NCBI RefSeq assembly: GCF_963675165.1
Contig: NC_087393.1
Location: 1,865,502-1,929,501 of the forward strand
Origin: Halichondria panicea
Taxonomy: Eukaryota > Porifera > Demospongiae > Suberitida > Halichondriidae
Direction: 5' to 3'
Length of the DNA stretch: 64,000 nt
Made by a program: the position numbers and the translations under genes. A model generated the notes under the pieces. It made no database searches. It saw nothing but the letters and a program-made list of their open reading frames with translations, and was not told where the DNA came from. Positions 1 through 64,000 of the stretch are shown here, in pieces; positions within the stretch are counted from its first letter, which is position 1, and each line of letters opens with the position of its first letter.

Positions 1-562
1 TCCACAAGCCAGCAATCATTCACTCCTCATTCTTTCCTGCGCTGCAAGGGCCCCAGTCAAAAATGAGCGCATCTGATCCCACCTCCTCCATCTTTTTGAC
101 TGATACTATGGACCAAATAAAGAACAAGGTATACCGTGCATATTATAATTATATAAGGTTGCTGTTTTGGCAGATCAACAAGTATGCTTTCTCTGGAGGA
201 CGGGACACAAAGGAGGAACATGAAGAATTTGGGGGGAACACAGAACTTGACATCTCCTACCAGTACCTCACATTTTTCCTCGAAGATGATGAGAAGTTGA
301 CTCATATCAAGAAGGTATATATTGTGCATGCATCTTTCTAACAAGTAAATGCATGATTGCACACCAGCCCCATGCACCCTGTATATTGATTATATAGGAG
401 TATGAGAGTGGTCGTATGTTGACGGGAGAGTTAAAGAAAGAGCTGATTTCAGTACTCCAAGCTCTGGTAAGTAAGCATCAGGAGAGGAGGAAGAAAGTCA
501 CTGATGATATCGTCAAGACTTTCATGAGCTATCGACCACTGACATTTAGAGCAGCAGAGTGA
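1..562 (+). CDS. WARS1: Cytosolic tryptophanyl-tRNA synthetase, C-terminal part (5' end outside window)
   Basis: Charges tRNA-Trp with tryptophan in the cytosol. Three coding exons are visible: 1-128 (in frame from base 3), 174-314 and 398-562, separated by 45- and 83-bp GT-AG introns, with TGA at 560-562. The first exon carries the class I synthetase loop as KMSAS (60-74), preceded by an [10 protein letters not shown]-like stretch. The joined exons then read [39 protein letters not shown] and [10 protein letters not shown], which match the order and spacing of the animal WARS1 C-terminus as I remember it. The end ([13 protein letters not shown]) is the usual place for the protein to stop. 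The catalytic HIGH-type motif and the N-terminal domain lie upstream of the window. The neighbour downstream is a convergent tryptophan-degrading IDO gene. Identity is nearly certain; only the 5' part is missing. Confidence 0.95.
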
Positions 563-2081
563 CTTGAACAATTTATTCTCAACTTATATATAGAATAGAT
601 TAGCATGATAAGAGTGATGACAATTATTATTACATAATTATAGTGGCTATGCATATTATATATACAGTTGTTCGAATGCATGGATTTATATGATTAAAAA
701 TGAAGTGAACAGCCAGTAAGAAACAAGTGTTGACCCCAAGTCCGAGATGAATTTCTGGCTTTGCATACATATACTGGTATAAATTATAGTCATGATAATA
801 GACTGCATGAGCCACATGATTTTTGTTGAAAGATCGATTAAATATATTATTACGATTGTATAATATGCATGGGAATGTGCATGTTGACATATGATTATTA
901 ATTAATGTCCATAGGGCAATGATAATCATGCATGCCATTTGTGAGATCACTTACACTAATTATCTGCATGGGGACCAACCCAGGGACAATCCCAGGGACA
1001 ATCCCAGGGAAAGCTTTCAATTGTGCCACATTTGCAATTTAGTACTATACACAGCTTGTTTATAATTATATTGATAGCATATTGAAAATGACCTTGTGTA
1101 AATATAATATTATTATATAACTGTATATGCATGTGACTTCTGTGCATCAATGTTGTTATGTAAATTAAGTGTGTATTGTGGTTAAAGGTCTCAAGTGCTT
1201 TTTGTGATTGTTTTAATTATGTGTTGTTTGTACTGCCATGATCGAGTTTACTAAGACAAAATCGCACAACATAGTTAGAGTCTGAACCAGCCAGTTAGCA
1301 ATCAGAATCAGCAACAACATTGTGTAAGAATATTAACAATTATACATGTATTATGATAGCTAGACTCTCTGTCTGTTAAAAAGCGAATTTGGAATGTATG
1401 TGACCCTATATATAGAAATATGCTGACATGTAGAGATGCATGGCTCCAATTACAAGTCAAAGTGCAGCTATAATCAATTGTCACTATTAATCATATTATG
1501 TATACTGCACCAGAAATTAGTTTTCCTATGTGCCAGAGATCAGCACGTGAATATAAATACAACTTGCATATGTGTATATGCATGTACATGCAATCGTCAT
1601 GGCGGATAGCAAATGACTTAGTATACTATGAACGTTTATTGTGCAAGGTGTATATATAATTATGCCTTGTGATTTAGCTAATTTTCTGATTATTTATTTT
1701 ATTATACCGCGTAATTATAGCGCTTTATTTTGTAAAACTAAAATTTCACGGTTTTCACGGATTGACCTCAAATCTCAAAATTTGGGATTCATTATTTACT
1801 TCCGGTATTGTATACTATAGAGGTGTAGTCATTTGAACCTCTCTCTATATATATATAATTATATCCTCAAAAATAAAATCCGCGCGAAATCTATATAATT
1901 ATTTTGAGCAATCCGCTAAATTTAAAATAAGATGCTATATATGTGCACGGTATGTATAGCTTATTTTAAAATCACAATCTACCCGACAATTATTTTTCAG
2001 CCACTTGAAACTACAAAAATTATTGCAATAAAAATTAGCAGCAAAATACACACGGAAATTAACAACAAACAGGCTAATAAG
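563..2081. other. Intergenic region between WARS1 and IDO-A (tail to tail)
   Basis: AT-rich, with many stops in all frames and no convincing exon. It holds the 3' UTRs of two convergent genes. A 12-bp unit (CCCAGGGACAAT) is repeated 2.7 times at 979-1010. The stretch around 1700-1960 contains TTTCACGG-type words that recall decayed short inverted-repeat elements, but I could not define its ends. Confidence 0.6.
979..1010. repeat. 12-bp tandem repeat, 2.7 copies
   Basis: Direct reading shows CCCAGGGACAAT at 979-990 and 991-1002 and a partial third copy at 1003-1010. No function is apparent. Confidence 0.9.
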
Positions 2082-3341
2082 TTATTTTGGTAGTGGTATC
2101 TTCATTGAGACTGTGCTGTCTTTAACTTGCTTCAGAAAAGTCTCTACTGGAGTACCTCCGGTTCCAGTGAAAGCCAAAGCCTTCATTGGTGTACCAACAG
2201 CCTCATTCGGAGGGTCCACTGGAGTACCTTCTGTTCCGTTAGCCCCTGGAGCCTCGAAACTACGTTTCTCGCTTGGTCTAATGATGTAGGTATTAATGAG
2301 GTTGATATGACCATGTCGAAACTCATAGAGAGCATCCACAATACGGTTGTACTGTTGTATAAGCTCAACATTTCGAGATTGTATAATGTGCTCTCTCAAG
2401 GATGGTTGGGTGTCAATAGCAACGAGAAAGTCTCGGTGTTTCTTTGGTTGATACTCACGCATCTTCCTCATGAATGTTGGATCCTCCTCAGGTCCAGGGT
2501 GCTTGGCTCCTAGCAATGCATCGAACGAGGGAATGCTGGTTGTTTGAGCGGCAGATCCTCCGTTGTAGCTACGAGGTTTGCTGTCCACCCCTTCATAAAT
2601 GATTCCATCGGGCAATGCTTCTTTAAAACCCTTTGTACCAGCAAGAAAAGGACGAATATCATTATAGAACACCTTAGCTCTACAGTGTTTGTACATCTCT
2701 GTCAATGTTTTTCGCATGCTGCAAATTGATTTTTCCACCTTTTCAAGTTCATTTTTCAGTTCGCCATTATGCTGCATTTTCATTGCCTCGAAAGCATCTT
2801 CTATAGCCTTCAGCCCAGGAACAGCAGCAAGCTCAACAAGCACGTGAACCATGTAGAACCATGATTCATCTTTCGTTCCTGTGAAGGTGGAAACAGCCAC
2901 CAAATTGTCAGCAGTCATTCCTCCTTTAGGATCTCGCAGACTGTAGTTGTAGAGTACAACAGATGCATACGTAGCCACTGGTTTCAACGTAATATGCTCA
3001 GACACAGCATACCAAGGTACGGCCAGTTTCTTTGGAAGGGTGTCAATGACTCCAGTTTCACCCTCTGCCCAGATGTAGGATTGACTTAAGAATGTTAATA
3101 AGACGTAAGCTCTTTGCCATTCCTCCTCAGACTCTAGAGTTTCTTTGTTGAATTGTCTCTCTGGTAATGCATCGATCTTTGCTCGGAGTTGCTTGTTCTC
3201 GATGAGCGCTGGAATCTTGGTGCAAGTGTCTTCCCAAGATGAAAAATACTCTCCTGGCAGTTTTCTGAGAGGTGGTTTAGTTGCAACAAAGCCAGTTGTC
3301 TCTGAAATGTCAAAATCACTTAGTTTGAGCTGTTGAGTCAT
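2082..3341 (-). CDS. IDO: Indoleamine 2,3-dioxygenase, copy A
   Basis: Cytosolic haem dioxygenase that opens the indole ring of L-tryptophan to N-formylkynurenine, the first step of the kynurenine pathway. 419 residues in one exon. The order of family landmarks fits IDO: an N-terminal PLRKLPGEYFSSWE segment (residues 24-37), DESWFYMVHVLVELAA (158-173) on the distal haem side, VFYNDIRPFLAG (224-235) with the substrate-binding Arg at 230, the GGSAAQTT signature (261-268), and KKHRDFL (300-306), where His302 should be the proximal haem ligand. The tail ends in GTGGTPVETFLKQV, also IDO-like. The first ATG of the open frame is chosen because copy B starts at the same residue and a TATA box lies 43-51 bp upstream. 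Human IDO1 has ten exons; this gene has none of those introns. Copy B lies 2 kb upstream in the same direction. The family is clear; substrate affinity cannot be read from sequence. Confidence 0.95.
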   Translation of the reverse strand: MTQQLKLSDFDISETTGFVATKPPLRKLPGEYFSSWEDTCTKIPALIENKQLRAKIDALPERQFNKETLESEEEWQRAYVLLTFLSQSYIWAEGETGVIDTLPKKLAVPWYAVSEHITLKPVATYASVVLYNYSLRDPKGGMTADNLVAVSTFTGTKDESWFYMVHVLVELAAVPGLKAIEDAFEAMKMQHNGELKNELEKVEKSICSMRKTLTEMYKHCRAKVFYNDIRPFLAGTKGFKEALPDGIIYEGVDSKPRSYNGGSAAQTTSIPSFDALLGAKHPGPEEDPTFMRKMREYQPKKHRDFLVAIDTQPSLREHIIQSRNVELIQQYNRIVDALYEFRHGHINLINTYIIRPSEKRSFEAPGANGTEGTPVDPPNEAVGTPMKALAFTGTGGTPVETFLKQVKDSTVSMKIPLPK

Positions 3342-3383
3342 CTTTAAAGTTTTTTTTTAGTTTAGTAATGATATGTTGTTCAG

Positions 3384-3392
3384 CTTTATATA
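3384..3392 (-). promoter_or_regulatory. TATA box of IDO-A
   Basis: TATATAAAG on the minus strand, 43-51 bp upstream of the ATG. IDO-B has a near-identical TATATAAAT at a similar distance (46-54 bp). This conservation supports a core promoter with a short 5' UTR. Confidence 0.65.
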
Positions 3393-4421
3393 GTTCAGTT
3401 TGCCAACTCCACAGAAGTGCAGTCTCTGTGAATAACACTCACATCAAGGAGGTGGGAAATTTCCAACGCGCATGCGCCGGCTAAACTATTACAATTGGAG
3501 TTAATGATCTTTACCTGTTAAATACATATAAAAACTGAGGACAACAGTGATCTGATCTATGGTGTAATAATATGCTAGTAGTTTTCAGCAAGCATGTCAA
3601 TGTCAGCTGACACAACTGGCTGCACGCAGTCAGCCTCTCTAAACCTGAAAAGAGCCAGAGAGAAAGCCAAGGGGAGGGGGGCATATAAACCCTGGATTTA
3701 AGGACAACAAGTCCACATGCACTGTTAGTGTTACTATAGACAAGAACACATTTCATGAATTTAGCTCGAGCCTAAAAATTAGAGGTGAAATGTGTTTATT
3801 CACTTGTATGTAGTCCGTATATTCTTCATTGTGCATGTATATGTGGTTATGTGCTGAAGTTTATGCATTATAATAATCGTGATAATGCATGCTGTATGGT
3901 GTATGCTTGGAAAATTCATATCTCTACTACAGTGTAAATCAATCACCTCTCACTAATCTCATTTGAGCTAGCTACACTATATATACAGCATGCACTATAA
4001 AGATAATACTTGTGTGCATTATATGGATGTTGATAGTATAACTAGACACTAATTATCAACATAGTTATGCTATGTTGAAAACAAAACTACACAAATCTTT
4101 GTTGTCTCTGGAACCAGATGTTTAATGTTATAGGTTATTTATAATTATTGCTTTTCCGTTTTTGTGCTTATATAGATCTATACATAACACACACATGCAT
4201 GGAAGGCATCACATTTGTTATGGTAACACATTTATTTAGTTATGGTAACTCTCATGGCGCTACCTATTCTAACACCTGATTTGACCTGAACCAGCCAAGT
4301 GCATGTGAAGGATGCTGCGTGGATTTGTAACTTAATGTGATAAACATGACCTAAACTCACAGCTGTTTACAGTACTAGATCTACCCCATGAACTTTAACT
4401 TATAACTTAAATATACATCTA
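3393..4421. other. Intergenic region upstream of IDO-A
   Basis: Likely promoter-proximal DNA of IDO-A (a GC-rich CGCGCATGCGCCGG patch at about 3467-3480), then AT-rich sequence. I see no coding exon; the short open frame at 3511-3756 on the minus strand has no recognisable content. Confidence 0.5.
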
Positions 4422-5059
4422 CAGGAGCGTAGCCAGGATTTTTTGGAAGAGGGGCAAAACTTATCAGCCGCGCAGCGCCGAAATTTTGACTGGAAGCCAC
4501 GCCTCTTAATTATGACATCATAATTGACTTCTCTATTAGTTGGGTGTGGCCTAATGTTATTGAAGCTAGTTTAGGCCACTCCAAGTGATACTCTGGTTTC
4601 TGGTCCACCGCCCGCATCAGATTTTATTCTTGGATTTCTATCTCATTATTGGATTTCTATCTCATTATTTCTACTACGCATGCGCAGAATGGTCCATGTG
4701 GTACAAAATAGTGTGATAATGATATTCATTTGCAAAATAATGAGGTGAAATTGATAATGACATAATGAGAAAAGCCGCCCGCCCGCATGCAATTAGAAAA
4801 ACTTCAGGACCAGAAACCAGAGTGTCACTTGGAGTGGCCTTAGCAAAGAACAAGAACTGTCTATAGATTTAGACCAGAATAGCTCACAGTTTAGAGACTA
4901 AATCGTTTTGCTTGCCTACTAGCTAGCTAACTGCAGCAAGATTCCGAAGAAAGGGAGTGCTCAGCAAGATAATCAGATACAATAACTTGAGCAGAGTAGT
5001 AGAGATCCAGAAAAAGGGGGGGCATTTGCCCCTTTTACCACCCCCTGGCTACGCCACTG
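4422..5059. mobile_element. Non-autonomous DNA transposon, 638 bp, with 16-bp TIRs and 5-bp target duplication
   Basis: The left end reads CAGGAGCGTAGCCAGG and the right end is the inverse of CAGTGGCGTAGCCAGG (14/16 match). Both ends are flanked exactly by ATCTA (4417-4421 and 5060-5064), a 5-bp target-site duplication. Ends of the CAGTGGCGTAGCCAGG type are common on animal cut-and-paste elements. There is no transposase open frame, so it would need help in trans. A second element is inserted inside it. The superfamily is not assigned, because the 5-bp duplication does not fit the usual 8 bp of hAT. Confidence 0.85.
4574..4839. mobile_element. Nested MITE, 266 bp, with 33-bp TIRs and TTA target duplication (PIF/Harbinger-like)
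   Basis: The terminal inverted repeats are 33 bp long (4574-4606 and 4807-4839), begin GGCCACTCCAAGTGA and differ at one position. TTA flanks both sides (4571-4573 and 4840-4842). A 3-bp TTA duplication with GG-starting ends is typical of PIF/Harbinger MITEs. It sits inside the 638-bp element, so it is younger than that element. Confidence 0.85.
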
Positions 5060-5064
5060 ATCTA

Positions 5065-5363
5065 GAATGTTCTAAATCTTGGTTAATTTACTGTATAATG
5101 ATGCTTTTCTTATCCAGTTTATTAGCGAAACCTTTCGTATAATTATATCTACAATGTTCTCCTGAGAGTCTTGAGCCTCGCTCCCCTAGGAGTCGACCTA
5201 GCGTTCAATTGGAGACGGATCGGCCTGGGAACGAGGCTAGATATTTATCATGCGAATAGTCTTAACGGCGGTAAGCATTCGCTCATGCACAACGGCACTA
5301 CACAATGGAAATAAATAATTATAATATGTACATGTATTCACTAATGATAATTTAACTAGTAGT
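5065..5363. other. Short intergenic stretch with a small inverted repeat
   Basis: At 5172-5240 a GAGCCTCGCTCCC end faces a GGGAACGAGGCTAG end. Related words (GGCCTGGATTCGAGGCTA, GGCCTGGAATCGAGGCTA) recur near 7480 and 27317, so this is a dispersed repeat fragment. Nothing else is recognised. Confidence 0.5.
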
Positions 5364-6623
5364 CTAAAATACTGGTAGTGGTATCTTTATTGACTCAGTA
5401 CTATCTTTAACTTGTTTCAGGAATGTTTCCACTGGAGTCCCACCAGCTCCAGTAAATGCCAAGGCCTTCACTGGTATACCAACAGCCGTCTCATCTTTAC
5501 CAGGGTCCACCGAAGTACCATGCGTTCCAGTAGCCTCTGTGGCCCTACATTTCCTGCTCTGTTCAATGATATAAATATCAATAAGTCGCATGTGGCTGCG
5601 TCGAAACTTTATAAGAGATTCCAGTGCAGAATTGTATTTTTTGATCAATTCAGAATTTTGAGATTTTTTTATGTACTCTCTCAACGATGGTTGGGTATCA
5701 ATAGCAACGAGAAAGTCTCGGTGTTTCCTTGGTTGATACTCACGCATCTTCCTCATGAATGTTGGATCTTTTTCAGGCCCAGGGTGCTTGGCTCCTAGCA
5801 ATGCATCAAACGAGGGAATGCTACTTGATTGAGCAGCCGACCCTCCATTGTAAAAATGAGGTTTGTTGTCCACACCTTCGTAAATTACTCCATTAGGAAA
5901 TGCAGGGTTACCCTGTGCACCAGAAAGAAAATGACGAACCTTGCAATAGTACACTTCTGCATCACATTTGTTGTACATATTTTGCAAAGTTTTCCGCATA
6001 TTGTCAATTGCCTTTTCAATTTTTTGAAGCTCATTTTTCAGTTTTTCATTTTTCTGCATTTTCATTGCCTCGAAAGCACCTTCTATAGCCTTCAGCCCAG
6101 AAACAGCAGCAAGCTCAACAAGCACATGAACCATGTAGAACCATGATTCATCTTTTGTTCCTGTAAAGGTAGAAACAGCCACCAAATTGTCAGCAGTCAT
6201 TCCTCCTTTAGGATCTCGCAGACTGTAGTTGTAGAGTATAACAGATGCATATGTAGCAACTGGTTTCATCGCAAGATGCTCAGACACAGCATACCAAGGT
6301 ACAGCCAGTTTTTTTGGAAGGGTGTCAATGACTCCAGCTTCACCCTCTGCCCAGATGTAGGATTGACTCAAGAACGTTAATAAGACGTAAGCTCTTTTCC
6401 ATTCCTCCTCAGACTCTAGGGTTTCTTTATTGAACTGTCTCTCTGGTAATGCATCGATCTTTGCTCGGAGTTCCTTGTTCTCGATGAGCGCTGGAATCTT
6501 GGTGCAAGTGTCTTCCCAAGATGAGAAATACTCTCCTGGCAGTTTTCTGAGAGGTGGTTTAGTTGCAACAAAGCCAGTTGTCTCGGAGACATCAAAATCA
6601 CTTAGTTTCACTTGTTTAGTCAT
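5364..6623 (-). CDS. IDO: Indoleamine 2,3-dioxygenase, copy B
   Basis: Tandem paralogue of IDO-A, also 419 residues in a single exon and in the same direction. The N-terminal 190 residues are nearly identical to copy A, while the stretch 190-260 and the C-terminal 60 residues have drifted. Landmarks: PLRKLPGEYFSSWE (24-37), WFYMVHVLVELAA (161-173), VYYCKVRHFLSG (224-235, with Arg230), GGSAAQSS (260-267) and RKHRDFL (299-305, haem-ligand candidate His301). Where copy A has Phe-Tyr before the Arg, copy B has Tyr-Tyr; human IDO1 has Phe226-Phe227 there. So the two copies may differ in active-site behaviour. It is most likely a tandem duplicate of an intron-free, possibly retrotransposed, IDO gene. 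Confidence 0.95.
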   Translation of the reverse strand: MTKQVKLSDFDVSETTGFVATKPPLRKLPGEYFSSWEDTCTKIPALIENKELRAKIDALPERQFNKETLESEEEWKRAYVLLTFLSQSYIWAEGEAGVIDTLPKKLAVPWYAVSEHLAMKPVATYASVILYNYSLRDPKGGMTADNLVAVSTFTGTKDESWFYMVHVLVELAAVSGLKAIEGAFEAMKMQKNEKLKNELQKIEKAIDNMRKTLQNMYNKCDAEVYYCKVRHFLSGAQGNPAFPNGVIYEGVDNKPHFYNGGSAAQSSSIPSFDALLGAKHPGPEKDPTFMRKMREYQPRKHRDFLVAIDTQPSLREYIKKSQNSELIKKYNSALESLIKFRRSHMRLIDIYIIEQSRKCRATEATGTHGTSVDPGKDETAVGIPVKALAFTGAGGTPVETFLKQVKDSTESIKIPLPVF

Positions 6624-6668
6624 TTTGAAGGTATAATTATAACAGTATAAAAATTATCTGTTCGGCTG

Positions 6669-6677
6669 ATTTATATA
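6669..6677 (-). promoter_or_regulatory. TATA box of IDO-B
   Basis: TATATAAAT on the minus strand, 46-54 bp upstream of the ATG, parallel in position to the TATA box of copy A. Confidence 0.65.
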
Positions 6678-6788
6678 GAAGTGTCAACTGGAGCATACAT
6701 GCATTCTCTGTAATTATCCCATGATCTACGTACCCGATCTGTGATCTAATACGGAAGTTCCTCCTGAGATTGAATAGGATGATGTATA

Positions 6789-6843
6789 GGAAGTTCAGGG
6801 TGCGCCGCAGTTCAGGGTGCGCATGCGCGCACCCTGAACTTCC
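6789..6843. repeat. Near-perfect palindrome with an extra arm copy
   Basis: AGTTCAGGGTGCGC (6809-6822) and its inverse (6827-6840) are separated only by ATGC, forming a perfect 14-bp hairpin stem. A third copy of the arm (GGAAGTTCAGGGTGCGC, 6789-6805) precedes it and can pair with 6827-6843. It lies about 170-220 bp upstream of the IDO-B start codon, so it could affect that promoter, or it may be the end of a decayed element. Confidence 0.85.
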
Positions 6844-6861
6844 AAACCCCAACTCAGCATA

Positions 6862-7437
6862 CTGCGGTTTTCAGAGTTCTGCATCTCCAATGTCTAGAGC
6901 GGAAGTACCTGTCACGTGAACCGTTACGTAACAAGATTGAAGTCTAGCTTCATTCTAAACCGATTTTTTTCCAATACATGATTTGGGAGAAAATCAACCT
7001 TGGAAATAGCCTAGCCTTTGCAAGCCTTTTGCATCACCACTGAAGCTATCCTTGAGATTGTAAGCACTTCCAATAGTTTTGTGAGCTACTATTAGTAACA
7101 CAGGACTGGATGTCTGGAGCTAAGAGAGAGAGATTCTACTGTCTATATAACTCATCACTGACATCAGCTTGCAGCAACACAAAATGAGTAGGCAGACCGG
7201 GGTAGTCACTTCAACCAGTTCCTTATATAATACTGAGAAGCTACACTCTTATTTCAGACTTCTCTGGATAACTAGTAATGAATAATTTTGTCTGTAAATG
7301 AAAACTCATGTAAAAAAACTTGCCTGACTCAGCAATATTGTGCTCCCGTGATGTTGTCCAACCTTAAATGTTTGGGAATATCACGTGACCAGTGACTTCC
7401 GCTCTAGACATTGGAGAAAGAACTCTGAAAACCGCAG
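6862..7437. mobile_element. MITE, 576 bp, with about 58-bp TIRs and TA target duplication
   Basis: The ends are long inverted repeats, starting CTGCGGTTTTCAGAGTTCT and containing CCAATGTCTAGAGCGGAAGT and TCACGTGA. A few mismatches lie between 6862-6918 and 7381-7437. TA flanks each side (6860-6861 and 7438-7439), as in Tc1/mariner-type elements. The interior holds no transposase frame. It lies upstream of IDO-B. Confidence 0.8.
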
Positions 7438-7440
7438 TAA

Positions 7441-8194
7441 TCATAGATGATACAGTACTAAAATACGTATTTTAATCGGCCTGGATTCGAGGCTACCTCA
7501 TCACTTGCTGCAGTTCAACACTGTAGAATGTTTGAATATAGGCTGGACACTTGTGTCTTAGCTAAATATGTTTCAGAGCCGAGAATGCTCAGCTTCATTG
7601 CATTCGCATCACTAATTTACAAAAGCGTTATACGTTCTGATCAACCTCCCATCTCTACATGTAGCTGTCCGCTTCAGCTGCCATCTTATTGTCTATGTTA
7701 CATATCATGCGGTGTCGTTATGGAATGTTTTTTAGTTGGACTGATTTCCTCCGTGTCCAGGCCCCAGGGTCACTGATACTGGTTATTGTGAAACTGCCTG
7801 ACCTGCCCGATTTCTCTTCTACATGTATTGAACATGTATGTGTACTTAGTATTGCGTTTTATCTTTCAAACGTGACTGACTGATAAGTTAGCTGCAAATC
7901 AATATTGGGTTACCATCTCATTTTTAGGTCTTTGAATTTCCAGTGATGAGTGAGATTACCACCCTCATGCACATGATGCCCCTGCATGGAGTGTCTAGAT
8001 GCCAAACCCGTTGTTTCTAGGATAGTGCCTTATATGACAAATGGGAGCGTACTGCATGGAGTGTTTGAAGAAGGAGAGAAGTGGTCTAAATACTGACCCA
8101 AAACTGCAGCAAAGAAAAGGTTAATTATAACTATATCACATAATTAATTTCTTCGAAAGCAATTTTGGTGAGCGAATTTTTCTACCATTTTTTT
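7441..8194. other. Intergenic stretch without recognised genes
   Basis: A copy of the GGCCTGGATTCGAGGCTA dispersed word lies at about 7480. The two overlapping plus-strand open frames at 7528-7883 have no recognisable domain and no paralogue in the window. I treat them as chance. Confidence 0.5.
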
Positions 8195-8330
8195 TATAGC
8201 AGGTAATTTTCGTGGGGTAAAAAATTCGCTTAACTCGTATAAACGGTGATTTTCATGAGTAAATATTTCGTGGAGGTCAGCTTGCCTACGAAAATAACGA
8301 ATATTTACCCTACGACTGCTATATACGGTA
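8195..8330. mobile_element. Short inverted-repeat element, GTAATTTTCG family (subtype 1, decayed)
   Basis: The left end reads TATAGCAGGTAATTTTCGTG followed by GGGTAAA. The right end is a degraded inverse ending in ATATACGGTA. The interior shares CGTGGAGGTCAGCTTGCC with the element at 32325-32533 (in inverse orientation), so both belong to one subfamily. It is non-coding and can fold into a hairpin. Confidence 0.75.
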
Positions 8331-9350
8331 TGCACACAGGGTAGGTACAGGCAGTAAGGATGAGAATGTGTCACAAGATTGCCCTAATTGGCAAGAAAAA
8401 TAGGTGCTTGTACGCACTTTCACAAGTACATTTATGTTTATAAAAAATTATACGTAATGGAATTTGTAAATTCAATATAAGATGGGTGAAAAATCACAGT
8501 TCATCCCAGACGTAAAATGCTGATGGCTCTAACCTTTATTACGTATTGTAGTGATGCAGAGATGCTGGCTCAAGAATTCTGAATAAAGGCCATGCTTCAC
8601 TGACCTATCTTGTCTTCAATAATGGATGGCATCTCTCTTCTGTGTCTGACTACGCTGAACATGAAGCTGCCTCATTATAGCCAAAACCTCACAGGTAACC
8701 AATTGTGGTAAACCGTAACTATGCTGTTGGTTACACTGTATTATAATTATGTATACGAATCTCTAATAATTAACGAGGCATGCAGTCACCCAATATACCC
8801 GTATCATGTGTTTTAACCTGTGTGGATACGGCAACTCAAGCGACTAGAACTGGCCAACTGACTATTGATCGTTTGCCAACCTCCATCCTTCAGGTGGGGC
8901 ACCGGAGCAGCAACAGGTGTTCTTAGCACGCTAACATTGGGATGTGTGCCCTCCTTGACTGAAACCTCACTGAAGCTTCCTGTTAGTGACCAAATAATAG
9001 CCTAGGTTCATAGTTAAACGGACATAATAGGGTTTGAGGTTAATAATGTGTGGGAGGGGGGGGATTTGTTACGATGAAATGATGTTAGTATGTTGGTCCT
9101 TCCAGTCCCTGCAATGTGCTTAAATTGTCTGGCCCCTTTAGCTTTGGAAGGGTAACTGAGGTGCATTCACGGATTAGGATTATTTTCCAACGTGTCAGAC
9201 CAGTCAATCTATTAGCCAAACTTAACCTGTCCAGAAAAAAGTATAATCACACATCAGTAAAACGAATCAAAAACGTTAACACACACATACAAATGAGCAT
9301 ATAAATAGATCCATATAGCACATATTTATTATTATAATTATGTTCAAAAC
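8331..9350. other. Intergenic region downstream of family member A
   Basis: Mixed sequence with no convincing exon on either strand. It probably includes the 3' UTR of gene A at its right edge. Confidence 0.5.
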
Positions 9351-12300
9351 TTATAGCCTCTTTTTCTGTGCTTTAGCTGGTAAATCCTCCAACAAACACT
9401 CACGAAGACTACTAGCAGGATGTATTTCAACACTAGAATGAGTTATGACATTATTTCTGATACTGAGAGACATCTCAATTGGATCTTTATTAAGATTTTC
9501 CTTTGAGCAACAGTAGCGAGGATTTTCAAACCACTCCGTCATTTCTTGAAGCTTGCCACTAATCCATTCTATAACCTTTGTGTACGGTTTGTTTGAGCAC
9601 TGGAATCTCTTCAACACACAGTGAGTGAAAAAAAAAGCAAGCATGATTGAGAAGATGTATATAAAGATGAGCATAAAAGTCATTGTATGAAATTCTTTGG
9701 TTAAGGGTATATCGAAGAGCTGTATTGCAGCTATTGAAAATAGGGTGAGGTTTAACATCAGAAAAGTATCCACAATGTTTCGACTTGCATTGGCAAAGGG
9801 TTTCAAATATGCTTGCAAAAGTGTTATGGAAGTTATACAGAAAGACATAATAACAAGCTGCATTTTGTTCACCCCAAGAGCTGAGATGGCGTATATCAAT
9901 ACACGGAAAAGAAGACGAAAGCTGACCCAAAATGTTCTATTAGGAGCGAAGGGAGCAATGAAGGCATGAATAACCGGTTTATAATTCTTTACGTATGGCA
10001 CTTGGTAAGAAATCTTGGGAACTAATAAAATAATTGGCAAGGGAAGTAGAACCACAAGCAGTATTAAACTTACGGCAACTAGAACTCCATGAATTTCATG
10101 GCCATATATGACATTTGGGTCGCGTCCCCATCGAATGATTTGCTCCTCTTGCTGGTTGATTGTTATCGGAACAAATGCAAGAATGGCTACACACGTTTCC
10201 GTTACACTAGCATAAAAAATATAGAGGAGGGTTGCAAAAATATGAGTGATACGTATTTTGCAGTAGAAGTTTGAGACTCTTTCGTACGTGACATACTTTC
10301 CAAACAGAGCAAAGGCGACAAAAATGACCATCAGATACAAGGGGAAAATTAGATTCAAACCAACCAGATCAAGTTCAGTCATTCCTTCGTAAAAACACGA
10401 CTTGACTCCTAAGTTCAGATTCAAGAAAGAGATTAAAGCAAGAGGTGGTCTACCTCTAACTTCCATGACTGGAAGAAACATCGATGTGTACACACTGAAT
10501 ATATTTGCATAAAAGATGAAGCCATTGACAAAACCATCAGTAATTGTCACATTAAACAAAGCAAGAATAACAAAAAGGATGATTCCCAAAGCAGCAAACA
10601 GAACAATCAAGGCCAAGTAATCATTGTTGGTACAGAGTTCACATTCTGTTCCTCCTAATACACGACTGTAGTTGTTAGCACACCCCCCACACAGCAGACC
10701 AGAGCGATGGTTCCTGCACTGGGTATCAGGCTTCGATAAAAACACTATTGGTACCGAGGTATGACCTTTACAAAAATTTCGAATGCAAGGTGCCTGTATA
10801 TAAAACCCTCTTTCGTCAATCCCTATCCAATTATCTACTTCAAAAGATATGCTACGATTTGTGTTGCACATGACGCCATTCAAGTACAATGAAATATCAC
10901 ACTGGCAACTCATTGTCGTTTCATTGTATGTAAACCCAGCAGAGCAGTTTCTCAAAGTCACAAATACAGTGAATGTAGCCACCAATGATACCTCGTTCGA
11001 AGTGAGGCTAACGCTATACTGCCCTCCCACACTTCCATTCACACGGATAAAAACATTACTGAATGCTTCCTCTCCTCCAGAAAGTAGTCGTCTGTTGCTA
11101 GCGCCAATTGTCGCCGATGCTGCACTATCATTTATCTGAGAGAATATCGTAAGAGGTACAGGTTTGCTTAATCTATCGTAGGCACTCAGGGGTATTACAA
11201 ATGGTTGTCCTGGCTCAACAATCACATTAACCAATATGATTGGTGAAGAGGAATTTTCTTCTGGTGTTGTAGTTAGCAACAGTGGAAAAGTGTTGATTGT
11301 TACATTATCATCTGGTTCTAATGGTGGATCGTAAACTACAGGTAATTCTTGTGGATTCAGGTGACTAATACTGGAGCAGTTTATGTCGGTGATGTTTAGG
11401 ATACTGATACTTTCATTTGCTCTCCAAGGACAATCAAAAAGGTTTGAACCAAATATTGCTTTACCTAACGGAGCAACATTTCTTAAAAATTTTATTATGT
11501 GCCTGTTGTTAGGTATTGAACAGCTATTGTCTACATTACAGTTAACGTCAACTTTTTCAAAAAACAACCAGCAATCGTAATCACTCGAGCGAATAGTCCT
11601 GAAATCAACATATATTGCCCCACCTACTACAATGGCACTATTGTTTTCAAACACCAGTTCTGTTTGGTTGATAAAAACAACGTACGACTCTCTCTCCAAA
11701 TGTAAGCCACCACCATTAACTCCACTATTGTGAGAGAAGAGAACATATCCAGACATCGCCAAAATAGCACTTCTAGTAGACAAAGCCGTCATGTCGTTTT
11801 GAGTGAAAGTATTATTACCAATAAAATGCACTCGTACGTTGCTGATTTCTGCTGCAGAATAAGTTTCAAACTGAGTTGTTGTTGTCCCAAAAGAAGTCAA
11901 CAGTGGTTGATTGCCTTCAATGAGAATCGAATCGATGATTATGCTTAGTCGTGATTCAAAAGCACTATAACTTAGTTCAGTTATAAACAGTCCGCTACCA
12001 AAGTTTCCACTATTGTTCCGAAATACACAGTCTTTTATTGTAATCAAATCATCTGTATATACAGTTGCGGTTGTAAACGAGAAAATCAGCAGACCACTTC
12101 CTGACAAAGCTATGTTGTGAACAAAAGAACAGTTCTCTATTTGCACTTTGCTTGAGTCTATAACAGAAATGACTGGATCAAATCGAAAAAGATCGAAATC
12201 TGTTGGAATTGGTACAAAAAAAGCAATACTGAGAGCACCAAACGGATCTAAACCATTGTTAGGAAATGTTCTGCCACCTCTGTAAAATAGACCACCATTT

Positions 12301-13304
12301 TTGCGAAATATGCAGTTTTGAATAATAATGTTGCTCCTTTGTGTTATATTGTACAAGAGAACATTCATACCTGCATTATGATACAAGGCTGAATTGTTGA
12401 TAACCGTGCAGCGGTCAAATCGAGTATTGACCCCATACCTTGCTTGTCCGAGAGATACACTCACACCTCCTGATCCTGCTATACTTGTGTTCAGAGCAAA
12501 TGTCGAGCCTAACGTTCTTGACAATTTGTTGTATAGAACCGTGAAGGGGTCTCGTCTGCAGTTGTAATTGTTCATTATGTTCCCATTTTCAAACGTAAAG
12601 GTTGAGTTTTCAGCTTGGATATTTTTTGACTCCTCTATGTAGTCAAGGTAGAGCAAGAAGAGACCTCCCCCAGAGCCGCCAGTAGAGAGTGTTACTCTGA
12701 AATTGCATACTGAATTGTTGGAGGGATAGTTTGAAATAAAGTCAACATTTGAAAATCTCGAATATCCAACGATGTTAATTCCAACCAATCCAAAACCTTC
12801 GTTCTCTTGAATGACAGTGTTCTCCATCACCAAATTCTGAATGTCTACAAGCATTATACCAGTTGAAAATTGGAATAATGGTGGAAAACACGCAGCTACA
12901 GAAAGTTTAACTGAAACGAAAAGAGTTGAAACACGATCGAATCCTGTGAAGCCACAATTCTGAATAACTACTCCAGTGATAGTCAGCCTCTGGATGTTCA
13001 CGAAAATCAGTCCAAAAGAATCATCACACTCTATGATCACATCCGAACTATTGCCTAGGTCACCAACAATGCTCAAATCAGTTTTTCCAGAAACATTATA
13101 GCTACTTCTTACAGTGTGTGTCCCTGGCTCTAACTGTAGAGTAGAATTGGAACGTATATTCTGCAAAGCCATATCCAATGTCTGACAAGATTTACTGCAG
13201 TTCCTATCAGCAGTGACAGAGATCATGTGAGCATTGGAGAACACAGAGCACAGTGTGAGGGTGGCGAGGACAAAGAGTCTGAGAGTGGCTCTTTCTTTGA
13301 GCAT
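9351..13304 (-). CDS. Pmp-like beta-helix / multi-span membrane protein A
   Basis: 1317 residues in one coding exon. The order of parts is: signal peptide (about 1-25, MLKERATLRLFVLATLTL); a long ectodomain (about 30-780) with repeated FxxN and GGxL/GGAI words (for example FENNSAIVVGGAIYV) and many N-glycosylation sequons, as in pectate-lyase-type parallel beta-helices and chlamydial Pmp adhesins; a Cys-rich block (about 785-893) with CRNHRSGLLCGGCANNYSR; about nine hydrophobic spans (about 895-1235) starting DYLALIVLFAALGI; and a cytoplasmic tail with ITHSSVEI and RECLLEDLP. I place the start at the ATG at 13302-13304 because paralogues B and C start at the same residue and a 5'UTR intron ends just upstream. 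It is likely a cell-surface adhesin or receptor. I know no named family with this full architecture, so the role is inference. Confidence 0.85.
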   Translation of the reverse strand: MLKERATLRLFVLATLTLCSVFSNAHMISVTADRNCSKSCQTLDMALQNIRSNSTLQLEPGTHTVRSSYNVSGKTDLSIVGDLGNSSDVIIECDDSFGLIFVNIQRLTITGVVIQNCGFTGFDRVSTLFVSVKLSVAACFPPLFQFSTGIMLVDIQNLVMENTVIQENEGFGLVGINIVGYSRFSNVDFISNYPSNNSVCNFRVTLSTGGSGGGLFLLYLDYIEESKNIQAENSTFTFENGNIMNNYNCRRDPFTVLYNKLSRTLGSTFALNTSIAGSGGVSVSLGQARYGVNTRFDRCTVINNSALYHNAGMNVLLYNITQRSNIIIQNCIFRKNGGLFYRGGRTFPNNGLDPFGALSIAFFVPIPTDFDLFRFDPVISVIDSSKVQIENCSFVHNIALSGSGLLIFSFTTATVYTDDLITIKDCVFRNNSGNFGSGLFITELSYSAFESRLSIIIDSILIEGNQPLLTSFGTTTTQFETYSAAEISNVRVHFIGNNTFTQNDMTALSTRSAILAMSGYVLFSHNSGVNGGGLHLERESYVVFINQTELVFENNSAIVVGGAIYVDFRTIRSSDYDCWLFFEKVDVNCNVDNSCSIPNNRHIIKFLRNVAPLGKAIFGSNLFDCPWRANESISILNITDINCSSISHLNPQELPVVYDPPLEPDDNVTINTFPLLLTTTPEENSSSPIILVNVIVEPGQPFVIPLSAYDRLSKPVPLTIFSQINDSAASATIGASNRRLLSGGEEAFSNVFIRVNGSVGGQYSVSLTSNEVSLVATFTVFVTLRNCSAGFTYNETTMSCQCDISLYLNGVMCNTNRSISFEVDNWIGIDERGFYIQAPCIRNFCKGHTSVPIVFLSKPDTQCRNHRSGLLCGGCANNYSRVLGGTECELCTNNDYLALIVLFAALGIILFVILALFNVTITDGFVNGFIFYANIFSVYTSMFLPVMEVRGRPPLALISFLNLNLGVKSCFYEGMTELDLVGLNLIFPLYLMVIFVAFALFGKYVTYERVSNFYCKIRITHIFATLLYIFYASVTETCVAILAFVPITINQQEEQIIRWGRDPNVIYGHEIHGVLVAVSLILLVVLLPLPIILLVPKISYQVPYVKNYKPVIHAFIAPFAPNRTFWVSFRLLFRVLIYAISALGVNKMQLVIMSFCITSITLLQAYLKPFANASRNIVDTFLMLNLTLFSIAAIQLFDIPLTKEFHTMTFMLIFIYIFSIMLAFFFTHCVLKRFQCSNKPYTKVIEWISGKLQEMTEWFENPRYCCSKENLNKDPIEMSLSIRNNVITHSSVEIHPASSLRECLLEDLPAKAQKKRL

Positions 13305-13338
13305 TTTGTTAGCAGTGTAGAAGTTCTGGCATGTCGAG

Positions 13339-13427
13339 CTGCACGTTAAAAAGTGAACAATATTGACCATAATTATTAGGTTTAGTAGCCTTAGCCTAAA
13401 AACACATTGTGATGGTATACAGCTCAC
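13339..13427 (-). other. 5'UTR intron of gene A
   Basis: Minus-strand GTGAGCT donor at 13427 and TTTTTAACGTGCAG acceptor ending at 13339 give an 89-bp intron just before the start codon. Genes B and C have an intron at the same place with the same TAG/GTGAG donor, which is the main support. Confidence 0.65.
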
Positions 13428-13428
13428 C

Positions 13429-14022
13429 TATATCATTACGTTTTCAAGCCACAATCTTTAGAACTTGATTGTCACTGCTGTCCAGTATTTAGATACAGTA
13501 CAGTCTGTCTATGTACTTCATGTGTAACAATGAAATTACCATTTAGGCATCTTGTGTGACAATACTAGAATCAGAACATAAGGTATAAGGCAAAAGCATT
13601 GTTCCTAGACACATTGTCTTGCCATACATGCAGTTAAATGATATGAACACACATGCACTGACACCAATATAACAATTTTAACTATTAGAATCCAAGGTAT
13701 AATTATAGTCTCTTTTTTGTAGAAGTTTATAGCATGCATGTGCAGTATAGGCACAATGTGGTGGACTTGCAAAGCCTATAGAATTGACACTAGCAGGGAA
13801 GCATGCATATGCAAGGCTCCCGCGAGGCGCATGCTTTCGCCATATTGTAGGTATTGTCGGTGCGCTCATGCTCAGTGTCCCATGCACTTTTCATAGTTTG
13901 TTTAATTGAATACTGTATAACACACAACTCTACGCTAACACATTAAAAATGATATATATATATATATATATATAATTATATAGCCACACAGAGATCAACA
14001 CAGTTTTATATCTGCAAGCAGG
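13429..14022. other. Intergenic region between A and B
   Basis: Holds the promoter side of A and the 3' flank of B, with a (TA)n run at about 13951-13974. A block near 13730-13830 (GGACTTGCAAAGCC and GCAGGGAAGCATGCAT, then CCCGCGAGGC) recurs near 19860-19930 downstream of gene C. So the tandem duplication of the family carried flanking DNA along. Confidence 0.6.
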
Positions 14023-17000
14023 TCAAAAAGAACTCTCATCAGCTCCTGTCCCTGTGGTATAGTTAGTGCTTCTGGGCGTAGTTGTCCCACTCTGTGCAGT
14101 ACTGTTTGGTATAGTGCTCTTCGGCTTTGCACGCACTGGTAGATCCTCCAACAAAGACTCACGAAACCGGGTAGCAGGAAATATTTCACAACTAGTGTGA
14201 GTTATAGCATTATTCATGACACTGGGAAACACTTCATTTGAATTCTCCTTGGCAGGTTCATCCTTTGAAAAACTGCAGTGTGGATTCTCAAACCAGTCAG
14301 CCATTTCGTTCATCTTGGCAGCCATCCATTTCTGAACCTTTGTATACGGTTTGTTCGAGAACTGGAATCTCTTCAACACGTAGTGAGTTAAAATCAAAAG
14401 AAACATGATTGAGAAAATGTACATGAAGATGAACATGAATATCGTCACTTGATATTCTTGGGTTAAGGATTTATCAAAGAGCACTATCGCCGCTATTGAA
14501 AATAGGGTGAGGTTGAACATCAAAAAAGTATCGACAACATTTCGACTGGCATTAGCAAACGGTTTCAAATACGCTTGCAAAAGTGTCATGGAAGTTATAC
14601 AGAAGGACATAATAATGAGCTGTATAGTACTCACTCCCAAAGCTGAGATGACGTATATTAATACACGGAAAAGAAGGCGAAAACTGACCCAAAACGTTCT
14701 ATTAGGAGTGAAAGGAGCAATGAAGGCATCAATAACCGGTTTATACTTCCTTATGTATGGTATTCGATAGGAAATCTTTGGAACCAATAGAATAATTGGC
14801 AGGGGAAGTAGAACCACTAGCAAAAATACACTTACGGCAACTAGAACTCCATGAATTTCATGGCCATACATGACGTTTGGGTCACGTCCCCATCGAATAA
14901 TTTGCTCTGCTTGCTGGTCGATAGTTATCGAAACAAATGCAAGAATGGCTACACACGTTTCCGTCACACTAGCATAGAAAATATAGAGGAGTGTTGCAAA
15001 AATATGAGTGATATGTATTTTGTAGTAGAAGTTTGAGACTTTTTCATACGTGACATACTTTCCAAACAGAGCAACGGCGACAAGAATGACCATCAAATAC
15101 AAGGGGAAAATTAGATTCAAACCAACCAGATCAAGTTCAGTCATTCCTTTGTAAAAACACGACTTGATTCCTAAGTTCAGATTCAAGAAAGAGATTACAG
15201 CAAGAGGTGGTCCACCTCTAACTTCCGTGACTGAAAGAAACGTCGATGTGTACACACTGAATATATTTGCATAAAAGATGAAGCCATTGACAAAACCATC
15301 AGTAATTGTCACATTAAACAAAGCAAGGATAACAAAAAGGATGATTCCCAAAGCAGCAAACAGAACAATCAAGGCCAAGTAATCATTGTTGGTACAGAGT
15401 TCACATTCTGTTCCTCCTAATACACGACTGTAGTTGTTAGCACACCCCCCACACAGCAGACCAGAGCGATGGTTCCTGCACTGGGTATCAGGCTCTGACA
15501 AGAGCACTACTGGTACTGAGGTACGAACTTCACAAAAATCTCGAATGCAAGGTGCCTGTATATAAAAGTTTCTTTCGTCAATCCCTATCCAATCATCTAC
15601 TTCAAAAGATATGCTACGATTTGTGTTGCACATGACACCAGTCAAATACAAGGAAATTTCACATTCGCAACTCATTGTCGTTTCATTGTATATAAACCCA
15701 GCAGAACAGTTTTTCAAAGTCACGAATACAGTGAATGTAGCCACCAATGATACCTCATTCGAAGTGATGGTAACTCTGTACTGTCTATCCACACTTCCAT
15801 TCACGCGGATCGAAATATTTCTGAACTTTTCTTCATCCCCTCCAGGAAGCAGTTCTCTGTTACTAACACCTATGGTAGCCGAAGCATCGTTATCATCTAT
15901 CTGAGAAAATACAGTAAGAGGAACTGGTTGCCCTATTCTATCGTAAGCACTCAGAGGTATTATAAACTGTTGTCCAGGCTCAACAGTCACATTTTTATAT
16001 GTGGTAGTTGGAGCAGAGGAATTTTGTTCAGGTGTTGTAGTTAGAAGCAGTGGAAAAGTATTGATTGTTACATTATTATCGATGGTAAATGGTGGATCGA
16101 AAAGTACAGGTAAATCTTGTGGATTCAAATTACTTATATTGGGGTAGCTTTCTATGTCGGTGATATTTATGATATTGATACTTTTATTCACTCTCCAAGG
16201 ACAGTCAAAAAGGTTTGAACCATACACTGCTTCGCCAAATGGGGCTTTGTTTCCAAAATACTTTATTATAAATCTGTTATTAGGTGCTGGACAGCTATTA
16301 GATACTTCACAGTATATGTCAACATCTTCAATAAACAGCCAGCAATCGTAACTACTCGAGCGAATAGTCCTGAAATCAACATATATTGCCCCACCTACTA
16401 CAATGGCACTATTGTTTTCAAACACCAGTTCTGTTTGGTTGATAAAAACAACGTACGACTCTCTCTCCAAATGTAAGCCGCCACCATTAACTCCACTATT
16501 GTGAGAGAAGATAACATATCCAGACATTGCCAAAACAGCACTTCTAGTAGACAAAGCCGTCATGTCATTTTGAGTGAAAGTATTATTACCAATAAAATGC
16601 ACTCGTACATTGCTGATTTCTGTTGCAGAATAAGTTTCAAACTGAGTTGTTGTCCCAAAAGAACTCAACAGTGGCTGATTGCCTATGATGATAATCGAAT
16701 CGATGATTATGCTTAGTCGTGATTCAAAAGCACTATAACTTAGTTCAGTTATGAACAGTCCGCTACCAAAGTTTCCAGTGTTGTTTCGAAATACGCAATC
16801 TTTTATCAAAATGACATCATTTGTGTATTGGTTTGCAGTTGTAAACGAGAAAATTAGTAGGCCACCTGCTGACAAAGCTATGTTATCAACAAAAGAACAG
16901 TTTTCTATTTGCACTCTGTTCGGGTCCAACTGAAATTGAAGAGAATTGTTTCGAGTAAGGCGGAAATCTGTTGGAATAGGTACGAAAAAAGCAATACCGA

Positions 17001-18075
17001 GAGCACCGAATGGATCTAAACCGTTGTCCGGAAAAAACGCCTGAGGATTGTATAATAGACCACCATTTTTTTGGAATATGCAGTTCTGAATGAAAACTTG
17101 GCTCCTTTGTGTTACATTGTATAAATAAACGTTCATACCTGCGTTCTGATATAAGGCTGAGTTATTGATAAATGTGCAGTGGTCAAATCGAGTATTGACT
17201 CCATACCTTGCTTGTCCGAGAGATACACTCACACCTCCTGATCCTGCTATACTTGTGTTCACAGCAAATTTTGAGTCTAGTGTTCTTGACAATCTGTTGT
17301 ATAGAACCGTGAAGGGGTCTCGTCTGCAGTTGTAATTGTTCATTATGTTCCCATTCTCGATTGTAAGAGTTGAGTTTTCAGCTTGAAGATTTTTTGACTC
17401 CTCTATGTAATCGTGATAGAGCAAGAAGAGACCTCCCCCAGAGCCGCCAGTAGAGAGTGTTACTCTGAAATTGCATACTGAATTGTTGGACGGATAGTTT
17501 GAAATAAAGTCAACATTTGAAAATCTCGAATTTCCAATGATGTTAATTCCAACCAATCCAAAACCTTCGTTCTCTTGAATGACAGTGTTCTCCATCACCA
17601 AATCCTGAATGTCTACAAGCATTATACCAGAGGAAAATTGGAATAACGGCATAAAAAATATATCAATGGAGAGTTTAATTGAATCGAAAAGAGTTGAAAC
17701 ACGATCGAATCCTGTGAAGCCACAATTCTGAATAACTACTCCAGTGATGGTCAGCCTCTGGATGTTCACGAAAATCAGCCCAAAAGAATCATCACACATT
17801 ATAACAACATCCAAACTATTACCTAGGTCACCAACAATGCTCAAATCAGTTATTTCTGAAACATTATAGCTACTTCTTACAGTGTGTGTCCCTGGTTCTA
17901 ACTGTAGAGTAGAGTTGGAACGTATATTCTGCAAAGCCATATCCAATGTCCGACAAGATTCACTGCAGTTCCTATCAGCAGTGACAGAGATCATGTTAGC
18001 ATTAGAGAAAACAGAGCACAGTGTGAGGGTGGCGAGGACTAACAGTCCGAAAGTAGCTCTTTCTTTAAGCAGCAT
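14023..18075 (-). CDS. Pmp-like beta-helix / multi-span membrane protein B
   Basis: 1350 residues, single coding exon, same plan as A: signal peptide (MLLKERATFGLLVLATL, 1-25), glycosylation-rich beta-helix ectodomain to about 785, Cys block with CRNHRSGLLCGGCANNYSR, about nine spans (about 897-1233) and a cytoplasmic tail. The tail has ITHTSCEIFPATRFRESLLE and then a Ser/Thr-rich extension (TTTPRSTNYTTGTGADESSF) that A lacks and that C has lost. The ectodomain and Cys block are almost identical to C over about 2.4 kb, while the membrane domain and N-terminus differ more; this is the mark of gene conversion. The start is the ATG at 18073-18075, five bases inside the exon that follows the 5'UTR intron acceptor. 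Confidence 0.85.
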   Translation of the reverse strand: MLLKERATFGLLVLATLTLCSVFSNANMISVTADRNCSESCRTLDMALQNIRSNSTLQLEPGTHTVRSSYNVSEITDLSIVGDLGNSLDVVIMCDDSFGLIFVNIQRLTITGVVIQNCGFTGFDRVSTLFDSIKLSIDIFFMPLFQFSSGIMLVDIQDLVMENTVIQENEGFGLVGINIIGNSRFSNVDFISNYPSNNSVCNFRVTLSTGGSGGGLFLLYHDYIEESKNLQAENSTLTIENGNIMNNYNCRRDPFTVLYNRLSRTLDSKFAVNTSIAGSGGVSVSLGQARYGVNTRFDHCTFINNSALYQNAGMNVYLYNVTQRSQVFIQNCIFQKNGGLLYNPQAFFPDNGLDPFGALGIAFFVPIPTDFRLTRNNSLQFQLDPNRVQIENCSFVDNIALSAGGLLIFSFTTANQYTNDVILIKDCVFRNNTGNFGSGLFITELSYSAFESRLSIIIDSIIIIGNQPLLSSFGTTTQFETYSATEISNVRVHFIGNNTFTQNDMTALSTRSAVLAMSGYVIFSHNSGVNGGGLHLERESYVVFINQTELVFENNSAIVVGGAIYVDFRTIRSSSYDCWLFIEDVDIYCEVSNSCPAPNNRFIIKYFGNKAPFGEAVYGSNLFDCPWRVNKSINIINITDIESYPNISNLNPQDLPVLFDPPFTIDNNVTINTFPLLLTTTPEQNSSAPTTTYKNVTVEPGQQFIIPLSAYDRIGQPVPLTVFSQIDDNDASATIGVSNRELLPGGDEEKFRNISIRVNGSVDRQYRVTITSNEVSLVATFTVFVTLKNCSAGFIYNETTMSCECEISLYLTGVMCNTNRSISFEVDDWIGIDERNFYIQAPCIRDFCEVRTSVPVVLLSEPDTQCRNHRSGLLCGGCANNYSRVLGGTECELCTNNDYLALIVLFAALGIILFVILALFNVTITDGFVNGFIFYANIFSVYTSTFLSVTEVRGGPPLAVISFLNLNLGIKSCFYKGMTELDLVGLNLIFPLYLMVILVAVALFGKYVTYEKVSNFYYKIHITHIFATLLYIFYASVTETCVAILAFVSITIDQQAEQIIRWGRDPNVMYGHEIHGVLVAVSVFLLVVLLPLPIILLVPKISYRIPYIRKYKPVIDAFIAPFTPNRTFWVSFRLLFRVLIYVISALGVSTIQLIIMSFCITSMTLLQAYLKPFANASRNVVDTFLMFNLTLFSIAAIVLFDKSLTQEYQVTIFMFIFMYIFSIMFLLILTHYVLKRFQFSNKPYTKVQKWMAAKMNEMADWFENPHCSFSKDEPAKENSNEVFPSVMNNAITHTSCEIFPATRFRESLLEDLPVRAKPKSTIPNSTAQSGTTTPRSTNYTTGTGADESSF

Positions 18076-18080
18076 TGAAG

Positions 18081-18165
18081 CTGCATAAATGAACAAAATC
18101 AAATGCTAAGTGTATAAGATTCATATAATTTTTATAGGAAAGCTCCATTATCATGTATAACTCAC
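18081..18165 (-). other. 5'UTR intron of gene B
   Basis: Donor CTAG/GTGAG at 18165 and acceptor TTCATTTATGCAG ending at 18081 give an 85-bp intron. The acceptor sequence is the same in gene C. Confidence 0.7.
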
Positions 18166-18233
18166 CTAGAATAAGTAATAACTACAATACCAAATTAAAT
18201 CTCCATTATCATTTATAACTCACCTAGAATAAG
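18143..18233. repeat. Direct repeat that duplicates the 5' splice-donor region of gene B
   Basis: A 33-bp unit (18143-18175 and 18201-18233; one mismatch) contains the TATAACTCACCTAGAATAAG donor region. Gene B therefore has two candidate 5'UTR donor sites 58 bp apart. Confidence 0.8.
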
Positions 18234-18881
18234 ATGATGATCTAACTACATATATAGTAGCCACTAGCTCAGAGCTATAACAAGAGTTTAAACCTTCACA
18301 GCTGTCGGGTATTAGTTATAGCTAGTAGGGTACAATGAAACAATGGAATTGCCATGAACTTATCTTGTGTGAAAATCATGCATGACACAATGCAAGGCAT
18401 ATGAGGCATAGAGGTATTGTTCCTGAGCACAATGTTTCACCACTAATGTAGACCATGCTATAGCAACATGCATGGCATCATCATCAGCTAATAACTTGTC
18501 GTCAGGTTGGCTAATAAAAGTGTCGACATAATTCAGAGAAAGTAGTCCAAAGCAATGCAGTCGAAGGATGAAAAAACGTATATTGACCATATAGGTAGCT
18601 ACTATTAATAGCAAGCAAACTAATTTTTATAACCACAATTAAGTTTTATAATTATGATAATTATAACAATTATTCATTATAAGTCCTAGCTGTAAACACT
18701 CGAGCTAGAGAGTAAATGGGCACAAAAAGTGGAGTACATAATTATGAAAGTAACTTCCGTATTAATGGTCACTAAATAATCTACTTGCTTTTGCTGTACT
18801 AGCAATTAATCATCAAGTTTTATTAATTGAATACCCACACCAGTAATTGATAGTTTAATAGGGTATTTTGGACAATTAGGG

Positions 18882-18943
18882 TTGATGCCTTCATTGCTCC
18901 TTTTGCTCCTAATAGAACATTTTGGGTCAGCTTTCGTCTTCTT
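18882..18943 (+). pseudogene. 62-bp inverted fragment of family gene C membrane domain
   Basis: The plus strand reads DAFIAPFAPNRTFWVSFRLL, an internal piece of the multi-span domain, in the opposite direction to all family genes. By eye it is identical over 62 bp to the inverse of 20763-20824 in gene C and less similar to the same place in B. It has no neighbouring homology, so it looks like a templated insertion (filler DNA) next to a LINE remnant. Confidence 0.8.
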
Positions 18944-18987
18944 GTCGATCCACCACATTTACGCTACATAAGAATGTAACAATCAAT

Positions 18988-19640
18988 ACCTTTCCACTGT
19001 TTCTATCTCATTAAAGCTGATGCAGTCTTGGTGGTTCATTATCTTGTATGCCTGGCAGCATGTCAGTAGTCTACGACGATCCTCAAGGGATAGCCAGGAT
19101 AGTGAATAATCATCGTACGATTTGCTCCAGCAGTAGATCTTGTTCCATTTCGCTTCTATCCATCGGGCTGCTCGCTTGAACGTTTTATAGTTTTAATAGT
19201 AGTGTTTAGTCTTAGTGTGGGGTGACCACACAGGGCTATAATACTTATTTAAGGTATGGTCTGACCAAGACTGAAAACGCTCTTGATTTCGCTGTTTTCG
19301 ATGAGTGGTGGAGGTTTCTTCTGAGGAGATTCAGGATCTTGGTGGCTTTTGCTACTGCATGGTTTGTTTGATCATTGATTCCACTTCAATTTGCTCAATT
19401 AACAGTCCAAGTAGATCTACTTAAACACAGTCACCCATTCAAGATTTGTGTTGTTGATTCTATAACTGAAGTTCTTAGTAGTACATGTACTGCACATGAC
19501 TTTGATGACATTGAAATTTAGTTGCCACCTATTGGACCATTGTTGATAGATCATCTTGCAAGGTTTGGCAGTCATTGATGGTTCCAATGTCTCTGAACAG
19601 AACACAATCATCAACAAAAAGTATTGTCTTTGTTGTTCTG
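18988..19640 (-). mobile_element. LINE (non-LTR retrotransposon) remnant: reverse-transcriptase C-terminal half
   Basis: On the minus strand the translation shows the RT catalytic box as ILFVDDCVLFRDIGTI (about 19577-19624). Further on come KATKILNLLRRNLH and FSVLVRPYL (about 19253-19350), and then FKRAARWIEAKWNKIYCW and LSLEDRRRLLTCCQAYKIMN. This is the usual order in CR1/Jockey/L2-type LINEs. The frame is broken at several places between these blocks, the 5' part (endonuclease and early RT) is missing, and I see no poly-A or tail repeat. It is an old 5'-truncated copy. Confidence 0.8.
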
Positions 19641-19689
19641 AACACATTGTGCCATGCATACATGCATGCATTTAGATGAACACAGTTGA

Positions 19690-20179
19690 GTGGGAGCAGG
19701 TTAGTGCTTTATAAAATTATTATAGTGCAATCATAAACACAGAGTTTAAACGGAATTCTCCATGGTCTCTTTTTCTCTTGTAGACATTTCTGCCACAAGG
19801 GAAAGTCTTAGAGCATGTGCAGTATTATATATAATTATATAGGTAGAATGTACAGTGCATGGACTTGCAAAGCCAATAGAATCGAGGCTATAGCAGGGAA
19901 GCATGCATGTGTGTGTTTCCCGCGAGGCACATGCTCGGCCATGCTGTGAGTCTTGTCTGTAGGTTGAAGAGTGTCCCATGCATGCACTTCGGGGTAACAA
20001 TACAATCCTTCTGTTTCAGAATTATTATACGAACTCTAACACAAAACTCTACCGTGACACATTAAAATGAGATCTACATACACAATATCTACATAGTTTT
20101 GTGCAAAACATCAAGCAGGTTAATCTCATCAGCTCCTGTCCCTGTGGTATAGTTAGTGCTTCTGGGTATAGTTGTCCCA
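19690..20179. other. Intergenic region downstream of gene C, including its former tail codons
   Basis: About 20110-20179 still matches the coding sequence for the last 22 residues of protein B, but in C it lies behind an earlier stop. The block near 19860-19930 is shared with the 3' flank of gene B (GGACTTGCAAAGCC, GCAGGGAAGCATGCAT, CCCGCGAGGC). Confidence 0.6.
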
Positions 20180-23100
20180 CTATGTGCATGCAGTACTGTA
20201 CGGTGTAGTGTTCTTCGGCTTTGTACGCACTAGTAGATCCTCCAACAAAGACTCACGAAACCGAGTAGCAGGAAATATTTCACAACTAGTGTGAGTTATG
20301 GCATTATTCATGACACTGGGAAACATTTCATTTGAATTCTCTTTGACAGGTTCATCCTTGCACATGCAGTGTGGATTCTCAAACCAGTCTGCCATTTCCT
20401 GCAGCTTGGCAGTTATCCATTTTAGAACCTTTGTGTATGGTTTGTTAGAGCACTGGAATCTCTTCAACACATAGTGAGTTATAATCAAAAGAAACATGAT
20501 TGAGAAAATGTACATGAAGATGAACATGAATATCGTCGCTTGATATTCTTTAGTTAAGGATTTATCGAATAGCACTATTGCAGCCATTGAAAATAGGGTG
20601 AGGTTGAACATCAAAAAAGTATCGACAACGTTTCGACTGGCATTGGCAAACGGCTTCAAATACGCTTGCAAAAGTGTCATGGAAGTAATACAGAAGGATA
20701 TAATAATGAGCTGTACAGTATTCACGCCCAAAGCTGAGATGATGTAAATTAATACACGGAAAAGAAGACGAAAGCTGACCCAAAATGTTCTATTAGGAGC
20801 AAAAGGAGCAATGAAGGCATCAATAACCGGTTTATGCTTCTTTATGTATGGTATTCGATAGGAAATCTTCGGAACCAATAGAATAATTGGCAGGGGAAGT
20901 AGAATCACAAGCAATAGTACACTTACGGCAACTAGAACTCCATGAATTTCATGGCCATACATGACATTTGGATCGCGTCCCCATCGAATGATTTGCTCTG
21001 CTTGCTGGTTGATTGTTATTGGAACAAATGCAAGAATGGCTACACACGTTTCCGTCACACTAGCATAGAAAATATAGAGGAGTGTTGCAAAAATATGAGT
21101 GATATGTATTTTGCAGTAGAAGTTTGAGACTTTTTCATATGTGACATACTTTCCAAACAGAGCAAAGGCAACAAGAATTACCATCAGATACAAGGGAAAA
21201 ATTAGATTCAAACCAACCAGATCAAGTTCAGTCATTCCTTTGTAAAAACATGACTTGATTCCCAAGTTCAGATTCAAGAAAGACATTACAGCAAAAGATG
21301 GTCCATCTCTAACTTCCGTGACTGGAAGAAACGTCGATGTGTACACACTGAATATATTTGCATAAAAGATGAAGCCATTGACAAAACCATCAGTAATTGT
21401 CACATTAAACAAAGCAAGGATAACAAAAAGGATGATTCCCAAAGCAGCAAACAGAACAATCAAGGCCAAGTAATGATTGTTGGTACAGAGTTCACATTCT
21501 GTTCCTCCTAATACACGACTGTAGTTGTTAGCACACCCCCCACACAGCAGACCAGAGCGATGGTTCCTGCACTGGGTATCAGGCTCTGACAAGAGCACTA
21601 CTGGTACTGAGGTACGAACTTCACAAAAATCTCGAATGCAAGGTGCCTGTATATAAAAGTTTCTTTCGTCAATCCCTATCCAATCATCTACTTCAAAAGA
21701 TATGCTACGATTTGTGTTGCACATGACACCAGTCAAATACAAGGAAATTTCACATTCGCAACTCATTGTCGTTTCATTGTATATAAACCCAGCAGAACAG
21801 TTTTTCAAAGTCACGAATACAGTGAATGTAGCCACCAATGATACCTCATTCGAAGTGATGGTAACTCTGTACTGTCTATCCACACTTCCATTCACGCGGA
21901 TCGAAATATTTCTGAACTTTTCTTCATCCCCTCCAGGAAGCAGTTCTCTGTTACTAACACCTATGGTAGCCGAAGCATCGTTATCATCTATCTGAGAAAA
22001 TACAGTAAGAGGAACTGGTTGCCCTATTCTATCGTAAGCACTCAGAGGTATTATAAACTGTTGTCCAGGCTCAACAGTCACATTTTTATATGTGGTAGTT
22101 GGAGCAGAGGAATTTTGTTCAGGTGTTGTAGTTAGAAGCAGTGGAAAAGTATTGATTGTTACATTATTATCGATGGTAAATGGTGGATCGAAAAGTACAG
22201 GTAAATCTTGTGGATTCAAATTACTTATATTGGGGTAGCTTTCTATGTCGGTGATATTTATGATATTGATACTTTTATTCACTCTCCAAGGACAGTCAAA
22301 AAGGTTTGAACCATACACTGCTTCGCCAAATGGGGCTTTGTTTCCAAAATACTTTATTATAAATCTGTTATTAGGTGCTGGACAGCTATTAGATACTTCA
22401 CAGTATATGTCAACATCTTCAATAAACAGCCAGCAATCGTAACTACTCGAGCGAATAGTCCTGAAATCAACATATATTGCCCCACCTACTACAATGGCAC
22501 TATTGTTTTCAAACACCAGTTCTGTTTGGTTGATAAAAACAACGTACGACTCTCTCTCCAAATGTAAGCCGCCACCATTAACTCCACTATTGTGAGAGAA
22601 GATAACATATCCAGACATTGCCAAAACAGCACTTCTAGTAGACAAAGCCGTCATGTCATTTTGAGTGAAAGTATTATTACCAATAAAATGCACTCGTACA
22701 TTGCTGATTTCTGTTGCAGAATAAGTTTCAAACTGAGTTGTTGTCCCAAAAGAACTCAACAGTGGCTGATTGCCTATGATGATAATCGAATTGATGATTA
22801 TGCTTAGTCGTGATTCAAAAGCACTATAACTTAGTTCAGTTATGAACAGTCCGCTACCAAAGTTTCCAGTGTTGTTTCGAAATACGCAATCTTTTATCAA
22901 AATGACATCATTTGTGTATTGGTTTGCAGTTGTAAACGAGAAAATTAGTAGGCCACCTGCTGACAAAGCTATGTTATCAACAAAAGAACAGTTTTCTATT
23001 TGCACTCTGTTCGGGTCCAACTGAAATTGAAGAGAATTGTTTCGAGTAAGGCGGAAATCTGTTGGAATAGGTACGAAAAAAGCAATACCGAGAGCACCGA

Positions 23101-24166
23101 ATGGATCTAAACCGTTGTCCGGAAAAAACGCCTGAGGATTGTATAATAGACCACCATTTTTTTGGAATATGCAGTTCTGAATGAAAACTTGGCTCCTTTG
23201 TGTTACATTGTATAAATAAACGTTCATACCTGCGTTCTGATATAAGGCTGAGTTATTGATAAATGTGCAGTGGTCAAATCGAGTATTGACCCCATACCTT
23301 GCTTGTCCGAGAGATACACTCACACCTCCTGATCCTGCTATACTTGTGTTCACAGCAAATTTTGAGTCTAGTGTTCTTGACAATCTGTTGTATAGAACCG
23401 TGAAGGGGTCTCGTCTGCAGTTGTAATTGTTCATTATGTTCCCATTCTCGATTGTAAGAGTTGAGTTTTCAGCTTGAAGATTTTTTGACTCCTCTATGTA
23501 ATCGTGATAGAGCAAGAAGAGACCTCCCCCAGAGCCGCCAGTAGAGAGTGTTACTCTGAAATTGCATACTGAATTGTTGGACGGATAGTTTGAAATAAAG
23601 TCAACATTTGAAAATCTCGAATTTCCAATGATGTTAATTCCAACCAATCCAAAACCTTCGTTCTCTTGAATGACAGTGTTCTCCATCACCAAATCCTGAA
23701 TGTCTACAAGCATTATACCAGAGGAAAATTGGAATAACGGCATAAAAAATATATCAATGGAGAGTTTAATTGAATCGAAAAGAGTTGAAACACGATCGAA
23801 TCCTGTGAAGCCACAATTCTGAATAACTACTCCAGTGATGGTCAGCCTCTGGATGTCCATGAAAATCAGTCCAAAAGAATCATCACACGTTATAACAACA
23901 TCCAAACTATTACCTAGGTCACCAACAATGCTCAAATCAGTTATTTCTGAAACATTATAGCTACTTCTTACAGTGTGTGTCCCTGGCTCTAACTGTAGAG
24001 TAGAGTTGGAACGTATATTCTGCAAAGCAGTATCCAATGTTCGACAAGATTCACTGCAGTTCCCGTCAGCAGTGACAGAGATCATGTTAGCATTGGAGAA
24101 AACAGAGCACAGTGTGAGGATGGCGAGGACAAAGAGTCCGAGAGTGGCTCTTTCTTTAAGCAGCAT
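20180..24166 (-). CDS. Pmp-like beta-helix / multi-span membrane protein C
   Basis: 1328 residues in one coding exon with the same layout as A and B: signal peptide (MLLKERATLGLFVLAILTL), beta-helix ectodomain, LCGGCANNYSR Cys block, about nine spans (about 897-1235) and a tail with ITHTSCEIFPATRFRESLLE. The ectodomain is essentially that of B (one Asp-to-Asn change noticed), while the membrane domain carries its own changes (FLPVTEVRDGPSFAV against FLSVTEVRGGPPLAV in B). Compared with B, a 4-bp TGCA insertion near the 3' end shifts the frame and ends the protein 22 residues sooner. The start at 24164-24166 is supported by B and by the 5'UTR intron. Confidence 0.85.
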   Translation of the reverse strand: MLLKERATLGLFVLAILTLCSVFSNANMISVTADGNCSESCRTLDTALQNIRSNSTLQLEPGTHTVRSSYNVSEITDLSIVGDLGNSLDVVITCDDSFGLIFMDIQRLTITGVVIQNCGFTGFDRVSTLFDSIKLSIDIFFMPLFQFSSGIMLVDIQDLVMENTVIQENEGFGLVGINIIGNSRFSNVDFISNYPSNNSVCNFRVTLSTGGSGGGLFLLYHDYIEESKNLQAENSTLTIENGNIMNNYNCRRDPFTVLYNRLSRTLDSKFAVNTSIAGSGGVSVSLGQARYGVNTRFDHCTFINNSALYQNAGMNVYLYNVTQRSQVFIQNCIFQKNGGLLYNPQAFFPDNGLDPFGALGIAFFVPIPTDFRLTRNNSLQFQLDPNRVQIENCSFVDNIALSAGGLLIFSFTTANQYTNDVILIKDCVFRNNTGNFGSGLFITELSYSAFESRLSIIINSIIIIGNQPLLSSFGTTTQFETYSATEISNVRVHFIGNNTFTQNDMTALSTRSAVLAMSGYVIFSHNSGVNGGGLHLERESYVVFINQTELVFENNSAIVVGGAIYVDFRTIRSSSYDCWLFIEDVDIYCEVSNSCPAPNNRFIIKYFGNKAPFGEAVYGSNLFDCPWRVNKSINIINITDIESYPNISNLNPQDLPVLFDPPFTIDNNVTINTFPLLLTTTPEQNSSAPTTTYKNVTVEPGQQFIIPLSAYDRIGQPVPLTVFSQIDDNDASATIGVSNRELLPGGDEEKFRNISIRVNGSVDRQYRVTITSNEVSLVATFTVFVTLKNCSAGFIYNETTMSCECEISLYLTGVMCNTNRSISFEVDDWIGIDERNFYIQAPCIRDFCEVRTSVPVVLLSEPDTQCRNHRSGLLCGGCANNYSRVLGGTECELCTNNHYLALIVLFAALGIILFVILALFNVTITDGFVNGFIFYANIFSVYTSTFLPVTEVRDGPSFAVMSFLNLNLGIKSCFYKGMTELDLVGLNLIFPLYLMVILVAFALFGKYVTYEKVSNFYCKIHITHIFATLLYIFYASVTETCVAILAFVPITINQQAEQIIRWGRDPNVMYGHEIHGVLVAVSVLLLVILLPLPIILLVPKISYRIPYIKKHKPVIDAFIAPFAPNRTFWVSFRLLFRVLIYIISALGVNTVQLIIISFCITSMTLLQAYLKPFANASRNVVDTFLMFNLTLFSMAAIVLFDKSLTKEYQATIFMFIFMYIFSIMFLLIITHYVLKRFQCSNKPYTKVLKWITAKLQEMADWFENPHCMCKDEPVKENSNEMFPSVMNNAITHTSCEIFPATRFRESLLEDLLVRTKPKNTTPYSTACT

Positions 24167-24196
24167 TGAAAGAGGTCTGAATTCAAGTGTTGAAAG

Positions 24197-24319
24197 CTGC
24201 ATAAATGAACAAAACCAAATTCTCAACTGAATTTAAGCGTATAGACTAGTACATTCTATAGCAACCTCAAAATTTTATAACCATGCATGCAAGCTCCATA
24301 CAATGATCATGTAGCTCAC
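24197..24319 (-). other. 5'UTR intron of gene C
   Basis: Donor CTAG/GTGAGC at 24319 and acceptor TTCATTTATGCAG ending at 24197 give a 123-bp intron, in the same position as in A and B. Confidence 0.7.
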
Positions 24320-24449
24320 CTAGAATGAGATTCTATCCACTTACTCGGAGCTATAATCAAGAACTTGAACCTTCACAGCTGTCTAAAATTATAATTTACC
24401 TAAACTTACACGATGCATCTTGTCACTTGTGTGAAAATCATGCATGACA

Positions 24450-24531
24450 CAATGCAAGGCACATGAGGCATAAAGGTATTGTTCCTGAGTCAATGCAAGG
24501 CACATGTGGCATAATGGTATTGTTCCTGAGT
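24450..24531. repeat. 41-bp tandem repeat, two copies
   Basis: The units at 24450-24490 and 24491-24531 begin CAATGCAAGGCACATG and end GTATTGTTCCTGAGT. They differ at two positions. A single related copy lies upstream of gene B (about 18390-18435), so this is a duplicated piece of the family's upstream flank. Confidence 0.85.
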
Positions 24532-25166
24532 ACAATAAACCACACCTGGACACATTAAACATAGATCTAGAGCAAAGTGTTTTTAGGTGGTCCCCTCTGA
24601 ATGTTAATACAATTTTAGTTGTGTAATATGGATAAGTATAGGTTGGCTGGTTTATACTTGTCATCTGCTCATCATGAGCACCACAATAATTATCATTGTA
24701 GAGAGCTAGGAAATTTTTAGGTAGATACTATCGGAAGTTATTGTGTCCGACTTCAACTGGTGCATGGGTTGAGCTGCATTTTTTAAATGGACGTTTTGCC
24801 TCAAATGAATTACAATCAAGGCCTACATATAGACTTATCTAGTCTCTTAAAAAGCATACATCCCACACATAATTATGATATCACTCACCATGAGCTAGAT
24901 TTAGCCACTACTCAGAGCTATAAACAAGAAATTCACCCTTCACAACTGGGCAATGGGATTACCATGTGACAATCAATTTCATGCAGAGTCATGACATGAC
25001 ACATGTGCATCTACATACAAGTAATATTGTACTATTCCTGTCACACACTTCTACTACATGTCCAGTCTCTACATAATACAAAAAATGTTGTCACATAAAC
25101 TACTACCTCACTAAAATCTTAGAACATACTTATGTTAGTCTCCGTAGCACAAAAGCTATATATATC
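24532..25166. other. Intergenic region between C and pseudogene D
   Basis: Contains diverged copies of the family's upstream flank (CTCAGAGCTATAAACAAG, CCCTTCACAACTG near 24915-24950). No coding exon is recognised. Confidence 0.5.
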
Positions 25167-27208
25167 TTAATGCACAGAATTCTCGAGTAAAGCTTCACGC
25201 AATGTGACAACATCATCCAAAGCGATGCTAGTATGGGTAACTGCATCTCCAGTGGTATGACCAACTGATCTATGTCTTTCTTTTTTAGAGCAGCAACAGT
25301 GTGGATTATAAAGATACATTTTCAAATGCTTAAGCTTTCTTTTCATCCACGCCACACTCTTTGTGTATAGCCTGTCCGTGTATTCAAATCTCTTCATCAC
25401 GTAGTGACTAATTAGCAGCAGAAACATAGAGTACATAAAGATCTGCATTACATGCATGACATCCTCTTCAGGTATGATTTTCAAACAGCAACAACAGAAA
25501 AAACTGTCAAGTTTACCATTAACAAGATATCGACATAATTCTGAGCAGTTCCTGTAAATGGTTGAATCATGGCCTGGATGATGGTCACAGAAGAAACGAA
25601 TACAGATATGAGAGAACCAATTGAGTATTGCTCACTCCGAAAGCTGCAGTTGTGAATATCACTACATGAAAAACTAGTCGAAAACTAATCCAGTATTCTC
25701 GATTACTGGCAAAAGGTGCAATAAAAGCATCGATTATAGGTTTAAATTTCCGTATAGAACGAAATTCTAGGGATTAGTAGAATAATTGGTAATGGTATAA
25801 GAACAACAAGCAGAATAACACTGATAACTACAAGAACACCATGCAATCCTACACCATACACTGCATTTGGATCTCGGCCCCAACGATTTCCGCTTACACG
25901 GTCGATAGTTACCGGAAGAACGGTTAAAACAGCAATGCAAGTCTCCACGACACTAGCATAGCACAAGAGAAAAAGAATTGCGAATACACGAGTGATATTG
26001 ATTTGCCGATAAAAGTTTGACACTCTCGTATGAGTGACATACTTTCCAAACAGAGCAAATTAAAAGCCAGGAGAATAAACATTAAATACAAGGGAAAGAT
26101 TAGAGTTAAGCCAGTTAAATCAAGTTCAGTCATTCCATTGACGAAACAGCTGTCAATTCCAAAGTTGAGATTAATAAAGGAGATCACAGCAGAAGCTGGT
26201 GCACTACTTGTCTCCGTGACAGGGAGAACATTTCACACTAAAAATGTTAACATAAAAGATAAAGCCATTGACAAAACCATCAGTAATTGTCACATTAAAC
26301 AAGGCAAGGACCACAAAAAGGAGGATTCCAAAAGCGGCAAACAGAACAATCAAGGCCAAGTAATGATTGTTGGTACAGACTTCACATTGTGTGCCTCCTA
26401 ATATACAACTGTAGCCGTCAGCACACCCCCCACACAGCAGACCAGAGCGATGGTTCCTACACTGGGTATCAGGCTCCGATAAGTTTACAACTGAAACTCC
26501 AATCTCACAAAACTTTCGAATGCAAGGTGCCCGTATGTACAAACTTAATTCATTAACGCCAATCCAATCATTGTCATTATAGAATATACTTCCATTGGTA
26601 TTGCAGGTGACACCATCCAAGAATTTGTCAATTTCACAATCGCAGGCCTTGGTTGTTTGATCGTACACAAACCCTAGAGAGCAATTGTGTAATGTTACAT
26701 GTACGGTGAGTACAGAAGTCAGTAGTGCTTTATTGGTGTTGATGGTCACTAAGTAATCAGCACCCTCTGTCCCATTGATGCGAACAGGCACATTGGAAAA
26801 TGTTTCTTCTCCCCCAAGTAGCAAAATGCACCAAGAGTGGAAGTAGCTCCATTAGTTGAGTTTTCAGCTTGAAGATTCTTTGATTCCTCATTGTAATCGT
26901 GATAGAGCAAGAAGAGACCTCCCCCAGAGCCGCCTGCAGAGAGTGTTACTCTGAAATTGCATACTGAATTGTTGGTGGGATATTAGAAATGAAGTCAACA
27001 TTAGGAATTACCAATGATGTTAATCCGACCATTCCAAAACCTTCATTCTCTTGAATGACAGTGTTCTCCATCACCAAGTTTTGAATGTCAACAAGCATTA
27101 TACCAGTTGAAAATTCAAATGAAGAATACAGCAATGGACAGTTTAATTGAACCAAAAAGAGTTGAAACACGATCGAATCCTGTGAAGCCGCAATTCTGAA
27201 TAACTACA
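25167..27208 (-). pseudogene. Decayed family member D (Pmp-like multi-span protein)
   Basis: Family homology runs through the whole stretch but in broken frames. It starts inside the ectodomain (IQNCGFTGFDRVS, then MVDIQNLVMENTVIQENEGF), so the signal peptide and first ~110 residues are missing. Near 26850 the sequence jumps from AENST to the LLGGEETFSNVPVRI segment, which removes about 500 residues of beta-helix compared with B. The Cys block (CRNHRSGLLCGGCADGYS) and membrane spans follow, with frame breaks near 26190-26230, 26040-26060, 25760 and 25490-25650. The tail still has AVTHTSIALDD and LREALLENS before a stop. It is a dead copy, but it can donate sequence to its neighbours by conversion. 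Confidence 0.85.
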
Positions 27209-27778
27209 CACAACTTATCAGAAATGAAACCATCTATACTCTCATTAGGGTGAGCTAGATTTTACACTTAACTTACACTATTAGCCTCCTTTACAAGGCC
27301 TCACCATCTTCAGTGCGGCCTGGAATCGAGGCTATGCCAGTATAATAATTTATGGCATATAATCTCTGGCATATAATGTATAGGGCCAATATAATTATTA
27401 TGGCATAATTATTACACTAGGAGCAAAGTGACCTTTTGAGACTTGAGCCTACCTCCATGGCCACCTAATACTGCTTAACGTGCATGCACCACGCTTCTGT
27501 GCTGTCACAACATGTGTGACCATAATTATAGACATTTTCCCCCTATTATACTCATAAGATGGTGTGCAAAATATCGAACAGAAACACTATCTAATTAAAA
27601 GGTTTCTAGTACAATCCCATGGGACTACAGTGCAAGTATGCAAAATGAAATGCCATAGAGTTGCCATTGTGCATTGCAATTGATTTTTTTCACACATCTT
27701 TATATTTACAAAATAAAAATGGAATTACACACTGAGTTTAGGCCACCCATTTCACACACAAACTGATTAACCTAACTT
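27209..27778. other. Intergenic region between D and E
   Basis: AT-rich; contains one copy of the GGCCTGGAATCGAGGCTA dispersed word (about 27318-27335). No gene is seen; the right end should hold the 3' UTR of gene E. Confidence 0.5.
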
Positions 27779-30700
27779 CTAAATAGCATTTTCAGTTGAT
27801 GCCTCATCGATACTGCTGCTAATGTCACCTGCATCGATCAGTTCTTCTCTGTAAGCAATAAAATTGGTCTCTTCAAAGTTCATTTCTCGTCTCAATTCAA
27901 TGCTTGCGTGAGTAACCAAATCATCTTTCTTAATATCAAGATCTTTATTCTTCCTGATTTGCGTATGTTTTTTATTAGGGGAAGAGAGCTTAGCTTTCAG
28001 TCTGTTAACTTTTTGCTTTAACAATTTAATCAGTTTTTCATACGGATCTCGAGTGCACTTGAAGCGAATCAAAAGGTAATGCAAATTGAGAAGTGCGAAC
28101 ATAAGTAAAAACACATACAAGTTAACTGTGTTGAAACTTCTCTCCTTTCCTGGAGTAATTAAACTTTCCAAATGAGTGTAGACTGCAGTAATAGAAAAAA
28201 TTGTTAGGTTCATCATTAGCATACGATTGACTAGATTTCTTGTGATACTATTAAATGGCCGCACATTTGTTTCAACGACCGTAAGAATAGCAATAAGGAC
28301 TGAAAAAACCACCACTACTGCAGTTTCTGAAGAAAGTGAAATGAGAAAGAAAACAATCCGAAACATCATTCTAACACCGACCCAAAATTCTCTACCAGGT
28401 GCTAGAGGAGCAATGAAAGCATCAAGTAAAGGTTTAGATTTCTGTAAGTAAGATGTACGATAGATGACTCTTGGGAAAAGTAGGAGCAGAGGAAACGGAA
28501 TTAGAACCACGAGTATACAAGCCGACAGTACAGCTAAAAACACATGAGTAGGGTCTTCATACAAAATGTTAGGATCTCTTGCCCATCGAAGGCTATTGTT
28601 TATTGTGGTTGAACTCAGAATTGCAAAGCTATTTTGGATTAGGCTGGTATAAGAGAGTAAGATCAATGTAGCAAAGATGTGGGTAACATTGATCTTTTGA
28701 CAGAAGTTTGCCACTTTCTGATTAGAAATGTATTTTGCAAACAGAAAGAAAATCAGTAGAAGCAGTAGCAGGTACACTGGGAATATGAACCTTAGACCAG
28801 CTAAAGCAAGCTCAGTCATTTCAGGATAAAAGCAGATAGCAATTCCAAAATCAAGATTAAGAAATGCGATAATCTTCTCGGGTACTTGGCGAGCATCATT
28901 GGGTAAACTTGGGGAAAAAGAAGTGAGATACACACTACATATGTTGCTGTAGAAGATGAAACCATTAATGAAGCCATCTGTTATGGTCACATTCAACACT
29001 GCTAGATAAGCAAATAAACCAATTCCTAATATCGCAAAAAAAAGAATCCACAATAAGCTAATGTAGCTGTCGCATTTATCACATGATGATGTTCCTATCT
29101 TTCGACTAAAATTTTCTGCACACCCTCCACACAAAATCCCGGCTCGGTTGTTCCTACATTGAGAATCCGATTCTGATAGATCCAATATAGAATGTCCAGG
29201 GGTACAATAATCAAAAATGCACTGTTTCTGAATGTAACCAAACACTTCATCCATTCCAAGCCAGTAGTCAACACGGTATGACAGTGTGCCATCTTCATTG
29301 CATTCTACCTGTTCAAGATCTGTCACATTACAGTCACAGCCGTGAGTTATGTTATTGAAATTGAACCCACCTGGGCAAAAACGCAGAAACACTCTAGCTG
29401 TGAAATTTTCTACATGTTCTTCAGCAGAAGTTATGGTCATATCGTATGACGTGTTTTGCTCTGCAAAAACAATAAGAGGAACAGTTGTGAAAGTTTTATC
29501 CCCACCACCTGCTAAAAGATATCTATCGCTTCCACCAATCTGCGAGTGAGCAGCATCGTTTTCTGTGATTGTTTGAAGTTGTGAGAGAACTGTGAGAGGA
29601 ACGGATTGGTTTAGTTTGTCAAAGCTTCCGAGAGATAGTGTGAAGTTCTGACCCGGATATAAGTTGATAGTTTTGTCATCGGTGTTGTTATACTCGACGA
29701 TATGCTCAGCTACGGTATTTATGGTGTTTCCAGTTGTGAAAGGTGGATCGAAAATTATTGGGAGTAAAGAATTAGAGACGTTGGTAATGCTATCACTGAG
29801 AGCAAGGTGCACTAACCCACTATTGTTAACATTCCAAGGGCATCTGGAGAATGAGGACCCATAAATGGCCGATCCAAACTGGGCACGGTTGTTAATGAAT
29901 GTCAAGCTATAACGGCCTTCTGGGTCGGGGCACTTGTTCTGAACATTACAAAAGATATCTACATCATCGATAAACAGAAAACAGTCATAGTCATTTGCAC
30001 GTATGGTGTCAAAGTTAACGTATATGCCTCCACCATTCACTTGTGCCGTATTTTCAGTGAATCGCACATCTGCTCTATCTCCAGCTAGTACCAAATAGGA
30101 CTCAGCGTCGAGACTTAAAGCACCTCCATTTATACCTACATTCTCACTGAAGTTGGTGGAACCTGAAATAACTAAAATGCCACTGTATACAGAGATCGCA
30201 GTTTGTTTGTTTGAGTAAAACCGATTTGTTCCATTAAGAGTAACATTGATGAAATTTATATCGATGACACCAGTGGTACTGGATTGAACAGAGAATGTAG
30301 GTATCCTTTGATTTCCTACAGCTGTTATCGAATCAAAAATAACCCTTAGGCCAGGCTCAAAGGCACTATAGCTAATCTCGGTGACAAACACTGCACTGCC
30401 ATAATCTCCCATGTTGTTTTCAAAGTGGCAGTCTTGAATAGTCATTCTGTCTTGGATACCGGCGACAGTTGGTCCTAGTGAAAACACCTGAATACCGGAA
30501 CCACTTTGGGCGATGTTTTGCTGGAAAGTACAGTTAAGAACATCCACGGAGCTTTCGAGTTGTGAAATGATCGTACTCAATAAGGTATCACTGTAGGCAG
30601 AATTAGAGGGAACTGGCAGGTAAAAAGCAGCAATAAGAGCTCCGGCAGGGTTCGAAACGTTTGTCTGTAGAGGACCATCCAAAACTTCCAAAATTATTCC

Positions 30701-31729
30701 ATTGTCTAAGAAGTTAGTATTGGTAATGTAAATATGGCTATCAGATGTCAATTCGAAATGTGAAACTTCAAGTGCAGAGCCATGATATGTTCCAAAGTTG
30801 TTACTGAACAAGGAATCAGTTACATTTGCATACACAGTGTAAGAGCTCTGAGCAAGAGAGATGGTTATCCCACCAGCTCCAATAAAGGAAACGTTTTGAA
30901 TCAATCTCGGCTCTAAGCTTCTCGATAGCAGGTTGTGCTGATATGAAAATAGATCGATACGACAGTTGTAGTTCTCACGGACCTGTATATTTTCAAGGAG
31001 AAGGTTGTATGTGTCGTTGATGCGAGTGAAATTCTCCAAATCAGCTATATAGTCCTGATAAAGTAGGTACATGGCACCTCCAGATCCTCCAGGAGAAGAG
31101 GTTTGTTCCACCTCCAAAACGCACTCAATTGGTCTGTTTCGTGTAAAGTTGACGTTAGAAATCCTCGACTTGCCAACAATGTTTATTCCCACAACTCCAA
31201 ACCCTTTATTGCGATCCACAACCATGTCTTCCATTGTCAGATCAGTAATATGAGCCATAAAGAGTCCAGTTGAGAAATCACCAAGGGGATCATAAAACAA
31301 AACAATGAATCTTTCAATATAGGACAACGTAGCGTTGACATTTTCTGTCCCGTTGAAACCACAGCCACGAAGAGTAAGCCCTCTAAATGTCAGCCTCTCA
31401 ATGCTCATGAATATTAGGCCAAATGAAGGGTCGCATTGTATTACCACATTAGAGGGATCGCTAGAATTACCAATGATGCTCAAATCAGTGAGGTCAATAA
31501 CCCAAGAATAGTGACTGATTACGTGTTCTCCAGGTTGAAGGGAAAGTGTTGTGTTTGAAGTGAGATTGCTTATGCTTAGCATTGTATTCAGTGTCACACA
31601 TGATTCATTGACTTCTGTTTGATTGTTGCAGTAAGGGCTTAATTGGACCACATTTTGAGCAAAGGTAGAAACGTGCAGGGATAATATGAGTAGTGATGTG
31701 AAGAGTAAGCAGCACGCCTCTCTTGACAT
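27779..31729 (-). CDS. Pmp-like beta-helix / multi-span membrane protein E (intact copy)
   Basis: 1316 residues in one coding exon and a clearly more distant member of the same family. It has a signal peptide (MSREACCLLFTSLLILSL), a beta-helix ectodomain with GGSGGAMYLLYQDY, FSENVGINGGALSL and FTENTAQVNGGGIYV repeats, and a Cys block with CRNNRAGILCGGCAENFSR. About nine spans follow (about 893-1216), including the shared NVTITDGFINGFIFYSNI segment, and then a longer, Lys-rich cytoplasmic tail with LVTHASIELRRE and YREELID. A possible 5'UTR intron is suggested by a minus-strand GTAAGTG near 31970 and TACATGCAG near 31754. The left breakpoint of the 16.9-kb duplication (28626) lies inside this gene, but this copy is whole. 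Confidence 0.85.
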   Translation of the reverse strand: MSREACCLLFTSLLILSLHVSTFAQNVVQLSPYCNNQTEVNESCVTLNTMLSISNLTSNTTLSLQPGEHVISHYSWVIDLTDLSIIGNSSDPSNVVIQCDPSFGLIFMSIERLTFRGLTLRGCGFNGTENVNATLSYIERFIVLFYDPLGDFSTGLFMAHITDLTMEDMVVDRNKGFGVVGINIVGKSRISNVNFTRNRPIECVLEVEQTSSPGGSGGAMYLLYQDYIADLENFTRINDTYNLLLENIQVRENYNCRIDLFSYQHNLLSRSLEPRLIQNVSFIGAGGITISLAQSSYTVYANVTDSLFSNNFGTYHGSALEVSHFELTSDSHIYITNTNFLDNGIILEVLDGPLQTNVSNPAGALIAAFYLPVPSNSAYSDTLLSTIISQLESSVDVLNCTFQQNIAQSGSGIQVFSLGPTVAGIQDRMTIQDCHFENNMGDYGSAVFVTEISYSAFEPGLRVIFDSITAVGNQRIPTFSVQSSTTGVIDINFINVTLNGTNRFYSNKQTAISVYSGILVISGSTNFSENVGINGGALSLDAESYLVLAGDRADVRFTENTAQVNGGGIYVNFDTIRANDYDCFLFIDDVDIFCNVQNKCPDPEGRYSLTFINNRAQFGSAIYGSSFSRCPWNVNNSGLVHLALSDSITNVSNSLLPIIFDPPFTTGNTINTVAEHIVEYNNTDDKTINLYPGQNFTLSLGSFDKLNQSVPLTVLSQLQTITENDAAHSQIGGSDRYLLAGGGDKTFTTVPLIVFAEQNTSYDMTITSAEEHVENFTARVFLRFCPGGFNFNNITHGCDCNVTDLEQVECNEDGTLSYRVDYWLGMDEVFGYIQKQCIFDYCTPGHSILDLSESDSQCRNNRAGILCGGCAENFSRKIGTSSCDKCDSYISLLWILFFAILGIGLFAYLAVLNVTITDGFINGFIFYSNICSVYLTSFSPSLPNDARQVPEKIIAFLNLDFGIAICFYPEMTELALAGLRFIFPVYLLLLLLIFFLFAKYISNQKVANFCQKINVTHIFATLILLSYTSLIQNSFAILSSTTINNSLRWARDPNILYEDPTHVFLAVLSACILVVLIPFPLLLLFPRVIYRTSYLQKSKPLLDAFIAPLAPGREFWVGVRMMFRIVFFLISLSSETAVVVVFSVLIAILTVVETNVRPFNSITRNLVNRMLMMNLTIFSITAVYTHLESLITPGKERSFNTVNLYVFLLMFALLNLHYLLIRFKCTRDPYEKLIKLLKQKVNRLKAKLSSPNKKHTQIRKNKDLDIKKDDLVTHASIELRREMNFEETNFIAYREELIDAGDISSSIDEASTENAI

Positions 31730-32324
31730 GACAAAGCCTAGCAGTACTGCATGTACGAAGTGAAACAGACGTATATAGGTATACTTAAGTGATTATCAAT
31801 TGAAAGGAGGTTTGAAATAAGGGTACTCTCCTACAAACACAAACAAACACTAATGTACATTGAATTCATAAACGTACATAATGAGAAGTTGAACCACATT
31901 GCTTGGTTAGTACAGTAATAGTGAATGCATGGTATTATAATTATAGCTACAATTAACCAGCAACACTTACATGTAATAATCTGATGTTCAAGGCACTTGG
32001 TGTTGTTGATCCACAGGCTTACTAACTTCTGATTATAGGCAGGTAGGTAGATCTATAATTATACTGCTCAAATGATTGTCACATGAGCTACTCACAGTCA
32101 CAGTGCTGTGCAGGTATTGTACTCCCACTAAATGGGCAAATGTATTCATACACTCCTGATAGCTATGCCATTGTACACATTTACCAGCTGCATGCCGTAG
32201 TTATGACGAGATCAAATTACAACTTGCATCGTCATCGACGCATATTAAAAACTGGTCATAGACGTACGCGTATCTATATATATAATTACAAATCAGTTTG
32301 CAGATCTGATGACTAAAGTAGTAC
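31730..32324. other. Upstream region of gene E
   Basis: Probable promoter and 5'UTR of gene E (candidate donor near 31970). No coding exon; the plus-strand open frame at 32083-32316 has no recognisable content. Confidence 0.5.
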
Positions 32325-32533
32325 ATATCGTATAACGGGTAATTTTCGTGGGGTAAACAATTGTTATTTTCGTGGGCAAGCTGACCTCCACAAAATTTTA
32401 ACGTAGGCGTGGCTTACCGGAACGTATGAATGCAGTGCAGGCAACAAGACTAAACGAAATTTTTACTCACGAAAATCATCGTTTTCAGATAAACGAATTT
32501 TTTACCCCACGAAAATTACCCGCTATACGGTAT
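32325..32533. mobile_element. Short inverted-repeat element, GTAATTTTCG family (subtype 1)
   Basis: A 33-bp inverted repeat at each end (ATACCGTATAGCGGGTAATT, then TTCGTGGGGTAAA) with two mismatches between arms. The interior is non-coding. It is almost fully able to form a hairpin. Confidence 0.85.
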
Positions 32534-32831
32534 ATCTACCTAGCACGCACTATTGCATTTGTTTTTAAATCGCTATAATTAAATAGTCTAATTCTCCACC
32601 CACCCTGACCTATTACAATCAACACTTTACTAGCTGAAAAGCAATTATGCACACAAGGCTAACCCTGGAAACGAAACGAAAGTAAAAGATACACAATTGC
32701 TGATTAGCAGTGCTGAACTAAACTGAAACATATAGGAGTTTTAGACAAACAACTAATAACAACATAGAGTAAACGTAAGTCTATTAAGATAAATGGCATG
32801 AAAGTAACACAGAACTGCAAGCAGGTTCTAG
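32534..32831. other. 3' flank of the His-rich PPxY gene
   Basis: AT-rich, no gene seen; likely 3' UTR of the gene that ends at 32832. Confidence 0.5.
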
Positions 32832-34415
32832 TTACGTATACTTGGGAGGTTGGGCTGCACCGCCATACATGGGGTTGTACGGGGGAGGGGCTTCTTTACC
32901 GGTAACATATGCAGCTGTAGTTGGTGATGGGGCTTCAGGGATGATGGGCGTGGCCTGTGATGTGCTCAGCGGAGTGTACTTTTTCCTCTGACGACGAACA
33001 AAATAGCAGCAACAAGCCATTATACACACCATGATCAATACAAAGAAAGACACACTTAGTAGTGATATAGCAACATATACCCAGACACGGGCTCCACAAC
33101 CGATATCGATATTGCTGCTTTCTGACCAGTCGACATTGGAATCTGCCGACAAGGAGAGCAAGCCATAGCTGTTTCTCAATGGGATTTCAACCGTGCATAA
33201 TTGACTATTATAATCATTTAGAGTACAGTTGCCGAGATCGCTTTCAGGCATGGGCACATACTTGGTACGGTACACGTCAAATTGAATATTTAAAGCACCG
33301 CTTGTTGAACCATGTTCCAAGAAGAATACCATGTAGTAATCATCTTCAGTTGCCACATTGTGGGTATAGTTTGTTTTAGAACTAGTGGAGCAAAAGTTTG
33401 GTATTGAGTTCGAATCAATTGCTTTACTTGATCTTGGATTATTGACCCAAGAGTTGAAATTTCGAGTACCTTTAATCACATAGTACATGAAATATCCACT
33501 GGAGTCTTTCTTACAGGCACTGAAACCAAAACTGGAGCCTTGGTAGAGACGATAGCTCCAATATTGGTAATCATGCTGCATAAAGTTAAAGAGTGGAGAC
33601 TCTAGGAACTGAAACGAGTCGTGGTCAATCAACTGTGGTTTTTCAGATAACACTGAGAAGACGATACGAGTATCAGGTGGTAAAGTGTCGGTACTAGTAC
33701 TGATGCTGATGTGATCACAGAAGATCGGAGAGTAGGCGATGATCCTAGTCTCGTTAGGGGCGTATTCTTTATCCGAACTGTTATCGCTGGGCAGGCCATA
33801 TCGGACTGAGAAAATGATTGCCAAGGTGATGGATACCCCGACAACGGCCATCCAGAAGAAACTCCAACCAAGAGAGCGACGACGTTGCCTGAGTGTGTGT
33901 ACAAGATTACGATTTTGTAATTGAAAGTGTGAGAATACAGTATGTTGTGGAGAAAGGTATCACAATAGTAAACGTTACTGTTTTTACACTCTAACTGTTA
34001 CACATAGTTTACGTGTTACTTAATTCACATAACAAACTACCGTATAGAGGGTAATTTTCGTGGGGGCAAAATATTCGTGGTTTTCGTGGTTGAAGGTCTG
34101 ACCACGAATATTTTACTCGCGAATGAAGCAACCTTGCTTACCTTTACCTGCAGTCCAAGTTCCAACCACGAAAATATTACCCACGAAATGTCTCAATAAT
34201 TATTGCTGAACCACGAATATTTTGTCCCCCAAAGATTACCTGCTATACGGTATAGCGATTTAATTAGCTTACCCGTAGCGATAGTACACTCCTCCGGAGG
34301 TATGCACACTCCCATAGCCATAGTGACGGTGTCCATGGTGATTATGGTGGTGGTGGTGATGAAACCCGCCTCCCCCATGGTGACCTCCTCCTGTATGACC
34401 TGCTCCGTGTGGCAT
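32832..34415 (-). CDS. His-rich two-span membrane protein with C-terminal PPxY motifs
   Basis: Two exons, 34273-34415 and 32832-33888, joined in phase (GG/G) across a 384-bp GT-AG intron; 399 residues. The N-terminus is Gly/His-rich with a run of six His (HHHHHHNHHGHRHYGYG). It is followed by Arg-rich QRRR, a first membrane span (about 55-77), a roughly 240-residue, probably extracytoplasmic domain with several Cys, a second span (about 316-344) ending in CCCYF, and a Pro-rich tail with PPPY (382-385) and PPKY (395-398). PPxY motifs bind WW domains, for example of Nedd4-type ubiquitin ligases. The ectodomain phrase YYVIKGTRNFNSW faintly recalls plant APD-type membrane proteins, but I cannot confirm that. 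The intron holds an inverted-repeat element. Exon 1 is read from frame, splice sites and the His run. Confidence 0.8.
34038..34252. mobile_element. Short inverted-repeat element, GTAATTTTCG family (subtype 2), in an intron
   Basis: Ends TACCGTATAGAGGGTAATTT and the inverse of TACCGTATAGCAGGTAATCT. The interior has CGTGGTTTTCGTGGTTGAAG and the TGACCACGAATATTTTAC arm, and it shares its body with the element at 63779-64000 in inverse orientation. It lies just inside the 5' end of the intron of the His-rich gene, ending 20 bp from the splice donor. Confidence 0.8.
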
Positions 34416-34936
34416 GACACTGGTGCTCTAGTTTTACGGCTGGCTCTGTGTGTGTGAAGGACAGTACATTCAGATTATTATTATTTGCCCATAATATTAC
34501 TCACACAAAATCCACAATCCTTACTGAATAACGGTTCAGTTCGGATTATCACATTGCATGTAATTTAGAAGTGATGCACTAGCACTCACCATAGCAGCTT
34601 ATAGTGGCATCCCTAAAGCTACAAACACAAAGCTTATCAAGGGTATATACCATAGCTCACCTTATTATTTTCTGCTTGTGTTGTAGACAATACCGCGTTT
34701 GGTGTAGATATAAATTTTAGATCTACTAGAGGTCAATTACATGTACATGTACTTCCAATTGTTATCATGTGACAAATTCACTTGTAACAACATTCATATT
34801 ATTACATGTACGTAATAATAATGCATCTGCATGCATGTGGGTGCTTCCATGAATGTACTGTAGCAAATACAATGTTAATGCACGAGGCTAAAAAACAATA
34901 ATATTATTATAAATTAGATGCTCCTATAATTTATAG
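34416..34936. other. Region between the His-rich gene and the ankyrin gene
   Basis: Upstream side of the His-rich gene. A minus-strand TTCACACACACAG acceptor-like site (near 34450) and a GGTGAGC donor-like site (near 34667) could frame a 5'UTR intron. The rest is AT-rich and holds the 3' UTR of the ankyrin gene. Confidence 0.45.
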
Positions 34937-37900
34937 TTAGCCGACATACCAGCCGTCTAAGCATCCAGAGTTAATTAATAAGCAAACAATGTCATTATGT
35001 CCTTTACTTCTAGCAGCTTCTAAAGCTTCTTGTCCATCTTCTATCATGTTGTTGAGTACAGCTCCTTTGTGCAACAGATAACCAACTACTTCCAACCGCC
35101 CAGCATGGCAGGCTAATTTCAGAGGCGAATCTCCGGATCGATTTTTCTCATAAATGGAAACTTCTCCAACTTGGACCATTCGTTCGACAATTTTCTTATT
35201 CCCTTTCGTAACAGCGACGTGAAATGGGGAGTTTCCGGTCGCATCTAATATCGTACATACAGCATTTCTATCGATCAAGTAGCAAGCAACCTCCTCATGA
35301 TTGTTATACACTGCGTGGTGTAGGGCCGTTTCTTGTTTCACATTTGTCTGTATGTTCACTCTGACCTGGTGGTTCAGTAGGATTGTGACCAGATCCAGGA
35401 ATCCTCCATTGCTGGCGTCGATGAGAGGTGACCAATTACTGTTGTCTACAACGTCACATTCGGCTTCTGACGATATTAGCAGTTGAACAACTTCCGTTCG
35501 ACCTTTGAGACAAGCTAAATGGAGGGGTGTTCGACCGTCGTTTGAACGGACTTCTACGTCAGCACCGCTATCGAGAAACAACTGCACAGTACTATGGTGA
35601 CCTTCTTGAGCTGCTAAATGTAAAGAGGACCATCCGTCTTTGTCTTGTGCAAATAAATCGCAACCTTGATCGAGTAAAATCTCACAAACTTCACGGCCTC
35701 CATTAAACGCTGCAAGGTGAATACAATTTCTTCCAGTGTCGATCATTCTCAAAACATCAGCTCCATGTTCGATCAGCACACGCACAACAGCAGTTTGGCC
35801 CTTGTTACAGGCAGAGTGCAGTGGTGTCCATTGCTTGCAGTCGAGAGCGTCAGCTTGAGGACAGTGTTTCAATAGTAACTCGACAATTTCAGCGTGCCCG
35901 TGCATGGCAGCAAGATGGAGGGGTATTCTGAGATTGTTGGCTTGGATAGAAGCGTCTGCCGCGCATCGGAGTAAGAGTTCGACAATGTGCATGTGACCTT
36001 CTTGTGCTGCAAGATGTAGGGCAGTCCACCCGTCTTTGTCCTTGAGGTGAATGTTGATGCCTTTATCAATCAAAAACTCTGCCACATTTTTGTGGCCATT
36101 AAATGCACAAAGGTGAAGAGAATTCCGGCCCATGAGAATGATAGAATCGATATTGGCTCCGTTGAGAAGCATCAATTTGGCAGTTTCTAAATGTCCCTTG
36201 TTGCAAGCCGAATGAAGTGGAGTCCATTGTTTGCCATCTGCCATGTTGATTTCAGAACCTTGTACAATGAGGTAATCCACAATATCGGTGTGTCCAGACG
36301 AAGCACACATGTGTAGTGGTTTGCGACCACTCTTTGAGGTAACAGTGATATCAGCCTCTCTATCCACGAGTATTTTGACAGCTTCCAAAGCACCTTCTTG
36401 TGCCGCTAAGTGTAGAGGTGTCCAACCTTCTTCATCTTTCTCGTTGATATCAATCCCACTGTCTAGAAGTAGAGTACAGATTTCTGTGAATCCGTTGAAT
36501 GCGGCCAAATGAAGGGGATTTCTCCCGCCACCGATTCTGGTGTTCACTGTAGCACCGTTCTTGATCAGGTAGCTGGCAACGTCAAAGTGGTTGTGATGAC
36601 ACGCTATGCAGAGAGGGGTCCATTGTCGAGTGTCTTTCATATCTGTATAAAGTAATTGTATAAAGTAATTGTAATAACTATTATGCACAAGCGTGTATTG
36701 TGTAATAATTACTACATGTACATGCAGACATGTGTACACCCCCGTAAACTGGGAACAATACAAAATATTGTGCATTGTAAACACATGCACTGATGTTTAG
36801 AACAGTAGAAGGCAAAAATGCACAACAGTACAGACATACAAACATGTAATATGGTAATACAGCACGTATAAATTAATACATACCTATCTGGGCTCCATGC
36901 TTCAGCAAGTACTCCACTACTGGTAGTTGGCCTTTCATACAAGCAAGGTGAATCGGAGCACGGCGGTTGTCGGCTTGAATATTGACTTGTGCTTGCAAGA
37001 GAACTAGTCGCTTGACGATGTCTAGATGACCTTCTTGTGAACACAAATGAAGTGGAGTCCATCCTTTCTCGTCTCTAACAGTGAGGTCTGAGCCGGCTTC
37101 AAGTAGCATCTTGGCAATCTGAATTCGACCATGGTAGCAGGAAGAGTGTAGAGGAATTCTTTTGTTTTTTGCTCGAGCATTTACGTCGATTTTTGGCGTA
37201 CCCAACAGAAGTTCAACGATCAACTCATGGCCTTCTTGGACAGCCAGGTGTAGAGGGCTCCAGTCGTCTTTGTCTTGATGCAGATAATCGATTCCTTCTT
37301 CAAGGAGAAACATGGCAACACTCGTATGCCCTTCAAAGGCGGCTAGATGAAGACAGTTTCGTCCGCTGTCGATGACATCATTGATTTGTGCACCTTTCTG
37401 GACTAACAGTTTAGCAATTCCCTTGTAACCGTGCTGACAAGCAACGTGGAGTGGGGTCCACTGTTTTGTGTCTCGAACAGATATTGTGGCTCCAGCCGAA
37501 ATGAGAAAACCTGCCACTTGTAGTCGGCCTTTGAGAACGGCATTATGGAGTGGTGTACGTCCATTACTGGCCTGTGCATTGATGTCGACTTGGCGGTACT
37601 CTAAGAGATGTGTAACAATCTCTATGTGGCCCTCTTGTGCAGACAGGTGTAGGGGAGTCCAACCGTCTTTATCAGCACTAGTGATCAGCATCTCAGCCCC
37701 GGGGCATTCAAGAATATGCTTGATACAGATGAAGTGACCGTGGAAACAGGAGGCATGAACAGCATTGCGGCCGTTTTTGCTTGTTAAAGTGAGATCTGGG
37801 TTAGCCTCACAGATGGACTTCACAACGTTTGGGTGACCTTCTTGAGATGCGAGTATCACAGCAGTCCAACCTTCTTCGTCTTGTATATCCACGTCAGCTT

Positions 37901-38886
37901 TATGTTCGAGCAGCACTTTGGTGCATTCAACGAATCCTTCGAAGGCAGCAAGATGTAAAGCAGTTCGTCCGATCTTTATTTTGTCATTGACTCGAGCACC
38001 ATGCTTAATAAGACACTCAGAAATCTGGGCATGCCCGTAGTGACAGGAAAAATGGAGGGGGGACCATCCCTTGTTGTCCTTGATATTTACGAAATCGTTT
38101 GACTTAATGTAAGGCAGCAACAATTCGACAAGCTCCAAAGACCCACTGCACACAGCTTCTTGAAGTGAGGTGGCCCCTGAGCTCTCGTGAACAAACTCTG
38201 GGTCGGCTCCATACTCTAACAGGAGTTTGACAATATCGACATTTCCAACGTTGCAGGCAATATGCAGCGGAGTGTATCCTTCACCGTCGAGAAGAGAGGT
38301 GCTAGCGTTGTTCTTGAGGAGAACTTCACAGATCTCTTTGAAGCCTCCCTCAACGGCAAGATGAAGAGGACCTATTACCGATTGAAAGGCACCATCGAAA
38401 ACTAGTTTGTTAATGTTGTCGTTTGCAAAGTTCTTATCGGATAGAAGTTGTTCGACTTTGACCAAATCGCCATCTGTAGAGAAAGAAGCAACAAGGACTA
38501 TTATATAAGACTAAAGCCATTCACCATACTTCTTTTTTGGGACTTCAAAAAAACCCTACATGTACATTGTACTTCAGTTACATCATCAAAGTAAAAGAGG
38601 GTGAACCAAATGAATCATGGATTAGCTCACTACTATTGAGACCAGACACGTTTATGATGTTTAGAATGATGTGCTTACGTCTACTACATGTATTACCAAA
38701 TACGCTTTTTAATTTTGTGTATGAATCACGTATACATCTCAGAGGTCAGGAGCTTGAAACTCACACATACATACATACATGTACACTTGCTGATCTCGTT
38801 CATTCAATGTGCCAAGCACATGACACCACAGCTGACTTACCAGCACAGGCAGAGTGGAGATCCGACCCAGAATAGGGCTGGGCCAT
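34937..38886 (-). CDS. Large ankyrin-repeat protein with a four-repeat superperiod
   Basis: Three exons: 38841-38886 (MAQPYSGSDLHSACA), 36884-38473 and 34937-36642. Both joins are phase-correct (G/AT gives DGDLVKVEQLL; ATAG/AT gives AQIDMKDTRQWTPL). 1113 residues, almost wholly about 32 ankyrin repeats, with no membrane span or catalytic domain. The repeats follow a fixed order of four: (K)QWTPLHxACxxGH, GRNxLHLAAFxGH, DKDGWTPLHLAAQEGH, NxRxPLHxAxxxGH. The block of about 132 residues recurs several times, so the gene grew by duplication of four-repeat units. The last four repeats are degenerate and probably cap the solenoid. It is likely a cytoplasmic scaffold; partners cannot be named from sequence. 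A complete second copy lies at 51833-55782. Confidence 0.9.
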
Positions 38887-39473
38887 TGTCACAGCCGAGA
38901 GTTGTGAGAAGGGGTGTGTCAACTAGTGGACGTATGATCTGTAGATATGTACGTGGACATATAAATATACATTTCTGGTATTCACGAAGAGTCGTAATAC
39001 TAAGGTACTTTATACGTACATATAATAATGTACGTGTAAGAACATGTTGTGTGTATAAATGTACGTACTACTATTGCATCATTGGCTTAATTAATGAGGT
39101 ACTTTGTAACTGTATTAATCACATGTACTTACTTCAAGCAGAGAGCAAGCAAGTCTACAATCTACATCTACATGTGCTTTACTGATATATTAAACTGTAC
39201 TGGTGGTGGTCTAATTAATGCACTTCACAAATCGATCCAAATTGTTACACGCTATCTTAAGCCTCTAGCTAGATGATCATACCTCCTGTGTGGTGCTGGT
39301 AGAAGAAGAAGTGGTCACTGTAGATAAGTTTTAGAAGTTGGTAATCGCCCACTTTTGATTCAGAATAGATCACAGCTTTGTTATCAAACCACGCCCCCTT
39401 GGGCCTTAACATGTAAAAGCGAGAACATTCTATTACAAACAAATAATATCACGTAAACATACAAACACAACAA
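38887..39473. other. Region between the ankyrin gene and COX11
   Basis: Promoter side of the ankyrin gene; a minus-strand ATATCTACAG site about 50 bp before its ATG could end a 5'UTR intron. It also includes the COX11 3' UTR. A 47-residue minus-strand open frame at 39269-39412 is noted but not called. Confidence 0.45.
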
Positions 39474-40580
39474 CTAGATTGAGGGTAACTGCAAGTTCTC
39501 TCCTTCCTTAGCCTCAAAGAATGTGTAGGAGAGAGTAATGGTGTCCACCTTTGCAACTGCTGGGTCGTCATTAAACTCTGGGTCAATGTAGAAAAATACT
39601 GGCATGTCCACCTACCAAGAAAGTTAAGCAAAGATTATGGTTTCCATAACACAAATTCTCAAAATATTGAAGCAGATAACAATTCAGTTTACGCAGAAGG
39701 ACTAAATATTGTGACTAAACTTTGTACAACTCGACCCGTACCTGCTCATTTGGGTTTAGTCGTTGTTCCTCAAAACAGAAGCATTGGATCTTATTGAAAT
39801 ATAGTCCAGCCTCGAAGGGGACCACGTTATACGTTGCCATTCCGGTGATGGCTTTGTCTGAGGTATTTCGTGCAGTGTAGAAAGCAAGAGCTGTTTCTCC
39901 AAGTACCACCTTGATCTCTCGTTGCTGGGGCTTAAACTGCCAACGCATAGCTGCACTTGTGTCAGCATTGAATCTGAGGGAGATTTATAAATGATTTTCT
40001 GATACCGAGTACTGACATTTTTTGTACTTATGATTGAAGTGGAAGCAACGAAAGGCTAAATTAATGAGTATCAAATATATTAACATGCTTCGATAAAACA
40101 CACGATTTGTACGCACTTAATAGTGATTTCTCTTTCCCTAACTGCCTCCATTTTCTCCACCTTCTCACTAGCCTCTGTCATAGTGACTGTCCCTCCATAA
40201 CCAGATGCTTGACAGAATACCCGGTACAGGGGCACAGCTGCATATGAGAGTCCGACTACAAAAACTGCTATGGCGACGATGTACTTGAGCGTGCTTCGGT
40301 TTTGATTATATAACGGGCTATAGTCAGGTGATCTATAGTTTGGGGTAGTAGAGATATTGCATCGTTCAATATGGTATACAGTTCTTGAAAAAGATTTGTT
40401 ATTGACTATACACTTGTCTTGAGTTTGAGTACAGAAGATCTTCCCTGAGACTGGTGTTGATAAAGTTCTATAAATTATGTGGTTTCCAATTAGTGATTGG
40501 CTTGTAGATCTAGTTGGACGAAGATGAGGGGGAAATGTTCTGAACCTTGACATTGTCAATCCTCTCCATATTCTGGACAT
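39474..40580 (-). CDS. COX11: Cytochrome c oxidase assembly protein COX11 (unit 1)
   Basis: Copper chaperone anchored in the mitochondrial inner membrane that delivers copper to the CuB site of COX1. Three exons: 40117-40580, 39742-39973 and 39474-39611; introns 143 and 130 bp, phases correct. 277 residues, the usual family length. It has an Arg/Ser-rich N-terminus fit for mitochondrial import and one span (about 100-117) leading into AAVPLYRVFCQASG with the conserved Cys123. Then follow FNADTSAAMRWQFKPQQ, the copper-binding CFCF at 219-222 in FEEQRLNPNEQ context, and VDMPVFFYIDPEF. I use the first ATG; a second Met at residue 10 is possible. The start codon is 193 bp from the divergent RRN3 start, so they share a promoter region. 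Confidence 0.95.
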
Positions 40581-40773
40581 CTTTATACTTTGGTGCCTTT
40601 TCGTTTCTATTTAATACACACTGTTAAAGATCGAGGTCATTTGAGGTTAAAGGTCACAGAGGTTGTTTTCCCCAGCATTAATTTTCTTGTGACCACGTGT
40701 AAATATAAACTAAAGCTAGCATACAAGCATAAATCTAAGCTTAGCTTGGCTTTATCGTAAACGTAGGAGAATT
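40581..40773. promoter_or_regulatory. Bidirectional COX11/RRN3 promoter region (unit 1)
   Basis: Only 193 bp separate the two start codons. It contains a DR1 nuclear-receptor-type site AGGTTA-A-AGGTCA (40644-40656), another AGGTCA (40634-40639) and a CACGTG E-box (40694-40699). I see no TATA box for either gene. Site identity is by sequence only. Confidence 0.55.
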
Positions 40774-43700
40774 ATGGAGAGAGAGGAGTGTTCACACAAT
40801 GGAGCTGACACCAGTATACATCAAAACAGTCTGAGAGGACCACACATTCTGGCTAAAATGATCAAAGATGCACTAGAAAAAGACAGACATGTAAGTACAT
40901 TGTATCAGTATGTCTTGAGTATTATAGTCCCTGTTTTGTATGTGGAAAGCAACACTACATGTATTTCATAAAACTGCCTAATAGCGTATACGTATAGCCC
41001 CACCTTATAAATTAACCCATACATGCATAGCCTCGTACAATGCTCGTATGAGCGTACTGTTTCTTGTCGCAACTCACTCTACCACATACTCTAGGGTGTG
41101 AACAAGGACTACATTGCTGTCATCAGCCACCTGTCAGCAACTGAAATGAAGCCAGTAGTAATGAGGCGATGGCTCCAGGCACTCAAGCTCTGTGTCTCTC
41201 AGCTCACCAGGGACTTTGACCTACTCGTTGGGGCAACACTGGTGGGTATGACCTGCTAGGTGCACATATGTTTGTTGTGTTATTGAGGAATCTACATTAA
41301 TGCTTGTATGTGCTAAAAAAAACTTTAAATTTGAAGTACAAGACATGTACGTTGCAGAGTGCACACAAACACAGATTCTTACATGTATCTCTCCCTCCAG
41401 AGATTTTCATGGTTCGACAAGGATCCCGAAATAGTTCAGCTGTACATTGACTACCTGGCCAACCTCATCTCTGCTCAGACCTTCTATCTCAAGAGCACAC
41501 TCACTTCGCTCTTACAACAGCTGTGGATACCAACTAACCCAGCTAGTGTGAGCTGTAACATCCACCAAGCTATGGACACCATTCTACAGTTAGTACCCAC
41601 GGCTCCGTCAGTGCTCATGCCACTCCTCACCAAGAACTATCCCTTCAAAGGGAGGGGACCAGACATTCAGGTGAGCTGCTACTGTATTCTGAGATACAAG
41701 GTTGGCATGTAATTGCTTGGTCAGAAACGTAGAAAATAATCCATTGCATGGGGTGCAATGATAAGATTGTTCTGGAAGCCACGCGTATTATATGATGTGT
41801 GAACATCTGTCCAGTGCAGCATGGCTGCTCTGCTCTATTACAAAAGGCTAGCTAGATAAATCATTCTGCTAGACAGTTACATGCAAGCTAAACCTGCACA
41901 TGTATAGGTGGGGGAGGAGCTCCAGCCCTCTGCCACTTTTGGTGTATAGCTTCACAGCACTAATCTGTACATGTGTGCAGGAGGTAGCCCTGAAGAACGT
42001 CCTGTATCTGACCACATACTGCCCTGCCCTCAGAGACGGTGTCTGGGAGCTCATCTTCCATCAGATGCTCTCTATCGATGTGAGTACAATCTACACATTG
42101 TAAATGCACAGATGTGTTCACTCTCTTCCCCTCCTCAAAGGTTGACATCCCCCGTCTTGAGGAGCACGGAGTGATCAGTGATGATACTGACGGTACTCAA
42201 TTCCATGTTGAAGTGGACACTGAACCCAATCCCTGTTACAACAAGGAGGGGTTGAACCTTGAACCCTCGTACAGTCATGTCCAGGTGATGAGTAACGAGA
42301 GTGCTGAAAAAATGGACGTTATGATGACTGTGTTATTGGACCACCTCCACTCACTCTGCTACAATGATGGTGTGTCCATAATGTAGTGTACCGTATTGTA
42401 CAACTATAGTATCATAAGTTGGCATACATTGTAGTCTATAGTTGACTGTTCATAATGTAATTAGTATTGTCCACTACTGTAACAGGTGTGCTTCTTGTGG
42501 ATCTAGCCAGGCACTTCCTCACACTACTGCTCAAGGTAATGGACTATACGAGGGTCTGTTCATGCTCATTAATGGTATCCCACTCTTGCTGCAGATATTT
42601 GACCGAATGGTCCTTCCTACCCACGCATGTTCCCACGTCCAGTTCCTCCTCTTCAGACTCACTAGTCTACACGAGGTGAGGGGGAGGGTTGTACATGTTC
42701 AGTTGTGTAAGTGGATGGTTGTTGTGTATTCAATTATAATTTTGTATGTAGACTTGTGAGTGAGATCTTTACATATTTTTGCTAGTGTCTTATCGTTTCA
42801 TTTCTTTCAGTCGTTCCCGGGCATCTTCCTGGATTTCCTGTGGGAAAAGGTGTGAACTCCTGTCCAACTAACTTAAATATAGAGATTATAATTCTCTATT
42901 TTTGTCCAGTTTCAAGATTTCAACACTCCTGCTGTACTGAGACAAACCTGTGCTGCCTATATTGCTAGCTACATCGCCAGATCAAAGTTCATTCCCATGA
43001 TGATGGCCAAACTGTGTCTAAGCATCATGATGCGTCGGATTCATGAGTAAGTCATGTACTTTTAAAATGAAAGCACCGCGGGTGCTGATGCCTCGGTGGA
43101 GGTGCCAAAGCTACATAACATAAAACTACTAATAGCTAGCTTTTATCATAGAACTGTTCTATCCATGCTTTTATACACACATCATGATGAACATTTTTGC
43201 ATGCAATCACAGGGAAACTCAAATAGTGGGTAATGATCGACCATGATTGTTGTTAAAAACGATCGATGCCAAAAGTTCAAGTCTAAATTAATGGCTGCAA
43301 GTCAGCAGAGCCTTGTAGCTCTTTTCTCACTCTTGCAGCTACCAATAGCTAGCGTTATATATAGTGCAGAGCTAACTACTAAGTAGAGTAGTAACACTCG
43401 GTGAACAAGGTTTGCTACGGACTCTTCTGAAAAGTCTGCAATGGCATTCTAAGTAGGCATAACTCGAGAACGAAGTTTTATTTTGCAAATCCACAAATAG
43501 CATGCCAAGAAAACATGACTAGAAGCCTATAGAAACTCTTCTTGCACTTCATTGATCCTTGAGCAGCTGAAATAGTCTACACACACACACACAAACACAC
43601 TACCGTATACCTCGCTTGCGCATGCGCACCGAGGCATAACAACCGAGCCCAGCTTATGTAAAAGTCATTGACAAATTGATCTGCATAATTATGTTACTGG

Positions 43701-45567
43701 AAAACCCAATACATGACAGATGATTATATACAGATGTATATTGCTACACTGAGCTGTGCGTTTTACCCCTATCCCTCAATATTAATTTTGATAAGGGTTC
43801 GTAAATAACACGAGTGTTCTACTATATTGTACATGCCAAATGGGGCAATTCATCACAATGTCCGTGTTATGCAGGTACTTGGATGGCTGTTCCCCTGACA
43901 ATATGAAACCAGAGGTCAAACTGCACGGTCCATTCTTCTCACTCTGTCAGGCTGTGTTCTATGTGTTTGTGTTCAGGCATAAGGCACTACTGGACTCACC
44001 AGATGGTGAGTTAAAGATCATTGATAGTAGAAAATCGGTTAAATTGTAGTAGTTACACATCCTCACACTACTAGCTGGTAGACTTCAGATACGAGTTTGT
44101 TTTAGTTTTGTGGGTACAGGATTGAAATTCTCGAGACAGCTCAATTTTGAAAGAGTCATCTCCTCTCGCCTCAACCCTCTCAAGGTGAGTACAGTTGCCC
44201 AGGTTGTGACCTGACTGTGTGCATTGTGTTAAGACTTACTCTGTATTTTGTCCTTTCCTCACCCTCACAATCTGTCCACCCACACACACACACACACACA
44301 CACACTCAGGTGTGCCTCCCGACAGTAGTGGAAGTGTTTGCCTCCATCACCAACCATCACGAGATAGTGTTCTGCTACTCCATCTTGGAACAGAATAAAC
44401 GACTCATTCTCTCCACTCCAGTTGTGACCCCAGAGGTTAAAGTTCAGCAACAGGAGCAAGCCAACCTCCTCGACTGTTATTTCCCCTTTGACCCCTACTG
44501 TCTGAAAAGGTGCTACATGCAATAGTGCTTATGTAAGGGATTAGTTCATTAACAGAGAGGTGCCTGTTATTTTACACTTTGGGGGACGGAACATTATCCT
44601 TGTACCCGGCTTCTTTGTCAGGACAGAGATTTTATTACAGTTAGTGTCGGCCGCCCTTATTCAGAAATTAGTATCCTTTATCGGAGGTTCCACAGTACGT
44701 ACTATTAGAGTTGTTGCTATAGCTTAAGTTAGGATCGAGATATGTACAGTACCCATCAATAAAAAGTTCCCGTTCCGTTTGCGTAAAACGCACCGTTCCC
44801 GTTTAAACGCATAAAAAAACCGCATAATGAACGCATTGTATTATGCAAAACGCTACCGTTTTCACGCATGTGCAGAAAAATTGCTGAGTAAGCAGATTTG
44901 TTAACTTGTGATCGTGTGTACAGTGTAGCAGTAGCTAGCTAGCTAGCTAGCTTGTGTACTACAGTATAGCTGATTGTCTAGCGCTTTAATCCTTTAGTTA
45001 GCTTATAGATGCTGTTTTGCAACAGTGCACCGTTTCCCCAGTTGTTCTCGGTCTCGCATCAGCCCCAAGACTAAGTTGCCCTCCATGCAAGTTATTTGTG
45101 ACCTGGAATGACCGTTTTTGAAGACCATCGTCTCTTCTCCAGTATGTCTGACTGCATGTCTGCGTACTTTATAATAGCTAGCTAGCTAGCTAGCTCATTG
45201 TACTATAAATCATACAGTATCATTGTGTAAGTAATTTAAAAAAAAAAAGATGATGTCACCGTTTTAATTTATAATGAGAAATTGGTCGCGTTCTGCATCC
45301 AGTTTAACGCTACCTTTATACGTGCGTTTTTAGAAACGGAACGGGAACTTTTTATTGATGTATACTGTAAGTCAGTATTGTAAAACTGTTGATTCATCAG
45401 AAATTGGTTGTCTTGTAAATTAATTGTTCAGTGGTATCAATCAGTCCATAAATTGCACGACTTTAAAGTTTGCCATTATTGAGAGATTGTTCACTTGTTG
45501 CATTCAACACAGGTCGTCAACAAGCTATTTTGGATTAGGCTGGTATAAGAGAGTAAGATCAATGTAG
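40774..45567 (+). CDS. RRN3: RRN3 (TIF-IA), unit 1 copy, cut at the duplication junction
   Basis: Pol I transcription initiation factor. The coding exons are 40774-40890, 41095-41241, 41401-41670, 41981-42079, 42141-42369, 42486-42535, 42595-42675, 42811-42849, 42910-43046, 43875-44005, 44120-44184 and 44310-44509, all with GT-AG sites and consistent phases. Exon 13 starts at 45513 but keeps only seven native bases before the junction at 45519/45520. It then reads into antisense gene-E sequence and reaches TAG at 45565-45567. The predicted product has about 522 native residues plus a short foreign tail (TSYFGLGWYKRVRSM) and lacks the last ~50 residues, including the conserved LYQEWEEM segment. 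A splice after AGA (GTAAGA at 45553) is also possible. Expression is unknown; the whole gene is the unit 2 copy. Confidence 0.85.
43064..43638. repeat. Dispersed repeat in RRN3 intron 9 (unit 1)
   Basis: Begins ATGAAAGCACCGCGGGTGCT and ends near GCGCATGCGCACCGAGGCAT. The words ATGCCTCGGTG and CACCGAGGCAT near the two ends are inverse to each other. A diverged relative lies at 62933-63347, so this is a dispersed non-coding element. Confidence 0.7.
44754..45360. mobile_element. Non-autonomous TIR element in RRN3 intron 12 (unit 1)
   Basis: Perfect 27-bp inverted repeats at 44754-44780 and 45334-45360 (CATCAATAAAAAGTTCCCGT and 7 more bases), about 607 bp in all, without an open frame. The interior carries two runs of AGCT repeats (near 44935-44955 and 45178-45197) that can pair with each other. 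The target duplication is unclear, so the superfamily is not assigned. Confidence 0.8.
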
Positions 45568-48500
45568 CAAAGATGTGGGTAACATTGATCTTTTGACAGA
45601 AGTTTGCCACTTTCTGATTAGAAATGTATTTTGCAAACAGAAAGAAAATCAGTAGAAGCAGTAGCAGGTACACTGGGAATATGAACCTTAGACCAGCTAA
45701 AGCAAGCTCAGTCATTTCAGGATAAAAGCAGATAGCAATTCCAAAATCAAGATTAAGAAATGCGATAATCTTCTCGGGTACTTGGCGAGCATCATTGGGT
45801 AAACTTGGGGAAAAAGAAGTGAGATACACACTACATATGTTGCTGTAGAAGATGAAACCATTAATGAAGCCATCTGTTATGGTCACATTCAACACTGCTA
45901 GATAAGCAAATAAACCAATTCCTAATATCGCAAAAAAAAGAATCCACAATAAGCTAATGTAGCTGTCGCATTTATCACATGATGATGTTCCTATCTTTCG
46001 ACTAAAATTTTCTGCACACCCTCCACACAAAATCCCGGCTCGGTTGTTCCTACATTGAGAATCCGATTCTGATAGATCCAATATAGAATGTCCAGGGGTA
46101 CAATAATCAAAAATGCACTGTTTCTGAATGTAACCAAACACTTCATCCATTCCAAGCCAGTAGTCAACACGGTATGACAGTGTGCCATCTTCATTGCATT
46201 CTACCTGTTCAAGATCTGTCACATTACAGTCACAGCCGTGAGTTATGTTATTGAAATTGAACCCACCTGGGCAAAAACGCAGAAACACTCTAGCTGTGAA
46301 ATTTTCTACATGTTCTTCAGCAGAAGTTATGGTCATATCGTATGACGTGTTTTGCTCTGCAAAAACAATAAGAGGAACAGTTGTGAAAGTTTTATCCCCA
46401 CCACCTGCTAAAAGATATCTATCGCTTCCACCAATCTGCGAGTGAGCAGCATCGTTTTCTGTGATTGTTTGAAGTTGTGAGAGAACTGTGAGAGGAACGG
46501 ATTGGTTTAGTTTGTCAAAGCTTCCGAGAGATAGTGTGAAGTTCTGACCCGGATATAAGTTGATAGTTTTGTCATCGGTGTTGTTATACTCGACGATATG
46601 CTCAGCTACGGTATTTATGGTGTTTCCAGTTGTGAAAGGTGGATCGAAAATTATTGGGAGTAAAGAATTAGAGACGTTGGTAATGCTATCACTGAGAGCA
46701 AGGTGCACTAACCCACTATTGTTAACATTCCAAGGGCATCTGGAGAATGAGGACCCATAAATGGCCGATCCAAACTGGGCACGGTTGTTAATGAATGTCA
46801 AGCTATAACGGCCTTCTGGGTCGGGGCACTTGTTCTGAACATTACAAAAGATATCTACATCATCGATAAACAGAAAACAGTCATAGTCATTTGCACGTAT
46901 GGTGTCAAAGTTAACGTATATGCCTCCACCATTCACTTGTGCCGTATTTTCAGTGAATCGCACATCTGCTCTATCTCCAGCTAGTACCAAATAGGACTCA
47001 GCGTCGAGACTTAAAGCACCTCCATTTATACCTACATTCTCACTGAAGTTGGTGGAACCTGAAATAACTAAAATGCCACTGTATACAGAGATCGCAGTTT
47101 GTTTGTTTGAGTAAAACCGATTTGTTCCATTAAGAGTAACATTGATGAAATTTATATCGATGACACCAGTGGTACTGGATTGAACAGAGAATGTAGGTAT
47201 CCTTTGATTTCCTACAGCTGTTATCGAATCAAAAATAACCCTTAGGCCAGGCTCAAAGGCACTATAGCTAATCTCGGTGACAAACACTGCACTGCCATAA
47301 TCTCCCATGTTGTTTTCAAAGTGGCAGTCTTGAATAGTCATTCTGTCTTGGATACCGGCGACAGTTGGTCCTAGTGAAAACACCTGAATACCGGAACCAC
47401 TTTGGGCGATGTTTTGCTGGAAAGTACAGTTAAGAACATCCACGGAGCTTTCGAGTTGTGAAATGATCGTACTCAATAAGGTATCACTGTAGGCAGAATT
47501 AGAGGGAACTGGCAGGTAAAAAGCAGCAATAAGAGCTCCGGCAGGGTTCGAAACGTTTGTCTGTAGAGGACCATCCAAAACTTCCAAAATTATTCCATTG
47601 TCTAAGAAGTTAGTATTGGTAATGTAAATATGGCTATCAGATGTCAATTCGAAATGTGAAACTTCAAGTGCAGAGCCATGATATGTTCCAAAGTTGTTAC
47701 TGAACAAGGAATCAGTTACATTTGCATACACAGTGTAAGAGCTCTGAGCAAGAGAGATGGTTATCCCACCAGCTCCAATAAAGGAAACGTTTTGAATCAA
47801 TCTCGGCTCTAAGCTTCTCGATAGCAGGTTGTGCTGATATGAAAATAGATCGATACGACAGTTGTAGTTCTCACGGACCTGTATATTTTCAAGGAGAAGG
47901 TTGTATGTGTCGTTGATGCGAGTGAAATTCTCCAAATCAGCTATATAGTCCTGATAAAGTAGGTACATGGCACCTCCAGATCCTCCAGGAGAAGAGGTTT
48001 GTTCCACCTCCAAAACGCACTCAATTGGTCTGTTTCGTGTAAAGTTGACGTTAGAAATCCTCGACTTGCCAACAATGTTTATTCCCACAACTCCAAACCC
48101 TTTATTGCGATCCACAACCATGTCTTCCATTGTCAGATCAGTAATATGAGCCATAAAGAGTCCAGTTGAGAAATCACCAAGGGGATCATAAAACAAAACA
48201 ATGAATCTTTCAATATAGGACAACGTAGCGTTGACATTTTCTGTCCCGTTGAAACCACAGCCACGAAGAGTAAGCCCTCTAAATGTCAGCCTCTCAATGC
48301 TCATGAATATTAGGCCAAATGAAGGGTCGCATTGTATTACCACATTAGAGGGATCGCTAGAATTACCAATGATGCTCAAATCAGTGAGGTCAATAACCCA
48401 AGAATAGTGACTGATTACGTGTTCTCCAGGTTGAAGGGAAAGTGTTGTGTTTGAAGTGAGATTGCTTATGCTTAGCATTGTATTCAGTGTCACACATGAT

Positions 48501-48625
48501 TCATTGACTTCTGTTTGATTGTTGCAGTAAGGGCTTAATTGGACCACATTTTGAGCAAAGGTAGAAACGTGCAGGGATAATATGAGTAGTGATGTGAAGA
48601 GTAAGCAGCACGCCTCTCTTGACAT
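45491..48625 (-). CDS. Gene E, unit 2 copy, truncated at the duplication junction
   Basis: Identical to the intact gene E from its start codon for 1034 residues: signal peptide, ectodomain, Cys block and the first three to four membrane spans. At 45522/45521 the sequence leaves gene E and reads ten codons of antisense RRN3 DNA (LLTTCVECNK) to a stop. The product has 1044 residues and lacks about five spans and the cytoplasmic tail, so it cannot have the normal topology. The promoter and 5' end are intact, so it could still be transcribed. Confidence 0.85.
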   Translation of the reverse strand: MSREACCLLFTSLLILSLHVSTFAQNVVQLSPYCNNQTEVNESCVTLNTMLSISNLTSNTTLSLQPGEHVISHYSWVIDLTDLSIIGNSSDPSNVVIQCDPSFGLIFMSIERLTFRGLTLRGCGFNGTENVNATLSYIERFIVLFYDPLGDFSTGLFMAHITDLTMEDMVVDRNKGFGVVGINIVGKSRISNVNFTRNRPIECVLEVEQTSSPGGSGGAMYLLYQDYIADLENFTRINDTYNLLLENIQVRENYNCRIDLFSYQHNLLSRSLEPRLIQNVSFIGAGGITISLAQSSYTVYANVTDSLFSNNFGTYHGSALEVSHFELTSDSHIYITNTNFLDNGIILEVLDGPLQTNVSNPAGALIAAFYLPVPSNSAYSDTLLSTIISQLESSVDVLNCTFQQNIAQSGSGIQVFSLGPTVAGIQDRMTIQDCHFENNMGDYGSAVFVTEISYSAFEPGLRVIFDSITAVGNQRIPTFSVQSSTTGVIDINFINVTLNGTNRFYSNKQTAISVYSGILVISGSTNFSENVGINGGALSLDAESYLVLAGDRADVRFTENTAQVNGGGIYVNFDTIRANDYDCFLFIDDVDIFCNVQNKCPDPEGRYSLTFINNRAQFGSAIYGSSFSRCPWNVNNSGLVHLALSDSITNVSNSLLPIIFDPPFTTGNTINTVAEHIVEYNNTDDKTINLYPGQNFTLSLGSFDKLNQSVPLTVLSQLQTITENDAAHSQIGGSDRYLLAGGGDKTFTTVPLIVFAEQNTSYDMTITSAEEHVENFTARVFLRFCPGGFNFNNITHGCDCNVTDLEQVECNEDGTLSYRVDYWLGMDEVFGYIQKQCIFDYCTPGHSILDLSESDSQCRNNRAGILCGGCAENFSRKIGTSSCDKCDSYISLLWILFFAILGIGLFAYLAVLNVTITDGFINGFIFYSNICSVYLTSFSPSLPNDARQVPEKIIAFLNLDFGIAICFYPEMTELALAGLRFIFPVYLLLLLLIFFLFAKYISNQKVANFCQKINVTHIFATLILLSYTSLIQNSLLTTCVECNK

Positions 48626-49220
48626 GACAAAGCCTAGCAGTACTGCATGTACGAAGTGAAACAGACGTATATAGGTATACTTAAGTGATTATCAATTGAA
48701 AGGAGGTTTGAAATAAGGGTACTCTCCTACAAACACAAACAAACACTAATGTACATTGAATTCATAAACGTACATAATGAGAAGTTGAACCACATTGCTT
48801 GGTTAGTACAGTAATAGTGAATGCATGGTATTATAATTATAGCTACAATTAACCAGCAACACTTACATGTAATAATCTGATGTTCAAGGCACTTGGTGTT
48901 GTTGATCCACAGGCTTACTAACTTCTGATTATAGGCAGGTAGGTAGATCTATAATTATACTGCTCAAATGATTGTCACATGAGCTACTCACAGTCACAGT
49001 GCTGTGCAGGTATTGTACTCCCACTAAATGGGCAAATGTATTCATACACTCCTGATAGCTATGCCATTGTACACATTTACCAGCTGCATGCCGTAGTTAT
49101 GACGAGATCAAATTACAACTTGCATCGTCATCGACGCATATTAAAAACTGGTCATAGACGTACGCGTATCTATATATATAATTACAAATCAGTTTGCAGA
49201 TCTGATGACTAAAGTAGTAC
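48626..49220. other. Upstream region of truncated gene E (unit 2)
   Basis: Same as 31730-32324; probable promoter and 5'UTR, no coding exon. Confidence 0.5.
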
Positions 49221-49429
49221 ATATCGTATAACGGGTAATTTTCGTGGGGTAAACAATTGTTATTTTCGTGGGCAAGCTGACCTCCACAAAATTTTAACGT
49301 AGGCGTGGCTTACCGGAACGTATGAATGCAGTGCAGGCAACAAGACTAAACGAAATTTTTACTCACGAAAATCATCGTTTTCAGATAAACGAATTTTTTA
49401 CCCCACGAAAATTACCCGCTATACGGTAT
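49221..49429. mobile_element. Short inverted-repeat element, subtype 1 (unit 2)
   Basis: Second copy of the element at 32325-32533, carried by the large duplication and not a separate insertion. Confidence 0.85.
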
Positions 49430-49727
49430 ATCTACCTAGCACGCACTATTGCATTTGTTTTTAAATCGCTATAATTAAATAGTCTAATTCTCCACCCACC
49501 CTGACCTATTACAATCAACACTTTACTAGCTGAAAAGCAATTATGCACACAAGGCTAACCCTGGAAACGAAACGAAAGTAAAAGATACACAATTGCTGAT
49601 TAGCAGTGCTGAACTAAACTGAAACATATAGGAGTTTTAGACAAACAACTAATAACAACATAGAGTAAACGTAAGTCTATTAAGATAAATGGCATGAAAG
49701 TAACACAGAACTGCAAGCAGGTTCTAG

Positions 49728-51311
49728 TTACGTATACTTGGGAGGTTGGGCTGCACCGCCATACATGGGGTTGTACGGGGGAGGGGCTTCTTTACCGGTA
49801 ACATATGCAGCTGTAGTTGGTGATGGGGCTTCAGGGATGATGGGCGTGGCCTGTGATGTGCTCAGCGGAGTGTACTTTTTCCTCTGACGACGAACAAAAT
49901 AGCAGCAACAAGCCATTATACACACCATGATCAATACAAAGAAAGACACACTTAGTAGTGATATAGCAACATATACCCAGACACGGGCTCCACAACCGAT
50001 ATCGATATTGCTGCTTTCTGACCAGTCGACATTGGAATCTGCCGACAAGGAGAGCAAGCCATAGCTGTTTCTCAATGGGATTTCAACCGTGCATAATTGA
50101 CTATTATAATCATTTAGAGTACAGTTGCCGAGATCGCTTTCAGGCATGGGCACATACTTGGTACGGTACACGTCAAATTGAATATTTAAAGCACCGCTTG
50201 TTGAACCATGTTCCAAGAAGAATACCATGTAGTAATCATCTTCAGTTGCCACATTGTGGGTATAGTTTGTTTTAGAACTAGTGGAGCAAAAGTTTGGTAT
50301 TGAGTTCGAATCAATTGCTTTACTTGATCTTGGATTATTGACCCAAGAGTTGAAATTTCGAGTACCTTTAATCACATAGTACATGAAATATCCACTGGAG
50401 TCTTTCTTACAGGCACTGAAACCAAAACTGGAGCCTTGGTAGAGACGATAGCTCCAATATTGGTAATCATGCTGCATAAAGTTAAAGAGTGGAGACTCTA
50501 GGAACTGAAACGAGTCGTGGTCAATCAACTGTGGTTTTTCAGATAACACTGAGAAGACGATACGAGTATCAGGTGGTAAAGTGTCGGTACTAGTACTGAT
50601 GCTGATGTGATCACAGAAGATCGGAGAGTAGGCGATGATCCTAGTCTCGTTAGGGGCGTATTCTTTATCCGAACTGTTATCGCTGGGCAGGCCATATCGG
50701 ACTGAGAAAATGATTGCCAAGGTGATGGATACCCCGACAACGGCCATCCAGAAGAAACTCCAACCAAGAGAGCGACGACGTTGCCTGAGTGTGTGTACAA
50801 GATTACGATTTTGTAATTGAAAGTGTGAGAATACAGTATGTTGTGGAGAAAGGTATCACAATAGTAAACGTTACTGTTTTTACACTCTAACTGTTACACA
50901 TAGTTTACGTGTTACTTAATTCACATAACAAACTACCGTATAGAGGGTAATTTTCGTGGGGGCAAAATATTCGTGGTTTTCGTGGTTGAAGGTCTGACCA
51001 CGAATATTTTACTCGCGAATGAAGCAACCTTGCTTACCTTTACCTGCAGTCCAAGTTCCAACCACGAAAATATTACCCACGAAATGTCTCAATAATTATT
51101 GCTGAACCACGAATATTTTGTCCCCCAAAGATTACCTGCTATACGGTATAGCGATTTAATTAGCTTACCCGTAGCGATAGTACACTCCTCCGGAGGTATG
51201 CACACTCCCATAGCCATAGTGACGGTGTCCATGGTGATTATGGTGGTGGTGGTGATGAAACCCGCCTCCCCCATGGTGACCTCCTCCTGTATGACCTGCT
51301 CCGTGTGGCAT
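49728..51311 (-). CDS. His-rich two-span membrane protein with PPxY motifs (unit 2)
   Basis: Complete duplicate of the gene at 32832-34415: exons 51169-51311 and 49728-50784, the same 399-residue product, the same His run, two spans and PPPY/PPKY tail. No change was seen, so dosage rather than function would differ. Confidence 0.8.
50934..51148. mobile_element. Short inverted-repeat element, subtype 2, intronic (unit 2)
   Basis: Second copy of 34038-34252, carried by the large duplication. Confidence 0.8.
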
Positions 51312-51832
51312 GACACTGGTGCTCTAGTTTTACGGCTGGCTCTGTGTGTGTGAAGGACAGTACATTCAGATTATTATTATTTGCCCATAATATTACTCAC
51401 ACAAAATCCACAATCCTTACTGAATAACGGTTCAGTTCGGATTATCACATTGCATGTAATTTAGAAGTGATGCACTAGCACTCACCATAGCAGCTTATAG
51501 TGGCATCCCTAAAGCTACAAACACAAAGCTTATCAAGGGTATATACCATAGCTCACCTTATTATTTTCTGCTTGTGTTGTAGACAATACCGCGTTTGGTG
51601 TAGATATAAATTTTAGATCTACTAGAGGTCAATTACATGTACATGTACTTCCAATTGTTATCATGTGACAAATTCACTTGTAACAACATTCATATTATTA
51701 CATGTACGTAATAATAATGCATCTGCATGCATGTGGGTGCTTCCATGAATGTACTGTAGCAAATACAATGTTAATGCACGAGGCTAAAAAACAATAATAT
51801 TATTATAAATTAGATGCTCCTATAATTTATAG
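51312..51832. other. Region between the His-rich and ankyrin genes (unit 2)
   Basis: Same as 34416-34936; nothing further seen. Confidence 0.45.
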
Positions 51833-54800
51833 TTAGCCGACATACCAGCCGTCTAAGCATCCAGAGTTAATTAATAAGCAAACAATGTCATTATGTCCTT
51901 TACTTCTAGCAGCTTCTAAAGCTTCTTGTCCATCTTCTATCATGTTGTTGAGTACAGCTCCTTTGTGCAACAGATAACCAACTACTTCCAACCGCCCAGC
52001 ATGGCAGGCTAATTTCAGAGGCGAATCTCCGGATCGATTTTTCTCATAAATGGAAACTTCTCCAACTTGGACCATTCGTTCGACAATTTTCTTATTCCCT
52101 TTCGTAACAGCGACGTGAAATGGGGAGTTTCCGGTCGCATCTAATATCGTACATACAGCATTTCTATCGATCAAGTAGCAAGCAACCTCCTCATGATTGT
52201 TATACACTGCGTGGTGTAGGGCCGTTTCTTGTTTCACATTTGTCTGTATGTTCACTCTGACCTGGTGGTTCAGTAGGATTGTGACCAGATCCAGGAATCC
52301 TCCATTGCTGGCGTCGATGAGAGGTGACCAATTACTGTTGTCTACAACGTCACATTCGGCTTCTGACGATATTAGCAGTTGAACAACTTCCGTTCGACCT
52401 TTGAGACAAGCTAAATGGAGGGGTGTTCGACCGTCGTTTGAACGGACTTCTACGTCAGCACCGCTATCGAGAAACAACTGCACAGTACTATGGTGACCTT
52501 CTTGAGCTGCTAAATGTAAAGAGGACCATCCGTCTTTGTCTTGTGCAAATAAATCGCAACCTTGATCGAGTAAAATCTCACAAACTTCACGGCCTCCATT
52601 AAACGCTGCAAGGTGAATACAATTTCTTCCAGTGTCGATCATTCTCAAAACATCAGCTCCATGTTCGATCAGCACACGCACAACAGCAGTTTGGCCCTTG
52701 TTACAGGCAGAGTGCAGTGGTGTCCATTGCTTGCAGTCGAGAGCGTCAGCTTGAGGACAGTGTTTCAATAGTAACTCGACAATTTCAGCGTGCCCGTGCA
52801 TGGCAGCAAGATGGAGGGGTATTCTGAGATTGTTGGCTTGGATAGAAGCGTCTGCCGCGCATCGGAGTAAGAGTTCGACAATGTGCATGTGACCTTCTTG
52901 TGCTGCAAGATGTAGGGCAGTCCACCCGTCTTTGTCCTTGAGGTGAATGTTGATGCCTTTATCAATCAAAAACTCTGCCACATTTTTGTGGCCATTAAAT
53001 GCACAAAGGTGAAGAGAATTCCGGCCCATGAGAATGATAGAATCGATATTGGCTCCGTTGAGAAGCATCAATTTGGCAGTTTCTAAATGTCCCTTGTTGC
53101 AAGCCGAATGAAGTGGAGTCCATTGTTTGCCATCTGCCATGTTGATTTCAGAACCTTGTACAATGAGGTAATCCACAATATCGGTGTGTCCAGACGAAGC
53201 ACACATGTGTAGTGGTTTGCGACCACTCTTTGAGGTAACAGTGATATCAGCCTCTCTATCCACGAGTATTTTGACAGCTTCCAAAGCACCTTCTTGTGCC
53301 GCTAAGTGTAGAGGTGTCCAACCTTCTTCATCTTTCTCGTTGATATCAATCCCACTGTCTAGAAGTAGAGTACAGATTTCTGTGAATCCGTTGAATGCGG
53401 CCAAATGAAGGGGATTTCTCCCGCCACCGATTCTGGTGTTCACTGTAGCACCGTTCTTGATCAGGTAGCTGGCAACGTCAAAGTGGTTGTGATGACACGC
53501 TATGCAGAGAGGGGTCCATTGTCGAGTGTCTTTCATATCTGTATAAAGTAATTGTATAAAGTAATTGTAATAACTATTATGCACAAGCGTGTATTGTGTA
53601 ATAATTACTACATGTACATGCAGACATGTGTACACCCCCGTAAACTGGGAACAATACAAAATATTGTGCATTGTAAACACATGCACTGATGTTTAGAACA
53701 GTAGAAGGCAAAAATGCACAACAGTACAGACATACAAACATGTAATATGGTAATACAGCACGTATAAATTAATACATACCTATCTGGGCTCCATGCTTCA
53801 GCAAGTACTCCACTACTGGTAGTTGGCCTTTCATACAAGCAAGGTGAATCGGAGCACGGCGGTTGTCGGCTTGAATATTGACTTGTGCTTGCAAGAGAAC
53901 TAGTCGCTTGACGATGTCTAGATGACCTTCTTGTGAACACAAATGAAGTGGAGTCCATCCTTTCTCGTCTCTAACAGTGAGGTCTGAGCCGGCTTCAAGT
54001 AGCATCTTGGCAATCTGAATTCGACCATGGTAGCAGGAAGAGTGTAGAGGAATTCTTTTGTTTTTTGCTCGAGCATTTACGTCGATTTTTGGCGTACCCA
54101 ACAGAAGTTCAACGATCAACTCATGGCCTTCTTGGACAGCCAGGTGTAGAGGGCTCCAGTCGTCTTTGTCTTGATGCAGATAATCGATTCCTTCTTCAAG
54201 GAGAAACATGGCAACACTCGTATGCCCTTCAAAGGCGGCTAGATGAAGACAGTTTCGTCCGCTGTCGATGACATCATTGATTTGTGCACCTTTCTGGACT
54301 AACAGTTTAGCAATTCCCTTGTAACCGTGCTGACAAGCAACGTGGAGTGGGGTCCACTGTTTTGTGTCTCGAACAGATATTGTGGCTCCAGCCGAAATGA
54401 GAAAACCTGCCACTTGTAGTCGGCCTTTGAGAACGGCATTATGGAGTGGTGTACGTCCATTACTGGCCTGTGCATTGATGTCGACTTGGCGGTACTCTAA
54501 GAGATGTGTAACAATCTCTATGTGGCCCTCTTGTGCAGACAGGTGTAGGGGAGTCCAACCGTCTTTATCAGCACTAGTGATCAGCATCTCAGCCCCGGGG
54601 CATTCAAGAATATGCTTGATACAGATGAAGTGACCGTGGAAACAGGAGGCATGAACAGCATTGCGGCCGTTTTTGCTTGTTAAAGTGAGATCTGGGTTAG
54701 CCTCACAGATGGACTTCACAACGTTTGGGTGACCTTCTTGAGATGCGAGTATCACAGCAGTCCAACCTTCTTCGTCTTGTATATCCACGTCAGCTTTATG

Positions 54801-55782
54801 TTCGAGCAGCACTTTGGTGCATTCAACGAATCCTTCGAAGGCAGCAAGATGTAAAGCAGTTCGTCCGATCTTTATTTTGTCATTGACTCGAGCACCATGC
54901 TTAATAAGACACTCAGAAATCTGGGCATGCCCGTAGTGACAGGAAAAATGGAGGGGGGACCATCCCTTGTTGTCCTTGATATTTACGAAATCGTTTGACT
55001 TAATGTAAGGCAGCAACAATTCGACAAGCTCCAAAGACCCACTGCACACAGCTTCTTGAAGTGAGGTGGCCCCTGAGCTCTCGTGAACAAACTCTGGGTC
55101 GGCTCCATACTCTAACAGGAGTTTGACAATATCGACATTTCCAACGTTGCAGGCAATATGCAGCGGAGTGTATCCTTCACCGTCGAGAAGAGAGGTGCTA
55201 GCGTTGTTCTTGAGGAGAACTTCACAGATCTCTTTGAAGCCTCCCTCAACGGCAAGATGAAGAGGACCTATTACCGATTGAAAGGCACCATCGAAAACTA
55301 GTTTGTTAATGTTGTCGTTTGCAAAGTTCTTATCGGATAGAAGTTGTTCGACTTTGACCAAATCGCCATCTGTAGAGAAAGAAGCAACAAGGACTATTAT
55401 ATAAGACTAAAGCCATTCACCATACTTCTTTTTTGGGACTTCAAAAAAACCCTACATGTACATTGTACTTCAGTTACATCATCAAAGTAAAAGAGGGTGA
55501 ACCAAATGAATCATGGATTAGCTCACTACTATTGAGACCAGACACGTTTATGATGTTTAGAATGATGTGCTTACGTCTACTACATGTATTACCAAATACG
55601 CTTTTTAATTTTGTGTATGAATCACGTATACATCTCAGAGGTCAGGAGCTTGAAACTCACACATACATACATACATGTACACTTGCTGATCTCGTTCATT
55701 CAATGTGCCAAGCACATGACACCACAGCTGACTTACCAGCACAGGCAGAGTGGAGATCCGACCCAGAATAGGGCTGGGCCAT
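51833..55782 (-). CDS. Large ankyrin-repeat protein (unit 2)
   Basis: Complete duplicate of 34937-38886: exons 55737-55782, 53780-55369 and 51833-53538, 1113 residues, same repeat order. Both copies keep their upstream DNA within the unit, so both could be active. Confidence 0.9.
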
Positions 55783-56369
55783 TGTCACAGCCGAGAGTTG
55801 TGAGAAGGGGTGTGTCAACTAGTGGACGTATGATCTGTAGATATGTACGTGGACATATAAATATACATTTCTGGTATTCACGAAGAGTCGTAATACTAAG
55901 GTACTTTATACGTACATATAATAATGTACGTGTAAGAACATGTTGTGTGTATAAATGTACGTACTACTATTGCATCATTGGCTTAATTAATGAGGTACTT
56001 TGTAACTGTATTAATCACATGTACTTACTTCAAGCAGAGAGCAAGCAAGTCTACAATCTACATCTACATGTGCTTTACTGATATATTAAACTGTACTGGT
56101 GGTGGTCTAATTAATGCACTTCACAAATCGATCCAAATTGTTACACGCTATCTTAAGCCTCTAGCTAGATGATCATACCTCCTGTGTGGTGCTGGTAGAA
56201 GAAGAAGTGGTCACTGTAGATAAGTTTTAGAAGTTGGTAATCGCCCACTTTTGATTCAGAATAGATCACAGCTTTGTTATCAAACCACGCCCCCTTGGGC
56301 CTTAACATGTAAAAGCGAGAACATTCTATTACAAACAAATAATATCACGTAAACATACAAACACAACAA
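55783..56369. other. Region between the ankyrin gene and COX11 (unit 2)
   Basis: Same as 38887-39473; no gene called. Confidence 0.45.
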
Positions 56370-57476
56370 CTAGATTGAGGGTAACTGCAAGTTCTCTCCT
56401 TCCTTAGCCTCAAAGAATGTGTAGGAGAGAGTAATGGTGTCCACCTTTGCAACTGCTGGGTCGTCATTAAACTCTGGGTCAATGTAGAAAAATACTGGCA
56501 TGTCCACCTACCAAGAAAGTTAAGCAAAGATTATGGTTTCCATAACACAAATTCTCAAAATATTGAAGCAGATAACAATTCAGTTTACGCAGAAGGACTA
56601 AATATTGTGACTAAACTTTGTACAACTCGACCCGTACCTGCTCATTTGGGTTTAGTCGTTGTTCCTCAAAACAGAAGCATTGGATCTTATTGAAATATAG
56701 TCCAGCCTCGAAGGGGACCACGTTATACGTTGCCATTCCGGTGATGGCTTTGTCTGAGGTATTTCGTGCAGTGTAGAAAGCAAGAGCTGTTTCTCCAAGT
56801 ACCACCTTGATCTCTCGTTGCTGGGGCTTAAACTGCCAACGCATAGCTGCACTTGTGTCAGCATTGAATCTGAGGGAGATTTATAAATGATTTTCTGATA
56901 CCGAGTACTGACATTTTTTGTACTTATGATTGAAGTGGAAGCAACGAAAGGCTAAATTAATGAGTATCAAATATATTAACATGCTTCGATAAAACACACG
57001 ATTTGTACGCACTTAATAGTGATTTCTCTTTCCCTAACTGCCTCCATTTTCTCCACCTTCTCACTAGCCTCTGTCATAGTGACTGTCCCTCCATAACCAG
57101 ATGCTTGACAGAATACCCGGTACAGGGGCACAGCTGCATATGAGAGTCCGACTACAAAAACTGCTATGGCGACGATGTACTTGAGCGTGCTTCGGTTTTG
57201 ATTATATAACGGGCTATAGTCAGGTGATCTATAGTTTGGGGTAGTAGAGATATTGCATCGTTCAATATGGTATACAGTTCTTGAAAAAGATTTGTTATTG
57301 ACTATACACTTGTCTTGAGTTTGAGTACAGAAGATCTTCCCTGAGACTGGTGTTGATAAAGTTCTATAAATTATGTGGTTTCCAATTAGTGATTGGCTTG
57401 TAGATCTAGTTGGACGAAGATGAGGGGGAAATGTTCTGAACCTTGACATTGTCAATCCTCTCCATATTCTGGACAT
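56370..57476 (-). CDS. COX11: Cytochrome c oxidase assembly protein COX11 (unit 2)
   Basis: Complete duplicate of the gene at 39474-40580: exons 57013-57476, 56638-56869 and 56370-56507, 277 residues, same CFCF motif and membrane span. Two identical full COX11 genes are unusual for a normally single-copy assembly factor. Confidence 0.95.
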
Positions 57477-57669
57477 CTTTATACTTTGGTGCCTTTTCGT
57501 TTCTATTTAATACACACTGTTAAAGATCGAGGTCATTTGAGGTTAAAGGTCACAGAGGTTGTTTTCCCCAGCATTAATTTTCTTGTGACCACGTGTAAAT
57601 ATAAACTAAAGCTAGCATACAAGCATAAATCTAAGCTTAGCTTGGCTTTATCGTAAACGTAGGAGAATT
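57477..57669. promoter_or_regulatory. Bidirectional COX11/RRN3 promoter region (unit 2)
   Basis: Same 193-bp gap as in unit 1, with the DR1 at 57540-57552 and the E-box at 57590-57595. Confidence 0.55.
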
Positions 57670-60600
57670 ATGGAGAGAGAGGAGTGTTCACACAATGGAG
57701 CTGACACCAGTATACATCAAAACAGTCTGAGAGGACCACACATTCTGGCTAAAATGATCAAAGATGCACTAGAAAAAGACAGACATGTAAGTACATTGTA
57801 TCAGTATGTCTTGAGTATTATAGTCCCTGTTTTGTATGTGGAAAGCAACACTACATGTATTTCATAAAACTGCCTAATAGCGTATACGTATAGCCCCACC
57901 TTATAAATTAACCCATACATGCATAGCCTCGTACAATGCTCGTATGAGCGTACTGTTTCTTGTCGCAACTCACTCTACCACATACTCTAGGGTGTGAACA
58001 AGGACTACATTGCTGTCATCAGCCACCTGTCAGCAACTGAAATGAAGCCAGTAGTAATGAGGCGATGGCTCCAGGCACTCAAGCTCTGTGTCTCTCAGCT
58101 CACCAGGGACTTTGACCTACTCGTTGGGGCAACACTGGTGGGTATGACCTGCTAGGTGCACATATGTTTGTTGTGTTATTGAGGAATCTACATTAATGCT
58201 TGTATGTGCTAAAAAAAACTTTAAATTTGAAGTACAAGACATGTACGTTGCAGAGTGCACACAAACACAGATTCTTACATGTATCTCTCCCTCCAGAGAT
58301 TTTCATGGTTCGACAAGGATCCCGAAATAGTTCAGCTGTACATTGACTACCTGGCCAACCTCATCTCTGCTCAGACCTTCTATCTCAAGAGCACACTCAC
58401 TTCGCTCTTACAACAGCTGTGGATACCAACTAACCCAGCTAGTGTGAGCTGTAACATCCACCAAGCTATGGACACCATTCTACAGTTAGTACCCACGGCT
58501 CCGTCAGTGCTCATGCCACTCCTCACCAAGAACTATCCCTTCAAAGGGAGGGGACCAGACATTCAGGTGAGCTGCTACTGTATTCTGAGATACAAGGTTG
58601 GCATGTAATTGCTTGGTCAGAAACGTAGAAAATAATCCATTGCATGGGGTGCAATGATAAGATTGTTCTGGAAGCCACGCGTATTATATGATGTGTGAAC
58701 ATCTGTCCAGTGCAGCATGGCTGCTCTGCTCTATTACAAAAGGCTAGCTAGATAAATCATTCTGCTAGACAGTTACATGCAAGCTAAACCTGCACATGTA
58801 TAGGTGGGGGAGGAGCTCCAGCCCTCTGCCACTTTTGGTGTATAGCTTCACAGCACTAATCTGTACATGTGTGCAGGAGGTAGCCCTGAAGAACGTCCTG
58901 TATCTGACCACATACTGCCCTGCCCTCAGAGACGGTGTCTGGGAGCTCATCTTCCATCAGATGCTCTCTATCGATGTGAGTACAATCTACACATTGTAAA
59001 TGCACAGATGTGTTCACTCTCTTCCCCTCCTCAAAGGTTGACATCCCCCGTCTTGAGGAGCACGGAGTGATCAGTGATGATACTGACGGTACTCAATTCC
59101 ATGTTGAAGTGGACACTGAACCCAATCCCTGTTACAACAAGGAGGGGTTGAACCTTGAACCCTCGTACAGTCATGTCCAGGTGATGAGTAACGAGAGTGC
59201 TGAAAAAATGGACGTTATGATGACTGTGTTATTGGACCACCTCCACTCACTCTGCTACAATGATGGTGTGTCCATAATGTAGTGTACCGTATTGTACAAC
59301 TATAGTATCATAAGTTGGCATACATTGTAGTCTATAGTTGACTGTTCATAATGTAATTAGTATTGTCCACTACTGTAACAGGTGTGCTTCTTGTGGATCT
59401 AGCCAGGCACTTCCTCACACTACTGCTCAAGGTAATGGACTATACGAGGGTCTGTTCATGCTCATTAATGGTATCCCACTCTTGCTGCAGATATTTGACC
59501 GAATGGTCCTTCCTACCCACGCATGTTCCCACGTCCAGTTCCTCCTCTTCAGACTCACTAGTCTACACGAGGTGAGGGGGAGGGTTGTACATGTTCAGTT
59601 GTGTAAGTGGATGGTTGTTGTGTATTCAATTATAATTTTGTATGTAGACTTGTGAGTGAGATCTTTACATATTTTTGCTAGTGTCTTATCGTTTCATTTC
59701 TTTCAGTCGTTCCCGGGCATCTTCCTGGATTTCCTGTGGGAAAAGGTGTGAACTCCTGTCCAACTAACTTAAATATAGAGATTATAATTCTCTATTTTTG
59801 TCCAGTTTCAAGATTTCAACACTCCTGCTGTACTGAGACAAACCTGTGCTGCCTATATTGCTAGCTACATCGCCAGATCAAAGTTCATTCCCATGATGAT
59901 GGCCAAACTGTGTCTAAGCATCATGATGCGTCGGATTCATGAGTAAGTCATGTACTTTTAAAATGAAAGCACCGCGGGTGCTGATGCCTCGGTGGAGGTG
60001 CCAAAGCTACATAACATAAAACTACTAATAGCTAGCTTTTATCATAGAACTGTTCTATCCATGCTTTTATACACACATCATGATGAACATTTTTGCATGC
60101 AATCACAGGGAAACTCAAATAGTGGGTAATGATCGACCATGATTGTTGTTAAAAACGATCGATGCCAAAAGTTCAAGTCTAAATTAATGGCTGCAAGTCA
60201 GCAGAGCCTTGTAGCTCTTTTCTCACTCTTGCAGCTACCAATAGCTAGCGTTATATATAGTGCAGAGCTAACTACTAAGTAGAGTAGTAACACTCGGTGA
60301 ACAAGGTTTGCTACGGACTCTTCTGAAAAGTCTGCAATGGCATTCTAAGTAGGCATAACTCGAGAACGAAGTTTTATTTTGCAAATCCACAAATAGCATG
60401 CCAAGAAAACATGACTAGAAGCCTATAGAAACTCTTCTTGCACTTCATTGATCCTTGAGCAGCTGAAATAGTCTACACACACACACACAAACACACTACC
60501 GTATACCTCGCTTGCGCATGCGCACCGAGGCATAACAACCGAGCCCAGCTTATGTAAAAGTCATTGACAAATTGATCTGCATAATTATGTTACTGGAAAA

Positions 60601-62818
60601 CCCAATACATGACAGATGATTATATACAGATGTATATTGCTACACTGAGCTGTGCGTTTTACCCCTATCCCTCAATATTAATTTTGATAAGGGTTCGTAA
60701 ATAACACGAGTGTTCTACTATATTGTACATGCCAAATGGGGCAATTCATCACAATGTCCGTGTTATGCAGGTACTTGGATGGCTGTTCCCCTGACAATAT
60801 GAAACCAGAGGTCAAACTGCACGGTCCATTCTTCTCACTCTGTCAGGCTGTGTTCTATGTGTTTGTGTTCAGGCATAAGGCACTACTGGACTCACCAGAT
60901 GGTGAGTTAAAGATCATTGATAGTAGAAAATCGGTTAAATTGTAGTAGTTACACATCCTCACACTACTAGCTGGTAGACTTCAGATACGAGTTTGTTTTA
61001 GTTTTGTGGGTACAGGATTGAAATTCTCGAGACAGCTCAATTTTGAAAGAGTCATCTCCTCTCGCCTCAACCCTCTCAAGGTGAGTACAGTTGCCCAGGT
61101 TGTGACCTGACTGTGTGCATTGTGTTAAGACTTACTCTGTATTTTGTCCTTTCCTCACCCTCACAATCTGTCCACCCACACACACACACACACACACACA
61201 CTCAGGTGTGCCTCCCGACAGTAGTGGAAGTGTTTGCCTCCATCACCAACCATCACGAGATAGTGTTCTGCTACTCCATCTTGGAACAGAATAAACGACT
61301 CATTCTCTCCACTCCAGTTGTGACCCCAGAGGTTAAAGTTCAGCAACAGGAGCAAGCCAACCTCCTCGACTGTTATTTCCCCTTTGACCCCTACTGTCTG
61401 AAAAGGTGCTACATGCAATAGTGCTTATGTAAGGGATTAGTTCATTAACAGAGAGGTGCCTGTTATTTTACACTTTGGGGGACGGAACATTATCCTTGTA
61501 CCCGGCTTCTTTGTCAGGACAGAGATTTTATTACAGTTAGTGTCGGCCGCCCTTATTCAGAAATTAGTATCCTTTATCGGAGGTTCCACAGTACGTACTA
61601 TTAGAGTTGTTGCTATAGCTTAAGTTAGGATCGAGATATGTACAGTACCCATCAATAAAAAGTTCCCGTTCCGTTTGCGTAAAACGCACCGTTCCCGTTT
61701 AAACGCATAAAAAAACCGCATAATGAACGCATTGTATTATGCAAAACGCTACCGTTTTCACGCATGTGCAGAAAAATTGCTGAGTAAGCAGATTTGTTAA
61801 CTTGTGATCGTGTGTACAGTGTAGCAGTAGCTAGCTAGCTAGCTAGCTTGTGTACTACAGTATAGCTGATTGTCTAGCGCTTTAATCCTTTAGTTAGCTT
61901 ATAGATGCTGTTTTGCAACAGTGCACCGTTTCCCCAGTTGTTCTCGGTCTCGCATCAGCCCCAAGACTAAGTTGCCCTCCATGCAAGTTATTTGTGACCT
62001 GGAATGACCGTTTTTGAAGACCATCGTCTCTTCTCCAGTATGTCTGACTGCATGTCTGCGTACTTTATAATAGCTAGCTAGCTAGCTAGCTCATTGTACT
62101 ATAAATCATACAGTATCATTGTGTAAGTAATTTAAAAAAAAAAAGATGATGTCACCGTTTTAATTTATAATGAGAAATTGGTCGCGTTCTGCATCCAGTT
62201 TAACGCTACCTTTATACGTGCGTTTTTAGAAACGGAACGGGAACTTTTTATTGATGTATACTGTAAGTCAGTATTGTAAAACTGTTGATTCATCAGAAAT
62301 TGGTTGTCTTGTAAATTAATTGTTCAGTGGTATCAATCAGTCCATAAATTGCACGACTTTAAAGTTTGCCATTATTGAGAGATTGTTCACTTGTTGCATT
62401 CAACACAGGTCGTCATTGTACGTACAGTCACTCTATCAGGAGTGGGAGGAAATGGAAATAGCAGAGGTGAGGAAAATGGTGTAAAAGCTTGTCCCTTTTC
62501 AATTAAGTGTGTTACGACTATATACAGTTATTTACGCGTAGAGACTCATCGCCATGGTTGCTGGTGCATGTACGTCACATGACCGACCATTGGTATATTT
62601 TTACTAAAACATAATGCCGGCCCTTAGTTATCATTTTGAACTATGATCATGCCAAAGACAAGTCACCGATTGTGCCCCAATCACAGTAATTATGTAATGT
62701 ATTTTTCGCCTCCAAGCTGGAAGATGACCACAGCTCTATGGCCTCCTCTCTCCCCAACAGTCTTCCCATGACTACCTCACTGGACTCATCACTACCTTAC
62801 TCTGTGTCACCATCATAG
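57670..62818 (+). CDS. RRN3: RRN3 (TIF-IA), complete copy
   Basis: Growth-regulated factor that links RNA polymerase I to the promoter-bound SL1 complex in the nucleolus. Fourteen exons: 57670-57786, 57991-58137, 58297-58566, 58877-58975, 59037-59265, 59382-59431, 59491-59571, 59707-59745, 59806-59942, 60771-60901, 61016-61080, 61206-61405, 62409-62466 and 62717-62818. All phases agree, giving 574 residues (human about 650). Diagnostic stretches are LKNVLYLTTYCPALRDGVWE, FDRMVLPTHACSHVQFLLF, YIASYIARSKFIPMMMAKLC, PFFSLCQAVFYVFVFRHKAL, LNFERVISSRLNPLKVCLP, YFPFDPYCLKR and LYQEWEEMEIAE. They match RRN3 in order. A (CA)12 tract abuts the acceptor of exon 12. Exons 13-14 and the stop at 62816-62818 lie outside the duplicated unit except for seven bases. 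Confidence 0.93.
59960..60534. repeat. Dispersed repeat in RRN3 intron 9 (unit 2)
   Basis: Second copy of 43064-43638, carried by the large duplication. Confidence 0.7.
61650..62256. mobile_element. Non-autonomous TIR element in RRN3 intron 12 (unit 2)
   Basis: Second copy of 44754-45360, carried by the large duplication; perfect 27-bp ends. Confidence 0.8.
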
Positions 62819-62932
62819 ACAGAGCACTTTTTATATTGGATGAAATCATTTTCACTACTGTTCATTGACAGAATCTATTTGAATATTGAAATTGAATACT
62901 GTACATGTATAATTATTAATTGCTATTTCATA

Positions 62933-63347
62933 ATGAAAGCACCGTGGGTGCTGATGCCTATAACATAAAGCTGTTTTATACACACATTATACAATGATGA
63001 ATCAATTTTGCTGCATGAAGAATCCAGAATTTATTATATAATCGCAGGAACTCAAAGAATGGGTTACGATCAACCATGATTGTGGTTAAAATGATCGATG
63101 CCAATAGTCCAAGTCTAAAATTGATGGCTGCAATGCATTCCAAGTACGTAAGCAAATCTAGGCATAATTAACTCGAGAACAAAGCATTATAATTATTTTG
63201 CAAATCCAAGAAAAACTACTCACACTTCATTGATCCTTGAGCAGCTGTATAGCAGTCTGCACAGTACAGAGAGACAATCACACACATGCGATATAATATG
63301 CACACACACACACGCACACAAATTTGCGCATGCGCACTAAGGCATAA
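62933..63347. repeat. Diverged copy of the RRN3-intron-9 repeat
   Basis: Shares with 43064-43638 the start (ATGAAAGCACCG, GGGTGCTGATGCCT) and internal words (CATGATTGT, GATCGATGCCAA, AACTCGAGAAC, CTTCATTGATCCTTGAGCAG). It also shares the end (TTGCGCATGCGCAC, AGGCATAA). It differs by several indels, so it is an older independent copy. Confidence 0.75.
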
Positions 63348-63475
63348 TTATATCCAAATCATACTCTCTACAGCATGCAGGTTAAGTCTACTCTCCTTCA
63401 TTCTCCTAAAATTGTACTTAAATACAACTCTGCGCGAGGCTAATCATGCGTGTGCGTATACCTAGTATATAATTA
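63348..63475. other. Intergenic DNA downstream of RRN3
   Basis: No gene recognised; AT-rich. Confidence 0.5.
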
Positions 63476-63660
63476 TAACGGGTAATTTTCGTGAAAATTG
63501 TTATTTTCTTGGACAAGCTGACCTGTACAATGCAGTGCTCGTAATGAAGGAAGGAAATTTATATGTACTATAGCTGATCATGTCAAGTTCAATTAATGTT
63601 TACCCCATGAAAAATAATAGGGATAGGAGGGATAGGGTTTAATTACCCGCTATATGGTAC
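63476..63660. mobile_element. Decayed short inverted-repeat element, subtype 1
   Basis: Left end ATAACGGGTAATTTTCGTG and right end TTACCCGCTATATGG; the interior keeps GGACAAGCTGACC and AATGCAGTGC of the 32325 element. Diverged and rearranged in the middle. Confidence 0.65.
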
Positions 63661-63778
63661 AAGATTTTAAATAAAAGGGGGATTGAATTTTAGGGGTTTG
63701 GGGGTGTCTTAATTGTATTGTAAAAAAATTTATATAAGGCACGTAGCGTAAGTTTGCAATAAATGAGGTCAGATAATA

Positions 63779-64000
63779 TACCGTATAGCGGGTAATTTTC
63801 GCGGGGTAAAATATTTGTGGTTGAGCAATATTAATTTAGTCATTTCGTGGATAATAATTTCGTGATTGCTGCTTGCACTGCAGGTAAAGGTAGGCAAGGT
63901 CGCTTCATTTTTGCATGGGTAAAATATTCGTGGTCAGACCTTCCGTCACGAAAACCACAAATATTTTGCCCCACAGAAATTATCCGCTATATATACGGTA
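63779..64000. mobile_element. Short inverted-repeat element, subtype 2, at the window edge
   Basis: Starts TACCGTATAGCGGGTAATTT and ends in the inverse form at base 64000. The interior matches 34038-34252 in the opposite orientation (GGTAAAGGTAGGCAAGGT, GTAAAATATTCGTGGTCAGA). Confidence 0.8.

Follow-up and report, generated by a model that had tools for sequence, protein, structure and literature searches.

Introduction

The locus described here raises the question of what a protein may do that couples a Pmp-like beta-helix ectodomain to about nine membrane spans. An earlier note on this DNA, a stretch of 64,000 nucleotides from the sponge Halichondria panicea (the window), had described a clustered family of this kind and considered it suited to the recognition of microbes or of self, which is a guess. 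With about even confidence we propose that the array encodes a tandem family of plasma-membrane receptors or adhesion proteins, in which the beta-helix would bind a ligand and the nine-span module would carry the response.

Results

Members of the array and their common plan

Four long ORFs (1316-1359 aa) lie head to tail on the minus strand, and both these and a decayed fifth member were found where the earlier note had placed them (Table 1). For the length of each member, translation was taken to start at the first Met followed by a hydrophobic, signal-like stretch. At the protein level A is 81% identical to B as well as to C, B and C share 96%, and D is 40-41% identical to A, B and C. All four follow the same plan, i.e. 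a signal-like start, an ectodomain with FxxN/GGA repeats, a Cys-rich stretch with LCGGCA, about nine spans and a short tail. The decayed member is made up of three tblastn pieces (27207-26854, 26824-25484 and 25457-25179); it contains frameshifts and lacks ~500 codons from its middle, and its hinge and first spans are still in open frame (26204-26824). On one side the array borders on two tandem indoleamine 2,3-dioxygenase ORFs, and its other side carries ankyrin ORFs as well as a COX11-like ORF; these neighbours mark the window as eukaryotic DNA.

The window also holds an exact tandem duplication of 16.9 kb and a truncated second copy of D, neither of which was mentioned in the earlier note. 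The N-terminal part of D recurs because the DNA encoding it lies within the repeated unit. Perfect identity over such a length points to a duplication that is very recent or to an artefact of assembly, and we do not count the copy of D among the independent members of the family.

Table 1. Features of the array and of member D, with positions in the window; residue ranges marked ~ are approximate.
Feature	Position	Strand	Remarks
Member A	9351..13304	-	1317 aa from first suitable Met; ORF reaches 13427
Member B	14023..18075	-	1350 aa from first suitable Met
Member C	20180..24166	-	1328 aa; ectodomain mostly near-identical to B
Decayed member, between C and D	25179..27207	-	tblastn pieces and three-frame reading
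Member D	27779..31729	-	1316 aa from first suitable Met
Signal-peptide-like start of D, residues 1-24	31658..31729	-	by eye and hydropathy
Beta-helix-like part of D, ~residues 56-564	30038..31564	-	AlphaFold model and Foldseek
Neck of D, ~residues 633-859	29153..29833	-	without confident fold
Cys-rich hinge of D with LCGGCA, residues 858-886	29072..29158	-	sub-threshold DUF7630 match
Putative nine-span module of D, ~residues 894-1217	28079..29050	-	hydropathy and charge
Presumed cytoplasmic tail of D, ~residues 1218-1316	27782..28078	-	TH-S-E patch
Exact tandem duplication	28626..62415	.	28626-45519 = 45522-62415; 16,894 bases, 100% identical
Truncated second copy of D	45491..48625	-	1044 aa; residues 1-1035 99.9% identical; ended by duplication junction

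Pmp-type repeats and sequons of the ectodomain

Motif counts in the ectodomains were tested against 5000 composition-preserving shuffles per member and are given in the order A, B, C, D. FxxN occurs 13, 13, 13 and 10 times vs shuffle means of 5.5, 5.7, 5.7 and 4.4, counts that were reached by 7, 7, 13 and 34 of the 5000 shuffles. GG[AG] followed by a hydrophobic residue is found three times in each member (mean 0.1-0.2; reached by 2, 1, 1 and 8 of 5000), and the looser [FIVL]xxN 39, 37, 37 and 31 times (means 22.3-25.4; reached by 1, 12, 15 and 96 of 5000). An ad hoc Asn-ladder pattern did not go beyond chance (reached by 328, 213, 107 and 1540 of 5000 shuffles).

Two family libraries recognize the same repeats. 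Pfam Chlam_PMP scores above its cut-off in four of the six proteins scanned, i.e. B (E 1.5e-06), C (E 1.4e-06), D (E 1.2e-06) and the duplicate copy of D; it stays below the cut-off in A, and the scan has no listing for the decayed ORF. With NCBIfam POMP_repeat, A (E 0.00042) and D (E 2e-06) were scanned, and both exceed its cut-off. Hence the Pmp repeat is recognized in all four long members by one library or the other, and the beta-helix-type FxxN/GGA repeats noted earlier are borne out by family models as well as by motif counts.

The ectodomains contain 24, 25, 25 and 26 sequons (shuffle means 13.0-13.6; reached by 13, 1, 2 and 0 of 5000), which corresponds to 24-26 per ~835-residue ectodomain vs 5-7 per 453-483 residues of membrane part plus tail. 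Of the highly glycosylated surface postulated before, the richness of the ectodomain in sequons is supported.

Predicted fold of the ectodomain

An AlphaFold model was obtained for residues 25-893 of D (869 residues) from an alignment of the four sequences. It contains a strand-rich solenoid (model residues 32-540), in which 35 of 51 ten-residue blocks have a mean pLDDT of at least 55 (up to 89) and 16 lie below 50 (down to 21). Model residues 541-869 have a pLDDT below 50, the mean over the whole model is 45.5, and 171 of its 869 residues reach 70 or more. A Foldseek search of the PDB with this model gave 259 matches, four of them at E <=0.001, all to the polysaccharide lyase RbmB. Judged by their titles, the best 50 of the 259 look like beta-helix proteins and include lyases, tailspikes and the adhesin PfbA. 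The query-normalized TM-scores are low (0.11-0.26), so that the matches support the class of the beta-helix and no closer relation. From a viral fold library, two of 114 matches were at E <=0.001, a phage pectate lyase superfamily protein and one nameless entry. The periodicity of the coils, calculated as hydrophobic autocorrelation over 60 lags, is weak, the best z reaching 1.8 at lag 23 in D and 3.1 at lag 21 in A. In line with the earlier note, the ectodomain is predicted, with moderate confidence, to be a parallel beta-helix-type solenoid, as indicated by the Pmp models and the AlphaFold solenoid.

Polysaccharide lyases and glycosidases head the list of fold matches, and the family might accordingly consist of membrane-anchored proteins of pectate-lyase fold that cleave or bind polysaccharides. 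We consider this quite improbable, since the same list contains beta-helices of many functions, all at low TM-scores, the Pfam listing includes no lyase family, and nine conserved spans exceed the need of an anchor.

Neck and Cys-rich hinge

From the helix to the membrane, ~230 residues are without a confident fold. The LCGGCA hinge, Cys-rich as had been pointed out, is invariant in A, B, C and D. Neck-plus-hinge pieces were scanned separately against Pfam for D, A and B; those of A and B remained without a match, and that of D gave only DUF7630 and an EGF-type match at E 0.2. DUF7630 (PF24633) matches weakly over the hinge in four of six proteins (B, C, D and the decayed ORF), in one of four membrane parts and in one of three neck pieces, and its best score, 14.9 bits in the neck-plus-hinge of D, is under the curated cut-off of 27 bits, i.e. 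too low for membership. In the literature searched neither DUF7630 nor PF24633 is mentioned.

Membrane part and tail

The averaged hydropathy of the membrane part shows 11 peaks above 0.9. We read two of these as non-spanning, FLNL-GI-CFY after span 2 and DAFIAP before span 6, which leaves nine spans. The loops after spans 3 and 5, counted in D and A, are basic, as is typical of the cytoplasmic side. The loop after span 1, which is also expected inside, contains no basic residue and carries an invariant NVT sequon. Many span residues are invariant across members that are only 40% identical. An AlphaFold model of the membrane part has a mean pLDDT of 40.5 and is unusable for the fold; its long helices lie roughly where hydropathy puts the spans. 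Nine spans with the N-terminus outside and the C-terminus inside are our own judgement from hydropathy and charge, helped by this low-confidence model, and agree with the number suggested earlier; as the loop after span 1 is without a basic residue and the tail is barely basic, the topology is to be taken as a judgement, not as the prediction of a program.

The earlier note knew of no named animal receptor with this plan. In Pfam scans up to E 10 no channel or receptor family appeared for any of the four membrane parts, three of which had no match at all. The fourth, from D, hit CDC45 over its last span and the tail (E 0.033) as well as DUF7630 (E 0.1), each far under its cut-off. Sequence profile searches of the PDB were empty both for the membrane part (to E 10) and for the whole protein (to E 1). 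With filters that drop weak matches, TRP/polycystin or other channels were found neither in Pfam nor among PDB sequences, and neither a seven-span GPCR nor a GPS/GAIN family was found in Pfam (six proteins to E 1, four membrane parts to E 10). The identity of the family as GPCR or known channel is thus unsupported by the family models searched. Foldseek matches of the membrane model are at chance level (best E 0.4), the model being too poor for a valid fold comparison.

Protists and invertebrates have channel proteins with large extracellular sensing domains. The main rival to a receptor or adhesion family is a cation channel, TRP/polycystin-like or other, equipped with such a domain. About nine spans would suit a channel, the conserved, semi-hydrophobic FLNL-GI-CFY stretch before span 3 could be re-entrant, and the tail is without signalling motifs. 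Given that the Pfam and PDB sequence searches returned no channel and that the membrane model has no usable fold, we regard a channel as rather unlikely.

The tail comprises 85-115 aa across the members, is only slightly net basic (counted in D and A) and contains a TH-S-E patch common to all four. It had been called signalling-like, a description which we reject after a motif scan of the four members: there is no ITAM pair, no PxxP and no common C-terminal motif in A-D, YTKV/YEKL occurs as a single motif near the membrane, FPSV is present in B and C, and of the four differing C-terminal tetrapeptides only ESSF of B loosely fits a PDZ ligand.

Probable gene conversion, and selection

Of 3984 aligned coding sites, 105 distinguish B from C; these are clustered at both ends, and the two genes share an identical run of 1316 bases, which was reached by none of 10,000 random placements. 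By domain, their dS amounts to 0.014 (helix), 0 (neck), 0.136 (hinge plus spans) and 0.232 (tail); immediately upstream of the two genes the DNA is 70-84% identical. Near-identical ectodomains between diverged ends are the pattern expected of gene conversion, and from their sequences B and C look gene-converted; the alternative is a collapsed or mixed assembly. Between A and B, dS per 60-codon window is patchy, ranging from 0.02 to 0.86, and so A may join the conversion. The tandem row and the conversion-like pattern of B and C fit the clustered, converting family of the earlier note.

For A and B, dN/dS is 0.36 in the helix, 0.36 in the neck, 0.33 in hinge plus spans and 0.56 in the tail; the values for B and C are 0.34 (helix) and 0.20 (hinge plus spans), and pairs that include D are at or close to saturation. 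Selection thus looks purifying in every domain measured. Pairwise dN/dS, which as an average would miss a few positively selected sites, is below 1 throughout and gives no sign of diversifying selection. Conversion here renders B and C more uniform, and with dN/dS below 1 there is no argument for diversifying recognition; purifying selection and homogenizing conversion give no hint of variable recognition, and the idea of conversion as an engine of diversity was rejected on these grounds.

The same data bear on the possibility of a homophilic adhesion or self-marker family that acts mainly via its ectodomain, with the membrane part being a scaffold. The tandem cluster, the sequon-rich ectodomain and the conversion-like pattern would fit such a family, whereas the B and C ectodomains are almost identical and dN/dS is well below 1, and we hold it to be improbable.

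Discussion

A proposed receptor or adhesion protein with a nine-span module

In the receptor or adhesion family that we propose, the rigid, glycosylated beta-helix would face the outside, an orientation suggested by the signal-like start, the sequons and, in part, the charge distribution. The side of the helix or its loops would bind the ligand, most likely a polysaccharide or a glycoprotein, and the neck together with the Cys-braced hinge may pass binding on to the nine-span module. This module would then give the response, either as a conductance or by coupling to a partner. The response is placed here because the tail is short and without known docking motifs. Moreover, constraint on the nine-span part is of about the same strength as that on the ectodomain, so that it is probably more than an anchor. 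The charge and the sequon of the loop after span 1, the weak periodicity of the coils, the low mean pLDDT of the ectodomain model, the poor membrane model, the low TM-scores, and purifying selection together with homogenizing conversion all count against this proposal.

Going further, one may speculate that the nine-span part represents an old, unnamed eukaryotic class of receptor or channel that couples glycan recognition by a beta-helix to a response, with conversion keeping the ectodomains uniform while the tails diverge. We deem this unlikely.

Relatives of the family

Within the window, NL-GI-CFY has five matches, solely in A, B, C, D and the duplicate of D, and none in 100 shuffles. A pattern from the membrane alignment combined with tblastn revealed no relatives among 128 viral and 27 genome-contig stretches. 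The degenerate NG-IFY-NI pattern occurs in 17 viral and at least 120 genome stretches, and tblastn of A and D against 137 of them gave a best E of 0.67, i.e. chance; for NL-GI-CFY, found in five viral stretches, the best E was 0.27. As these contig collections are made up of viruses and prokaryotes, absence from them says little about eukaryotes. PHROGs assigned no family to the four members, and the literature, judged by titles and abstract openings among the best matches, does not name the family, a thin negative. Uncharacterized multi-span proteins of sponges and other invertebrates presumably share the LCG-C hinge and the NG-IFY-NI and NLD-GI-CFY motifs, and the family may thus be widespread yet uncharacterized.

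Comparison with known systems

The chlamydial Pmp proteins (PF02415/TIGR01376) resemble A-D in their FxxN and GGA-type tetrapeptide repeats and in a predicted beta-helical outer part (PMC10715098). In A-D, by contrast, the repeat models recognize only one or two stretches, about nine helical spans follow, and the gene is eukaryotic. Pfam finds no barrel family for the autotransporter beta-barrel of Pmp, the C-terminal part consisting here of hydrophobic helical spans, and identity as a chlamydial Pmp was rejected for lack of this barrel. A eukaryotic protein whose predicted beta-helix carries Pmp-type FxxN/GGA motifs has already been published for Trichomonas (PMC10715098), and the comparison with A-D covers this part of it. 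Adhesion-type GPCRs and choanoflagellate GPCR families (PMC12716839) have in common with A-D a large ectodomain, an odd number of spans and an N-terminus outside, but possess seven spans rather than about nine, and A-D match no GPCR or GAIN/GPS family; the main text of that paper does not contain the words 'beta-helix', 'pectin' or 'Pmp'.

On the level of sequence, the architecture is real and appears to match no named receptor or channel family among those checked. Its ectodomain is of a known type, the fold being familiar above all from bacterial adhesins, polysaccharide lyases and phage tailspikes, and it is the membrane module without a name that is of specialist interest: should the nine-span module prove to be a receptor or channel class of its own, animals or their relatives would have a further means of sensing surfaces or glycans.

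Conserved tail patch and neighbouring features

The tails, i.e. the presumed cytoplasmic C-terminal parts, of the four long tandem members A-D share a TH-S-E patch, which is found in D and in the matching tails of A-C and is kept among members with 40% identity. When A and B are compared by domain, both dN and dS are highest in the tail, yet the TH-S-E patch located there is conserved.

Features in and around the tandem family
Feature	Position	Strand	Remark
Indoleamine 2,3-dioxygenase genes (two, tandem)	2082-3341; 5364-6623	-	Pfam match
Inverted fragments (two, adjoining)	18882-19008	+	between B and C; one of 65 bases, 98.5% like the C membrane part (20759-20823), the other 68 bases long and 84% similar to neck-region sequence in both B (16039-16104) and C (22130-22195)
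Tail of D	27782-28078		TH-S-E patch
Tandem duplication	28626-45519; 45522-62415		16,894 bases each, 100% identical
APD1-4-like ORF	32832-33851	-	matches the middle and N-terminal domains of APD1-4

The inverted fragments look like patchwork insertions copied from family genes. The junction of the duplication interrupts D, and ankyrin, APD1-4-like and COX11-like ORFs are present twice through this duplication, which is either a recent event or an assembly artefact.

Each indoleamine 2,3-dioxygenase gene is a single ORF spanning the Pfam model almost end to end, the two being 83% identical at the DNA level. The APD1-4-like ORF, among whose family matches no RING family was found, additionally contains a hydrophobic segment, and its tail is rich in proline; the name of the APD1-4 family refers to E3 ubiquitin ligases.
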